Source of the DNA: Obelidium mucronatum
Lineage: Eukaryota > Chytridiomycota > Chytridiomycetes > Chytridiales > Chytriomycetaceae
Direction: 5' to 3'
DNA: 64,000 nt
Assembly: GCA_025765595.1 (NCBI GenBank)
Contig: JAIVFH010000084.1
Span: 62,001 to 126,000 of the forward strand
How positions within the stretch are numbered: the first letter of the stretch is position 1; the number at the start of each line of letters is the position of its first letter. A model generated the notes under the pieces. It searched no databases. It saw nothing but the letters and a program-made list of their open reading frames with translations, and was not told the DNA's origin. Positions 1-64,000 of this stretch are shown piece by piece. Position numbers and translations under genes: made by a program.

Positions 1-258
1 AGATAGGGAGGAGCTCCGATCACTGAAATGGGAATAAAGGCAGATTGAAACAATGTTAAGACGGAAGTAGTGTCTGTCCGGTGATGTGTGGCGGTTAGAC
101 TCTGCGAAACCGAAGTGGCAGGTGTATTTTTTCCAAAGACCTTCTCACCACACCATAAACTAATTTAAAAACATTCAGCTTTATCATAGCCATTTCTTAA
201 TTTTCTATATTAAGTTGTGTATACCAGTTCATTGCCATACTAAAATCTCAATTGCCAT

Positions 259-582
259 TCAATGAGCAGCTGAAATTTCTTCAAACACACAAAAGAGAAG
301 CATCAACAGCGTTGAACCACCTAGCACAATGAGGCCCTCCACATTCTCTACAATTTTCCAGCCTGCCCCGTCTATAATACTGGACCCTATTATCATTCGA
401 TTTATCTCCAAATCCGATAGAAGAAATATCTATAGCGTTTCCAAGATTTCCAATGATGGGCGCGATTGAAGGAACAAGGTATTTCGAACATTGGAATCAA
501 ACCAAGTACCATAGCTGGCGCGACCAGCCGGTAAATAAATTGAAGAAGAACGCGTCGGAATATCACTTCAATCTTTTTGCAA
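259..582 (-). other. Possible 3' coding extension of the membrane-protein gene
   Basis: Downstream of the last stop of the membrane-protein gene, the minus strand keeps coding character. One frame reads through a stretch containing Y-G-T-W-F-D-S-N-V-R-N-T-L and, after a single in-frame TAG, a hydrophobic segment (L-I-V-L-G-G-S-T-L-L-M-L-L-F) ending at a TGA at 261..259. It could be a final exon or exons of the preceding gene, a separate short gene, or chance. The splice pattern cannot be settled by eye. Bases 1-258 show nothing I can assign. Confidence 0.3.
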
Positions 583-3498
583 TTACGGTTCCCATCGCTG
601 ACTTTGCTTTTTATCTTCCTGACGAGCATTGATAACGCTTTCTTCACTTTTCGATCCTATTGCTTTATCCTCCGTTACTGATGCAGCTGTGTGCAAGCGG
701 CGATGAAAGTGAACTGACGTTTTCCGAGGACTTTGGTAATGATTGGGTTTCATAGGAGGGGGGCATGGCGTAGATGGATACCCCGCCTGATCCCGAAAAT
801 CTGCGTCCTCGCCTATACTTTTGATTGAGTTCTCTCTGGATCCATGTGGTGATTCCAACAATTTGCGCCAAAACTTGTCATCATTCTCCAAGGCGGTGAT
901 TTGACTTTCGTCCACATTTGTTCTACTTCCTCTGAAAGAACTCGAGCGTCCAAGAGCTAAAAGAGATGGGGTTGGGGTTTTGATGGGTGCCCCTGTGGAG
1001 GTATTATTCACGACTCCATTGCGACTTGAAGTGACAACTGGGAAAGTCTGTCTCGAAGACCGATTATTAAAAGAAGCAGTATTCACTGCATTGGTCTGTA
1101 TTTTTCCCAGTATCAATCACAGATCTCGTTGATGATTCTCGATAACTTTGTGTTCTATATAGACTTGGTTTTCTATGGAGAGTAACTTCATCAAGTTCAT
1201 CAAGCTTTGAGTCTTCTTGGACTAGCGTATTCACCCCACAGTCATTGTCTAAAATGGACTGTGTCGCACGAAGATCCAATTTCGCGTGTCGGATCATCCG
1301 GCTTTGGTGGAATCGATGCATCTTCAGAGCAGATAGGGACGCTACAAATGCCGCTAAATTCGAAAATAACAGAATAGATGCAATTCCAGTGGACATCCAA
1401 ACTTTTGGTGTCGTGAAATCCCATAATTGGCCAATCGACCGAATGTCAACAAATTCGGTAGGCGTAAACGTTTTGTTGGATTCTGAAGTAATGCGAAGAT
1501 AATAATCCAGACTGCTTTGATTTTGTGTGTCGGCTTGGGTGAGGTAGTTTTTTGGTGGAATTGGTTGGAATCCTGCCAAACCAAGCCATTGGTTGAGCAA
1601 GTCTTGGAGGATGGTCTTCATTCCTGCACCCATGATAACGATTCCTGAATAAATGGGTATATGAAGCAGTCTCCATAAGACGGAGTAGGCGGGTGTGAGA
1701 AATATCGCGGGAGGTAGTTGAATTTGGAGCTTGTTCGTGCCAAATTGCAGGAAAACCCGCGACATTATTCATAATGCTCAAATTCCCGTTTGATATAAAT
1801 GTTTCCGTTGAATATCCTCTTTCTATGCTGTTTGGTTGTTGTTGAAGACAGTATAGCCAATAAACCGAATACAGCAACACTATCCCAAAAGTGGAAACCA
1901 CAAATGGCCCTATCACAAATTGAATTCCAGTTGTAGCATCTAGTTGCCCAACGCCAATTCTTATGGGCCATAGAGCCAGTGCCCCAATTCCGCCGAGTAA
2001 AAGCGGTACCATTCGCATAACCCGTTTTCTTACATTGAAATTCCAACAGCCTTTCATAGCAAGTTGCTCATCATATTCATCATAGCCATCATTTTTACAC
2101 GCTTTCGCGCCGTTATCGATACCGTGCAAGTCCAAACTCCAAATGCAATCACGCTTTTCCATCGAATCTACAACACAAACTGCAACAATCTCTCCGACTG
2201 TTCCTGCCGCCCACATTACATCCCTCCACCCTGTCCATCTCACCACCACAAGTCCCTGAACAACCATAAATACAACAGGAAACCACACCATCACTGAACA
2301 GCGTCGTAACAAAACCCAACCAGCGCCACCTCGTTTGTCAGAGACAGCCGCAATTATTGTCTGCAAGAAAACTGAAACTCGAGTTATAACGAGAAACACA
2401 AGAAATGCTGTTGAGGCGGCTCCGTCCTGTGTTGTAGGAACTGAGAGCACACCAGGAAACACCAAATACGGCAACAATACGAAGTGGGGTAAACAGAAAT
2501 CGAGATATTATGCCCCACTGCGCCAAAAATGTGCTTGGATCAATGTATACTGTGTGGTGAGTCATCAGCAAAAGCGCGAGTGTGTTTAGAAAGCGGGGAA
2601 GGGCAAGTGTCGGGAGCATGCTCAGCAGAGGAATAATACGGACGACGCAAAGCGCGTATAACACATCTACATGGTGGTGGAGTTAAAACTGTAGTATGTC
2701 AAGCAGAGATAATTATTAATACCTTCCAACAAGGTACAGTCACTGCTAACTTCTGATTCAAAATCGTTTCTCCAATACCGAGTCCCACTCCAACTATCTG
2801 AATACAAAGATTGCCAATTGGTGATTATCGAAGCATTCAGTTGTGGTCTTTTGAACAGCCTAGCACTGCTGCTTGATTTATCTTTGACGCGAGTCTTTGC
2901 ACTCTCATCGCCGACTTTTTTGACAGCTGCCGTTGATTTTATGGTGCCTGGATCTGGTGATCCTGCCAGCTCAGACGGCGTAGTATTTGCAACTGGATTT
3001 GCGGCTTTTTCATCATTTTCGACATCCAGAATCACCGATGACTCAGCGAAGACGCGTGTTAGGTCCGCTGGACTTGTTTTTATAATTGTAAGTATTTTTT
3101 TTAATTTGAGGAGTCGGAGGCGGGAGCGGCATGATCATTCCCTGAATTCCAGCGGGAAACGGAGGAAGGCTCTGAGCCAAATCATAAAATGAGTTGACGC
3201 TGTTTGTGAAATTCACGCTGAGACTGCCGCCTGTTGGCCTGCGGAATACTCTGTCGGGCCCCACACCGAGACTGACGCTGTTGCTGGTGCTTCCTCGAAT
3301 GCGTGAATTCATTGAGCGAGGCGACGTGCCATGAATAGGGCCAGAATGTCCCATCGTGTGCTGGCCAGGAGATGCATTCACCTCCGATATGTATGTGGGG
3401 TAGTTTGCACCCATCGATCTCATCGACGCGACTTGCTTGTTGGGGCCAGTCCATACTCTTTTGCGAGAAAACGCGTCAGAATAATCCTCTGTTTGCAT
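583..3498 (-). CDS. Multi-pass membrane protein of unknown function, multi-exon
   Basis: The start is the ATG at 3498. The first part (about 270 residues) is polar and Ser/Pro/Asn-rich and looks like a cytoplasmic disordered tail. A phase-1 intron lies at about 2725-2670 (donor GTATTAATAA, acceptor ...CATGTAG). The protein then becomes strongly hydrophobic, with several candidate membrane segments (L-Y-A-L-C-V-V-R-I-I-P-L-L, A-F-L-V-F-L-V-I-T, V-M-V-W-F-P-V-V-F-M-V-V, V-V-S-T-F-G-I-V-L-L). A 54-base intron near 2490-2437 joins the frames exactly. A further segment (T-G-I-A-S-I-L-L-F-S-N-L-A) and a Ser-rich tail follow, ending at 583. Frame changes that I cannot explain by splicing occur at an 8-T run (3095-3102 on plus), near 1765 and at a 5-T run (1101-1105). 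The topology resembles a 6 to 8-pass receptor or transporter, but I recognise no family motif. Confidence 0.6.
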
Positions 3499-3727
3499 TT
3501 TGCTTTGGCTGTGTATTTATTTAATTTGTATAATTGTCAGTTTTTTGTGCTGCCGCGCTACGGTGAGGCACACAGAACGAATGACAGCACAACTTGAGGT
3601 GTTCAGGCTCTGTTTACCGACAATCAAACACCAAGAGAGTTAGATCCTATCATATTTCATTGATTTCGGCATATTCCATAAGAAGTCATGTAATTAATCT
3701 GAATAATCTGTTAATAATTGGCTCATC

Positions 3728-6700
3728 ATGGGACCCAAATCCAAAAAGTCAGAACCGGCAGCTTCATCGCCTAAAGCTTCAGGAAAAGCCGGAAAGGGCA
3801 AAGAAGCAGACACCTCCACCTGGTAAAGCATTCGTGGGGGTTTCCCGAACTTCAAATTGACGTTCAGACTTGAAGCTCCAGCAATCATTGTTCCCGAACC
3901 AGGCCAGAAGCTCACCAGAGAGCAACATGCTCACAATAGAATGGTTCGAGCAAAGGCGGCTGAAGATGAAAAGAGAGAGCTTTTCGGCAGTTGGACAGGT
4001 GATGGACGATTCTGTGCTGTCAACTACTTACCCCCTTAATAGGCAAAGTACCCCTCTCAGTCTTATTTGAACATGCCCAGCGAATGGAGTGGGATAAGCC
4101 GCAAGTCAATACCGTAAGCAGTCCATACTCGGAAAGAAAAGTGAAAACGATAACATCAACTTTCACGCCAACAGGCTAAGAAAGGAACCAAAGGATTCGT
4201 TGCATCAATCGTGCTATCAAAACTCGACCCGAAAACAAAATCGAAAGCTCACATCACTTTCACGGATCCAGACTATTCCCGAGTTTATCCAACGGAAGTG
4301 GAAGCAAAACAATGGGCTGCGACTTACGCTCTACATCGGATTGCATCTCACTTGTCGTTACATCGGTTACTTCCCCCTTCCCATCAGGCGTTCTGGGCGG
4401 AGCTTGAAACTACCCGGAAAGCAGAGCCAGCAGACATCCAGAAATACGAATACGCGGCAGACCCATTCGCAGTCGATGAGATGAAAGCAAAAGATGCAAA
4501 AGACAAGGACCGTGAAACAAAAGTTGAGCTAGATCGTGTCGCCAAAGAAACGGAAAAGTTGTCCAAACCTTGGGAGATGTACCAAAAAGTCCAGCTTTCC
4601 GCAGATATGAGAACTCTAATTGAAAATTTAATTCGGCGGGAAGATGGCGACGAGGGACGAGAAGCCGTTTCAAACGGCGCTCCTCGTGTTGTAGAATTAG
4701 ACGTTTTGGAACGTGTTCAGATTTTGGAAGCCCTTGTGAACAAAGGATTTCGCCAGCTACACGCAGAAGAATCTCTTGAATACAATAGCGATTTGACTAG
4801 TGCCATCAACTGGCTCTGCATTTACGTTCCAGAAGATGACTTACCACCTGCATTCCATACGAAACCCTCAAACGCTATTTCTCACGGTCAATCTACCAAT
4901 GAGTCACTCAACAGAAAAAGAGCGGTGGAATATATGACGCAATCTGGCTTCAATACCAAAACATGTGAATTGGAGTACGATTCTCAATCTGCATCCGAAC
5001 TCAAAGCTCTCGCGTCTTTAGCTTCGAAGCTGGCCGAATCTACCGAAACTACTGCTTCAGATTCGAATCTGTCGGAATTGAATCAAATATGGTTAGACGA
5101 GTTAGAAGCCGTGGAATCAATTTTCGGAACAGACGCCATCCGCCACAACCCAAGAAACCACATGGTTGAAATCACTCTCGACATGAGTAATTCAGGAAAT
5201 GACGCGATGGATCGAGTTGAATTACACATTGGCAGACCAGAAGGGAGTGTGTATCCGCACCAACTCCCTGCCCTACTGATTGTGAGTCCGTCCGTCCCAG
5301 CGTATATTCGTTTGTCGATTCTTCGAGGTTTAGTTAGAGAGGCTAAAACGCGCTGGATTGGTGGGCCGATGATTTTTGAGATGGTTCAATGGATTCAAGA
5401 ACACTTTTCTGATATTTTGGAGAATCCTGGAGTTTCGCTGATGCAGCTCAAACGAGTGGCATCCCCACCAGCCGTTAACATAGTAAAAGCGGTGACCAAA
5501 GACGGTGCTTCGGCAAGTAAAGCCAAAGAGTCAAAGAAGAAGCCTCGCATTGTGGAGACGGACGAGGAAATTCAAATGAAAGGACGGGAGCTTCAACAAC
5601 AATACGAAGAAAAAATAGCAACTGCTGCTTATAAAACCATGCTCAAGATGAGGCAGCGGTTACCGTCGTACAAGTTTCGAGACCAAATCATTGAGGTACT
5701 TGCACATACATTGAGCTTATCAACATTTCTGAGCACATCAACTCCATTAGAGTGTCGAATCCAATCAAGTTGTCATTATCTGTGGAGAAACAGGTTGTGG
5801 TAAATCTACCCAAACTGGGCAGTTCATTCTGGAACACCTTCTCGCGACTGGTCGTGGCGGAAAGTGCAATATGATATGCACACAGCCACGAAGAATTTCA
5901 GCAATGGCTTTGGCGGAGCGTGTGGCGTCCGAAAGAGCTGAATCTGTTGGTGAATCCATCGGATACAGTATTCGCGGTGAAAACGTGAGGAGTGCCGGTA
6001 CAAGACTCATTTTTGCAACGACTGGTATTGTATTGAGGATGCTGCAAGGAGATCCTTTGTTGAGCCGGGTGACACATGTGATTGTGGATGAAGTTCATGA
6101 ACGATCAGGTACAGCTTTGGTTTAAATGCCCCACTTGTTAAAGTCAATTATGAACTTCTTTTCAGTCGATAGCGATTTCCTCCTTGTAATCCTTCGAGAT
6201 CTTTTATCTCGTCGACCCGACTTCCGATTAATCCTGATGTCTGCGACCATTGACTCTGAAACATTTTCAAACTATTTCCATGGCGCTCCTGTTTTGAATA
6301 TTCCTGGATTCACTCATCCAGTTACCGACTTTTACTTGGAGGATGTTCTTCGGCTTACACAATACATCCCTGAACCACGTCGATTCCGCCAACAACAGCA
6401 GCAACAGACTGCAGCTGGTGCAAAATCGGATGTTTCGAAGCAAAGAAGCCATCGAATCTCTTCGAAAATCATACGAATCCATGTCCTTGGACCCTAAATC
6501 AATTACATGGCTTCTGAAAGAATCAGCCACAGATTCAGTCGACTATTCACTCGTCGCAGCGACTGTCAAATTCATTTGTTCCAGAAACGCATCTGAAGAC
6601 GATGGAAGTGGCGCCATTTTAGTATTCCTGCAAGGAGCCATGGAAATCAAAAAGTGCATTGACGTGATCAAAGAAGAAGTGGGGGCTGCATTTTTACTTG

Positions 6701-8356
6701 ATGTTATGCCTTTGCATGCCCAACTGAGTCCCAAAGAGCAAAATTCAGTATTTCGACGTCCAAAAAAAGGCTACAGAAAGGTGGTTGTGTGTACGAATGT
6801 GGCGGAAACTAGCATTACTATCGATGATGTGGTGTATGTTATTGATGCTGGTCGAGTGAAAGGTAAACAAAGGACATGTACACCAATCTCCCTTATGTTG
6901 TGAATATTCACATCCCTTTTTTGCTCAGAAATGCGCTACGAAAACTCTACCCTGTGCTTAGTGGATACTCTCGCCTCTAGAGCCTCTTGCAAACAACGCC
7001 GCGGTCGAGCTGGACGTGTTCGTCCTGGCACTTGCTATAAACTGTATTCCAAGAATCTGGAGCAGACACAAATGACAGCCCATGCTGTTCCTGAAATCCT
7101 TCGCGTCCCGTTGGAGCAATTGTGTCTCAGTTTGAAAGCTATGGGAATCGAAGACGTCAAAGCCTTTTTGGGGAAGGCAATCAGTGCGCCAGCAGAAGTC
7201 AATATTCAGGATGCTGTTCGAGTGTTACGCGAGTTGCATGCCGTGGATAAGGCCAATGAGAAACTGACGCCTCTTGGGAAGCATATGGCAAAAGTCCCCG
7301 CAGATTTACGTATTTCAAAAATGCTAATGTGAGTTTGGTTTTCCTCTCATTTTGGTTTCATCGCGCTTATGCCAATCTATTCAGCTTTGGATCAATTTTC
7401 CACTGCATCCATCCAATCTTGACGATTGCTGCAATTCTTTCAAGTAAATCTCCCTTTGTTGCGCCATTCGAAAAGCGAGATGAAGCCAAAGCCAAACGCA
7501 TGGGATTCTTGTGGGACAAAAGTGATTTATTGACGGATGCTAAGAGCATATGATGCATGGTTAGAAGCATCCAAGAAAGGCAAGCGTGCAGAATTGCAAT
7601 TTTGCGAAGAGGTTCGTGAATTCCATCAAAGAAAAACAGTTTCCCAAGATTAAAAAGAAAAACACACAAACAGAACTTTCTTTCTTCAACAGCTCTCCTA
7701 TCAATCTCGGATTTACGCAAGCAGTACCTCGATAATCTCGTTGAAATCGGGTTTGTCAAGTCAGAGGAAGTGAAACTCGCACCACTGGCTGGTGGCAGTT
7801 GCAATACGCATGCCAAAGACTCAAGAATCGTAAAAGCTTGTCTTGCTGCCGGACTGTATCCTCAAATCGCATCAATCAAGCATCCCGACATAACGTACGT
7901 ATTGGAAAGACCAATTTTTTTAATCAGCTGTATTGATTTTTTTTTCCAGTGCCTGACATCCCCAGCTATGTCGAAACCGCGCATGGAGCCGTTGAACGCG
8001 AGCCTCTTCCCCAAGAAATCGAATTTTCAACTGAAACTGATGGGCGCATATACTTACATCCTTCCTCTTGTCTCACAGAGACATCGAAATACGAAGATCT
8101 GCTTCTCGTCTACCACTCGAAAATTCAGACTTCTAAAGTTTATTTACGGGACGGAACCATGATAAGTCCCTGGCCAGTGTTGATGTTTGGTGGGACCTTG
8201 GATGTGGACCATGAGGGAAGGACTGTGGGTGTGGATGGGTTTACAAAATTTCATGCTCTGCCGAGAATTGCAGTGCTGGTGAATGGTTTGAGGAAACAGC
8301 TGGATAGAGTGCTTAGAGAGGAAGATAAAAGATCCGGAACTGGATATTTTGAATGA
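3728..8356 (+). CDS. DEAH-box RNA helicase, DHX57/DHX29-like, with RWD domain
   Basis: ATP-dependent RNA helicase of the DEAH/RHA family. The order is: a short basic Lys/Ser/Ala-rich N-terminus from the ATG at 3728; a dsRNA-binding-like block (4044-4400); a UBA-like helix region around 4700-4830; an RWD domain (about 5090-5430, with L-D-E-L-E-A-V-E-S-I-F-G); then the helicase core. Visible motifs are Walker A G-E-T-G-C-G-K-S-T (about 5790), D-E-V-H (about 6090), S-A-T (about 6240), N-V-A-E-T-S-I-T-I (about 6805) and Q-R-R-G-R-A-G-R (about 7000). The winged-helix/HA2 and OB-fold regions follow to the stop at 8356. At least eight short introns are visible, for example 5696-5750, 6109-6165, 6863-6928, 7329-7384 and 7612-7673. 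One-base frame discontinuities lie at a G-run (3836-3840), an A-run (6422-6425), near 7547 and at the last splice, so the gene model needs correction. Expected to act in cytoplasmic RNA or translation processes, as the family does. Confidence 0.85.
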
Positions 8357-8739
8357 AGGAGGGAATATTGGGGTTGGAGCCTTGTTGTTGAAATTGTTTA
8401 ATGAAAAATGATGGTTAAAGCAGTAAACGCTGTCTCTCAGCGTAAACCAATAAATATTAGTTGGTGCATTAGTGCAGATCGTGTTTTTCGCCCCAGAATA
8501 TTAAGAAGGCATCAACCTAAAAATAGGCAAGTGCACTGAGAAATTCGGCTAAACTGCAGTAGTATACACATTATAATAGTCACTACTCAACGACTGACCG
8601 AAATAAATAGAACTTTTTTAATGTTTGTTGCCATTTTCCATTCAGCTAAGACTGCAGTGTTGTTCGACTTCCCGTTGTTTGTCTTTTTCGAAATTGTCAA
8701 ATTCGTGTTTATTCCCTTCCAAAAAAAAACAATATTTAA
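8357..8739. other. Intergenic, AT-rich
   Basis: The 3' flank of the helicase gene, followed by the 5' flank of the next gene. An AATAAA-type sequence near 8449 could serve as a polyadenylation signal for the helicase. Nothing else is recognised. Confidence 0.4.
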
Positions 8740-9879
8740 ATGTCAACAACGGCGGCCTCATATCCGATCGCTGGAAGTCCCAAACGCGCCGCTTTATCGA
8801 TTCATCAAGCAGATTCAGCATTAAACTTGAGCGAGCCAGACTACTTTACATCTCAACCAAATGAACTCATGTGGGATTGAATTTTCAATTTTGCAATGGA
8901 GCAAAAAAAAACTGATCCCACTAATGATTCTCGTCCAGAACGCGTATTCTTGGATTCTTGGATGCATCAAACCTCGCGAATGTTTCAGAGTGTTCCTCGA
9001 GGTTGTATTGTTTGGCCACTCAAGATCTGTTATGGAAGGAGCTCTGGTAAAAGTATTCCCACAAAGATTTTGACATCCAACAACATAATAAATTAAATAT
9101 CAGCAAACATCGATGGGCATCAAAAAAGCATCAAGAAATGTCGCTGCATCCCTTTGTCGACTACACTGCCCTCATTGATCGTTTAGACCGTGCTGAGAAG
9201 CTGGCCATCTTGAGAAGGAGATTTTTCTCAAGCAAACTGAAAGAAGACATGACAGAGAAGGAAAAAGATGATGAATTGAGTCAATTGGTTCTTCACTCGA
9301 AACCTGTTGGTTGGGAAGGCGTGACAGTGTTTGTTCCGAAAAAATGCTCGAAATGGCAGGCGTCCTATGTTGCTGCGGAGCTTGATCAGAATAGAGATAA
9401 ATTGACGATGGGTGAGCTGAATGCGTATGACTGGCTCTATCACGGTTTGTTCCTTATACTCCTTCTATCGTTAGTCAAGTAACTCGAGACTACAAATACA
9501 GACAACTGGAGCCGAGGATTCTACGGAGGAGTTTACGGGAACGATGCAGGTTAGCGATGAAAATCAATCGACCGGATTCATTGTGGACTGTTGTTTTTTA
9601 ACGAAGACAAATTTGCTTCCAGACGAGGAAACTGTTGTGCGAGTCAAATTCCATCCGAATGGACTAAGGGGGAACATTCTCGGACCAGAATCGCGACCAA
9701 GAATGATGCCTTATCATTTTACGCACTTGGGGGCAATACAAGTTGGGCAGTATCCCTGTCATTCTAAGCCCAGGAGATTACCGGATTGGGGATGGGAGTT
9801 CAACAACGCCTACGTGACCTACTCGTCAATGGAACCGCTTGGTGAAAGCAAAGAGCAGAAGAAAAAGGAGGAAAACTAG
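8740..9879 (+). CDS. Hypothetical protein, multi-exon
   Basis: A coding series whose exons read as protein but match no family I recognise. The first exon is from the ATG at 8740 or a later ATG at 8896. The main exon begins near 9107 (around H-P-F-V-D-Y-T-A-L-I-D-R) and is charged and helical, ending W-L-Y-H at about 9444. Introns follow at about 9445-9500 and 9548-9622, with GT...AG ends that keep frame across a short exon (N-W-S-R-G-F-Y-G-G-V-Y). The last exon contains R-V-K-F-H-P-N-G-L-R and W-G-W-E-F-N-N-A-Y-V and ends in a Lys/Glu-rich tail at the TAG 9877-9879. The 5' splice pattern between 8880 and 9110 is not resolved, so the N-terminus may be wrong. No signal peptide or membrane segment is evident. 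Confidence 0.55.
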
Positions 9880-10173
9880 GAAAGGGTGCAATTCGGATGT
9901 ATTGTGTAACCTGGAGGAAAAGGTTCAAAACAAGCACAGTTGGTATTAGTTGTAGTGTGTTTCACCATCGTTTTTATCTGCTATCCCCAGCCGCTTCTTT
10001 TCTTAAGTAGTTTAGATTTACTCCACGTTTTGCTGTGTTTTAATGTTTGTCAATGTGTCATGTTTCAGGTTTTCCCCAGTTCCTCTTCACCGCCAATAAA
10101 TATTAATTTTTGTGTTTCCAACGTTGCCTTTCGGCTCCAAACAACATCCGCATTCAAAGTTTCCTTTGCTCGA

Positions 10174-11925
10174 ATGAGTCACGAGAACCTGTTCTTGGCG
10201 GCTTCTCAATACGAAAGAGATGGCCGCTCGAAGCAACTCAAGACAACAAACACCTCAAGCAGAGACAGCTTACATGGCTTCATGCTCAACAGAGTCCCGA
10301 CAAACTACAGATACAATGCATCGAGTACTTCAACACCCTCCTCTAGCGGATCGACTACCCTCACATCAGCCTCGTCCTTTGGACCATCCCTCCACTCCCT
10401 ACAGCAGCATACATACCAGCCACCTTCGTTGGTGTACAATAGCACGCAGCATAGCTATCATTCAGAGCAATCCTGGGGTCCAAGAGACCCCGAGGAGTTC
10501 ATGAACATACCCGATTTGAAGGAACCAGCCGCCTTTGCGAAAGAAAACTCAACGATCAAAGACCTGTCGACTGGGTATTGAATTTCTCTGTCTTGTCGAT
10601 TGAATTCGCTTATTGAACTACAAATGTTTTTTTGTTCAATAGTGACGGCATCTGTTCTCAGTGTTATTGTTCTTGGGGCTGCAGTGTACCTTGCTGTCCA
10701 TTTCATCCTCCTCAACCAACCAAGAGTGATTCCAGTCATATCCGTCATTCCTTCATTCGATACCTTTCCACCCCTCAAAGTCTCCAACAAAAACATTATT
10801 TATCCAAACGGCACCGTCTGGAACGGCCGTGGAGTCAACCTCGGATCCTACTTTATCATGAACGCTATTTTCGGTGGATATACGGGTCTTGAAGAATTTG
10901 AGTTTTTTAATATCACGGATGCGAGGTGGGGCCAGGAAACAAGTCGGGAGTTGATGGACTATTTTATAAGGAATGCGATGGTGGACAGTGATTGGGACTT
11001 TTTAAAGTATCTTGGGTTCAATTTTGTTCGGTTTCCGTTGCATTTCAGGAATTTTCAGTGGGCGAATGGGACTTGGATTAGGTATTTTTTTTTTGTTTTT
11101 TGTTGACGTTTTTAAGCCTTTCTTTGTCTGATACCTAAAACAGAGACCCTATTACGAATGAAATTGACTGGAAAATCTTGGACGAAGCGATTCACAACAT
11201 CACATCCAAAGGCCTCTACGTTCAGTTCGATTACCATATCTGGCATGGGCGAGACATTTTGTACGAAGCGATTTCGAAAGCAGAACCATGGCTTCCCCGC
11301 TGATCTCGCTGAATTCTGTCAAAAGCAACGAGAAGCCGCCGGTGAATTTCTCGGGAATTTGACTGCCCACGTCCGTGGAGTTCCTGGAATCCTTGCAATC
11401 GAGTTGATGAACGAAAACGTTCCGTCTTATGGAAACACGTTGGGACAAGTCTTGTACAATTACACGCGGCCTGTAGACCCTGATCGGATCTTGATGCATT
11501 ACTATGGTGTGGATCGCGCGAACCCGGAAGAATACGGATGGACAAATATGGTGTATTCGTTCCACACGTACGACACTGCCCAAAACCTTGCTGGGTTCAT
11601 TGAAAATATCCAAAACAAGACTTCGGACCGATTCAATCTACCCTATTACGTTTCCGAAATGCATTTCACAGACCCAGCAGATATGCAGCCGAGTTTAAAA
11701 TATATCAAAGAGTACAAGGAAGCAAATATTCCAATGTGGGCGTTATGGACGTACAAAGCTGTCAATTATGACAATTGGGCTCTGGTAAATTATGACTCCA
11801 ACTTTTATGTGGACTTGCGGAGGGACTCGTTGGAAAAGATTCGGAAAGTGTGGGGAAGTATGCCGGCGCTGTCTTTGCAGTACAGCTTGAGTGCGTGGGG
11901 TATGCAGTTTTTGCCGCCTCGGTAG
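10174..11925 (+). CDS. Type II membrane-anchored GH5 family glycoside hydrolase (glucan beta-glucosidase/cellulase-like)
   Basis: The N-terminus (about 130 residues from the ATG at 10174) is Ser/Thr/Tyr-rich and cytoplasmic in style. After an intron (10575 to about 10642) there is one hydrophobic anchor (V-L-S-V-I-V-L-G-A-A-V-Y-L-A-V). The catalytic domain follows: R-G-V-N-L-G-S-Y-F near its start, G-F-N-F-V-R-F-P-L-H (the beta-strand Arg typical of clan GH-A), Q-F-D-Y-H-I-W-H-G, the acid/base motif E-L-M-N-E-N near 11410, and the nucleophile strand Y-V-S-E-M-H-F near 11655. A second intron lies at about 11080-11145. This order fits GH5 exo-beta-1,3-glucanase or cellulase relatives acting outside the plasma membrane, for instance in wall remodelling. 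A one-base frame break occurs around 11270-11310 and the first splice phase does not fit cleanly. Either sequence error or a damaged gene would explain this. Confidence 0.75.
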
Positions 11926-12093
11926 GAAAGTAAGCAAACAAACGGTCTTTTCCTTCTTTCTCTTTTAGCGATTAGTTTGCAATATAGTGTCGAGTTAATC
12001 GCGGCTTTAAAGTAAAGTGGGAATGCCTGTTTCACAACAAAGTTTTTGTTTATATTTTGCAGCACCACAACCACCCGCCATAAAACTTGAAAC

Positions 12094-13170
12094 ATGTTTG
12101 CGCCTTTTGCAAGCGACTGGAGTCTTACCGATAGTCAGATTGAAGCTGCCCAAGCACTCGCTGTGAAAGATGGCCTTGCGGTTGACTGTTCCTCGAAGCT
12201 TCGCCTCTTTCTGTATGCAAAGGGGATTCTTTCCACCAAGAAGTCGCTTGTGCGCAAGTCAGAGTTTGACGACGTCTTAAGCAACGATACAGAGGAAAGC
12301 TCTCAACAACTGAAGCGTTTAAAGACAATTGTCGAAGGTGGAGAGAAGTCTCCCACCCGAACCGCTCTACAAGCCACACCAAAGCTTTTCTTTGATGCAT
12401 TTGTTGCCTCTCATCCAGAGTGGGCTGCTACAGCTGGTGTCTTTGTTGCTCACCGAGACCACCCCGACCTCCAAGGGAAAGAACATGCCCTGGTAGAGCG
12501 CTTCCAAAAGAGTGGGCACTGTTACATGCACGCTCCAGTTGTCCTACAGCATTACCTGGTGGCAATGTCCACTTGCGATAAAACTCCAATACTTGATATT
12601 GCCGAGTTTTTGAAAAAGAACATGAGTGGTTCTGCATTGTATCACCATATCTGGGAAGGCAAGGGTGGGGATTCCTTGGTAATAAACCCCTGCCATTCTG
12701 TTTGTTAAATTAACATCCAAGTTTAGGATTTCCTAAAGAGAATTCTTGCCACAAAACCAGACCCTGCGGATATTCTCCATGAATCGAACTTGATCCTTGC
12801 AAATTTAACAGAGCTCTTGAAATTGTATGGACCTGGTCTCATATCTGGATTTGGTGTAACCGCTAGTTTCAATTCAAATGAATGGAGACATGTTGGAAAA
12901 TACAAGGGTATGGATTTTATTGGTCGCCATGCAATGGTGTTGATTGGATCGCGGCAAGAAAAAGACAAGACGTATTATTTGATGCAAAACTGGTGGAAGA
13001 AGAAGGCATATGTGGAGGTGGATGCAGAGTATTTGTTGCGTTCCGAAGCTACCATTCATTTCATCAAGGAGAAGCAGCTAAAAATGGGGGAATTCCCAAC
13101 AAGTTTTGAGCAGTTGGTGGAATGTGAAAATGGATTGGATGCTAGCGAAAATTTCTTACTAGAGACGTGA
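12094..13170 (+). CDS. Papain-fold (C1-like) cysteine peptidase-like protein
   Basis: Two exons (12094-12678 and 12727-13170) join in phase 0 to give 342 residues. The fold assignment rests on three short motifs in the right order and spacing: G-H-C-Y-M-H-A with Cys143, G-R-H-A-M-V-L-I-G with His263, and M-Q-N-W-W with Asn283. These resemble the Cys, His and Asn catalytic triad of papain-family enzymes. The first 130 residues do not look like a standard I29 propeptide, and no signal peptide is present, so the protein would be cytosolic if the start is right. It could be an active peptidase or a non-peptidase relative (for example a transferase-like papain fold). Intact and cleanly spliced, unlike some neighbours. 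Confidence 0.55.
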
Positions 13171-13360
13171 AGTATATTTTTTCATTTAGCAGAAGTTTAA
13201 CTCTTGCTGGAGCAAGAGATTCAGCTGTCGGTTTGTTTCTTTTTTGTGGCATAAGTTTGATGTTTTTTGTTGGGTGCCTCCACAATCCAAAAACCCAATG
13301 TTACTCATGGAGGTGTGATTTATAAAAACTTTATTAAAAACACTATCGGCTTCTATAATT

Positions 13361-14552
13361 ATTTGTGTATTAAATTGGTGTCGTTGGCTTCCCCACAATG
13401 CCTGATTTGTCTCTGTTGCCTCAACGCCTCGATTTGCTGAAAAAAGTCTTCCTTAGACATCTTTGTTGGCATGATGCTTTCAGGGAGAAGTAATGGGGTC
13501 GCTGTCTGGTCGAAAGAAGTCAGATCCAGCCAAACTCAAATCGCTTTCCGTATGGCTACTGCAAGTGCTGATATTTCCACTATTCAAATCGCTCGGTGGG
13601 AGGAGTAATGGTAATGCGCTGGGTGGAAGCATGATGGGTGATAATTGAATTGCGTGTGGAATACTCTAGCCGCGTGTGCATAAATCGAGCGAATTCCGGC
13701 AGTTCTGAGGGTGCATAAAGGGGTCTCTGCGAGGATTTTGTATTGCCGCCCCGATCTGTTGAGGTGGACATCTTGTGGGTAAAAGTACGATATAACTTTG
13801 AATCTTTAAGCTGTATAACGTTGAGCATTAAGCCAACTAAAAAAGAAGTCTTATTTCAATAATCGAAACAGACCTTTCTCCATTGTGCGCAGTAAGGGAA
13901 ATTGTCCGTTTCAGCAAACGATACGGTTCAAGGGGTATTGTTTTTTGCACACGTCATAGTTGCTGTGTGTATCCTTACGTAGAGATTTAAAGATTGTTTT
14001 ATCCTCTCTGAATCGCGGAAGCTCTCTGTATTTCGTATGGATTTATTGGGCAAGTCCAAGAAACGGATGAGTGACTTACCGATGTAGCAAGAAACAGCCA
14101 TCCCTTTCAGCTGACGACCATCGGAGCCCATCCTTAAATTAAGCCTCATTACTTTCGATTTCATTATGCTAGGCCAAACTGGTTGTTGTGTTACCTCCCA
14201 ATCGAAATGTCTGCCTTGAATCTGCACACAAAACACACTTCCACTCCGAACCTGATGCCTTAGCAGCCGAACTAACTAAAGCAGGAGCATATACTGGAGA
14301 AAGAAGACCAGACGTGCACGCTGCAGCCAATAGCTTTGCGTCTTGAAGAGATTGAATGAACCTAAAACAAAAGAAGGTAAAACCGGCCACGGTCAACATC
14401 TTTATCCACATAGCAGTGTTTTCTATTCACCCGTGGAATGTCTCTTTGACTTGATCTTGGTTCGATATGCTGCCTGACTGCGTGGCGTTACAGCTTGTGT
14501 CTGACAGGACTGCAGCTGGTTGAATCAGAAACCTGGCCGAAGGGCTCTCCAT
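13361..14552 (-). pseudogene. W1: WOPR-domain gene, frame-broken (P-P-S tail class)
   Basis: Outermost array member, transcribed leftward. Exons on the minus strand: 14552-14431 (ends E-T-F-H-G), 14361-14195 (F-I-Q-S-L-Q-D-A-K ... V-R-S-G-S-V-F), 14132-14080 (the 53-base exon, D-G-L-R-W-S-S ... F-L-L-H-R), then about 14032-13875 (K-R-T-I-S-L-T-A-H-N-G-E) and a last exon with Y-F-Y-P-Q-D-V, P-S-E-L-P-E-F and a tail of P-P-S-A-L-P and L-L-L-P-E-S-I-M-P-T repeats ending at the TAA 13363-13361. All WOPR landmarks are present, but the reading frame must shift at least four times (in exon 2, at an A6 run in exon 4, and twice in the last exon). Either a recently decayed gene or a locally error-rich assembly. 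Closest in tail to W2. Confidence 0.7.
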
Positions 14553-14809
14553 CTCAAATCAAAGGGGGTTTTTCGAAACAGTAGACTTAAGGCTAGGCAG
14601 AAAGCAGTGTTGAATACTTGTCCAGATCTGAAGATAAACCGCAAAGAGAAAAAGGATGAGAGAGGGGGAACCAGAATTTTTTCCCCTTTTTGAAATTTTC
14701 CGATTGGGTCGCACGTGCGGCGTCTCGCTCACCAAAATACAAGAAAATTGTAAATGAGACAGATATTACAAAACATAACAGATAAACCATGAATTATTGT
14801 TTATTGTAA

Positions 14810-16014
14810 TTAAGACTTTGAAAGCGTGATTAGAGAAGTAACTGCTATCGCCTCCTTCTGCTGGTGCTCGCGTTTGACTCTCCAGCACTCTTGTTCTTGT
14901 ATTCGCTGCTGCTTCAGGGCCTCGAGCCGCTGAAAAAATGATTCTTTTGGCTGCTGTGTTGGCATTATACTCGTCGGTAGCAGTAGTGGCGTGATTGTCA
15001 GGTCAAAGGAATCCGAAATGGTGGATCCATCGCCAAACTCTTCGTTCCTTGACGATGATGGCGATGGTGTTACGATAGGAAGAATGCTAGGTGGAAGCAT
15101 TATCGGGGTATAATCGTGAACTTGATGAATAAGCGCCGCATGTTTCAAGAAGGGTGCAAATTCTTGCAATTGTGATGGTGTTCGAAGGTGTCCTCCTTGT
15201 CGTTGAACTCTGGAGTTTGAATGTTGACTTCTTTTGAAAGATACATCACGTCTTTTGTTTCGAAATAGGATGTTATCGTGTATCTTAAGTGATAAGGGGC
15301 TGATTAGTCATTGCTCAGAGTTCATGGTTGCAATACCTTTTTCCGTCCGTTCCCGTCAACGAAATCACTCTTTTACAGAAACAGGCGTTTGGTAGCTTGC
15401 GATTTCTCAATGCATTGGTGCGTCGGAAATTTAGGTCGCCAGGTCGAACCTCTTCCAATATGCTGAAATTTTTTTATGGTTGTTCAGGGGGCACGCTTTT
15501 TTTGCAATGTCACAATAGTGATGAAACTCGTACCGATAGACCAGGAACCCTCTATCGCTGCTGGGATGAGACCAATTGAGTCCATCCTATGAAATAAACA
15601 AGTCTTTTAACAAGGATGTCATTTGTTGCGTTTGTGTTTCATACCATCCATTTCCGTCCACTTTCGCGATGAATGTAAACGCCACCGCTGCGCACTGATG
15701 TTTCAATGGGCATCTCAGAGGCAAGTCGAATGCAACCCGCAAGATATGCAGCCAATAAAAGCTCTGCGTCCGTAATCGTTTGAATGTATCTGGGGGAATC
15801 CAGTGGGTATAGATTTCATCAGATTGGTGTCAAACCACAAAAGAAAAGGGAGCTATACAACGAACCCATAGAACGACTCTGAAGCAGATTGGCGGTACTC
15901 CGTTTGCTGCGCTGCGGTGGTCGTGTAGTTTGAAGCCATGAAGTTGTGTGCTGCTTCTTGAGGCGGTGACACCATACTTCTCATGGCCTTCGCTCTTGTG
16001 CAATCGATGGACAT
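14810..16014 (-). CDS. W2: WOPR-domain putative transcription factor (P-P-S tail class)
   Basis: Minus-strand exons: 16014-15866 (ends S-E-S-F-Y-G), 15789-15645 (Y-I-Q-T-I-T-D-A-E ... S-V-R-S-G-G-V-Y), 15586-15534 (53 bases, D-G-L-N-W-S-H ... F-L-V-Y-R), 15462-15337 (E-E-V-R-P-G-D ... C-K-R-V-I-S-L-T-G-T-D-G-K-R) and 15283-14810. The splice phases are the same as in W3-W6. The tail has R-T-P-S-Q-L-Q-E-F, M-L-P-P-S-I-L-P, L-L-L-P-T-S-I-M-P-T and a charged helix (F-F-Q-R-L-E-A-L-K-Q-Q-R). A one-base frame break sits in the last exon near an A4 run (about 15232-15240 on plus). Family knowledge: WOPR proteins bind DNA in the nucleus and control switching or developmental programs. Its target here is unknown. 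Confidence 0.75.
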
Positions 16015-16633
16015 TTTAATTCGATAGTTGGGTCTTTTTCTTTAGATGGCGGAGTGGCAGTGCTGGTCCAGATAAGCGGAGTTGGTTTGAGAAATTGTTT
16101 TTTTTTTCCTTTTTTCCTATTTCTTTGATGAGTGTTCCAGGCCGGAGGCTTGTAGCGGGGAATGAGAAGGGTTCGTCATTCGCGCCCCCTTTTTGATAAA
16201 ATTTGAAGCACGCTTCTGTCGAAAGGTTCAAAGTGGCGGTGATAACAAACAGAAAATAAGTCGTTACGGACACCTATCTACTGACTCAATCATGTAATCT
16301 TAGATCGTGGGGGGGGGGGGGGGGGGGGGGGTCTGTGATTACATCAAACAGGGGGGCAGTGTACTCACCAAACCCTCCCCTCTGACCTCTTGCATGGCAA
16401 CCTGATTCACTTGCGTTAGTCACAATTCCAAGCGTTGCCATTTTAATTTATTTCGTTTTATTTGCAAGTTATTCTACATCTACATGGCATTAGTGAGCCG
16501 AAATCAAAATACAAAGATATTAACACATTTCAGGAGGAGTGAGAATAAAGAATATTCAGCAAGAACAATAAGAAGGAGAAAGAGTAGGCAGGGGCGACTT
16601 TTGTTGGATTGGAAGCCGGGTTAAAGAAAGGAG
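16015..16633. other. Intergenic between W3 and W2, holding a poly-G hairpin
   Basis: Downstream of W3 and upstream of W2 (both minus). The only striking element is a run of 23 G between 8-bp inverted repeats, listed separately. The rest shows no coding or RNA signal that I can see. Confidence 0.4.
16292..16344. repeat. G23 homopolymer flanked by inverted repeats
   Basis: A run of 23 G (16309-16331) lies between ATGTAATC (16292-16299) and its exact reverse complement GATTACAT (16337-16344). Such a run could form G-quadruplexes and is likely length-variable. It is also a place where assemblies fail. Confidence 0.8.
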
Positions 16634-17725
16634 TCAAACAGCTATAAAGCTGGATGGCAGCAGAAGCGGCGAGATTGGATTATCATCGCTGTCATAATCA
16701 GTGTCGCCGTCAGTACTGTCTTCGAAAGGAATAACGGAGGGCGGCAAGGCAATTAACTCTGGTGTATGGCGGGTGGAATAAATAAGTCGAATCAGATTTT
16801 TCAAGATATCTTGAAATTGGGGCATGGTAGATGGCGGTTTTAACATCTCTGCATTGTTGGTGCTGATGTCATTTTCGGGAGAATGTGTGTACAGGTGGAG
16901 AATATCGACAGGATTGAAGTACGAGACAATATGGAATCTATGCGGATATTCAATCGTATTAACAAAAAAACACATTCATTCTCAAGTAGTACCTATATCC
17001 TTTTGTGGATTTGACAGTAATGCTTCGTTTGTATAGCCCATTTTCGACTAACTGAGTGCCTTGGGCCAGAGAAACTTCCGAATTTGATTGGTCGTGCATT
17101 AAACTATTTTCGACATGGCCGCACTGCATCTGTTCGACTTGTCTGCGTTTTTTGAACATTTGTAAGCAAAGAGAGCCAAGCACCACTTCGGAACATTGCA
17201 CGTACCTGCTTAGCGTGAATCGACCGACAGCTTTCGCAGGAGACCACATCATCCCATCCTAAAATGCATCAGAATTAGTTGTTTTCTGTAAATAAATAAT
17301 AACTCACATTCCACTTGAGTGCATCGTCCACAGTCATAATGAACACACTGCCACTCCGAACATGAACATCACAGGCTTGATTCAAAGGAACTAAATCTAT
17401 TGACGCAGCTTCAGCTAGAATAGCGGCATCGATGGGTTCCTTCACAAATCTAAAATTGATCTCAAAAACCCCTATCATCAGTCCGCCCAAAAAAAGAAGC
17501 CTCATACCCAAAGAACGATTCGCTCGACTCCAAAGTAAGCTCTGGAGACGCAAAGGTGTGGTCTAGGGCGGGGAGGTTTGACTGGGCACTGCTGCTGCTT
17601 CTTTGGCTAATCAAGACTGGAGTTGGGGGCTTCGAGTCTCTTTGCAGAGGAGGCATTGGATGAAGCGTTGTCTTTGTATCCCATCCAGAGGCACAGAGCG
17701 TGAAACACATTGTGCTTGCTGCCAT
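16634..17725 (-). CDS. W3: WOPR-domain putative transcription factor (P-P-S tail class)
   Basis: An intact five-exon gene of 288 residues: 17725-17508 (ends S-E-S-F-F-G), 17449-17308 (F-V-K-E-P-I-D-A-A-I-L-A-E-A ... V-R-S-G-S-V-F), 17258-17206 (53 bases, D-G-M-M-W-S-P-A-K), 17142-16993 (N-G-L-Y-K-R-S-I-T-V-K-S-T-K-G-Y) and 16937-16634 (H-I-V-S-Y-F-N-P-V-D-I). All junctions are GT...AG and the phases agree. The tail has A-L-P-P-S-V-I-P and P-L-L-L-P-S-S, with no Cys motif. Two Cys-free substitutions in part b (G-S-D-G replaced by S-T-K-G) make it one of the more divergent copies. It is divergently oriented to W4, with which it shares a 0.9-kb upstream region. Confidence 0.82.
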
Positions 17726-18629
17726 TGTCGTTTGCAATACTGTGGAACGTTGTGGGGCACTTTTTTTTTTATTTAGATCCTTTATGTGCATGTTCTAGAT
17801 TCTCCGCACTTTGAAATCTGTGGACGGTCGGGGAAGCGGCTGTTGTTTTTTTTTTAATTGGATAAGGAGCGTTGAAGGGGTTTGGATTATTGCTTTAAAT
17901 AAGTGTACATCCTGTTTATTTTATAGAAAGCAGTGGTCTAGTCTGCTTCTAATGCCAAAACATATTTACTACAACAATCCCAGTCGGCACAAGAAGGAAA
18001 TAATAATAAATAGCGATGAAAATTATAATCATTAAGATATCAGTGGATTTGAATTGGTTCTTGTTGAGAGCGTTTGTCTGAATAACACAAGACGGGTTTC
18101 TCGCGTGTCATCCAGATTAAGTCAAAAGCACCCGGGGTCCCATGCAAAACAGTAGATCGGTTCCAGAAACAACAAACACCCGTCCAACAAACACCCGTCA
18201 ATTACTAAAACATCGTTGATGGTCCCACCAAACATGGTTGCTTAGAAGTATGTCAGCAGAAAAGGAGGGATGTTTCGGAAAGGGCTGGCATGCTGTTTGG
18301 TCAGTCACAGGACGGTCACGGCCGAAAACTTCAAAGAAATTTAATTAAGAGATAGGAAACTCTGCGCTTCTCAGACGCAAAAGAGGGGAATCAGCTGTAT
18401 GGGATTACTGCCAAAGAGGGCCTGGCTTTCCACACATTTAGCCGCCTTTGGATAAGATCCGGCGAGTTGGCCAATAGTTGGCCGCCACTGAAACGAAAGA
18501 ATGAAGCGGATTAAATTTTTAACAAATGAACAATTTTTTGAATTGGGAGAGGAAGAAGTCTTCATTAAGAAAAAAGGCAGTATGACGAATTTTTCCTTAA
18601 TCTCTCGCGAAAAGCAAGCACCTCCAGAT
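17726..18629. promoter_or_regulatory. Divergent upstream region between W3 and W4
   Basis: This 0.9-kb stretch separates the last minus-strand member from the first plus-strand member, so it should contain both promoters and marks the orientation switch of the array. No convincing ORF, RNA gene or TATA motif stands out. The plus strand is open in one frame from 18501 into W4, but the first ATG with family-like sequence is at 18630. Confidence 0.45.
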
Positions 18630-20190
18630 ATGAACACACAGCACTACCCGCACCACTACCCGAACAGCACTCATCCAGTCCCAATGATTCAAGTTGTTCC
18701 ACCCCCTCCGGCTGATCATCAGAATAGTGTGAGAGATAACCCCTCGAGACCAACGGGCTCGATCCGACCCCTTGTCAAGCCAGACACCACAGCTCAACGC
18801 CACCCGGTACACTACTACAATTCCCCAGAGACGTTTCAGAGCCATACGAATCTGTTTATCTCGTCTCCGGTCGAAGCGCAGCTGTTGTTGGAGGCGGGAC
18901 TTGCTGGCAAGTACCCGATCCTCAACGCAGGCCCAACAATGACAACTACTACGCATATTAAAAGCGGCACTGTGGTTATTTTCGCTGAAAACAATCGGTA
19001 CAGCCAGATGATTCGATGGCGGGTGTGTATTGTTCTAAAGATTTGTCACGTTTTTATTTTTTGCTGCACGCTGTTGTTGGCGAAGGGTGGGATCATCGAT
19101 CGCTGACTTAAACTCTTTCTAAAACAGGATGGAAAGCGATGGTCTCCGTCGAGGCCGCAGGGGCCGTATCTTTTGTATAGGTATGAGCGGTGCTGTTTTG
19201 ATCGCTTCTGTTTACTAAAATAACATTTGGGTAAATCTTGTAACTGAAAACAGAGAAGTCGAAGCTGCCTCAAAGAAAACCTTTGTCGGTTCGATTCATG
19301 AAGAGTCTACAAGGTGTGTTGGCTTATTTTTGGACGTGTTATTGTTGTTGTTGTTGTTGTTTTTGTTGTTTCACAGTGCTTCTTAAACCATTTAATGATA
19401 TTTTAGATTCACAAACCTCGCACTGAGACCCAACTGTCGGTTTATTCCGAATGGTTTAGCCAAGCGGACAATTGGTTTAGTTGGAAGTGTGAGTTTCTTT
19501 TTATCGAATTCCCTTCTATTTCGAATACAATATGCTCATCTTTGGTCGCAGGATGGTCTCAAATATAGAGTCATCAGCTACTTCTATCCAGTTGACGTTG
19601 AGCATTTTTTTCATGAAAATGGACAAGGAAGACTCGTATCACCATCACAATGCCCAGAGTTCCAACCGTTCCTACCAGCAGTTGTTGCGGAAGGAAACAA
19701 TCTCCCAGATTTGTCCAGCGCAATCAAACAGAGCCGCGTAGATCGCTTATCATCAACGCCCGAGGCTCTTCAACCACCAACCACCCACACCATTGAGTCA
19801 AGCGATCAGGAACTCCGCAGTGGCTCTAGTCGTCGATATATTTCACCGAGATCAGCGATAACTCCTTATGACCGCCAACCTCAACAAAGCCAAATGACAA
19901 AAAGTTCACCAAGATACGAACCTGGCAACAGGCTCTATGCATCCCGTGCTGAAATCCCAAGAATCCCACCCTCTCAACGTGAGAGAACCGAGTCCTCGCC
20001 AGAGTTTGTATTTGAGAAGCATTGCATCTTCCAGATCCAGACTTCTGTTGTTTGTCGGTGTCCTTGTGGTGGATTGGGCGTACGAAAAGCTGTGGATTAC
20101 TTTCGTGGGCAAGAAGACTGGACGAGGGGGCCGGTCATATTGGCGCCTCTGGTCGGTGGATACTGTCACGGTGCTGGGCGGTCTTCTTAA
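18630..20190 (+). CDS. W4: WOPR-domain putative transcription factor (C-P-C-G-G tail)
   Basis: Exons 18630-19022, 19128-19180 (53 bases), 19254-19313, 19407-19488 and 19552-20190 give 408 residues with consistent phases. The N-terminus is His/Pro-rich. The usual first motif is replaced by N-L-F-I-S-S-P-V-E-A-Q-L-L-L-E-A, a change shared only with W5 and W6. The rest follows: I-K-S-G-T-V-V-I-F-A-E, R-W-R, D-G-K-R-W-S-P-S-R-P-Q-G, P-N-G-L-A-K-R-T-I-G-L-V-G-S and V-I-S-Y-F-Y-P-V-D-V-E-H. The linker is Ser/Pro/Gln-rich. The tail is C-P-C-G-G-L-G-V-R-K, D-Y-F-R-G and P-V-I-L-A-P-L, with a 12-residue extension. W4, W5 and W6 split part b over an extra pair of exons (60 or 51 bases plus 82 bases), so they form one recent clade. 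Confidence 0.87.
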
Positions 20191-20438
20191 AATGGGCACA
20201 CCAAAGAGCCGTACTTGGCACTTTCTCCCCCGTGATGATGAATAAAGTCTCGATTGAATTCCCTTGTTGCCAGTGCATTGATAACACACAAGCGATTTTC
20301 TAAAGATTAAACTAAATTTTTTATCCTCAACAGAATTTTTAGCATTTGGAGCAAAAAAAGAGAAGTGAAAGGTCCTGACATACCTTCATCATTGCCGCCA
20401 CTTTGGAAAAAAAAACTCTCAGAGCACCAGGTGCGACC

Positions 20439-21937
20439 ATGAACTACGACTCGAATGACCAAAGAGACTTGACTGCCATGGAAGCGCTGCTGCAGATGGC
20501 TGTGGCAGAGGATCTTGAGCCCTTCCAAGCACCACCAGCCAGAAGCACCCAACAGATCAGCTATCGTACTTCTAATCCAGTCGCACTACACCATACACAT
20601 GCTAGCACTCCTCCTATCCCTCCACAAACTCCCGCATTCAACTGCCACAGTCTATTCGTCAAGACTTCCTTTGAAGCCCATTTGATTGTTGAAGCTGCAA
20701 TTGGGGGCAACTTCCCTATTGTAAACGCTGGTGTATCTATGAACATCGGCAGCAGTCCCCACATTCAGTCTGGTTCTGTAGTTGTATTCGCCGAGAACAA
20801 CCAGTTTTCGCAGATGCTCCGCTTTCGGGTAAGCGTGTGCATATGTGTGTATATTGGCACTAAGCACCCTCCTGACTACACCAAAAATACTTAAACACTA
20901 GGACGGAAGAAGGTGGTCCCCTTCAAGACCGCAAGGTCCTTTTCTGTTGTATCGGTGGGTTTCTTTTTTTCTGTCTCCATCTCCACGGTCGTCAGCGTTA
21001 TTTTTTTTTTATCTTTCTCATCTCCCAAAATCACATCTCATGACAGGGAAGTAGAAGCAGTGACGCAACAAAGACGTCTGAAAGAAGCATCCACAAGGTT
21101 TCGCATCTTTAATTTTAAAATTTTGCGTGTCTTTGAGGTGCTTAAAACCAAAACATGAAAATACAGATTCACCAACGTTGCTTTACGAGTTAATTCCCAA
21201 TTTGTCAGTAATGGATTGGCGAAGCGGACTCTGCGCGTCCTTGGCAGTGTGAGTTCTTTTTTACTAAATTTTTTTTATGTCACGCACCCATTTGGGCGAT
21301 TCGAAATGGTGCCAAATCGAAAAAAAAAGACACGCCAACACTTTAATATTTATTAATCAATGTAAAAATCACTTACGAAACAATCACACACGAATAGGAT
21401 GGACTGAAATACCGTGTCATCAGCTACTTTTATCCAACCGATGTTGAGCATTTGTTTCAAGAAGGGAAAACGGGAAGGCTAATCCTTCCATCCAACAGCC
21501 AGGAATTCAAACCGTTCATTTCGAAGCTGGAGGGTCTTGAGCTTGTTGGCCGGCCGGATGCTTTTCCTGCACCATCGTCATCATCAAATGGGAGTGAAAC
21601 CAGCACGAAACGAAAACGGTTCAGGAATTCCCCAGATGACTCATATACACCAGTTCTCACGCGAAGTAGACTAAAGTCAGCAGCGATCTCGGAAGCTGTT
21701 AAAGCAAAGTCGCCCGCTCTTGAGTCCTTGAACTCTATTATTGAGCGCAATGCCATCATCACCCAATCCGTGCTTGAGGGGAACTTTGGAAACCACGCAA
21801 TATTTCAAGTCAACAGGCCCATACCACCGCAATGTCCTTGTGGAGGTCTGGGTGTGAGAAAAGCTGCGGATTACTTTCGCGGCGAAAAGGAGGCATGGAC
21901 TGGAAAGTCTGTGTGGCTTGCACCGTTGAATCATTGA
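20439..21937 (+). CDS. W5: WOPR-domain putative transcription factor (C-P-C-G-G tail)
   Basis: Exons 20439-20828, 20902-20954 (53 bases), 21047-21097, 21167-21248 and 21398-21937 give 371 residues. It has the W4/W6 form of the first motif (L-F-V-K-T-S-F-E-A-H-L-I-V-E-A). It then has I-Q-S-G-S-V-V-V-F-A-E, R-F-R in place of R-W-R, D-G-R-R-W-S-P-S-R-P-Q-G, N-G-L-A-K-R-T-L-R-V-L-G-S and V-I-S-Y-F-Y-P-T-D-V-E-H. The linker is shorter and more charged than in W4. The tail reads C-P-C-G-G-L-G-V-R-K, D-Y-F-R-G-E and V-W-L-A-P-L. The predicted protein is nuclear and DNA-binding by family. Confidence 0.86.
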
Positions 21938-22264
21938 AGATGCCGTGAAATGAAGGAAAAAAACATGTAAAAGAAGGATGTCTTTCCTTGGATATGGAAT
22001 TTGTATAAATACGTAGAAATAGATTTTAGCAATGATCCTTCAAGTTCTGTATTATTAAGTTTCGAAAGACAGCCAGAATTGCCTATTTATCAGATTGCGT
22101 CATTGTCAAATTCATTCAAATTAAGCCTTGGTTTTTTTACATCAAAAAACGAAGAATTTTTAGATTTAAGAAAACAGACCGTGAAGCACCCTTCAACAAG
22201 AAGAAAAAAAGACTTCAATTTGGTCAAGAACCCGACCTTGAATCAGGCACCGGACCAACCTTAC
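21938..22264. other. Intergenic W5-W6
   Basis: Short spacer. The frame of W6 stays open upstream to about 22001, but this stretch is AT-rich and unlike other family N-termini, so I treat it as upstream region rather than coding. Confidence 0.4.
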
Positions 22265-23786
22265 ATGAACAACTTAAACGTACTGCTAGCAGCTGCTGAA
22301 TCCTACACAGAGCCACCCCCATCTGCAAGCTCACTATCCGGGATGATGCGGCCGGAAGGAACAATCACCATCAATCGAAATCAAACTGAGGAGATCCAAA
22401 ACACCGAACCCGAACAATACACTGGATTTATGCCATCTCCTATCGATGCCCGCTGGAAGACGAATCTTTTTATATCAACGCCATTCGAAGCCCAACTAAT
22501 CCTCGAAGCTGCTTTGAATGGATGTTTCCCCATCCTGAACAGCGGGCCCTACAGTTCTCCTGCATTGCCGTCCATTCAATCCGGAACTGTTTTGATTTTC
22601 GCTGAAAAGGGAAGTCATTTCACTCAAATGGTTCGGTTTCGGGTATGTTTGGGGGGAAATTTAAGAAGTGTGGTCGTGATGAGCCCACATATTACTAATT
22701 CGGATCTCTTGGTTTTTAAGGACGGAAAAAGATGGTCTCCGTCTAGGCCTCAAGGTCCGTTCTTGCTTTACCGGTAAGATATCTTTGATTTGATTTTCTA
22801 TGATTGATTCCGATCACCACATTTTTCGATATCTTTCACAATCTCATCTCCAAGGCCTCATTTTTTTTATCTCTTAGTGAAATCGAAGGATTTGGAGGAA
22901 TTACGCATGTTGGATCAGTGATTGAGAGGTCGAGCAGGTTAGGTTGTCTTTTCATCTTTTTTTTTTTTTTTTTTTTTTTTTTGGTGATTCTGAAGTCCCA
23001 AAAAAAGATTCGTCAACAAGGCGTTGAGAGAAAGATGCAGATTTATTCCAAACGGTTTAGCGAAACGATCGATTGGATTAACCGGAAGCGTTAGTATTAC
23101 TGTGTTTTTTACTTATTGACTGATGCCATTATCATATTTAGGACGGTCTTAAATATAGAGTCATGTCATACTTCTATCCTATGGATGTGGAGCATATATA
23201 CGCGTCTGGTAATACTCACGGTGTCTTGACGATTCCATCAGAATGTCCAGAATATCAATCCTTCATCAAATCTGCAAAAGATCTGCAAGAACCAATACCC
23301 CGTTCTGTGTCTACTGTAACCTCGAGCATTTCGCAGCCTGCATCAAATGCGCAATTTAGTTATATCTCGACACAGCGACCTTGTCAAAGCAGTCTTCCAT
23401 CAACCCGATCCAAACCTTCGCGAGCCAACAGCAAGTTACCCTATTCTCGACCTCCTCCAATTTCTGAAGCCGCAAGCATACCCGAAACAGTTTCCAAGCG
23501 GAATCCTTCTCCAAGCTGCTATTCGCAACTTTCTGCAACAAGTTCCGATAGTCTTGAGATCTCGCCACACGCTGTATTCCAAGTGGAGAATCTGGACAGC
23601 ACCGGCATGGGTCGCTTATTTGAAAATCATGCCGTTTTCCAGTTGAGAAGAGTTCGGCGCGGGGAAAGCCAGTGTAGTTGCAGTGGGCTGGGGATACGCC
23701 GAGCTGTTGATTATTTTCGGGGACAAGAAGACTGGACTGAGAGGCCAGTTTATCTTGCACCATTGTTGAATTTTGAAAAACGGTAG
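22265..23786 (+). CDS. W6: WOPR-domain putative transcription factor (C-S-C tail)
   Basis: Exons 22265-22642, 22721-22773 (53 bases), 22878-22937, 23008-23089 and 23142-23786 give 405 residues. I chose the ATG at 22265; an in-frame open stretch reaches back to 22001. It has the W4/W5-type first motif (L-F-I-S-T-P-F-E-A-Q-L-I-L-E-A), R-F-R before the 53-base exon, D-G-K-R-W-S-P-S-R-P-Q-G, N-G-L-A-K-R-S-I-G-L-T-G-S and Y-F-Y-P-M-D-V-E-H. The tail shows C-S-C-S-G-L-G-I-R-R, D-Y-F-R-G and P-V-Y-L-A-P-L. The intron before exon 4 carries a run of 26 T (22957-22982). Confidence 0.86.
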
Positions 23787-23787
23787 T

Positions 23788-23863
23788 ATCGTGTTTTTAA
23801 TATTAGAATTGAAAGTAGATTATGAAGATCGTGTTTTTTATTAGAATAGAAAGTAGATTATGA
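23788..23863 (+). repeat. Two-copy tandem repeat of about 37 bp
   Basis: Two near-identical units (23788-23825 and 23828-23863) start with ATCGTGTTTTT and end with AAAGTAGATTATGA. They lie in the 3' flank of W6, just after its stop. The units differ by a small indel and one or two substitutions, which indicates a local duplication. Confidence 0.75.
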
Positions 23864-24118
23864 GCTTAAGAAAAGCATTTGAAAGGAACAATATGAAAGG
23901 CACAATATGGGATTCTCCGCTGATTTTGATTGGCTTATTGAAGCAAATCACAAAACAAAAATTTATTTGACTTTAGATCTCGCTTCATTTTTCCTCAACT
24001 GATCTCCCCTTCTTTCCTTGGAGCAACATCTCACCGTCACACAGCCTCTCTACTGGCTAAAGGAAGTCCGTCAGTTGAATACCAGCAAAGTCCCTTCAGT
24101 CTCTATCATCCAAAAAGA

Positions 24119-25814
24119 ATGATTCCGTACAGCAGCTATCCGCAGCAACAACAATCTGTTATCAATATGGGCAGGGGTCTTTCTGCAAGCCGACTTCACG
24201 ACATGACACCTCCCCTGCCACCACAACCAGTGTACATCTTCCACCACACTTTCTTTGGGTTTATTAAAGACAGTCACGATGCCGCTTTGGTTATTGCCGG
24301 CTGCGTGGCAGGAGATCTACAGCCCTTCAACACGGCCCCAATGAACTCCACAAGCATCCAAATTACAAGCGGAACTGTGTTGGTATTTCAGGAGAATTCA
24401 GGAACGTCGATGGTCAGGTGGCGGGTCAGTCATCAATCATTGCCCCAATTGTCTGTTTTTTTTTTCCTTTAGATCTGGGCGTTTGTTGTGACATTGTCAA
24501 CAGATTGTCGCAGTTCCTTCCTTATCTTTGTTTGCGTCTGTTGTCTTATAGGCGTGGTATTCATATTTATTTTGTTCTTAGGATGGCAAGCGGTGGTCTC
24601 CGTCTAGACCGCAGGGTCAATTTTTACTGTATCGGTGAGTCTTTCCTCTCTGGCGCAGTGCTCCTTTCGCCCCAATCACCTTACTATCCATGGGCATGAA
24701 GAATATGCTGTGACTCAGGAGATGAAATTACGCGCTTTCTTGATTTTCTACTGAGTGCATTTCGGCGGATGACTACTAAGAGAATAATTTGACTCATCAA
24801 ACCACAAACATCACCACAAAAAACAATCTATCAACAATAGAGAAGTAGGAAGCTAACTACGAATCCAAATATGCATCATGAAGTTGAATTGAGTACACGG
24901 TTTGTCAACATGTCCCTACGCGGTAGCTGCCGGTTTATTCCCAATGGCCTAGCAAAGAGAACGATTGGGTTGGTTGGAAGCGATGGGAATAGATATAGGT
25001 GAGAATCAACTTTGTTAGTTTAAGCGAAGAATTCGGAACTATATTATGTTTTTCCTTTGTATTGAGGCCCTTTGTATTGAGACTTTCTTCTAAAAACCTT
25101 TTGAAAACCCAGAGTCATCAGCTATTTTTACCCGCCCGATGCCGAAAGATTTTTGAAGATAAAAGAGACGACGTTATGAGGCAAAGCAGACAAGTTCTAT
25201 TTATGCCGTCTCAGTTGCAGCAGTTTTTCAAATACCGAGATGTGGACGAGGCAGAACGGTATTCGCCACCGCCAAACTCCAGAAAAAGAAGCGCAAGTAG
25301 TAGCAGTGAACGAATCGTGAGCCCCCAGCGACACGGAAGCGGGGGACTTTGTGCACAAACCTCTTTAGGCACGTATTCCCCACCACTGCCAGCAAGAGCA
25401 CCAACTCCTCAACATTGTTCAACAGTAGCTTTTCGCCATCCTACACACCGCTATAGGCCATACTTACGGCATCCATCGTCTCCTCCTCTACCACCTCTCC
25501 CTGTTTTGGCACAACAGCAGCCATCGCCTTCAACAACGTCAAGCACAGTATCACTACTGCCACCATTTCAAGCAACAGACGAACGAGCTTACTTTCGGGG
25601 CGAAAACGCATTCCACCCAATGTTTCAAGTGAGCGATATGGGAGGGTGCCATCAAAAAGCTACTGGCGGCAATTTCGGCCATAGTCATAACAGTGATGTC
25701 CGTGCGAGCTGCCCGTGTGGGGGATTAGGGATTCGGAAAGCTCATAATTACTTTTGGAATGATCCCTTTTGGTTTGATAGGCCGATACAGCTGGCGCCTT
25801 TAAAAAAGGTTTAA
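24119..25814 (+). CDS. W7: WOPR-domain putative transcription factor (C-P-C-G-G tail)
   Basis: Exons 24119-24424 (T-F-F-G-F-I-K-D-S-H-D-A-A-L-V), 24582-24634 (53 bases), 24849-24998 (N-G-L-A-K-R-T-I-G-L-V-G-S-D-G-N) and 25113-25814. At exon 3 the acceptor used in sister genes (after 24840) leads into a stop after five codons. An AG eight bases further on (24847-24848) keeps the frame and reads well. In exon 4 a run of five T (25150-25154) must be one base longer for Y-F-Y-P-P-D-A-E to continue into the linker and tail. That looks like an assembly error. The tail is C-P-C-G-G-L-G-I-R-K with P-I-Q-L-A-P-L. Confidence 0.78.
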
Positions 25815-26241
25815 AACGAAAATTGCACTTCATCATGCTAGAGTTGAAAAGCAAGAAGTAGAATTGTATAATCGTTGTAAATTACAGCAAGAATTAAAAA
25901 TAATATTATTTATCATTCTCGATTTCGATTGTATATTGTCTGAGTGGCGACAAATTCAGAATTATCAAAAAATTCAGTTATTAGTGTGGCTCACGACTTT
26001 GATTTAATTTCCTTTTTTTGAATGTTGAGTGTTGAGACCCTTGAAAATTGCCAGTGGTGCTTCAGCTAACCAATGACATTTTTTTTGCTGCACGGATTTC
26101 ATCACCACTTTTTTCTCCATCTCCACTTTCATTTCGCTTTTTTTCTTTGCTTTGCTTTATGCACCCCTAATTTTTTACATAAACTTCCCGACATACTTCT
26201 GTGACACTTTTTAGCTCTGACACTGAATCGAGGGGACGAAA
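25815..26241. other. Intergenic W7-W8
   Basis: AT-rich spacer with T-rich and CT-rich stretches in the last 150 bases before W8 (about 26070-26170), as seen before several members. This could be promoter sequence. Nothing else is recognised. Confidence 0.35.
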
Positions 26242-28497
26242 ATGGAACCACGGCCTGCTGATACATATCATACCATTGAATCAAATTTGGAGACTTCCGG
26301 ATCAGCTTCCGCCTCTTCCTATCAAATGCGTCATCCCGCTTTAAGCAGTCAAATACAAGCGATCTTGAGTTATCCAGATTATGGACTTCAACTGGACGGA
26401 CAAGACCAACAAGATGATTCATTCGAAGCATTCACAAACACTTGGTTTGGTTTTGTACAAGACTCACATGACGCTGCTTTAGGTATTTTGTCACTTCAAC
26501 ACCACACAACTCTCAAGCCACTGCCTCCTTGCCAACTATTTTACCTAAAAAACAAATTATTGAAACACTTCTTTATTCGTCTCATTTTTTTTGACAATTA
26601 GTGATGGAAGCCGTTATCGCAAAGCATCTCCAAGCCGTCAACAGTGTCCCTGGCGTTTCAATGTCAAGCATTCCCATCCAATCAGGCACTGTCTTGGTTT
26701 TCAGTGAATCAAGAGCCGTATCAAACAACATGCAGCGATGGAGGGTAAATATAAAATGTTAAAAATTTGGTGTTGTCTGGGCTGACTCTCCCCTTGACTT
26801 TTCTCGTATCACACTCTTATTTTTTGTTGACTCTTATTTTATGTGACAGGACTCAAAACGATGGTCGCCTTCACGACCACAAGGTCCTTTTTTATTGTAC
26901 AGGTATGTTGCTGTTGTGGTGGTGAGTAATGTAGAAACGTGTCTAATTTTTTTTTTACACAGAGAAGTAGAACCAAAACTTTTGGCCTCCGAAAGCACAA
27001 ACTTGGAATTGGAAACAAGTACACGGTTTGTGAATCTGTCGCTTCGAGGAAATAGGCGGTTTGTCTTGAATGGATTGGCAAAGAGAACGATCGGATTGAC
27101 TGGAAGTGATGGAAACAAGTACAGGTGAATATCAGACTCTTCACTTAAAAAATACGCCAAAAAAGAGCTAAAACTCGGTTTTATCTTTACTTAGAATTAT
27201 AAATTATTTCTACCCGAATGATGTGGAGTCTATTTATGAGCGCGAAAACAACAACAGCAATAGTAGCAGCAGCGCATCAAAACCGCTAATTACTGGATTA
27301 TGTCGACCTGGAGAAGTCAAAGAGTTTGAGCAGTATTATGCCACTGTCGAGGCACTCTTCAAAGACCTAGGCGGTCCTCCCTTGCGACGATATGGACCCA
27401 ACGGAGTGAAACCAGCAGCAACTCAGCAAGGGCCACAAAAGAAAAAAGCCGGAAAAAAGAGGAGAAGGGACAAATCGTCGAGTTTGAGCGACTATTCATC
27501 AGAACTTGAGGTTGAAGAGGATGAGACGCCAAAAAAGAAAAGCGCCAAGTCTCCCAAAAAGACTTCGAGTCCAAACAGACTGGCTGTTTCCACATCGCCT
27601 TTTGGAAGCGAGGGATCAGTTTCGATGCAGCAGCAGATCCAGCAGCAATGGAGTCCGATTTCTTTGGGTTTCAAGAATGGTTTGCCGAGCATGTTGGATT
27701 CGCCCATCCAGTTTCCACAGCTTCAAAATCAATCGCAGAATAATATCTCATTAAAAAGTCCTGCTAGTTATAGTGTCCAAGTTCAGCCTTCTCCAGAACG
27801 TAACGAGTTTGAACATCAACAACGCGTCTTGTTTCGTCAGCAACAAGTGCAGTTGCAATATCAATCAAAACCGCAAGCTTCAATGAGGCAAGAAGAAAAT
27901 ATATTTATTCGCCAGACCCAGCAAACGTCTGTTCAAGAGCTTTGGAGAAGTGAATCACGACGGTTACTTCAGCAACAACAGCAGCAGCAAAAACAACCCG
28001 TCTACTTTCGCCAAAACCAACAACAGCAGCAAAATCGGCAATATATAGCAGATCCCATCTTTTACCGGGAGCCAGCACCGCAATTACAAATCAATAAGCC
28101 GCCGCCTCCTCTGTCCATACAACCGAACCCTTTGACGCAACCTATTCCTCAAAAAACAGTTATTTCAAACAACGAAGTATTCAATGCGCACTACAACATG
28201 GCTCTGTCTGGCCCATCTACGACATCCAATATCCAACAATCTGGAACGAGCGGTGTAAGCACTTCAAGGGAAGTCACGCAACTGATTCACCAAGAACAGC
28301 AATTCATGACGCGGGAAAACAAATACCACCCGATATTCCAGATTGAACAGGTGCTCCAGCAAAGACTGGCTTCGCCGCCTCCGTGTCCTTGTGGTGGTTT
28401 GGGTGTGCGAAGACCGCATGATTTCTTTAAGAATGACAGGGATTGGACAGAGAAACCAGTGTGGTTGGCAGCCTTTGCGTGCTGTTGCTGTTGTTGA
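26242..28497 (+). CDS. W8: WOPR-domain putative transcription factor, largest member
   Basis: Exons 26242-26482, 26602-26744, 26850-26902 (53 bases), 26964-27125 and 27195-28497 give 633 residues. The first intron falls inside the D-A-A-L | V-M-E-A helix, unlike other members, where it follows F-Y-G. Part a has T-W-F-G-F-V-Q-D-S-H-D, I-Q-S-G-T-V-L-V-F and R-W-R. Part b has N-G-L-A-K-R-T-I-G-L-T-G-S-D-G-N and I-I-N-Y-F-Y-P-N-D-V-E-S. The long last exon adds a basic Lys/Arg-rich patch (K-K-K-A-G-K-K-R-R-R, a likely nuclear localisation signal) and an extended Gln-rich linker. The tail is C-P-C-G-G-L-G-V-R-R with P-V-W-L-A-A-F and a terminal Cys run (C-C-C-C-C). Confidence 0.88.
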
Positions 28498-28707
28498 AGC
28501 GGCTGACAATCACGGTCATGGAGGATGGATGGGTTTACTGGTAGACTAGAATATAGATAATATATATAAAGATACACCTTACGATGGCTTTTGATTTATT
28601 GTTTCACAATTGAGGGTTATCGGGAAGTGTCGGAACTCTTTTCTTTTCGTTGGGGAAAAAAGACATTTTTTTTGGAGTGCACCACCATCACCAACACCAT
28701 TGGCTGA

Positions 28708-30184
28708 ATGATCTTCGACAGCATTTCGATTCCATCCGAAGTCCCAACGGCTTCAGTCATTCCTCATCAACTGCAGCAACAGCTCCAGCAAGTGCAGCTC
28801 CAACAGCAGCAGCAGCAGCAGAGACCCCAGTCCCGAAGATTCACTGAAACTTGGAAGGGCTTCATCAAAGACCCCACCGATGCTTCGCTGATTATCGAGG
28901 CGTGCATTGCAAACATGCTGCAGCCACTCAACATCATCCCAATGTCTCTCTCGGATTTGCAGATTCGGTCAGGGACTGTGTTGGTGTTTGCTGAAAACAG
29001 CTCTATGGGACAGATGGTTCGATGGCGGGATGGATGCAGATGGAGTGCGAGTAGGTTGCAGGGTCCATTCCTGTTGTATCGGTATGTTGGGTTTATCTAA
29101 AAATCTTTTGAGTTTGAGAACCCTAACATTACTTATCTTTTCTTCGTTATGTCGTTTAGTGAAGTTGAAGCGTCGAATTCAAATGCTAGTTCTGCTTCTG
29201 CCGAACCTGAGCGTGATGTGCGGTTCGTGAATACTGTTGTGAGGGGAAAGACAAAGTTTGTCACGAATGGAATGGCGAAGCGGACGCTGACGTTAACTGG
29301 TTCTGATGGAAACAGATACAGGTTTGTTTAACTGTTTTTAGTTGCTCCTTTTTCGGCTTGTTTTTGGTGTCAAACTAACTCTTTCTCCCACGATAACAGA
29401 GTCATCAGTTACTTCTATCCATCCGATGTTGGTCACTTGTACGGAGATGCAGTTCCTGCCGATAAAACTCCGAATTTGGCGACACCTTCGCAGCTGCCTG
29501 AATTTGCTCGATTCACGAATAAGGTCATAGTGCCTGCATACACTATGCCGGATCTTTCCAACAATGCATTTGAACCGATCTACATCTGGTTCAAACTTGG
29601 TCTCGCTGGTAGCAGCCGCAGCAGCCGCAGCAGCCGATAGTTCATCAGTATCTTCATCTTCATCGTCGTGCTGTCCTCGTCATCCACTTCATCGCGGCAA
29701 GTGATGGATTCGCCTCGAAATCAACGTGTACAGAGTCATGCAAGAGTGAATGACCAGCGACCATTGTATCACCACCACCAGCAACAAAGGCCAACTCCAT
29801 ATCCTTCACCCCACCAACCATCGTACAACAACTACAACAATAGCAGCGATAGCAATAAGCAGACAGAAACTCGTATTGTTCGCGAAGAAGAGAAAAACGC
29901 AGATGCATTCCACCATCCCTATTTTCCAAATCCAACAACGGAATCCACAGTCGGCTTCATCAGCGAACCTCTCTGAAAGCCACGAATCTTGCTCACGGAC
30001 CAAAAACTTGAGTGCAACTGCATCGTCATCCTCTTTAGCATCTTCATCCTCCTCTTCTTGTAGCTGTGGTGGGCTGGGAATCAGGAAAGCGGCAGACTAC
30101 TTTCGAAGTGACCCGTTTTGGACAGAGTTTCCAGTGACTCTTGCACCTATTAAAGAAAAGAAGATGAATGGAGCGGAGTTATGA
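28708..30184 (+). CDS. W9: WOPR-domain putative transcription factor, linker frame-broken
   Basis: Exons 28708-29081, 29160-29321 and 29400-30184. The R-W-R|D-G intron is absent, so part a and the micro-exon sequence are fused (R-W-R-D-G-C-R-W-S-A-S-R). Part a is F-I-K-D-P-T-D-A-S-L-I-I-E-A-C ... I-R-S-G-T-V-L-V-F-A-E. Part b is N-G-M-A-K-R-T-L-T-L-T-G-S-D-G-N and V-I-S-Y-F-Y-P-S-D-V. The start codon precedes a Gln-rich N-terminus. In the last exon the frame must change in an Ala/Ser repeat (about 29610-29680) and again near 29910 before the tail C-S-C-G-G-L-G-I-R-K, F-R-S-D-P-F-W and P-V-T-L-A-P-I. The two breaks may be repeat-length errors or real. Confidence 0.75.
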
Positions 30185-30461
30185 TATGAGCCATTTTTGG
30201 AGGGTGCTTCAAGTATGCTTGTTAGAAGTCGGTGTTATCTTGGTTTTTCCTTTTTTTTTCTGATGTAAAGTGGGGGGATTCGAATTCGAATATAAACATT
30301 GATTGTACTAGTGCTATATTTATTGCCTGTTGCAACACGTGGAACGGAACTCCACAAAGTCAGCTTCCGTTCCGATGTCGGAAAGATGATTGACAAAAAA
30401 TCACAAAAAATTTCTGTTGTGGAAGAGGTCAATCTCCTCCCTTTTGTCAATGTTCCAAGAA

Positions 30462-31968
30462 ATGGCATCCAGCTCCGCTATTGGCACCATCGGAAGGGCG
30501 ATGGATCCCCTAGAGCAACTTTTGATGGCTGCAAAGCTGCAAGAACAGCAACAACTGCCTACAGTGTGGTATCCAAAAGCCTCCTCAACTGGATCTCCAA
30601 TCAACGAAGAACATCGTGCCCTGCTCATCAACAGCAGAAACAACACTATAGGACAAACGAATCAATCAATATCCGCACCTCCTGAATCCCACCTCCTACT
30701 CATCACATCCAAGGCTCCTGTCACCATATCTCAAATAGCAGCAAGCGGAAGCCTCTTCAACTCCCGACAAGAAGAAACCTTCCATGGATTCATCAAAGAC
30801 CCCATTGATGCTGCCATTCTTGCTGAAGCTGTCATTGCTAATCTGCTGAAACCATTCCGTGTAACGGAAACAGTATCGCACTTGCTGATTGGTCATGGTA
30901 CTGTCGTGGTGCTCGAGCCGGAAGCCATTCAATCAAGTGAACTGGTGTTTTGTAAGGTGGGGAAAAGCTTGGCTAGTGCTTGTGTCCAGAAACATGGAAA
31001 CGGAGTGATATGGGACTGTATGAAAAACAGACACAAGTCATGTGACTGACGCCTCTTGCGTTTATTTTGATATCTCATTCTTCGTTCTAATTGCTGTTCA
31101 ATCTGTATATATAGGAAGGGGGAAGGTGGTCTTTTGCTTTCAAGCAAGGGCTTATTCTCAATCTATCGCGAAGTGGAACCAACTGTAAATAACAACTATG
31201 ACTCGAGCCAGTCACGGCATCATCCACAAACGAAACAACTGCAACCTAAACTTGTGCCGAATGGTCTCTGTAAAAAAGTCATCACAGTGATTGGAAGTGA
31301 CACTCGGTCCTATTGTATAGTCTCGTACTTTCGAGCAAAAGACGTTGCTCACCATTACGGTGATTCTCCAATACTAAAAAGGAATTCGGTTCTGGACTCA
31401 TCCTGCAATACTATCTCTTCCGTCCCGGGTCTCGCAATTACAGCATTTGGTCGCTCGTGTTCACCAAAACTATTCCAATAGTGGATGGGTTGTCGAGTTG
31501 CCGAAACCTGACTTTAAACCGCAGGTGATGCAGGACGTCCATCCGACTTGTTTGTTTGTGGATTCGTCAAGGACTTCTGTGTGGGGAAAACAGGAAGTGG
31601 AGGATGTGGATCAGGATGGCGATGAAGTGATGAGATTTCCCAATCCAGAATTGGCAATCCAGCAGCAATATCATCGACTATTTCAATCGTCTTCAAAAGA
31701 TGGAATGGAGCAAAGGCTTCGTTGTTCCTGTCGTCGGGTTGTTCGTAGAGATGAATGGGATTCGAAGCTTCCTATTCTGCCGCCGCTCTGGAGTGGAAAT
31801 CGGCTATTAAGTGGCGTCAGAGGAGTTAACAGAAACCATCATAAAATGTCATTGCATACGGCGCTGGATGATCAGGAATATCAGGGCCAGCGAAGGAGGA
31901 ACTGTCCAGTTCACCATGGATCGAGCTCTTCGCCAGCGCCACATTGCGAATACCGATTCTTCAAATAG
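30462..31968 (+). CDS. W10: divergent WOPR-domain gene with frame breaks
   Basis: Exon 1, 30462-30956, has E-E-T-F-H-G-F-I-K-D-P-I-D-A-A-I-L-A-E-A and a weak R-S-G site (I-G-H-G-T-V-V-V-L). Exon 2 starts at 31115 with E-G-G-R-W-S-F and needs a one-base shift near 31130-31140 to reach F-S-I-Y-R-E-V-E-P-T. No separate 53-base exon is seen. Part b reads P-N-G-L-C-K-K-V-I-T-V-I-G-S-D and I-V-S-Y-F-R-A-K-D-V-A. A further frame change about 31390-31450 leads to the tail remnant C-S-C-R-R-V-V-R-R and L-P-I-L-P-P-L. Several conserved residues have changed, so this is either a diverging or a decaying copy. The span is fairly secure, but the exact protein is not. Confidence 0.62.
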
Positions 31969-32553
31969 ATTTGTGCATTTTATTTAGCATCTTTTTACGG
32001 TCACAGAATGAAAACCCGAAATTAGAAGTTAGACCTTGCTCTTCATGCTTTCAAAAAAAGAATGCGTGAGACACCATTTCCAAGACTATGGTCAGTATTT
32101 GAGCAACATTTTAACTTTCGAACGGCGTAAGTAAACGTTACAACCACGTTATTCACCGACACCTTATTGAGGATTTGCGCCGAGTAAGTGATTTCTTGCG
32201 GTAAAAAGGATTCCTTTTGCAATGTGGTATTTAAAATTCAATTGGATTTCAATTTGGAGATAAAGGACTGAATTTCACACCTGCACAAAAGAGGCTGCAC
32301 ATCAACGCATTGAAGACCTTGGCTAACAGAATATATTCATGGTAAATGAATTAGACCTAAACAGCAAACTGCCGCTATGTGTATCATCGCAAGCAGAGGT
32401 TTGATTAAAACTGTCAAATGAAGCTGAAAAATTCAATTGGGAGATGGAAGGTGCGTGAAAAATTCCATTCCGCATGACCGACACATCAATTCAGTCCCTC
32501 ATCTCTCTTTGCCATGAAAAAAGAAAGCTTAAAGAAAAAAAGCCGTTCTTATA
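31969..32553. other. Intergenic W10-W11
   Basis: AT-rich spacer of about 585 bases. No ORF with family similarity and no repeat or RNA signal is seen. Confidence 0.35.
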
Positions 32554-34122
32554 ATGATTGCCCATCGAAACACTCCACCGCACGACTCCTCCGCAGCAGC
32601 TAGAGCCTCAGAGGGTGCATCTCCAAGTCTTCGGGAAGGTTCAGTGTTTAGTTCCGGTTCTGGTGGCCCAGAGCTTGCAGACTCTACTTTAGTGCATGAG
32701 CCAAACTCAACTTTGATTGAGACCTTCTATGGTAAGGAGAGCTTTGCTTCTTCAATCCCAAGAGTACGTTTTTTTCGCTAACCAGCGGGATTCTAATTTC
32801 CAAAAGGGTTCGTGCAAGACAAGTGTGACGCCTACATTCTCGTTGAGGCATGCGTCCAAGGACTCTTGGATCCAATCATTAACTTGCCTTTGATTGTCTC
32901 TGGGTTGTCCATTCGGTCCGGCAGTGTAATCATCTTCCCTGAGCGGAAGGATCAAGTCCAGCAGTCGAGATGGAGAGTAAGTATCTTAAATTCTGTCCCT
33001 TTTTCTTTTGATCCTCATGAATCGATTAAAGAGGTGGTGGTGGTGTTTTGGGAGGATGAGGTTTAAGGGTCGACTTGCTGCAGTGCTTAGATCAAGATCA
33101 TTTGCGACACACAACTCACTCTCATTTTTTATTTTAGGACGGAGGACAATGGAGTGCTTCTCGTATCTCTGGCGCTTTCTTACTGTACAGGTGTGCGAAC
33201 TCTCGCTTTGTTGTCATCAACCAACTCAATTTTTTCTCTTGGACGAGTCACTAATTTTTTTTTAATTTAAAACAGAGAGATCGAAAGCATTGGAAAAGGA
33301 ATCAGTAAACACCAACGCCATGGACAAGAAGCAGGCTCCATGTTTGGCACGAAGTTGCGTCCAAACACCCGGTTTCCAAACGGTCTCACACTCAACAGAC
33401 CTGATACCAACGAGAGAACCGATTCCGAAATGTTTTCAACAACTTCTCTCCGCCAAAACACTCGGTTAATTAACAACGGAATGGCGAAACGGACAATCTC
33501 TCTGACTGGATCAGATGGAAACCGATACCGCGTCATTTCATACTTTTACCCATCAGATGTTGAGCATTTGTACAAGAAACAAGATCCGATTGGAGGCAGA
33601 ACTCCAGAAACTTTGAACACGCCATCGCAAATGCCGGAATTTGAGCATCTGTTGCATCAGTTTTCAAAGTCGGGAAGCAGACGTCGCGTTCTTGCTCCCC
33701 AGAGACCTGTAGCTACTCAAGAAGCGTCGAGTTCGCAGATTCAGCAGAAATTGCACCTCCAGCAAAGCCAAGAAACTGCGTTGGCATTAATGTCACTTTT
33801 CGGAACTCCATCACCAACGACTGCCCCGACCCCCGCACGAATGACAACGCCACCACCGTTTCAACAGCCACCAATTGTTCAATCTCGATACCACTCAACA
33901 CCGGTTATTCTCTCTTCAGGCGCCTTCACAAGAAATCAACAAACTCTGCCCATCTCTGCAGTGCTGCCACCACTTACTCCACCGCAACTTCTACCGCGAT
34001 CTCATTCGCAAAACTGTAGTTGCGGTTGTAGTAAACTGGAAATCAGGAAGCACTTCAGCTATTTGTCTCAGTTTCCAGAATGGGCGAGTCATCCTGTGAT
34101 TCTTGCTCCATTAAGGCAATAG
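32554..34122 (+). CDS. W11: WOPR-domain putative transcription factor with internal partial duplication
   Basis: Exons 32554-32731 (ends I-E-T-F-Y-G), 32807-32976, 33138-33190 (53 bases) and 33276-34122 give 415 residues. Part a is F-V-Q-D-K-C-D-A-Y-I-L-V-E-A-C ... I-R-S-G-S-V-I-I-F. The micro-exon reads D-G-G-Q-W-S-A-S-R. Exon 4 contains two successive versions of the start of part b: L-R-P-N-T-R-F-P-N-G-L, then L-R-Q-N-T-R-L-I-N-N-G-M, followed by A-K-R-T-I-S-L-T-G-S-D-G-N and V-I-S-Y-F-Y-P-S-D-V-E-H-L-Y. The tail is C-S-C-G-C-S-K-L-E-I-R-K with P-V-I-L-A-P-L, that is, an altered Cys motif. Confidence 0.86.
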
Positions 34123-34694
34123 ATGATTCAAAGTAGTTGGGGGTGTATCGTCAACTTTTTCTTCTATTTTAATTGTTATTAAAAGGCGAACGGCCGGCTC
34201 CTTCCCTTTTTGCGCGCGTTTGTTTAGTACCCGGTCTTTATTGATAAATAGAAAGAAGTTAATACATAGTGAATATTGATTTTCATTGATTCAAATTTAA
34301 CTTTTGTTTTCTTATCACATGACTTTAATGAAGTGTCTGCCAAATAAGGGGAAACATTGCTCGGATATACTCAACATCCTCGGAAAAGGAGCAAACGGAT
34401 GAAGATATTACTGAGACACTAGTCTTCTTAGGATCGTTTGAAGCCTTGTCTCGAAACTGCTTGATGGATTCGGCGTGTTGAGGGATAGGATTTCCAGAAT
34501 TTTCTTCTTTCAATCAAACGTGATTAGTCACATGCCATGCTTTTTTGCGTGCCACCCTCAAACTCCTTCGTTTACAGAGAAAAATCGAGGAAAATCTCTG
34601 TTGTTTTGCCCCGTTTTCCAAAATGCATGTTGTACCAGCCCATCATCTAAATTTCCGGGCTCCTTTGGCGGTGATACAGTCTCCACCAGAGAGC
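34123..34694. other. Intergenic W11-W12
   Basis: Spacer with no recognised gene. Short ORFs on either strand here lack family similarity. Confidence 0.35.
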
Positions 34695-35651
34695 ATGCCA
34701 AACAGCCCCGTCAACCCTGAACCTCCAACGCCAACACCGACGACTATCAGAGCTGCTGAACCCCCTGCCATCTTCTCAATTCCCTCATCCCATCACGCTC
34801 CATCTGCTGTACTCCCATGCCAACAATCGAACTCCGGTGGTCTTTCATGGTCATGTCTTGACAGAATTAGACGCAGCTTTGCTGGTTGAGGCTTGCGTCC
34901 ACTGGGGATATGGCCGCGCTCAACAGTGGAAACACAATGCACAGCATCACAAGCATGAGGATCAAGAGCGGCATGTGTGTCGTGTTTCAAGAACGGGTCG
35001 AGGAGGGGATGCTTCGTACGCTTTCGAGATCAATTGAATTGGAGTTCAAGCCGAATCCAAGGGCCGTTCTTGTTGTATAGGTAAAAAAAAAAACGATAAG
35101 ATGTCTATCTTCATATATATTTTTTACATTCTTAACGGTTTCAATGGTTTCGTTTGATAGGGAGGTTGAGCGCGGCAGAGATACAAGTGGTATTCCCAAC
35201 CCGGAACCACATGGAGGTCGTTTTGGAAACACTCTGATCCGAGGAGATTACCATCACGTCCACCATGGTCTTGCCAAGCGCACAATATCCGTTGTAGGCT
35301 CAAATAGGTGCAAGTACCGTGTCATATCATACTTTTATCCACGCGATGTGGCTTACTTGTATGGCGAAGCCCCAGCATCAGGTCCAATGGCTTCGGCGAA
35401 ACTCATGTTAAAAGCTGTCTCTGAATTGCCAGCAGTTTGAAAAGTTTCTTGGGTCGGCTGGAAAGTTGGTTGCAATCGCCAAAGGAAGTCGTTGCTTGCC
35501 ATCCTCCAATCGCCCAGCTGCCCCACCATCGCCCCCTAAAAGTACAAGTTCCGTTGCCACATCTAGTTTCAATGCTAGCTCTTTAGCGCTTCCATATAGC
35601 GCTCAAGAAAAACAAGCGCGTCTTCATGATAGTCCAGCAACGCGTTTTTGA
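34695..35651 (+). pseudogene. W12: decayed WOPR-domain copy, sister of W13
   Basis: WOPR fragments appear in order but in alternating frames: V-F-H-G-H-V-L-T-E-L-D-A-A-L-L-V-E-A-C (frame 2 from 34837), I-K-S-G-M-C-V-V-F-Q-E (34945 region, frame 3), then N-W-S-S-S-R-I-Q-G-P-F-L-L-Y-R (about 35035-35080, frame change again). An intron of about 80 bases (35081-35160) follows, then one clean exon with H-G-L-A-K-R-T-I-S-V-V-G-S-N and V-I-S-Y-F-Y-P-R-D-V-A-Y-L-Y. A further break falls at S-E-L-P-x-Q-F-E-K-F-L (about 35430). The Cys-containing tail is missing, and the last open frame ends at 35651. The F-H-G-H and V-V-F-Q-E variants are shared only with W13, so W12 and W13 are a recent pair of which this one has degenerated. 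Confidence 0.75.
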
Positions 35652-36418
35652 TGGCCCGTTTTCTCCAACGTTCCATCCGTATGGTATGACCAGTCAGACA
35701 CATTGCCGCATCTCAAAGAGAAAAAAAGTGTGGCTGCTTGGAATCGCGGAACCATCGTGATACAATCCATTGGAGAAAGCGAGAATGGGAGAGAGTGGTT
35801 CCTGAATTACCAGTTTTACGCCGCTTTTGAAATATTTGTGCGTTTTCCCCTTCCTAGTTGTAATACCTTTATCATGTGTAGAAATATGTAGAAATATATT
35901 TGAAGCGAGAATGCGCTACATTTTTACATGTATTAAAGTTCTCATATCTTGTTCCGTCTCTGTTGATTATTGGGGCTTGAGAGAAGATCAATTGCTGACT
36001 TGTCATCACATAGATTGTGATCAAGTCTAAAATATTAAGAGATAGGAATATTCTTTGTTCTGTGAAGTTGGTTTTGTCAGGTCAGTTTAGCGATCTAGGC
36101 CTTTACAACGAAACAATGCAAAAACTACTTCAGGCACCCATCAATCTACGACTCACTGATTTCTGAGGCACTTCATTGCACCGCAACTGAAGGAATCTGA
36201 CTCGGGGAGACAAGCCTTGAATAACAGAAAGGTTGACCGAAAATCCCCCTTTTTTTACATCGCCTATATAATTACAACCCAAATCGCCCAATTTAACAAA
36301 ACCGTCAGGTAAATAGCTAACCCTATCCATCATTTTGCTCATATACCTCTAGAGTGTATCGGGTAGAATCAGGCCATCTCAACACAAGCTGTCACCCATT
36401 TTTTGTCTTGACGAATTA
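35652..36418. other. Intergenic W12-W13
   Basis: Includes the eroded 3' end of W12 and the upstream region of W13. Nothing further is recognised. Confidence 0.35.
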
Positions 36419-37507
36419 ATGAACTCTCCCGCCTTCCAATCTCACGGCTCTTCGAGCGCAGGTCGCCCTCCAGCCACTTTCCACGGCCACATTAGAACCG
36501 AGCTTGACGCAAAAGTGTTGATCGAAGCGTGCATAGCCGGAGAAATGGCAGTCCTCAACACTTCAAAAGTACCGCCGCGAGTAACAATCACAAGTGGCAC
36601 TTGCGTCGTGTTTCAAGAAGGAGTCTCTAATGGAATGCTTCAGCGATGGAGGGACGGTTTATTGTGGAGCTCAAGCAGGATTCAAGGCTCGTTTCTTTTA
36701 TATCGGTACCCCACTTTCTTGTATTTTTTTGCCTCCCTAACACATATCCGACGTAGGGAAGTCAAGCCAGTAGATGACATTAAAAGCCCGATTCCAAAAC
36801 ATGCAAAAGAGCCATCAAGCTCCCCCTTCTCAAACACAATCGTTCGAGGAAACTACAAACATGTTCCCAACGGCTTTGCGAAACGAACCATCACTCTCGA
36901 GGGATCCAACGGGAAAAAATACCGTGTTATCTGCTACTTTTATCCGAAACACGTGGCCCATTTGTATGAAGGATTAGCTCCATCTGATGGAAATGCAGAT
37001 GTCTTGTTGACTTGTCCTTCCGAAACACCTCAGTTTGCAAAATTTCTCCCGCCACCCCCACATGTACCACTGGAGCCCCCGCAGCAACAGCAGCCGCAGC
37101 CGCAGCCGCAGGAGCAGGAGCCGCAGTCGAATCAGCAGTTTGGATTGCCATTTGGCGATAACGGCTTCGAAGATCAAGATTGGCAAGGGTCGAGTTCCTT
37201 GCAGACAGGCGGTTCTTATCCTTACCCCCCGATGAACTACACGCAGTCTGAATACCCCCCTCACCCTGTCTTTAATCATCAGCAGCCATGGGAAAGTGCT
37301 AGCTACCATCGGCAGGATAGTCAAATGCAACAACAGCCGTACTATGAGCACCAAGCATACTACTATACTCCCTATTACAGCGGCATGCGCATGGAATGCC
37401 CTTGCGGTGGGCTGGGCTCTAAAAAGCATACCGACGCTGGATGGGACGTTGGCTGGGAGAACTCGGGAGTTATCCTACCGCCAATTAAGAGGCAGACGCA
37501 GACTTAA
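36419..37507 (+). CDS. W13: WOPR-domain putative transcription factor (C-P-C-G-G tail)
   Basis: Two exons, 36419-36705 and 36757-37507, give 345 residues. The R-W-R|D-G intron is absent. The only intron is the L-L-Y-R|E-V one, and it is 51 bases long with no stop, so an unspliced message would still encode a protein 17 residues longer. Part a is F-H-G-H-I-R-T-E-L-D-A-K-V-L-I-E-A-C ... I-T-S-G-T-C-V-V-F-Q-E. Part b is N-G-F-A-K-R-T-I-T-L-E-G-S-N-G-K and V-I-C-Y-F-Y-P-K-H-V-A-H-L-Y. A Pro/Gln-rich linker leads to C-P-C-G-G-L-G-S-K-K and V-I-L-P-P-I. It is the last member before the interruption by the transposon and LRR gene. Confidence 0.86.
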   Translation: MNSPAFQSHGSSSAGRPPATFHGHIRTELDAKVLIEACIAGEMAVLNTSKVPPRVTITSGTCVVFQEGVSNGMLQRWRDGLLWSSSRIQGSFLLYRYPTFLYFFASLTHIRRREVKPVDDIKSPIPKHAKEPSSSPFSNTIVRGNYKHVPNGFAKRTITLEGSNGKKYRVICYFYPKHVAHLYEGLAPSDGNADVLLTCPSETPQFAKFLPPPPHVPLEPPQQQQPQPQPQEQEPQSNQQFGLPFGDNGFEDQDWQGSSSLQTGGSYPYPPMNYTQSEYPPHPVFNHQQPWESASYHRQDSQMQQQPYYEHQAYYYTPYYSGMRMECPCGGLGSKKHTDAGWDVGWENSGVILPPIKRQTQT

Positions 37508-37770
37508 ACGTAACACAGCCCACATTTATTTCTGGATATTTATTTGATTCAAAGTCTCGAATGATAGTGTATTTCAATAAAAAGGTTTGAAGATGTTTTT
37601 ACGCACAAACTATCGGTCAAGGCAGATAGCAGCGTTCTATTTATCTTCGGCAGGGAAAAAAAGCTCGAGATATTGTGCCTATCAGCCAAAACTTGACTTT
37701 CCAGGCTGAAATTCAGCAGCTGATAACTGCTTTCTTTTTCTTCAAATCCTCCCAAGATTTCCAGCCCGCA

Positions 37771-38091
37771 ATGCACTCTTCTTTGATCCAACGAGGAGAT
37801 TCGACGGCGGCCTCGAAGTTGGAATCAGAAGCAGCTGGTACAATGGCCAGTGTCGCAACAGAAAGAGCGCTGACCCCAGACTCACTTTCGACACTACAGA
37901 TGTCTGAAAGCGCCCCATCGACAACTGATGATAATACCACATCACCGAACAGGTGCGTTTACCATTTCTGTTTCTTTGTAACTGACGTCGGTGAAACATA
38001 ATATAGAATCGACCATTCAGGAATCCTTTCTGGAAGCAGCGAACAAGTACAGATAGATCCACTTCCTCCTCTCTTCTTAAACACTTTCTAA
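37771..38091 (+). CDS. Small hypothetical protein
   Basis: An ATG at 37771 opens a Ser/Thr/Ala-rich reading frame. A 54-base GT...AG intron (37953-38006) joins in frame to a second exon, which ends at the TAA 38089-38091 if unspliced (88 residues). Alternatively a second intron (about 38047-38108) leads into M-A-K-G-K-R-G-G-L-S-F. No domain is recognised. Weak coding character continues in patches toward the transposon (for example around 38215-38270 and 38303-38370), so this may be the 5' part of a longer gene that has decayed or been split. Confidence 0.35.
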
Positions 38092-38475
38092 ATGTCATCA
38101 GCAGATTTCGATAAGAATGGCCAAAGGAAAGCGTGGCGGGCTCAGCTTTAGTGAAGATAAAGGGGAGGAGGTTATTCATTAAACCAGCCAAGAAGTCACG
38201 AGCGTCTTTAAAGAACCTTCTCGTGAACAACGATGGCTGGCAAACCCAAATCCACATCACGGCCATGATTTGTATGGGCAATCTTCGGAGGGCAGTTAAA
38301 AAAATGTGCAGGGCAAAAAACCAGAATATGAACTTGACGTCATGCAAACTGTCAGCAGAAGTCTGGACAGCCCTACTGAGCACTAACGCCTTGGCTGAGA
38401 TCATCTTGCGAACACCGATTGATTCAAAACTACATATTGTTCTTGTGAGAAAACAAATTTTACAACAGTAGAATA
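38092..38475. other. Region between small ORF and hAT element
   Basis: No intact gene. Short stretches in changing frames look protein-like (S-R-E-Q-R-W-L-A-N-P-N-P-H near 38220; Y-E-L-D-V-M-Q-T-V-S near 38330). These might be remnants of exons. The long open minus-strand frame here is of poor composition and is judged a shadow. Confidence 0.3.
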
Positions 38476-38483
38476 TGCAGCAG
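38476..38483. repeat. Target-site duplication, left copy
   Basis: The 8 bases TGCAGCAG directly precede the left terminal repeat. The identical 8 bases directly follow the right terminal repeat at 41394-41401. Eight base pairs is the target duplication length of hAT transposons. Confidence 0.95.
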
Positions 38484-41393
38484 CAGCGTCCCGAATTCAT
38501 GACTTTTTTTCACAAACAACCATTTCGTGAGAGTTTGTGCTCATGATGAGAGTGTCTGCTCCTTGGTCATGAATTGATTGTTTCATGAGCTGCATTGTTG
38601 TGAAACATTCGCAAAACATTCATCGGCTCCAAATTGATTTTATTAATACTGACTAAACTCTAGTTTCGTTGAATTCCTGTTTGCTAACATGAGAATAGTT
38701 CAACCTCATAAATTCCATGAAATACCGGTTCATTCTCAATACAACAAGCTTTTCCAACTCCTCGACTCCAAGCAACGAATTTCCCTTTGTTAAAATGTTG
38801 TTTGCACATGAAAGCATTCGCTCACAATACGATTCTGCGGGCAAGGCTCCAATTTGTCCGCGTGAACAAGATGCCATTAATGGCAAGAATCCATACTTCT
38901 TTTGGTCAGGGTCCATGGTTTGAAATTTCCGATAAACAACACCCATATCAACCATCATCAGGTCATCAACTAAATCCAATGGACCCACTTGCAAAGTTGG
39001 AAACAGCTCATGCCAATCAATTCTGAGGTTCACCCAATTTGAAAATGACCTTTCAAACTCATTCTTGGCCGCTTTCTTGTCAAATGTGAAATCTGGGGCC
39101 ATCAACTCAGATGAAGCCTCATCGTCTGATCCTGTACTGTTGTATTCAACCCATGCAGAATGACCGTAAATGAAGCCTGATGCAAGCTGATGTGATAAAT
39201 CAATCTTCTTTTTTCTTGATTTTGAAGTAGCTGCAATTGTGGCAGGACTGGATGGACGTGGATTTTGTGCTTCAAAGAGAAATCGTGCACACTGTTCCGA
39301 GAAGTTGACATATTCATCTTGAAGCAACGATTTGGCTGTTTTTCGTTGGGCAGCAGTAAGATGATTGGAATGAACTGTTCGTAAGTCAAGGAGAGTAGAG
39401 AGCAGAAGCCGGTCACTGCATTCTATTGGAGAATTCTCAATTGTTTCAGATGTGTTTCCGCAGAAGCGCCGCTCAAGTTCAAGAATAGCACGCATGCGGC
39501 ATGTCTTTCCAACTGGAGATAAGTCTTCCATTCTAACCTCCACGCGTGGCAATACAGGGCTTATACCAACAGCAGCTTGGTCAATAACTTTAAGAGTCGG
39601 AGCACGGAGTGCGTTCGAAGTCAGACTAATAATCAAGTTTCGGAAAGCACCACAAAATCCAGTTTCTGTTTGAGCCAGGTGAGTCATGATTCGGGAGCAG
39701 TTCAAAAGTGCTTCAAACTCGCCAACCTCCTCCCATTGACCAGCGTCAATCTTTGGACACGGTTCGTGTTGCTTATTTGGCGGAAGAGACATGAAGTAAC
39801 GAAGACCGGAATTGATACGCAGGACAGATTCAAGTAAAGTATGTGCCGATTCGACACGGGTAGTATTCAGATCAACTTTGGCACGGATATGGGGAACATT
39901 TCCAATTTTTTCACAGGCAACAAAGAGAGCTTCCCGTCGCTGCTCATAATTGAAAAACGTGGCAACACTGTGAATCAGCTTCACAAGCTTGGTGCCCTCC
40001 GGGAATGGATTGACAACAATCTTGTTGTTGCTACGAGTCAATGCTCCAATGGCGGACTTTCCAACCTTGTCACCATCATGCATCAGACAAGCCTCCTCTT
40101 CGATATCAAGAAGATCAGCAACCCCAAGAGCGGCTCTGTCCTGAATCATAGAAGAAACGGCACCTTCGAAATCCAATCCTGTCCGCTGCTTGAACAAAGC
40201 TTTCACCTTAGTTGCAACGGCATCATTGGTATTGCTCAATGATGCACTGAAAGCGATGGAAACGACGTGATTGCAAGCAAAGTTTGGGTCAACAAATTGA
40301 ACAGCCATGGCTTGGAACTTCATTTTGTTGTCCAAAGTTCCGCCATCATGAATAAACTGGGCAAACCGATTCCCATGAGCCTGTTGGTGCTTCTGCATCA
40401 ACATGTACCTGTTAGTATAGGAGATGAGCGTGACCACAGCAATAAAGTGAAACAAATTAAGTGGAATACTCACTGGACAAAAATCAACATAATTTCGAAC
40501 TCGGCGTCCACCCATAACTTCAATGACTTGTCTGTTAACACTGGCGGTTCCTCTGGATACACCAAGGCCTTAAACATCCCGCGAAACAAAGGATCGCTGA
40601 AAGTCGATTTCATCACATGTGTTGAGCTGTAGCAGTAGAACTTGATGCTAGCAGAGATGTAGCTGGCGGCATTGTCAGCGACACTGAAGGATCCAGTTTT
40701 TTTCAGGGAGACCAGCTTCGCACCAGTCTTCTCAGAATTTGAAAGGGTGAAATCAAGCTGCTGGTCAACTTTGCTAGCAGCAGCGGCAGTAGCTCGCTTT
40801 GTGGCTTCGACAGCAACGCCGCTAGTGCAATGGTATTTCACCATATGGTTGACGGCAGCGGTGGATACCCAGGAACTTGTTGTGTCTTTCGAATTGCTCC
40901 TCGACAGTTTGAGGAGACGATTGCAATTGGCTTCCCGGCAGATATGAGTCGACTTTTCGTACGCAGGATGGGCCGGTTTCAATCGCTTAATTGAGGACCA
41001 CACCTCTGAGGTGGCAGCTCGCTTTCGAGGGGTATTTGGCCCACACAGGTGAGTATACTCCTACTCACAGATTAGTTCAAATCATTTCAACTGGGGGGAG
41101 GGAAACTATCGGGAGGGACTAAACTGAATGGGGTTCGCTTTCTTGCATGAAACGTTGTGACGTGTGGTCCAATTCATGGTTTTTAAATAGATTTTGAATC
41201 GAATTCGAAGACACAAAAAATCTCATGAGTTACAAGACGTTGTCACAAACTAATCACAAACGGCTTGCCTCAAGAACACAATTGAATCTTTTATTTGTGA
41301 AATGGAGGATTCATGAAAAGGCGCCATCATAAAGTGATATTTCATGAATTTCTGTGAAATGGAAATCATAATTTTCATGAAATCGGGACGCTG
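38484..41393 (-). mobile_element. Complete hAT-superfamily DNA transposon (2,910 bp)
   Basis: Terminal inverted repeats of 19 bp, CAGCGTCCCGA(A/T)TTCATGA, sit at 38484-38502 and, inverted, at 41375-41393, with one mismatch. An exact 8-bp target duplication TGCAGCAG flanks both ends. Subterminal regions hold repeated TTCATGA or TCATGA motifs in both orientations (for example about 38550-38590 and 41310-41380), which may be transposase-binding sites. The interior holds a two-exon transposase gene on the minus strand with a BED-type zinc finger and an hATC-like C-terminus. Exact ends, the target duplication and an uninterrupted main exon argue for recent insertion. The element may still be mobile. 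Confidence 0.95.
38653..41046 (-). CDS. hAT transposase with BED zinc finger
   Basis: Minus strand. Exon 1 runs from about 41046 down to 40474 and exon 2 from 40408 to 38653. The 65-base intron has GTGAG...ACAG ends and keeps the frame. Exon 1 begins with a BED-finger pattern: V-W-S-S-I-K-R-L, then C-x4-C (about 40950) and H-M-V-K-Y-H-C. Exon 2 (about 585 residues) has the hAT core, and its C-terminus carries the dimerisation signature A-L-P-A-E-S-Y-C-E-R-M-L-S ... L-E-K-L-V-V-L-R-M-N. The exact start is uncertain, because the first frame stays open upstream and lacks an obvious ATG. Function by family: cut-and-paste transposition through the 19-bp ends. Confidence 0.88.
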
Positions 41394-41401
41394 TGCAGCA
41401 G
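41394..41401. repeat. Target-site duplication, right copy
   Basis: TGCAGCAG directly follows the right terminal repeat and is identical to 38476-38483. Confidence 0.95.
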
Positions 41402-41589
41402 CTGTTGGTCGACATTCAGAACACTTTGAAAGTAGATCTTGGTAGTGTGAATTTGGAAATTTCAGAGGTTGGGTAATTCCTGTTCCAGTATCTCCAAGTG
41501 GTGTAATTATCTTTAATCTTTGGTCAGAATAAATGTTTATAGGGAAAGAATTTCAATAGAACAACGAATTGACTCCGAAAGAAAATTGA

Positions 41590-43940
41590 TTAATACACCG
41601 TGTAAGAAGGTGGAAGAGATTCGCTGTTTGCAGTAGTACCCAGCAATAGAGATATAGCGCGTTCCACATCCAAGGCCTCGCCCAGCGATAGACCTAGTGT
41701 GGTTTGCATGTCTTGTCGAGATAATTGTAAGAGGTTCTCGAAAGTTAATTGGTGTTCTGGAAATTGAATGTTTTGAAGTCAGTATAAGATAGTGAATATA
41801 AAGGAAAAACGGAAAAACAAACCAATCACAGCATTCTTCAGTCTCGGTCCAACTCGCTCCACCGAGTTTGCCCATGCAGAAGTTTCATCGATACCCCATG
41901 TACGAGGGCTCGGTGATGTTACAGCAGCAAGAGAACTACTCGAGCCTTGCAAAACTGAAGGACCCGCCTCGATAACGCCTGGTTGTCGCTGGGCCAAAAT
42001 CTCTCCTTTCACGGCATCACCCATGATTTTAGAAATCGCGACATTGGGTTGGCTTTCAGTTCCCATACGCCAAGACGAATCGACTTCTTGAACCGTTTTT
42101 TCGGCAGCTTGAGGTCTGGGTGCGGCATAAGCATTGTTGAGTAATGCACCCATGGGGCTGGATTTTTCACTGGGAGCCTGCTGGCTGTAAGCATGGTTGA
42201 TGATATTGTTGAATGCTTCGGGGTCCTTTTCTGTTGGGGTGTGCGAAACTTGATGTGGAACAACAACAGCTGAAGGGCCTTGGTACTCTGGCATGGTTTC
42301 TTGAGTATCGCGGTGAAGACTGTTTCTCTTGCTGGTAACAATAAAAACGCTGTCTTGTCCTTGCTCATTGTCAATCGGCTTTTTACTGTGTTTTATAAGC
42401 CTCAACGTTAACCAATTCTTGTGTATGCGGTTAAAACGACAAATGGTACATACTTGTCTCCATTATTTCGTCCTTTTTTGTACCACAAGAACCCAACCGC
42501 CGCCAGAAGCAGCAACGCAGCAACGCCGCCAACAGCTCCACCAATAACGGCTCCATTTGAGCTTCCGTTGCTTCCGTTGCTGCCGTTGCTGCCGTTGTTT
42601 CCATTGGTACCGTTGACACCATTGATTGTGAGTCCCCCGTTAACAGTAACTCCATTCCCAAGCACCACACTACCGCCATTACCAGTACCAATAACAACTC
42701 CGCCATTTGAAGACGTAGCCCCCACACCACTCGTACCCCCACATGCTGTACTTTTAGAAGCCGCTGGCTGGCTGTTGAAGCAATTGTAATCAATGAGATG
42801 AGAAGGAAAACTGTTGAGAAAATCGGGAACATCTCCGGATAACTGATTTGCCATCAAGTTAAGGTATTGAAGGGATGTCATTCCAACCAATTGTTGAGGA
42901 ATTGGGCCAGTGAGTTTGTTGAAACTCATGTCTCTGGCGATTCAAAAAAAAAGAATATGAGGTTTTGGTGTTGGGATAAAAAAAACCAGGTGACGAAACA
43001 CATTTCACTCACAGATTCTGAATTGTCGAGAGTTTTCCAAACTCGGTGGGGATAGAGCCTTCTAGTTGGTTATTGGACAAAAAGAGTGTTTGGCATGTGG
43101 CGGGGAGGTTTCCGATTTCTTTTGGAATAGATCCCGTCAGTTGGTTCGAAAGAACGCTCAGCATAATGAGTTCTTTGAGGTTGAACAATTCAGTCGGGAT
43201 GCTGCCGGTCAAATTGTTTTGCCCCACAGACCTGTGTTTTTGATGTTAAGCGTGAAATGAAAATAACAAAGTAATGAAGTTGTATTACAGCGTCCATAGA
43301 GTACCGATGCTGCCGAGTTGAGTTGGAATGGAACCTGTCAGTGTGTTTTTACTCAGGTTTCTAGCAGCCGACAATCAAAAAACAATGTTAGAATAGATCT
43401 AATTTCTCGCTTATCCTACATCGACTTACAGTGTTCGCAGTTTCTTCAGCTGTCCAAGTTCTGATGGGATGGAACCTCTCATTTGATTTCCCTCCAACCA
43501 TCTGTTCAAAGAACATTCATTTTAGATCATTTTCGACAGACAGACAGATAAATGAAAAGTGGAGGGAGATAAAGCGAGGTAGGATCTCGAAGGGATGATG
43601 TGACTGTCAACTCACAGCGTCGTCAGTTCCGAGAGTTTTGCCAACTCGGCCGTGAGAGTAAACTTGACAAAGTTTGCATTCACATTGCTCATTGATCTGT
43701 CGAGGGGGGAATGTATGTCATAAGTAAGTGCGATGGCAAGATAAAACAAACCCACAGCGATGTCACTCCAGCACTTGAACAGTCAATATATGTGTTCTGG
43801 CAGCAGTCTTCGGCTGGCTTAAAGATGGATGGAATCCAAGCAGAGAGAATGGCGCAGTCCGACGTTCGGTCTCTTGGAGCCAAGAGCTCTGTGCTCATTT
43901 TGCGAAATCTTGTTTCAAACAAAGAAACGACCAAGTCCAT
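41590..43940 (-). CDS. LRR - single-pass membrane - SAM domain receptor-like protein
   Basis: Eight minus-strand exons (43940-43756, 43696-43616, 43501-43430, 43360-43289, 43231-43013, 42933-42454, 42385-41823, 41756-41590) join in phase to give 612 residues. The N-terminal cap has D-C-A-I-L-S-A-W and C-C-Q-N-T-Y-I-D-C. Seven to eight plant-type LRRs follow (N-x-L-T-G-S-I-P-T-E-L), with several introns falling exactly between repeats and exons of 72 bases. A Gly/Asn/Ser-rich stalk comes next, then the membrane helix A-V-I-G-G-A-V-G-G-V-A-A-L-L-L-L and a polar cytoplasmic region. A C-terminal SAM domain (W-G-I-D-E-T-S-A-W-A ... L-L-Q-L-S-R-Q-D-M ... L-S-L-G-E-A-L) completes it. No clear signal peptide is seen, so a further 5' exon may exist. 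It likely acts as a surface sensor or adhesion protein. Confidence 0.87.
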
Positions 43941-44241
43941 TCATCCCCCTTTATCCCGCAGATATATTTTATTCTCAACGGGCTTTCGGTTCAACTATCG
44001 CCTCCTATGCTTTCTTCGAGGCGAGTCACGGGCAGGCTTATAATTCAAAGGTGAGGAAATAAGCAGCGAATAGGTACAAGAAAACTAAGATAGAGTTAGA
44101 GCAATTTGTCGGATGTATTGCAAATTTCGTGGAGCTTCAGTGGCGGGTGCTGAAACCCACGATATCCAACGACACGTCAGCCGATCTTAAAACAGCAAAT
44201 GGAAAAGAGGGAGCAGGGATCAAAAACCGAAAAGCGCTAAA
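43941..44241. other. Intergenic between LRR gene and W14
   Basis: Divergent spacer. May hold the promoter and a missing 5' exon of the LRR gene as well as the W14 promoter. Nothing definite is seen. Confidence 0.35.
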
Positions 44242-45075
44242 ATGCCACAGCTTTTTATAAAAACCCTAGAAGATGCGCGGATTGTTGTGGAGTCTGCGCT
44301 TTCTGGAAACGAGAGACAACCGTTGCAAGTCATTAACCCTTCAACAAATCAACCGGTCGACATCCAAAGTGGAACTACTATAATTTTCAAGGATAAAACA
44401 GATCGCGGGGCGATTGTTCGATGGAGGTAGTGCTCAACTCTTGAGTTTTTTTTTTTACTTTGAGTCCGTCGGACTTTTGACAAATGGCATTATTCTAGGG
44501 ACGGACGAACATGGTCGCCATCGCGAGCACAAAGTGATGGATTCTTGCTATACAGGTTTGAATTAATTATTTCAAGACCTCTTTTCCTTCCCCTGAAGAC
44601 TGAACATCAAAAAACGCCAAGAGAAATCACCAGACGTAAACGCGTACCAACAGCTTCCAAATCGATAAACGATTTTATTCCGAATGGTTTCGTCAAACGA
44701 ACTTGTATCATTCAAGCTTCCGATTCCGAGTTGTATCGCGTTGTAAACTACTATTATACCAATTCCGTCGCCCATCACTTTGAAAATGAAATTCAGCCTA
44801 CGACTTTAAGCTTTCCTGTATTATCCAGGCCCATTCATATGCAGGAATACCAGAAATTTCGGCAAACCTCTTCAAAGGGCGATGGGGTTCTGACGTTACC
44901 CAGTCTAAACACAATACTGTCGAGCATAAACAGGGCTCAATCTTCAGAAACTAGACTATCAAGTCGAATTCGAAAGACTGGAATGAAGAGATCACCCTCT
45001 CCTTTTGATTGGAGCCAAGCTTCCACGTTTTTACCACCCTTAAGAAAACCCTTTAAGCTACGACCTGATAGATGA
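44242..45075 (+). CDS. W14: short, divergent WOPR-domain protein
   Basis: Two exons, 44242-44426 and 44499-45075, give 253 residues, the shortest member. It starts almost directly with L-F-I-K-T-L-E-D-A-R-I-V-V-E-S-A. It then has I-Q-S-G-T-T-I-I-F-K-D, R-W-R, D-G-R-T-W-S-P-S-R and F-L-L-Y-R. The L-L-Y-R|E intron is absent, and the frame continues straight through what is an intron in other members. Part b is P-N-G-F-V-K-R-T-C-I-I-Q-A-S-D-S and V-V-N-Y-Y-Y-T-N-S-V-A-H. The Cys tail is lost and only T-F-L-P-P-L remains near the end. It is first after the array interruption. Confidence 0.8.
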
Positions 45076-45619
45076 AAAAAAAGGATACCATATACGGAGA
45101 GAAAATTTAATATATAAATAAGCCATTAATAATATAGCTCCAACTTTTCTTTTTGGCAATTTCCGAAACAAAGGACTCCTGGGACTTGGCTGTTTCAGAA
45201 CCGCGTTTCAAAAGCAACTCCAAAAATAGACAACAACCTATGAAGGAGCCTATCCATTGTTTTACTTGGTGCCCTCTTTAGCCTTTTTTTGGGTGTGTGT
45301 GTGGAAAGTTTTTAATCTTGTGGGCTTGGATTTGATGGGCATGCGCGCAGCCACTTAACAATCCAGATCTACACACATACTATCTATTCTCCAGTAGAGC
45401 AATATAAAAGCTGTTTTTTTATCATTCGATATATCTTATTCCAGCGATAGAAGCCGTGAGAAAGCCCTCCGATCTTTGAAATGAAAATTTCATTCAACCT
45501 GTCGAAATGTTTAAGATCTCGCTTTTTTTTTTCTTCTGATGAAGGCTTTTTTTTTCCCTCCCTTCTTTTTTCATTTTCAAACATTCACTCGAAAAAAATA
45601 ACCTTCCCCAACAGTACTG
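45076..45619. other. Intergenic W14-W15
   Basis: AT-rich spacer with T-rich and CT-rich stretches near 45520-45580 directly upstream of W15. Nothing else is recognised. Confidence 0.35.
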
Positions 45620-46918
45620 ATGAGTTTATCGCATAATCAAGGCACTGGTTGTGGTGTCGATCTTGAATTGTCACAAACTTCGTCATCTCTATGGCAAGGG
45701 TCTTTGCCGACGATTGCTGCCATGCTGGGATCCCTTCCTCGGGATGTTTCCCAACCATTGCAAAACAGCCATGAGTTGTCGCCGCAGCCTTCTGAGACGG
45801 AAACGTTTTACGGGTAAATGTTTTTTTTTCATAAAGCAACCTAGCAACTTGAAAAAGTACCCCTCACTTTTGGGCTTGGACTTAAAAACTTCATTTTAAT
45901 TTATTTCCCAAGGTTCATCAAAGACGTGAGCGATGCATCGTTGTTGATTGAAGCATGCATTGCCGGCCACTACAAAATCATGCAGGATCTTCCGTATGGT
46001 GTCACAACGCTTCCGATTCGGTCTGGGTCGTGTATTGTGTTTGCTGAAAGTTCTGCAAAGTCTTTGCGAGTTCGGTGGCGGGATGGGTCGTTGTGGTCTT
46101 GTAGCCGAATTTGTGGTATTTTTTTTTTTTTTTTTGGTGATTTACAAAGAAACATTTGGGTTACATTTGACTAAAAACCCCCGGTGTGTATATAGGCCCT
46201 TTCTTGCTTTATAGAGAGGTTGTGTGTACGAAAGATGGGGAAACACGTGGGATACAGGAGAAGGAACGAAAGAATACTTTCACAGTCACAAGTGCACGAC
46301 CCAATTCCAAGATTGTTCCCAATGGATTGGCGAAACGGACTATTTCAATGAATGGATCTGATGGAAACAAGTATCGGTAAGAATGGAAAAAAAAAGGGTA
46401 TTCTATCACACCGTTCTTTGTGTTGATACTTACCCATTTCGGCTTTTAGAGTAATCAGTTACTTTTACCCCAAAGACGTTGCATCTTACTACGAACGCAA
46501 TCAAAAAGAATCTTTATTATTTACACCATCCAAGCTTCCCGAGTTTCAGCCATTTGTAGACCGTGCGCAAGTGACTTTACCTTCAGAAAGCCCATCAATC
46601 GCGCCACCCATCATCCCAAGCAGCGCAACACTATTTCAGCAGGATCACTCACTTTCTATTACTTTGCCTTCATTTCAACCATCGCCGCCGCATCGGGATT
46701 CACCCACCACCGTCTCTTCATCTTCACCAACAATGGAATACTACAAACCGGAGGAACGACTTCCAGCATCCCGCTCCTTGATCACGCACCCATATCTACG
46801 AGAAAACAATACATCATGTCCTTGCGGTGGTCTGACGGGCCGTCGGAAACAGTTTGACCCGAGTTGGATCAACTCGCCTGTTTATTTATCACCTTTACGG
46901 AGGGTACAACTAGAATAG
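45620..46918 (+). CDS. W15: WOPR-domain putative transcription factor (C-P-C-G-G tail)
   Basis: Exons 45620-45813 (ends T-E-T-F-Y-G), 45913-46115, 46196-46376 and 46450-46918 give 348 residues. Part a is F-I-K-D-V-S-D-A-S-L-L-I-E-A-C ... I-R-S-G-S-C-I-V-F-A-E. Unusually, the intron lies inside the micro-exon sequence (S-R-I-C-G | P-F-L-L-Y-R), while the R-W-R|D-G and L-L-Y-R|E introns are missing. Its donor-side intron contains 17 T in a row (46119-46135). Part b is N-G-L-A-K-R-T-I-S-M-N-G-S-D-G-N and V-I-S-Y-F-Y-P-K-D-V. The tail is C-P-C-G-G-L-T-G-R-R with P-V-Y-L-S-P-L. Confidence 0.87.
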
Positions 46919-47547
46919 AACACTGTTTTTTTTCTTCTTTCGTATCATAGCGCGTGGGCGATTGCTGCTATAAAATTATTTTAAGTTGGATTTTGGACTC
47001 AATCACCGTCTTCATTCCCGATCACGTTTTTTAGGGGGGAAAATGTGGTGATCGGGTTGGGTGGCATTGGCTGTATTTTTTCAGGGTGGCAGTGCGTATT
47101 TGAAACAGTATTAATTTGGGAGAAGGAGGAGTTGACTTTCGCGCGTGCTAGATGCTGTTTTTTTTTGGGATAGAGACTAGAAAGGGTTGCAACAGAATTG
47201 TCCATAGTTCCCTGTTTTAAGTACCTGAGTACACAAAGAAAAGGCAAATCCCTAGTTGAACAAAACGAGTTTCAGCTGCCACCGAAAAGCGTTTCATCTG
47301 TCAGTAGTTAGTGGTATCTGGCGTCTGAAACTCAAAAACTTTGAAATTTTTTAGGATTTTTCGTGAAACGACTCCGATCTCCAACTTTTTTGAGAGAAGG
47401 GAAAAAAAAAGTGTAAAGACAAAAAACCACAAGCAAAAAAAAAAGCCGTATTCAACAGTTTCTGTTGTAAATCTCCTCTCGCAGACCCTCCTTGTTTGAC
47501 CCCCATCACTTGACGATTAGCTGTCACTTGGACTTCAAAAACACAAA
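46919..47547. other. Intergenic W15-W16
   Basis: Spacer of about 630 bases with no recognised gene. Short open frames on the minus strand lack family features. Confidence 0.35.
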
Positions 47548-48724
47548 ATGCAAAGCCAAAACATGGTCCACTCTCCCCTGCCCAAAGAGGAGAGCAATCA
47601 ATTTCGTGCCGGATACCAAGACTTTCCTGAGACGTTCCGCGGGATCGTGGCGGACGAGCTCGACGCCCTCCTCCTGATTGAAGCCTGTATAGGTAATGCC
47701 GATCTCTTATCTTGATAAAAAAAAAATCATGCTACGCCTCTATCCTAAACCATTATACTGTCCCCCCCGCCCCTCTATTGGAAATTTTTTTTTTTACAGG
47801 TAACATGCTGTGTGCAATCAACATGAACCCACTGTCGATGGCGTCTCTCCGAATCCAGAGTGGAAGTGTGATTGTGTTTTCTGAAAACTCGAGTCCCGCT
47901 CATATGCAGAGATGGCGAGACGGGTTGTCGTGGAGTCCTTCGAGGAATCAAGGGCCCTTTTTGTTGTACAAGTGAGAAGGTTTTTTTTTGATACGTGTGT
48001 GTGTGGGATTTGTCCGTTTAGTTGACCCCAGTTGTCTTTAAATAGAGAGATTGACGAATGCAAAAAGATTCTTCCCAATGGATTGGCAAAAAGAACAATG
48101 TGAGTTTTATACTATAGGAAACAAAACGGGGAGATTAAAAGTTTAAACTCAACTCAAATAATAAGAACTCTGCCCGGTAGCGATGGACTACGGTATCGGG
48201 TTATTTCATACTACCACCCACAAGACGTGAACCCGCTAAACTTTAGCCGGTTTCGAAGACAGCAAGGGCCAGTTGTTTTGTCATGTCCTTCCCAAATGTC
48301 CGAGTTCCGACGATTTCTCGTCAATATTCATCAAACCGAACATGTCGCCGGTCTTGTGGCTCGTGCTTTTAAGGAATCCAATAATGTGATGGATAGTCCT
48401 CAGTCACTACAATTTCCGAGGGTACAGCCACAGCATTATCAGCCGGAGCAGTTTTCGACAACCTATAATCCACCATCAATGGTGGCAGAGCCGTATTCTC
48501 CACCGCCTACCATCGCTGGAGAGAAGGAGTCGTATTATCAGAACATGTACTACTCTGACAATGGCAGTTATCACCCTGGTGCCCAAGCCTGTTCTTGTGG
48601 CGGAATTGGGCAAATGCAATTTCGACAACTGATGCACCAACACGCCCATTCAAACTGGCTAACTCGACCGTTGAGTTTGGCGCCACTCCGATATGAATGT
48701 AGGAATGATATGCACTTGGGATAA
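47548..48724 (+). CDS. W16: WOPR-domain putative transcription factor (C-S-C-G-G tail)
   Basis: Exons 47548-47692, 47800-47971, 48046-48099 and 48166-48724 give 309 residues. The first intron falls within E-A-C-I | G-N-M-L. Part a is F-R-G-I-V-A-D-E-L-D-A-L-L-L-I-E-A-C ... I-Q-S-G-S-V-I-V-F. R-W-R-D-G is unsplit. Exon 3 is only 54 bases and covers a much shortened spacer between L-L-Y-K and P-N-G-L-A-K-R-T. An intron splits K-R-T-I | T-L, a site otherwise seen only in W21. Part b continues P-G-S-D-G-L and V-I-S-Y-Y-H-P-Q-D-V. The tail is C-S-C-G-G-I-G with L-S-L-A-P-L. Confidence 0.85.
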
Positions 48725-49183
48725 ATGAAAAAAACTGAGTAATAGTGTAAGAAGAAAGAATAAATAAGTTAATTTCAGGTTTTTATTACGGCTGGGTTTG
48801 CGAAAAAAAAATGTAGTGGAAGTATTCATTATAAGCGATGGAATGAAATATGGAGATCACGTAAACCGGAACATTTTTATGGTGATTTAAGGGGTCTAGA
48901 GTGTCTTTAGTCATTTTGACAAGAATAGTTGTTGTTTTGATCCAAGCATTTTTCAGCAAGTTCCAAGTTATTGATTGTCATCAAGAATAGCCGAAAATTC
49001 CATTCCAAGAAGCATGTGCGGCAGGAAATAATCAGTTTTTTTTTGAGGAACCATCAAAAAAATTTAATTAGAAAACCAGTTTGGAATCACACTTGTCATT
49101 CTTCCAGCCAGGGAGGAAAAAAAAAAGTTGTCATCCATCAGTGTACCGTTAAGAAGGGAGGCGAAGAAGGCACACGGATTAGA
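48725..49183. other. Intergenic W16-W17
   Basis: AT-rich spacer, ending at the short first exon of W17. The sharp change to GC-rich sequence occurs only inside W17 exon 2. Nothing else is recognised. Confidence 0.35.
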
Positions 49184-50146
49184 ATGATTGGAGAAGGAAG
49201 AGCAAATGCGTTTCCGGAAACCTTCTTTGGGTAAGTGAGGTGCTAGATTGGCTTTTGCCCATTCGGCCAATGCCCGCTTGCTTGTGTCGGAGATGGGAAG
49301 TGGTGATGCTAATTTACGAACTCTAGATTCGTCCGCGACAAGTCAGATGCCTCGATACTAGTCGAGGCAGTCATCTCCGGGCGCCTGCAGGCCGTGTCGC
49401 ACTTCCCGACCGAGCCGGGCGGCCTGCCGTTCCGCAGCGGGTCGCTGATTGTTTTCTGCGAGTCGAAGCGGGTCCGGTGGCGCGACGGCGGCCTGTGGAC
49501 GACGTCGAAGGCCTCGGGCGACTTTCTGCTCTACCGCGAAGTTTGTCCGGACGACGGCGCGCTGCCTAGCGAACTCGAAGTCGAGGACAGCCTGGTGTTC
49601 ACGACGCCGAACGTGCGGCCGCAGACCCGCCTGGTGCCAAACGGGATGGCAAAGCGCACTATTACGCTGATGGGCAGCGACGGCCTAAGATACAGAGTCA
49701 TCGGGTACTTCCGCCCGCGAGACGTCGAGCACTACTACAGGCAGACGACACAGGTCCCGCTGGTGCATCTGCCGCTGCCAAGCGATATTCCGCATCTGTC
49801 GCAGCTGCAGCGGTTCAATGACCTTCCCCAGCAACAGCAGCAGCAGTATCACCATCAAGTACTGCCAAATCGCCCATCACCTTCTTCTTCATCACACAGC
49901 ACGCCAATACGCGGAAGCCCACAGACATTCAATGCACCATTACGCAGCATGCCGTCATCATCAAATTACTACCCACCGCGCCCTGGTTGTCCTTGTGGCG
50001 GCCTTTCCGGCCTATCACATTGGGATTACCATAGAATAGACCCGATATGGATGACCTACCCTGTCATTCTCGCTCCAATCAATCGCAACTTTTCAGCAAC
50101 TCAGCAATCACGGGAACCACATCAACAGTACTCATTCCATCAGTAG
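49184..50146 (+). CDS. W17: WOPR-domain putative transcription factor, GC-rich and intron-poor
   Basis: Exons 49184-49230 (M-I-G ... E-T-F-F-G) and 49327-50146 give 288 residues. All introns downstream of F-F-G are absent: R-W-R-D-G-G-L-W, L-L-Y-R-E-V and L-R-Y-R-V-I-G-Y-F are continuous. Part a is F-V-R-D-K-S-D-A-S-I-L-V-E-A-V ... F-R-S-G-S-L-I-V-F. Part b is N-G-M-A-K-R-T-I-T-L-M-G-S-D-G-L. From about 49330 to 49815 the DNA is strikingly GC-rich (47 of the 60 bases at 49381-49440 are G or C), with codons such as GCG, CGC, CTG and GAC that neighbours avoid. After about 49820 it returns to the usual composition with a polyQ linker. The tail is C-P-C-G-G-L-S-G with P-V-I-L-A-P-I. Confidence 0.88.
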
Positions 50147-50774
50147 AACCTTACAAGAGACAAAAAAACGAGAAAGACGACTTTTTTTATATTCTTTTTA
50201 TTTGGGCATGTTTTTCTTGTGTACTTAGTTTTTTTTTTGCTTTTGTTAGACTGTTTTTTGTTTTTTCTTTTGCATACCGTATACAATGAAGATTACTAAG
50301 TTAAGTTTTATGATCTTTGTTTTTCAGACCCGCAACATTGTATCGCCAAAACTGAATGGTATAATGTATGTATCAATATATTGGAATATGGAATTCAATA
50401 ATAGGATAGCGTTTCAAAGATAACACTGGTTCATCAAATTGAATATTTTTTCTCATTGCGTCATTGATTTTTTAGGGCTTGACCATACACTGATAAGGTG
50501 ACAAATAAGAGTTGCGGGTCATCACAGTTGACCAGGGTCAGACCAAGACAAGTGGTTCAATTAAGTGAGTTATTTAACGCTAGCGGCCCTTGCTTTCCTG
50601 CACTTTGCAGTATGAAATATAAGTGCGTGGTGGCAAAATCAAAAAAATCTCGAAGGCACGCAAATTGGCACGCCATTGATAAGCAAAAGTCTTATCATCT
50701 GAAAACCCTTGATAACGGGAGCATAAAAAAAAAGCAACCGAGGCAAAATCAAATCATCGACAACAGTATATACA
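50147..50774. other. Intergenic W17-W18
   Basis: AT-rich spacer of about 630 bases. A T-rich block lies just after W17 (50180-50275). No gene, repeat or poly-A tract pointing to retroposition is seen at the W18 side. Confidence 0.35.
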
Positions 50775-51623
50775 ATGCAGCAGCCAACACCATCAATGCA
50801 ACAGTCATCTGCAACACCACAATTCTTCAGCGACTATGTTTCCTCACTGACGTTATCTGGCCAGCGCTTTGAAACATTCTACGGACACGTCAACTCTGCA
50901 CAAGACTGTAAACTACTGGTTGAGCAATGCATTGCAGGGAAACTGCCACTTCTCAGCAACAATAACTGCGTCGATTCGAAACAGTTACGGATTCGAAGCG
51001 GCACAGTCATTGTCTTTGAAGAAGGAGCCATCAAAATTTTCCGAGACGGCGGGAAATGGAGTCTATCAAGAAGCAGGGGCCGATTCCTCATGTACCGCGA
51101 GATTGAACAGATTACAAGCAAGAACTTTCAGCAGATTCGACAGAGTTATAAAGAACCTCCTGAATTCCAAACTAGTGGACTTCGACCAAATACACGGTTG
51201 GTAGTCAATGGTCTTGTGAAACGGACAGCCACAGTTATGGGGTCGAATGGGAAGTCGTTTCGCATCGTTGCCTACTTTTATCCCAAAGATGTGGATCCAC
51301 TCAATCCTCGGGCTCACTTGGATACGCCTTCCAAGTTGGCGTTACGTAAAACTACACCTTTGGTAGTGTGCCGTTCTCCCACTCCAGAATTTGTGTTGAA
51401 ATCGCATAATTCAAGCCCAACCATCGTGCCGCTGTCTCCAGCACCTGAGTCTGAGCGGTCCACACCGCATTTACAGTACCATGTCAAGCATCCATTCACG
51501 TCGCATCAAGCTGTAGCACCTGGCCTCCCGCATTTATCAAGTATTGGGGTAATGCTTTTAACGTTGGATGGTTCACCAAACTGGCTGAATGAACCCGTCC
51601 ACTTGAAACCATTACGTCTTTGA
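50775..51623 (+). CDS. W18: intronless WOPR-domain protein
   Basis: A single uninterrupted frame of 282 residues holds the entire protein: R-F-E-T-F-Y-G-H-V-N-S-A-Q-D-C-K-L-L-V, I-R-S-G-T-V-I-V-F-E-E, F-R-D-G-G-K-W-S-L-S-R, F-L-M-Y-R-E-I-E, then L-R-P-N-T-R-L-V-V-N-G-L, V-K-R-T-A-T-V-M-G-S-N-G-K and I-V-A-Y-F-Y-P-K-D-V. Every intron position used elsewhere in the family is closed. The Cys motif of the tail is gone, but the end keeps N-W-L-N-E-P-V-H-L-K-P-L. It could be a retrocopy or the end point of stepwise intron loss, as also seen in W17, W13 and W14. R-W-R is changed to I-F-R. Confidence 0.88.
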   Translation: MQQPTPSMQQSSATPQFFSDYVSSLTLSGQRFETFYGHVNSAQDCKLLVEQCIAGKLPLLSNNNCVDSKQLRIRSGTVIVFEEGAIKIFRDGGKWSLSRSRGRFLMYREIEQITSKNFQQIRQSYKEPPEFQTSGLRPNTRLVVNGLVKRTATVMGSNGKSFRIVAYFYPKDVDPLNPRAHLDTPSKLALRKTTPLVVCRSPTPEFVLKSHNSSPTIVPLSPAPESERSTPHLQYHVKHPFTSHQAVAPGLPHLSSIGVMLLTLDGSPNWLNEPVHLKPLRL

Positions 51624-52120
51624 TTTCATTTTTTTTCAAGTTAGTTTTTAATATTTTGAATCGCTTTAATGGTATAATTGCAATAGAATCTTTGATTGTG
51701 ACTTGTTTGTGTGACCTTAGATAGCGAGTTTGAATTGGTATTGAATTGGTGTCTTCTCTGCGAAGCAACACGCATCTGGATGCACCTTTGTCTGATGCGA
51801 TACTTAAACAATTGTCAGCAAGAAAAAAAAGCCTGTTGTGATGAGGGTACCTCCCAACCAAAGATCAAGATAACTGCCCCCACCCAGACAAAACAAAAAC
51901 CTCATATGGAAAAAAAACAGACACCTCAAAAACAAAAGAAAAAGAAAGCAGAACCTGAAATAACACCAACACTGAGAACTTTATCTCCACTTTTCGTCTC
52001 GTTAGATTAAATTTCTTGGAGGAGCGCTTCAACGACTTTACTTTTTTGAAAAAACAGAAGCAAACAAAAAAAAAAAAGTTGCTGTGTTCAAGCCCGAGAA
52101 ACCCAACCACTTCTTGCCAA
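51624..52120. other. Intergenic W18-W19
   Basis: AT-rich spacer. A short Lys-rich open frame at 51711-52010 is of low complexity and is judged non-coding. Confidence 0.35.
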
Positions 52121-52962
52121 ATGGCTCAGTTCAACTACCAGCCGCCGCCGCAACAATCGTATCCGTACGAAGCAAGTGGATTACCGCTGGCTACTCAGAG
52201 CGGAAACCAGTCTCAGCCAAGCGGATCATGGCACAACCACCACCACCAGCGGCAGCAGCCTATCACTCCCCAATACCCCCCCTCCCAGACTCACTATGCT
52301 CCTCAGGGCCACACTGGTCACCACCAAAGTTCATCCAATCAGTCGAGTAGCTCGCATCTGTCGCAGCAGCAACCTCACGCCACTGCCAATGCTCGCTTCT
52401 ATCCTCCCCAGCAACATTCGACCCCTCAACCAACTCAGCCGACTTCGAGCCAGCAATCAGAGACGTTCTATGGGTGAGTTTTTGTCGATAGAAGGAGGAC
52501 ATTTATTTTATATGGGGAGATGGATCCTGAAACCCGGCCTGGGAGACTTTATCAGCTTTTAATTGATAAGACTTAACTTACTGATACCAAACAAAAAAAA
52601 ACCCCCCACCACAGATTCGTCAAGGACGAAATAGACGCCAAAATCCTCATTGAAGCGTGCGTAAACAAGGAACTGCCATTAATCCCCGACATCCCATGCG
52701 GCGGGGAAGGTGCCTCCTCAGGAAAAGTCTACGTCTTTTGTGAATCAAGCTCACAGATTTTGAAGATGCGGTGGCGGGATGGTTTGCATTGGTCGAGTTC
52801 GCGGATTTCGGGGAATTTTTTGTTGTATCGGGAAGTAGAGTCGACGGATGTTCCGACGAATGTACAACGGGCGCAGGAGAAGGAGGCTACGGCGCTGTTT
52901 ACGACGAGTAGTTTGAGGCCTTATACTCGATTGATACCCAATGGTGAGGGCTTTTGGATTTC

Positions 52963-52993
<31 letters not shown>

Positions 52994-53612
52994 CGATCGG
53001 AGGCTAAATTTCTATATGTTCAGGATTGGCAAAACGGACGATTAGTTTAACAGGATCCGATGGCCTTCGTTATAGGTAATTAGATTGTGTCACTCGAGGC
53101 GAACTACCCTAACTTTTTTTTCTATACACAGAGTCATCAACTACTTTTACCCAAAGTTTGTTGAACATCATTACGCGCCTCCAAATCTTCGACAAATCTT
53201 TGACCCGAATGCTCGCGGTATGCTTCAGATGCCGTCTCAGGTGCCGCACCTCCAAAAATACAATACCAGCAGTCAACCGGCAACAAAATCGAATTCTACA
53301 GCTGGCGCAGCAACATCATCAAATATACAATCAGATTCAATGGAAACCCTTGCGCCTCAATCCCACGCCATGCGAAACAGTCCCCAAAACACTGCCATCA
53401 GGCTACCGCCGCTGGAAAATAACAGGAGTCAAACATCACAGTATTTACCAGTTCGACCAGATGTCCAGCAACAGCACTTTCATCAACATCAGCCTTTATA
53501 TCCAGGAATAAGAGAACTATCCAAGGCGTTCGAGGGGAATCCGAATTGGGCAGAGTCGCCTGTTATATTGGCGCCGCTGCTCCTACAAGGAGTGAAGTGG
53601 GGAGATCGATAG
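52121..53612 (+). CDS. W19: WOPR-domain putative transcription factor with Gln/His-rich N-terminus
   Basis: Exons 52121-52473 (ends S-E-T-F-Y-G), 52615-52943, 53024-53075 and 53132-53612 give 404 residues. The N-terminal 110 residues are rich in Gln, His, Pro and Ser, typical of activation regions. Part a is F-V-K-D-E-I-D-A-K-I-L-I-E-A-C ... S-S-G-K-V-Y-V-F-C-E. R-W-R-D-G-L-H-W-S-S-S-R and L-L-Y-R-E-V-E are uninterrupted. An intron splits N-G | L-A-K-R-T and contains 30 T in a row (52964-52993). Part b is I-S-L-T-G-S-D-G-L, then Y-R | V-I-N-Y-F-Y-P-K. The tail keeps N-W-A-E-S-P-V-I-L-A-P-L, but the Cys pair is lost. Confidence 0.87.
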
Positions 53613-54020
53613 ATTTATGTACTATACGAAAAATAAATAAAATGGGGAAGAATTAAACAGTGAATGATGATCGTTTTTTTCTTTTTCATTTCATCGTTGG
53701 GCTTGTGGTTTGGCTTGTGGGAGTCGACTGTCTTGACATTTATCTGAGGCCCAAGAATATACACACAGGCAGATGCGTCGAATCTCAAAAGCATGTGAAA
53801 TGCCAGATTGGCAGTTAATGAAATACAAATCAGCACGGACCAAAGCACGGATCCCGAAAAAAAAATTTTGCATGTTTTCGCTGATGCAATCGCACGTGCC
53901 CCTTCCTGTGCAATTTCGTAATGCCCACGCCCCTCAAATATAAAAATCTAGCGAAAAGACAAGGAGCTACATTTTTCCCCCCTCCTTTTCAGCACTCCTC
54001 TTGGCGGACCCAAAAAAAAT
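53613..54020. other. Intergenic W19-W20
   Basis: Spacer with no recognised gene. A T-rich and CT-rich stretch precedes W20. Confidence 0.35.
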
Positions 54021-55237
54021 ATGACCATCGACACAACAAACGCACCAAAAGAAACCTGGTTTGGTTTCGTCAAGGACCGAACAGATGCATTGCTCCTGAT
54101 CAATGCTTGCTACTCGGGAACCCTTCAACCAATTACACTACCGTTTAATTCAATGTGCCTTCGGATCAGAAGTGGTTCCGTGGTGGTTACGGTTCAAAAG
54201 AATGACAATCAAAACTACTGTTTCAGATGGAGAGACAACCTTCATTGGACTGCTTCCAAGCTCACGGATAACTTTATGCTCTATGTATGTATATTTCGTT
54301 ATTATATTTTTGCACGTGCGGAATGATACTTTATGACGTATCCGACCGTGTTAATTCCTCATACCATCCCATGGAACTAAAACATTATCTGTATTCTTTT
54401 CTTCAGCGCCAAGTCCTTCATGTCAACCAGAAGGTCAAGTCACGCCAAAATACAATCAACAAATCCTGCCGATTCCACAATGGAAGTCTTCGCAGCAAGT
54501 CCGAGCTAATCGCCGACGGCCTTGCCAAGCGGTCATGGGGAACCGTTGGACCCGATGGCTTCTACTACCGCGTCACCCACTACTTTTACCCGGACCATGT
54601 CGAGCATTTTTATAATGGCGGGGAAAAGAGTGCATCTGCACCTGCCTTCCAGCGGCCGTGTGATATTCCCATGTTTGAGCAGTACAAGGAAATCGCGGCT
54701 GAGCAGTTTCGTGTTTTGGAGTCCAAGCCGGCGTCGCCAAAACAGAAGGAGCTTGCCTTGCCGGCAGAAGCTGTCGCTTTTGAACCTGTTGTTGCAAAGT
54801 ACAACGGGTCTGTTGTTCCACAGCCACCACCACCACCACAACAACAACGGGTCGATGCTGATGAGCAAAGACGCGGTTCAGTTGCTTCCTTGAAAAGTGC
54901 CTCTACAACCAAGGCCAGCAAAGCTGTTCCAAAGAGGCTGCAACAGGCAAAGCAGGTTATTCCACTTGAGCACGTGACGCGTCATGAAAGCATTCACCAC
55001 CAACGCCAACAACAACCAACCTACCACCCCCAAGCTCAACCATCTCATCAACGGCACAGCCAACACTACCAGCAATCACATTCCTTCTACAGCCATTCAA
55101 CACAATCTTCATCACATCATAGCCATTCCAAAACGTGCGGATGCGGGCCTCTGCCGTCTTTGTTGCGTAGCATCGACCGATTCCCACGGTTTGATGAGCG
55201 TAGCCTTATTTTACCGCCGTTGAGAGTTGTGGCGTGA
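54021..55237 (+). CDS. W20: WOPR-domain putative transcription factor, divergent tail
   Basis: Two exons, 54021-54284 and 54407-55237, join in phase 0 within L-Y|R to give 364 residues. Part a is T-W-F-G-F-V-K-D-R-T-D-A-L-L-L-I-N-A-C ... I-R-S-G-S-V-V-V. R-W-R-D-N-L-H-W-T-A-S-K replaces the usual D-G-x-x-W-S-x-S-R. Part b is A-D-G-L-A-K-R-S-W-G-T-V-G-P-D-G and V-T-H-Y-F-Y-P-D-H-V-E-H. The linker has a Pro run, a Lys-rich stretch and a long His/Gln/Ser-rich segment. The tail is a modified C-G-C-G-P-L with L-I-L-P-P-L. Confidence 0.85.
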
Positions 55238-55772
55238 ACTTTTTTACTTTGGAACCCTCTTTTCTCTTTTGCTACTCATGTTGTTGCTCCTTATGTATAC
55301 CACGCCGTGTTGTTTCGGTGGATTAATTTTTTTTCTGTTGCTTTGTGGTTTTTGTATAGTTGAGCAAAGAATAAATAACGTTCATAAATATATCTACAAC
55401 CACTGCTTACAGATCCGTTTGTTTCTGTTATAGTGGGATCTGCATGCGTTGTTAATTTTTCTTGCTGCAAGTTTCTCCCTGCTATCACTTTTTTTTGGAC
55501 ATACTGGCTTGGCTTGTACCTTGGGCTGAACGTACCTTGGGCTGAACGCGTTGAAGGCACAACATCCCAGACAGATACAAATCAGAAAAGTAGACAAAAT
55601 AGCCGATTCTCATTAGCTGTATATAGATTTAACTGCTGCAGAAGTTTCACAAAGGATTCCATCAGTTGAGATTTTTTTGTTTGTGGAGATCAGATTTCTG
55701 TTCGGAGATCATTCAGGGGGGTCATTTTTTAAAAGTGGCTACCCCCCCTTAACTTTTCTTTACTCTAACCAA
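55238..55772. other. Intergenic W20-W21
   Basis: AT-rich spacer of about 535 bases with no recognised gene. Confidence 0.35.
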
Positions 55773-56856
55773 ATGACTAACAATGCCAACATGAGACCGG
55801 CACCCCAGCGGTTGACCACGCAACCAAACTACGACTTTGAAACTTTCTACGGTAAATATGCTTTAATTTGGGTGTTGCTCTCCCACACTATCAAAATAAA
55901 AAGGTGGTTCTTTCCTTTGTTAAATGACTCGTGTGTTTTTTTCTTTACAGGATGGATTCAAAATCGGGCTGATGCGTTCTTGGTTATTGAAGCTTGTGTT
56001 ACGGGAATGTTGCATCCTGTCATGCCCTATATGCATACAAGCACTGAAATCCGAAGCGGATCAGTTGTAGTCTTTACGCAACGGTCGACGGATGTCAACT
56101 CGATTCGATGGAGGGTGAGTGAGGAAAAATAACGAGGGGCGACCAAATTTCGAGTTAACCTGTAAACAAAAAAAACAGGATGGTCGAAATTGGACAACTT
56201 CAAAGCTTTCGGAAAACTTTTTGCTGTACAGAGAGACGGAGCCGAAAGGAAGTCCGTATCGTGGCCCGGAAACCTGTGCACTCTTTCCTGCTGGAAGCCT
56301 GAGACCCAACACTCAATTGGTCCCTGATGGAATGTGCAAACGGACAATGTGAAATAATTATGATATATATAGACTATATATGTTGTTCTAATCTCCCTCT
56401 TTTTTTTGGTCTAGAACTTTGACTGGGAGCGATGGCTTGAGATATCGTGTGATAAGCTACTTTAAACCCAAAGACGTTGAGCATCGCGTTTCAAGAAAAC
56501 GAGCAACTCTAGGCCTTGGATTGAAAACTCCTTCGGAATTACACGAATTTGATGAAATCAAGCGGGTTTTAGCTTCAAGGGACCAGATTCTTTCAAATTC
56601 GCCAAACAACCAATTAGATTCAAGCACGTCCCCAAATTCAAGACTGCCAGGAATATCTGCTTTAATTAAGGAGAATTCAATGCCTGAGACACTATATAGG
56701 ATGCGGTATCAAGGCAGGTTGGAAACGTTTGGTTGTAGTTGCGGTGGACTTGGCGGGCTTCATCCATTTGATTACTTCCGTCGAGATCCGTCTTGGCTCA
56801 ATGAACCGGTTATTCTTGCCCCTTTGTGGGTGACGCACTATTTTTTAAAGAATTAG
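55773..56856 (+). CDS. W21: WOPR-domain putative transcription factor (C-S-C-G-G tail)
   Basis: Exons 55773-55851 (ends F-E-T-F-Y-G), 55951-56114, 56179-56348 and 56415-56856 give 284 residues. Part a is W-I-Q-N-R-A-D-A-F-L-V-I-E-A-C ... I-R-S-G-S-V-V-V-F. The R-W-R|D-G intron is kept, while L-L-Y-R-E is continuous. Part b is P-D-G-M-C-K-R-T, split by an intron at K-R-T-I | T-L as in W16, then T-G-S-D-G-L and V-I-S-Y-F-K-P-K-D-V-E-H. The tail is complete: C-S-C-G-G-L-G-G, D-Y-F-R-R-D-P-S-W and P-V-I-L-A-P-L. The N-terminus is very short (about 25 residues). Confidence 0.87.
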
Positions 56857-57233
56857 AATGTAATTTATGGGAATACAGTCCAAATCTTATCACGAAATAA
56901 TTAAGTATTATTGACACGTGTTAGAATCTGCTTTATCAGACCATTTCTATTTCTTTATAAATTGAGGCTGGAATAGATAAAGAATTAAGCTTGGCTGATT
57001 GGTGTACCCACATCTTACCGTAAGATTCGAAACGCTGCAGAAAGGAAAAAAAGAAAGAACTATTTTAAACCTTAAACACTAACCATTTTAGTTGGTCTTC
57101 ATTTCTGACTGATTACTGTCTGAAACCGCAGGGGGCACACCCAGCTGACTGAAACTCAAAAAAGGAAGAAACTCTTCCTGAAACAAACAGTCCATCAGGC
57201 TTCATTTGTAAACGTCTACAACTGTCAAGAACA
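56857..57233. other. Intergenic W21-W22
   Basis: AT-rich spacer; nothing recognised. Confidence 0.35.
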
Positions 57234-58332
57234 ATGCCGGCGAACGACTCTGAATCCTTGATACAGCCCGGCACCATACAGCAGAGTGGGTTGCTAGAAC
57301 TTGAAGCGTTCAAAAAAGCAGAGACTTCAACATCCTACCCTCCAAGTCCGGAGCATACAAACGATTGCCGGATTGAGACGTTTTTTGGCTTTGTTAAGGA
57401 CAGTTTCGATGCGAAACTTGTGGTTGAAGCATGTGTGCAAGGTCTGGCCTCCTTTTTCCACTTGCGACTGTTCTTAACACTGAATTGCAAATAGGCTTAT
57501 TGAAAACGATCCAACAGATTCCTTCTGGGATATCCCCGAAAATTCGATCAGGAACGACTGTAGTTATTCAAGATCAGATTGGGAATACTGGATGGAGGGA
57601 TGGCCGAAACTGGAGCTGTTCCACACAAGAGCGGGATGCTGATGGGTTCCAGTTATACGTGAGTCGAAAACGAAAAGCAGATTACCTGGAACTAATCATT
57701 GTCAAAATCAGCGGGAAGTAGAATCAGACACACTTCCTTCAAACCATCGAGGACGACCGATGAGACGAGAAAGGAGCCCTCTCTTCTCAGTAACCCATAC
57801 TCGACCTGGATCTCGTCTCATTGTGAATGGGATGGCAAAAAGAATTATTCACATAACTGGCAGTGATAATTGCCGATACAAGGTCATCAATTATTTTCAT
57901 GTGTGCCATGTCCAACATTACTATCTGGTCGACAACAGCTCGGATTCTAAAACTCGGTATCGAGGTTCTGGCCCATTGAGGACACCTACTGAACTCCCTG
58001 GATATTCAAAGATTCGAGCGGTGTTACTTTTGAATGGGGAACGGTTTCGGAAACCGTTTCCCATTTGTAAACGAGAAAAGAAGAAGGCAGTTGAACAAGT
58101 AACGGCAGCTATTGAAGTTTTGAAAGAAATCAGGCCAGTGAGGGTTTTGGCTGTAAATGAGTTGAAGGCTGAAAAAAGTGGAGGGCACCCTTTGGTCTTG
58201 AGATTTCAAGCAGAGGGGGCACGATATGGTGGAACGGGGATGCAACAAGCAATATCATTGTTTCAGCAAAACCCCGATTGGGCCGAAGCGCCAGTTCTCT
58301 TGCCACCTCTTGGCACAAGTGGCGATAGTTAA
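57234..58332 (+). CDS. W22: WOPR-domain protein with intermediate tail
   Basis: Exons 57234-57441, 57495-57658 and 57712-58332 give 330 residues. Part a is I-E-T-F-F-G-F-V-K-D-S-F-D-A-K-L-V-V-E-A-C, with the first intron at V-Q-G | L-L. It continues I-R-S-G-T-T-V-V-I-Q-D, W-R-D-G-R-N-W-S-C-S and L-Y | R-E-V-E. Part b is V-N-G-M-A-K-R-I-I-H-I-T-G-S-D-N and V-I-N-Y-F-H-V-C-H-V-Q-H. The linker is helical and Lys-rich, as in W23-W25. The end (N-P-D-W-A-E-A-P-V-L-L-P-P-L) still follows the first tail class without its Cys residues. It therefore sits between the two tail classes both in position and in sequence. A 16-bp near-perfect palindrome lies at 58033-58065. Confidence 0.86.
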
Positions 58333-58576
58333 AAGTTGTACAAAAAAACGAGTTCGAATAAAGCATCAGTCCAACCTTATTTCCGTCTGACAAACTCCTT
58401 TGAAACACTCTCGAAACTCGCAGGATTCAAATGTAAAATCACGAATGAATTTTCTCCAAATGACAAGTGGAGATGGCCACAAAAGCCCACTACGAAAAAG
58501 GAGGCAGAAAAATCGAGTCAACAAAAAATCGAATTTTGTGCCCTGTTGCCTTCTTTCGCTGATAACTGTCAAAGCA

Positions 58577-59841
58577 ATGCTCTCTCCAACACTGTCAACG
58601 CAAGCGGCTTCCTTTGACTTTGGAGTGAATATGGTCCAGTCGCCATTGGAGGCACTTTGTCCTGTCAGAGGGGTCGTGACCAGCCCTTCTAGGTCTGATG
58701 AGTTCAAACCCACATCGACAGCTGAACCAGTTCGTATCGAGACTTATTTTGGGTATGCACAGTCCCCCTTCGCAATCTTAGCTCGTCTTAACCTTTTGCA
58801 ATGCCACCAGATTTGTGGAAAAGACTGTCGATGCCTATTTTCTGGTCGAGGCCTGTGTTTCTGGAACTCTTCCCTGTGTCAGAGAACCAATTCGCCAGCC
58901 AATGCTTCCTGTGCGAAGTGGCAGTGTCATTGTATTCGAACTGACTGATAATGACAAGAAGATGAAATGGAATGTGCGTATACGATCACCACCCAAACAA
59001 CTTCCAAATCTCCAAACTAAACATTATTCTCTGTTAATTATATAGGACGGAAAACAATGGTCCATTGCAACCAAGGAAGGCAGCTTTGTTTACACCAGGT
59101 ACCATATTTGACATAATCTATTTATAATCATTCCAAAACTTGTTAACTGAAAAATGCCAATTAATAATCTCGAAACAATACAGAGAGGTCGAACCAACCA
59201 ATTCCAAAGTCCACGCACGAGCTACTCAGCGAGAAAAAAGCAATCTCTTTGTGTCATGCAAAGTGAGACCTGATACCAAACTGATCCCCAACGGCCTTGT
59301 CCGCCGATGCATCTCCATGAATGGAAGCGATGGAAAACGATACCGAGTGCTGTCGTATTTTTACCCTTGCCATGTCCAGCAATTTTATGTGTCTGCGGGC
59401 AAGACCCGTTGGGGGCGTGGCCCTTTGCAGACCCCTTCTGAACAGCCGAAATTCGAGCGCTTCATTAAGCAATGGATTGCCTTCAACTTTGCGAAAAAGC
59501 AAAAGCAAAAGATGGAGGACGAGTTGTCGCCTTTGCCGCCAAGTATTATCCCGCTTGATATGCGTGCTCCACAACAGGGTGTGCCAGTGGATGATTGGGA
59601 CCGTTTGGAGCAGTTGCAGAAAACTCAACCTCAAGAACAAGAGTGCATTAAAACTGTTGGTACTGTCGAGGCTGGTCCATTGACGCCATCTGTTTCTCCA
59701 GCGCATCAGAAACAAACAGAATCTTCATCGCGAAAGAGAACTTACTCTGTCATGAATGGAGCCGTTGATGGCATTCCTACACCCATTCAATCGCTCGATG
59801 CTGTTGATTCTTTACTGCTGCTTGCACAGCAATCTAATTGA
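58577..59841 (+). CDS. W23: WOPR-domain putative transcription factor (P-P-S tail class)
   Basis: Exons 58577-58752 (ends E-T-Y-F-G), 58811-58973, 59046-59098 (53 bases) and 59184-59841 give 349 residues. The frame is open further 5' (to about 58400), but the ATG at 58577 gives a typical N-terminus. Part a is F-V-E-K-T-V-D-A-Y-F-L-V-E-A-C ... V-R-S-G-S-V-I-V-F. The micro-exon is D-G-K-Q-W-S-I-A-T-K. Part b is P-N-G-L-V-R-R-C-I-S-M-N-G-S-D-G-K and V-L-S-Y-F-Y-P-C-H-V-Q-Q-F-Y. After P-L-Q-T-P-S-E-Q-P-K-F comes a helix of about 35 residues (F-I-K-Q-W-I-A-F-N-F), then P-L-P-P-S-I-I-P-L-D-M. No Cys tail. Confidence 0.87.
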
Positions 59842-60362
59842 ATATACGTTCCCGCTTCTCCTTTTTTCAAAAAAGGAACTAATCTCTATAATATTCTCAG
59901 CCTGTTTTTTTTTTATTCACTCCGTTTTTTTTTTCTTTTACGTGTTTTTTCTTCTCGTTTTCAGCATTTTCCCGAATTGTTAAAATTAATAGAATCCCTT
60001 TAATATTGGAGAAATGAGTGCGCTGTTTAAATTATTTTGAAAGTTCAACTGTCATGACCCGTTTGATGTCAGGGCGGCATATTACTAATCACATCATGCT
60101 TTTTGAACCTTTTGCGACAATCACGTCGCATTGCCTGTCTCCAGGGTTATTTCAAACGTTCATTTTGAGTCAGGGAATCTAACAAGTAGTTTAGAGCTTA
60201 TTGGTGCTTCTGAAACAGATGTAATTTTCAATTGAGGGTACAAAGAGATTTTGGCTTGAGATCTAGCAACCATTAAAGCCTCTTGCAACAAAAGCAGCGA
60301 CACTGCCACTCGGTCGATCGGGGTCTTTTTCATTGGTATTACTGCAAGACAAGATTGACAAT
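59842..60362. other. Intergenic W23-W24
   Basis: AT-rich spacer with T-rich stretches after W23; nothing else recognised. Confidence 0.35.
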
Positions 60363-61380
60363 ATGAACTATGCGGAATGGACTCATTGCAATCTTGAAAA
60401 CGAATCATCATCAAGACATTACAATTTACCATATCAATATCCGGAGACTTTGGGCAAGCTTTCAGTACCGCCGCTTGAAGACACACCTTGTTTGAGTACC
60501 GAAACCTTCTTTGGGTAAACGTCACAGTTCTCTTGTTTAGTGATAGCAGGTGTCTTAAATTTTAAAATTCATGAATCAGTCATGTTCACAATCGTATGGA
60601 CTGTTATATTCTTGCTGAAGCTGTCGCTGCTGGTGTGCTCAAGCCTTATATGATGAATGTTGTTGTCAGACCAAAAAGTGGGAGTGTCTATGTTGTCGAA
60701 CATGAGCAAGTGTTCAAGGTGATAAATTCACTGGCTTTAGAATGGCTTCAAAAACCAAATTTAGTCGTTATATCTATTACACTTTCTAGGATGGTTGTGT
60801 ATGGTCCAATGGAACGGTGACAGATTCATTCCTGACATTTCGGTAAGATACAGCAGTATTCGAGAATATGTGTTTCGATTTAATATGCTAATATAAAACA
60901 AAAATAAACAGGGAAGTCAAGAAAGATTGTCTTGAAAAGGAACAACGACGCACGAAAAAGCACGAAAGAGGGCTCGTTAAGCGAGTTCTTTCCATCACGG
61001 CATCAAACAATGAGACATATCAATTAGTTTCATACTTTTCTTTCAAAGATTTTCAGCTTTTGTATTCCAAGGAGATGCGGGCGTCTTCCGTTTGTTCAAG
61101 GAGACTGCAGCGGCCATCTGGAATGCTTCAATACCAGCAGTTTATTGTTCAATGGACTCAATTCAAGAGAATGAAATATATTCAGGATGCAATTCACGCT
61201 GAGCTGACTCCACTTCCGCCGAGCTTGTTGCCTTTCAATAATGGAGAGAGTCAATTTCCAGCTGATAACTGGGATGGTGAGTCACCCAATGTCGAGAGAT
61301 ATTCCGACACTCTCGGTGACGTTGAATTACCAGAATCATTGATTCTACCTCCTAGCGCCTTACCTTTATGGAGTTCTTAG
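60363..61380 (+). CDS. W24: WOPR-domain putative transcription factor (P-P-S tail class)
   Basis: Exons 60363-60514 (ends T-E-T-F-F-G), 60580-60718, 60790-60842 (53 bases) and 60912-61380 give 270 residues. Part a is H-V-H-N-R-M-D-C-Y-I-L-A-E-A-V ... P-K-S-G-S-V-Y-V-V. The R-W-R position reads V-F-K. The micro-exon is D-G-C-V-W-S-N-G-T ... F-L-T-F-R. Part b is reduced: the usual N-G-L is replaced by E-R-G-L-V-K-R-V-L-S-I-T-A-S-N-N, then L-V-S-Y-F-S-F-K-D-F. The tail has Q-F-I-V-Q-W-T-Q-F, L-T-P-L-P-P-S-L-L-P and L-I-L-P-P-S-A-L-P-L. Loss of several basic residues in the DNA-binding core makes its binding ability uncertain. Confidence 0.83.
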
Positions 61381-61690
61381 AGAATAAAAAAATGTTCAAT
61401 GATCGATAGGGCTCCTTTGTTTCTCTCATTTATTGATTTGTGTTCGTTCTTTTCAATTACCCATATTGCCTTGAACGGCAGTATCCCTCTTTTCTCTTGT
61501 AACCAAAGCAAAGGGAAATCTGTTGCAAATGGATTTCAAACACAAAAAATCCAAGAATTAAGAAAATTTTCATTTCCACCTCAAGTGCGTGGCAAGAGGG
61601 CACGCATTATCAGCATTGAAACTCTCTTCAAAAACACTCAAAAGCAATTGTTTTGCGAAAAGTTTGAAGCCAAAAGGAATAAGTCGAAAC
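61381..61690. other. Intergenic W24-W25
   Basis: Spacer. Open frames run into W25 from upstream, but the ATG at 61691 is the most family-like start. Confidence 0.35.
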
Positions 61691-62920
61691 ATGGAAAACA
61701 ACTGCCGCAAGAACACTGGCGCCAAGTTGGAATGCGGGGAAGTGGGCAGCACATCCATCCCACCGCTGCTGAGTCCTTGCACGGATTCAGATGTGGAGTC
61801 CAACAGCGGCATCTGCTTGAATGAAAGTGACTCTGCTCTGAACACTCAAGAGACCTTCTTTGGGTATGTTTTAAAACACCAAAGAAGCTTATTCACCCAA
61901 TGACTGTACTAACTTCAAACGTAGTTACGTAAGAGACACAGTCGACTGCTATATTCTTGTCGAAGCTGTCGTGGCTGGACTGCTGCGTCCATACACTGGT
62001 GCCAGCGGATCTGTCAGAAACGGAACTGTTCTGGTCATCCCGCTCGACTCTCGCCCAAACAAGTTTATGGTACGGTCGACATCTTCTTACTCCCTCGGGC
62101 TTAAATTTATTTATTTCTACAGGATCACCGCCAATGGTCCGCTGCAAAGACGCAAGGCAGCTTTAAAGTTACGAGGTGTGTGTGTGGGCAAAAATCACGT
62201 GAAATCGATAATCGGAAAATAATCTAAAAATCGAAAATTTCCTTCTTGATTTATAATTCAAATTAAAACAGAGAGGTCGAGGCCGTCAACACGTTCCGTC
62301 ACTCGTCATCCGCAATTAAAACTCGACGCAATAGCTGTGCAGGTGTTCCCGGGGCTGTATTCCCCACATGTACGGCACGCTTTGGTACAAGAATCAAAGA
62401 CCAAGGACTCATGAAGAAGTCTCTCTCCATGAATGGATCAGATGGTCATTTATACCGCGTTATTTCGTACTCATATCCCAAAGATGTGGAACACTTCCAC
62501 AAGCTCGAGCCTGCCACCAATCGCCTCTCCCACTTTTCGCCGCTCCAATGTCCTTCTCAAATCTGTCAATACCAGCAATTCATTACAAAATGGGTTCAAT
62601 ACAACAAGCTCCGGAAAATGCGCGAGCAGATTGAATCAGAGCTTGTTCCTCTTCCCCCAAGTGTTTTCCCTGTCGAGAATCTTGCACCGCAGCCTGAAGA
62701 TAACTGGGAACTCTCTGTAACACCACGACCGGATCACTACTATCAACTGCAACAAGGCGAAAATGGGTTCATTAGTTTCGATGAAATGGACAGTTTGTTG
62801 CCCTTGTCGCTGCCACCAAGTATTTTGCCATTGAACCAGCCAAAGGAAGTTGCAGTGGAACAGATTCGACAAGCGCTGTTACGTGAACAACGAATCATGC
62901 AGCAGAATAATCAATTCTGA
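61691..62920 (+). CDS. W25: WOPR-domain putative transcription factor (P-P-S tail class)
   Basis: Exons 61691-61863 (ends Q-E-T-F-F-G), 61925-62069, 62123-62175 (53 bases) and 62272-62920 give 339 residues. Part a is Y-V-R-D-T-V-D-C-Y-I-L-V-E-A-V-V-A-G-L-L-R-P ... V-R-N-G-T-V-L-V-I. The micro-exon is D-H-R-Q-W-S-A-A-K. Part b is D-Q-G-L-M-K-K-S-L-S-M-N-G-S-D-G-H and V-I-S-Y-S-Y-P-K-D-V-E-H-F. The tail has the Q-F-I-T-K-W-V-Q-Y helix, L-V-P-L-P-P-S-V-F-P, L-S-L-P-P-S-I-L-P-L and a terminal charged helix (E-Q-I-R-Q-A-L-L-R-E-Q-R). That end matches the end of W2 at the opposite edge of the array. It is the last member before the SEC63 gene. Confidence 0.87.
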
Positions 62921-63164
62921 GCCAAACTATATTTATACCACATCGCAGCCACGAATATACTCGAACACAATTTACGTACACCAAAAACGTCACATACATT
63001 CATTTATAGAATAGAAGAGCGAAGTTGAATCTTCCAAATAAACACAAACCCCCATGCTGTTTCTCGTTTACATTTGTATTCAATACAATGAATCTTTAGA
63101 AAATGGTGATAAAAAAAAGGAATCAAACAGCAATCCCCATAATCCCCCTTAGACAAAAAACCAC

Positions 63165-64000
63165 CTAATCATCATCTTCACTATCACTAGAGTCATCATG
63201 CTCTTCGCGAACCTTGCTGCCACCAGAACCAGGAACCTTTCCAGCCTTCAACGCAGCCATCTGTCCAGCAATCGTGTCTTCATCCGGCTCACTCATCTCC
63301 TCCTCAATAATCGCAGCACTGATTTCCGGCACATCCACAACTATAAGTGTCATTTCAATGTTCAAGTCACAACCCATGCTCGAATCGTTCTTGACAAAGA
63401 CGTGGAACTTCCATTGTCCAGGCTGCGGTGGCGCTTGGAACTGCAACTTGCATGTCTTTGGCGGGCTTCCTGGAGGACCACTGTTGTTGATTTTCCCCAA
63501 GCAAATCAGACGATTGTTTTCTGGAGATCCCATCATGATCCACCACGCGCTGTTTTTCTCATTGGGGAAGTAAGGGCAGTGGGTGGGGAAGAGTTCGGCG
63601 GCGGTTTGTTCGAACCATTGGGGTTTGACTTCTTCGTGGGAGACGGGGGGTGGGTTCACGTCGATGGGGATGATTCCTTCCTGTTTCTCGCGGGCGGCTT
63701 CTTCAGGTGTGATGTGTTCGAGAGTGACAGCGAGAGTTACGATGGAGCCTGGGGTGATGTACTCTTCGCCGACAACTTAGAGAAAAAAAATGGATTAATG
63801 AAGGTTTTGGCAGACGATGGGGTCCTTGTTGTTTTACCTGAGAAATTGCATTTGGAAACACGAACCAATGGGTATTGTTGGGCAATAGCAAAGAGTTCGT
63901 TGTATTCGGCGTCGGAAAGGGATTTGACGAGGTCGCGGCGTTCTTGTTCCGGTAATTCGACAAACTCACGAGGGCAGGTGACTCTTCGCTGTTGTTTTTG
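63165..64000 (-). CDS. SEC63: SEC63 ER translocation protein, C-terminal part (partial, runs off window)
   Basis: Minus strand, two exons seen (64000-63838 and 63775-63165) with a 62-base GT...AG intron that keeps the frame. The N-terminal part lies beyond the window. The sequence covers the end of the Sec63 (Brl) domain: a helical stretch with L-P-E-Q-E-R-R-D-L, V-G-E-E-Y-I-T-P-G-S, P-Q-W-F-E-Q, N-S-A-W-W-I-M-M-G and K-L-Q-F-Q-A-P-P-Q-P-G. It ends in an acidic tail (E-E-M-S-E-P-D-E-D, then D-D-S-S-D-S-E-D-D-D). Sec63 is an ER-membrane J-domain protein that works with the Sec61 channel and BiP in post-translational import. The acidic C-terminus, which binds Sec62 in yeast, fits this. It is convergent with W25 and forms the right border of the array. 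Confidence 0.9.

What the first reader, a model, noticed from the sequence alone, without database searches (positions are those of the whole stretch)
13361..62920. Tandem array of 25 WOPR (Gti1/Pac2) genes in about 50 kb
Seen: 25 units in series carry the same ordered motifs (F-Y-G-F-[IV]-K-D, D-A...E-A-C, R-S-G-[ST]-V, R-W-R-D-G-x-x-W-S-x-S-R, L-L-Y-R-E-V-E, N-G-L-A-K-R-T-I, G-S-D-G, V-I-S-Y-F-Y-P). These match the two-part WOPR domain. Known: the WOPR genomes I know of carry few copies per genome (for example one each of Gti1 and Pac2 types), and the proteins are master switches of cell type and morphogenesis. Inference: a lineage-specific expansion that could supply a set of alternative or stage-specific regulators.
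Basis: partly seen in the sequence, partly recalled or inferred. Interest (0 to 1): 0.92.

Follow-up and report, generated by a model that had tools for sequence, protein, structure and literature searches.

The report
Ancient array of WOPR regulator genes
A small aquatic fungus (a chytrid) carries a row of about 27 different copies of a gene for a "master switch" DNA-binding protein that most fungi have only twice; most copies are kept intact and many are shared with related genera, so the row is old and resembles a developmental gene cluster.

Summary
The window is from Obelidium mucronatum (Chytridiales) and holds 25 WOPR units; 25 of 25 match Pfam PF09729. Corrections: 22 are on +, 3 on -; two more follow outside the window (27 in all); I count at least 48 WOPR loci per haploid set. 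The allelic contig carries the same units in the same order, 26 of 26 within its span.

A species-specific expansion is not supported: ten units each group with proteins of other genera, a one-clade array is rejected (p-AU 6.9e-06), and orthologues of different units share contigs in four other genomes.

Allelic dN/dS is 0.13 in the WOPR domain and 0.11 in the last 45 residues, where 16 of 27 units carry a tail (CxCGGL...W...PVxLAPL) seen in 66 of 91 proteins of this subfamily and in none of 29 others. Recognition loops differ between units more than between orthologues.

Best reading: an old, stable tandem set of WOPR transcription factors with diverged recognition loops and a shared tail. 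Distinct DNA specificities and stage-specific use are inferred, not shown. New variant of a known kind.

The parts
13764..14441 (-). u01: WOPR unit, fragmentary (three pieces), probably decaying
   Evidence: allele in C174:5184-5868; PF09729 hit on joined pieces
15145..16014 (-). u02: WOPR unit, recognition loop altered
   Evidence: few allelic changes, 2 frame gaps
16634..17791 (-). u03: WOPR unit, loop altered, 4 frame gaps against the allele (allelic dN/dS 0.29)
18501..20190 (+). u04: WOPR unit with CxCGGL tail; groups with Siphonaria P0078
20439..21937 (+). u05: WOPR unit with CxCGGL tail
22265..23786 (+). u06: WOPR unit with CxCGGL-type tail
24119..25814 (+). u07: WOPR unit, tail exon at about 25.71 kb; groups with Siphonaria P0076
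26242..28497 (+). u08: WOPR unit with tail; groups with Rhizoclosmatium P0090
28708..30184 (+). u09: WOPR unit, tail exon at about 30.06 kb; relatives in Siphonaria, Rhizoclosmatium, Podochytrium, Physocladia and Chytriomyces
30450..31481 (+). u10: WOPR unit, loop altered, gene model uncertain (6 frame gaps against the allele)
32554..34122 (+). u11: WOPR unit with tail; groups with Podochytrium P0107 and Chytriomyces P0068, P0059
34843..35578 (+). u12: WOPR unit; frame broken in this haplotype, domain open in allele C174:26489-27088; groups with R. globosum P0081
36419..37507 (+). u13: WOPR unit with tail; PF09729 positions 1-167 of 168
38484..41393 (+). DNA transposon inside the array, present in this haplotype and not in C174; 19-nt terminal inverted repeats
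44242..45075 (+). u14: divergent WOPR unit
45620..46918 (+). u15: WOPR unit with tail; groups with Rhizoclosmatium proteins; structure predicted (P0014)
47548..48724 (+). u16: WOPR unit with tail
49184..50146 (+). u17: WOPR unit with tail
50775..51623 (+). u18: WOPR unit, no intron in the domain, weak tail match; groups with Podochytrium P0096
52121..53612 (+). u19: WOPR unit with W..PV.LAPL tail
54021..55237 (+). u20: WOPR unit; groups with the first domain of Podochytrium P0002; no tail match
55773..56856 (+). u21: WOPR unit with tail; groups with the second domain of Podochytrium P0002 and Rhizoclosmatium P0027
57234..58332 (+). u22: WOPR unit, loop altered, weak tail match
58445..59841 (+). 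u23: WOPR unit, loop altered, PLPPSxxP-type tail, allelic dN/dS 0.03
60363..61380 (+). u24: WOPR unit, loop altered, allelic dN/dS 0.85: relaxed, perhaps decaying
61691..62920 (+). u25: WOPR unit, loop altered, PLPPSxxP-type tail, allelic dN/dS 0.15
63165..63659 (-). ORF with a weak Sec63 match (21.9 bits, cut-off 25); an ORF with a weak DnaJ match follows at L009:358-1068. Together perhaps a SEC63 gene between u25 and u26

Best explanation
An old tandem array of 27 genes (25 in the window), each encoding a WOPR transcription factor of a chytrid subfamily: a two-part WOPR DNA-binding domain, a variable linker and, in 16 units, a short conserved C-terminal tail. It arose by DNA-level tandem duplication; at least ten members were distinct before Obelidium separated from the other chytrid genera that carry their orthologues, and most have since been kept as specialists. 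Shown: domain and (for one unit) predicted fold, linkage, age, constraint, and recognition loops that are more alike between orthologues than between units. Inferred: each unit binds DNA with its own preference, the common tail recruits a shared partner, and different units act at different steps of the zoospore-to-sporangium life cycle.
Against: No expression, binding or genetic data. The core site TTAAASTTT is not enriched (1 match, 2.68 expected). The loop contrast partly follows overall divergence (rest of the domain 0.66 against 0.42), and 6 of the 21 orthologue pairs come from u09. Seven units have altered loops and may not bind DNA as usual. u01, u03, u10 and u24 look relaxed, broken or badly modelled; u12 and u26 have broken frames in this haplotype. 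Eleven of the 21 units in the tree have no clear orthologue. Gene order in relatives rests on contig lengths and locus tags, and NCBI labels the Siphonaria records UNVERIFIED_CONTAM (u04 and u07 rest on them alone; eight groups do not). Position and relatedness inside the array correlate only weakly (Spearman 0.18; 24 of 2000 permutations as high).
Confidence: 0.7

Rival explanations
1. Recent species-specific expansion: Obelidium multiplied one WOPR gene into the array.
For: All units are neighbours in one genome; some adjacent units are each other's nearest array relatives (u04 and u05, u07 and u08, u12 and u13).
Against: One-clade constraint rejected; ten of 21 units group with other genera; no repeats of 60 bp or more found in the window.
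Confidence: 0.05
2. Birth-and-death array selected for diversity itself, for example recognition of self or of intruding DNA, with fast turnover.
For: Long row of divergent copies, several decaying (u01, u03, u24); a third version of the u16-u18 block on contig C274 next to a repeat; eleven of 21 units in the tree without a clear orthologue.
Against: Purifying selection in the DNA-binding domain, 26 of 26 units shared by both haplotypes, ten units and their loops conserved between genera.
Confidence: 0.14
3. Some units, those with altered loops (u02, u03, u10, u22, u23, u24, u25), are not sequence-specific DNA binders but modulators, for example partners or competitors of the canonical units. 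This is compatible with the best explanation for the other units.
For: Loop signature lost yet the group is constrained (dN/dS 0.20, or 0.16 without u24). PMC9252788 (passages) reports that Ssr4 shares the fold while a DNA-binding role is not supported for it.
Against: The D-x-x-x-W scaffold that the same paper says stabilises the recognition loop is kept in six of the seven (not u10), so an altered specificity is equally possible.
Confidence: 0.3
4. Mostly pseudogenes: a relic array.
For: u01 fragmentary; u12 and u26 frames broken in one haplotype; u24 dN/dS 0.85; frame gaps in u02, u03 and u10.
Against: Overall allelic dN/dS 0.137 over 25 units; most models have a start, shared splice sites and, in 16 units, the tail.
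Confidence: 0.04

Closest known systems
WOPR family (Gti1/Pac2, PF09729): Wor1, Mit1, Ryp1, Sge1, Ros1
   Different: About 48 loci instead of the usual two (PMC4917244, passages); tandem array; a C-terminal CxCGGL tail that was not found in the 29 scanned proteins outside the array's subfamily.
Hox or Rhox homeobox clusters (animals; recalled, no call)
   Same: Tandem row of diverged regulators of one family, with members shared between related lineages.
   Different: Different protein family; no evidence here for ordered expression or shared enhancers; single-celled fungus.
Plant bHLH cluster with BIS1, BIS2 and BIS3 in Catharanthus (PMC7833464, title and abstract start in a search listing only)
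   Same: Neighbouring duplicated genes of one transcription-factor family.
   Different: Plant bHLH proteins; the listing names three genes, against 27 here.

Membership tests
WOPR / Gti1-Pac2 (PF09729) | Match to the curated PF09729 profile | tested here: met
   25 of 25 units at E<=0.001; u13 over positions 1-167 of 168
WOPR / Gti1-Pac2 (PF09729) | WOPR fold | tested here: met
WOPR / Gti1-Pac2 (PF09729) | Recognition loop with DxxxW scaffold and following [ST]xS[RK] | tested here: inconclusive
   Of 26 units aligned, D and W both kept in 25 (not u10); [ST]xS[RK] kept in 19, not in u02, u03, u10, u23, u24, u25 and, by its own sequence, u22
WOPR / Gti1-Pac2 (PF09729) | Sequence-specific DNA binding to a TTAAAGTTT-like site | not testable with these tools
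   Needs protein; the site itself is not enriched in the window
WOPR / Gti1-Pac2 (PF09729) | Control of morphogenesis or cell type | not testable with these tools
   No expression or mutant data were available here
Conserved (Hox-like) transcription-factor cluster | Orthologous members linked in several genera | tested here: met
   Orthologues of different units on one contig in four other genomes (Podochytrium, Siphonaria, Rhizoclosmatium sp., R. globosum), orthology from trees; Siphonaria records carry NCBI's UNVERIFIED_CONTAM label, and the R. globosum contig is 1 Mb with distances unknown
Conserved (Hox-like) transcription-factor cluster | Conserved order | tested here: inconclusive
   u20-u21 order kept within Podochytrium P0002; other tags agree with collinearity but are too few to test it
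Conserved (Hox-like) transcription-factor cluster | Ordered or shared regulation | not testable with these tools
   No expression data
Species-specific tandem expansion | Units form one clade within the species | tested here: not met
   p-AU 6.9e-06 for the 21 of 27 units in the tree

The most novel reading that the evidence does not exclude
A Hox-like cluster in an early-diverging fungus: an ordered set of two dozen master-switch transcription factors, each reading its own DNA site through a unit-specific loop, many plugging into one shared co-regulator by their C-terminal tail, and kept together because their order or joint regulation sets the sequence of life-cycle states in a single-celled organism.
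Probability: 0.22. Interest if true: 0.92.

Novelty: new variant of a known kind. Interest (0 to 1): 0.73.

Why it matters
WOPR proteins decide cell type and morphogenesis in many fungi, usually with two genes per genome (PMC4917244, passages). An array of 27 (at least 48 loci in the haploid genome), with members old enough to be shared by several chytrid genera, suggests that a large, differentiated regulator set can sit behind the development of a single-celled fungus. It gives a natural series of paralogues in which to ask how a WOPR recognition loop changes specificity, and whether clustered regulators are controlled as a group outside animals and plants. It also names a conserved tail, as constrained between alleles as the DNA-binding domain, that should have a partner.

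Tried and rejected
Long repeats: none of 60 bp or more found with a 16-base seed. tRNAs: none. Wor1 core site TTAAASTTT: 1 match, 2.68 expected, so no sign of self-regulation by the textbook site. Strong spatial order of relatedness: only weak (Spearman 0.18). Tail docking: AlphaFold2 gives the tail middling confidence (means of 10 residues 44-78 from residue 301 in u15, 47-76 over residues 351-400 in the Siphonaria u09-type protein), so no claim is made about its fold. An rRNA search for species identity did not complete; the species was named through protein records and a matching contig length.

Rows dropped: the careful tree used 103 of 145 rows, leaving out u02, u03, u10, u14 and u24 (long branches) and redundant, fragmentary or long-branched relatives; eight short or second domain pieces, from seven proteins, were skipped before that; u01 was in no tree. 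u01 and u27 were not in the dN/dS counts (no full model; no allele in reach), and the counts by region also left out u02, u03, u07, u09, u10 and u12. Classes for the tail count were assigned by me from the tree; the tail profile was built from 12 array tails and the 91 class A proteins include array proteins of Obelidium itself; 25 of the 91 have no tail match, several of them partial models. In the genome count a single short hit on C16 and the third block on C274 were not counted. Protein searches scored only about 8000 candidates each, so numbers in relatives are lower bounds.

Literature searches for an earlier report of this array or of a WOPR expansion in chytrids; I saw none in those listings (titles and abstract starts). 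PMC10406608 (passages) lists Gti1/Pac2 among dynamically changing families in early fungal evolution; the passages seen name no array. PMC8887899 and PMC12115818 were searched for a few terms only: zero hits. Supplements could not be read.
Full report
What the sequence is. The window is G000:C84:62001-126000, on a 152,575-base contig of a 48.3 Mb genome in 694 contigs. Protein records of Obelidium mucronatum on a contig of the same length match units of this window at 97-100% (P0003, P0014, P0023, P0032 and others), so the organism is Obelidium mucronatum, Chytriomycetaceae, Chytridiales.

Check of the observation. I read several units by eye, built a profile and wrote a spliced Viterbi search (GT...AG introns). 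It gives 22 units on the + strand and 3 on the - strand. One shuffle of the window in two-base blocks gave nothing above 2.8 bits; 20 of 25 units reach 100 bits (pieces summed), while u01, u02, u03, u10 and u24 stay below, u01 as three pieces of 18-27 bits. Every one of the 25 domain models matches PF09729. Two more units, u26 and u27, follow on the contig outside the window. The row is interrupted by a 6.7 kb gap between u13 and u14 with a transposon and non-WOPR ORFs, and between u25 and u26 by ORFs with weak, below-cut-off Sec63 and DnaJ matches.

Genome-wide count. Merging apparent alleles (C19/C206, C40/C122, C40/C326, C37/C262, C50/C173, C50/C443, C50/C348, C163/C472, C8/C245), I count 48 loci per haploid set: 27 in the array, 5 on C86, 4 on C50, 3 on C40, 2 on C19 and one each on C89, C37, C159, C163, C8, C2 and C155. 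The search scores only the best candidates, so this is a lower bound; the C155 locus was seen only as search rows, not modelled, and decaying units are included. A passage of PMC4917244 states that most fungal genomes contain two WOPR genes.

Alleles and selection. Contig C174 is 94-97% identical to the array contig from window base 8568 to its own end and carries 26 of 26 units within its span in the same order. Between the two alleles the WOPR domains of 25 units (u02-u26) have 194 synonymous changes on 2851 sites and 92 nonsynonymous on 9485, dN/dS 0.137. By region, over 19 units, dN/dS is 0.43 in the N-terminal part, 0.13 in the WOPR domain, 0.32 in the linker and 0.11 in the last 45 residues. 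These are counting estimates from one individual. u24 (0.85) and u03 (0.29, with frame gaps) look relaxed, u10 has frame gaps that may be a model error, and u12 and u26 have broken frames in this haplotype while the other haplotype is open, which could be a null allele or an assembly error.

The tail. Many units end in C-x-C-G-G-[LI] ... W ... P-V-x-L-A-P-L at the C-terminus. A profile of 12 array tails matches 14 of the 26 simple array models; with u07 and u09, whose tail lies in a further exon and which are among the 12, that is 16 of 27 units. It matches 66 of 91 proteins of the array's subfamily (array proteins of Obelidium included), 0 of 20 of the other chytrid WOPR class and 0 of 9 other proteins, and ends a median of 2 residues before the C-terminus. 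No Pfam family other than PF09729 was reported for two tail-bearing full-length proteins scanned, u13 (E up to 0.01) and the C89 paralogue (E up to 1). u23-u25 instead carry a PLPPSxxP-type tail; by eye similar stretches lie in or behind u02 and u03.

Age. Three capped protein searches returned 120 proteins, 113 of them from chytrid genera of Chytridiales (order looked up for four genera; the others recalled). The careful tree (103 of 145 rows) groups u04, u07, u08, u09, u11, u12, u15, u18, u20 and u21 each with proteins of other genera; all ten groups return when the 16 loop columns are removed. Holding the 21 array units of that tree together costs 786 log-likelihood units, p-AU 6.9e-06. So at least these ten members differed before the genera split; the other eleven have no clear orthologue in what was found. 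u04 and u07 rest on Siphonaria records that NCBI labels UNVERIFIED_CONTAM; the other eight do not depend on them.

Linkage in relatives. Contig lengths and locus tags put relatives on shared contigs: Podochytrium 43191 (_000566 with a u20-type then a u21-type domain in one predicted protein, _000567 u18 type, _000569 u11 type); Siphonaria 24283 (_008341 u09 type, _008342 u07 type); Rhizoclosmatium sp. 28659 (_006180 u09 type, _006185 and _006186 u15 type); R. globosum 1023498 (u15 and u12 types). In Chytriomyces cf. hyalinus JEL632 251513 (four WOPR proteins) and C. confervae 11254 (g09123, g09124) a u09 type lies with WOPR genes that are not orthologous to one particular unit. Linkage is supported; gene order is not established, because the contigs themselves were out of reach.

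Origin. Introns at RWR|DG (phase 0) and inside the R codon of LLYR (phase 2) recur in 12 and 15 of the 26 modelled units and in other WOPR loci of the genome, so duplication was at the DNA level, with later intron loss. Some neighbours are nearest kin (u04 and u05, u12 and u13), but position explains little of the relatedness overall.

Interpretation. Steps shown: domain, predicted fold of one unit, number, linkage, age of ten members, constraint, loop pattern. Steps inferred: DNA binding by each unit, distinct specificities, a shared tail partner, and use at different life stages. No data on expression were available, and the textbook WOPR site is not enriched in the window. I saw no earlier report in the searches listed under Tried and rejected; the library lacks most subscription papers.

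Noticed in passing
window 38484-41393: A 2.9 kb DNA transposon (19-nt terminal inverted repeats, target duplication of about 8-9 bp, 620-aa minus-strand ORF without a Pfam match at E up to 1) sits in the array in this haplotype and not in C174; diverged or partial relatives at five other places in the genome.
   Followed up: partly
L019 (contig C274) 1-4884: A third version of the u16-u18 block, 94-96% identical overall to both array haplotypes (99% to C84 over window 49.0-51.6 kb), joined to a repeat that is 100% identical on C23 and C109: a recent extra copy, a recombinant haplotype or an assembly artefact.
   Followed up: partly
L036, L037, L039, L043, L046 (contigs C50, C163, C2): A further divergent WOPR group of five loci with a changed loop, outside the array; no tail was found by the pattern used.
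   Followed up: partly
L020-L022 (contig C86, 54-75 kb): A second, smaller cluster of five WOPR genes of the other chytrid class; no CxCGGL tail found.
   Followed up: partly
window 42408-42929, minus strand: ORF with weak, below-cut-off leucine-rich-repeat matches between u13 and u14.
   Followed up: no
window 4211-6903: Exons of a DHX29-type RNA helicase gene left of the array.
   Followed up: no
L010 1409-2392, minus strand: Signal peptide peptidase gene to the right of the array.
   Followed up: no
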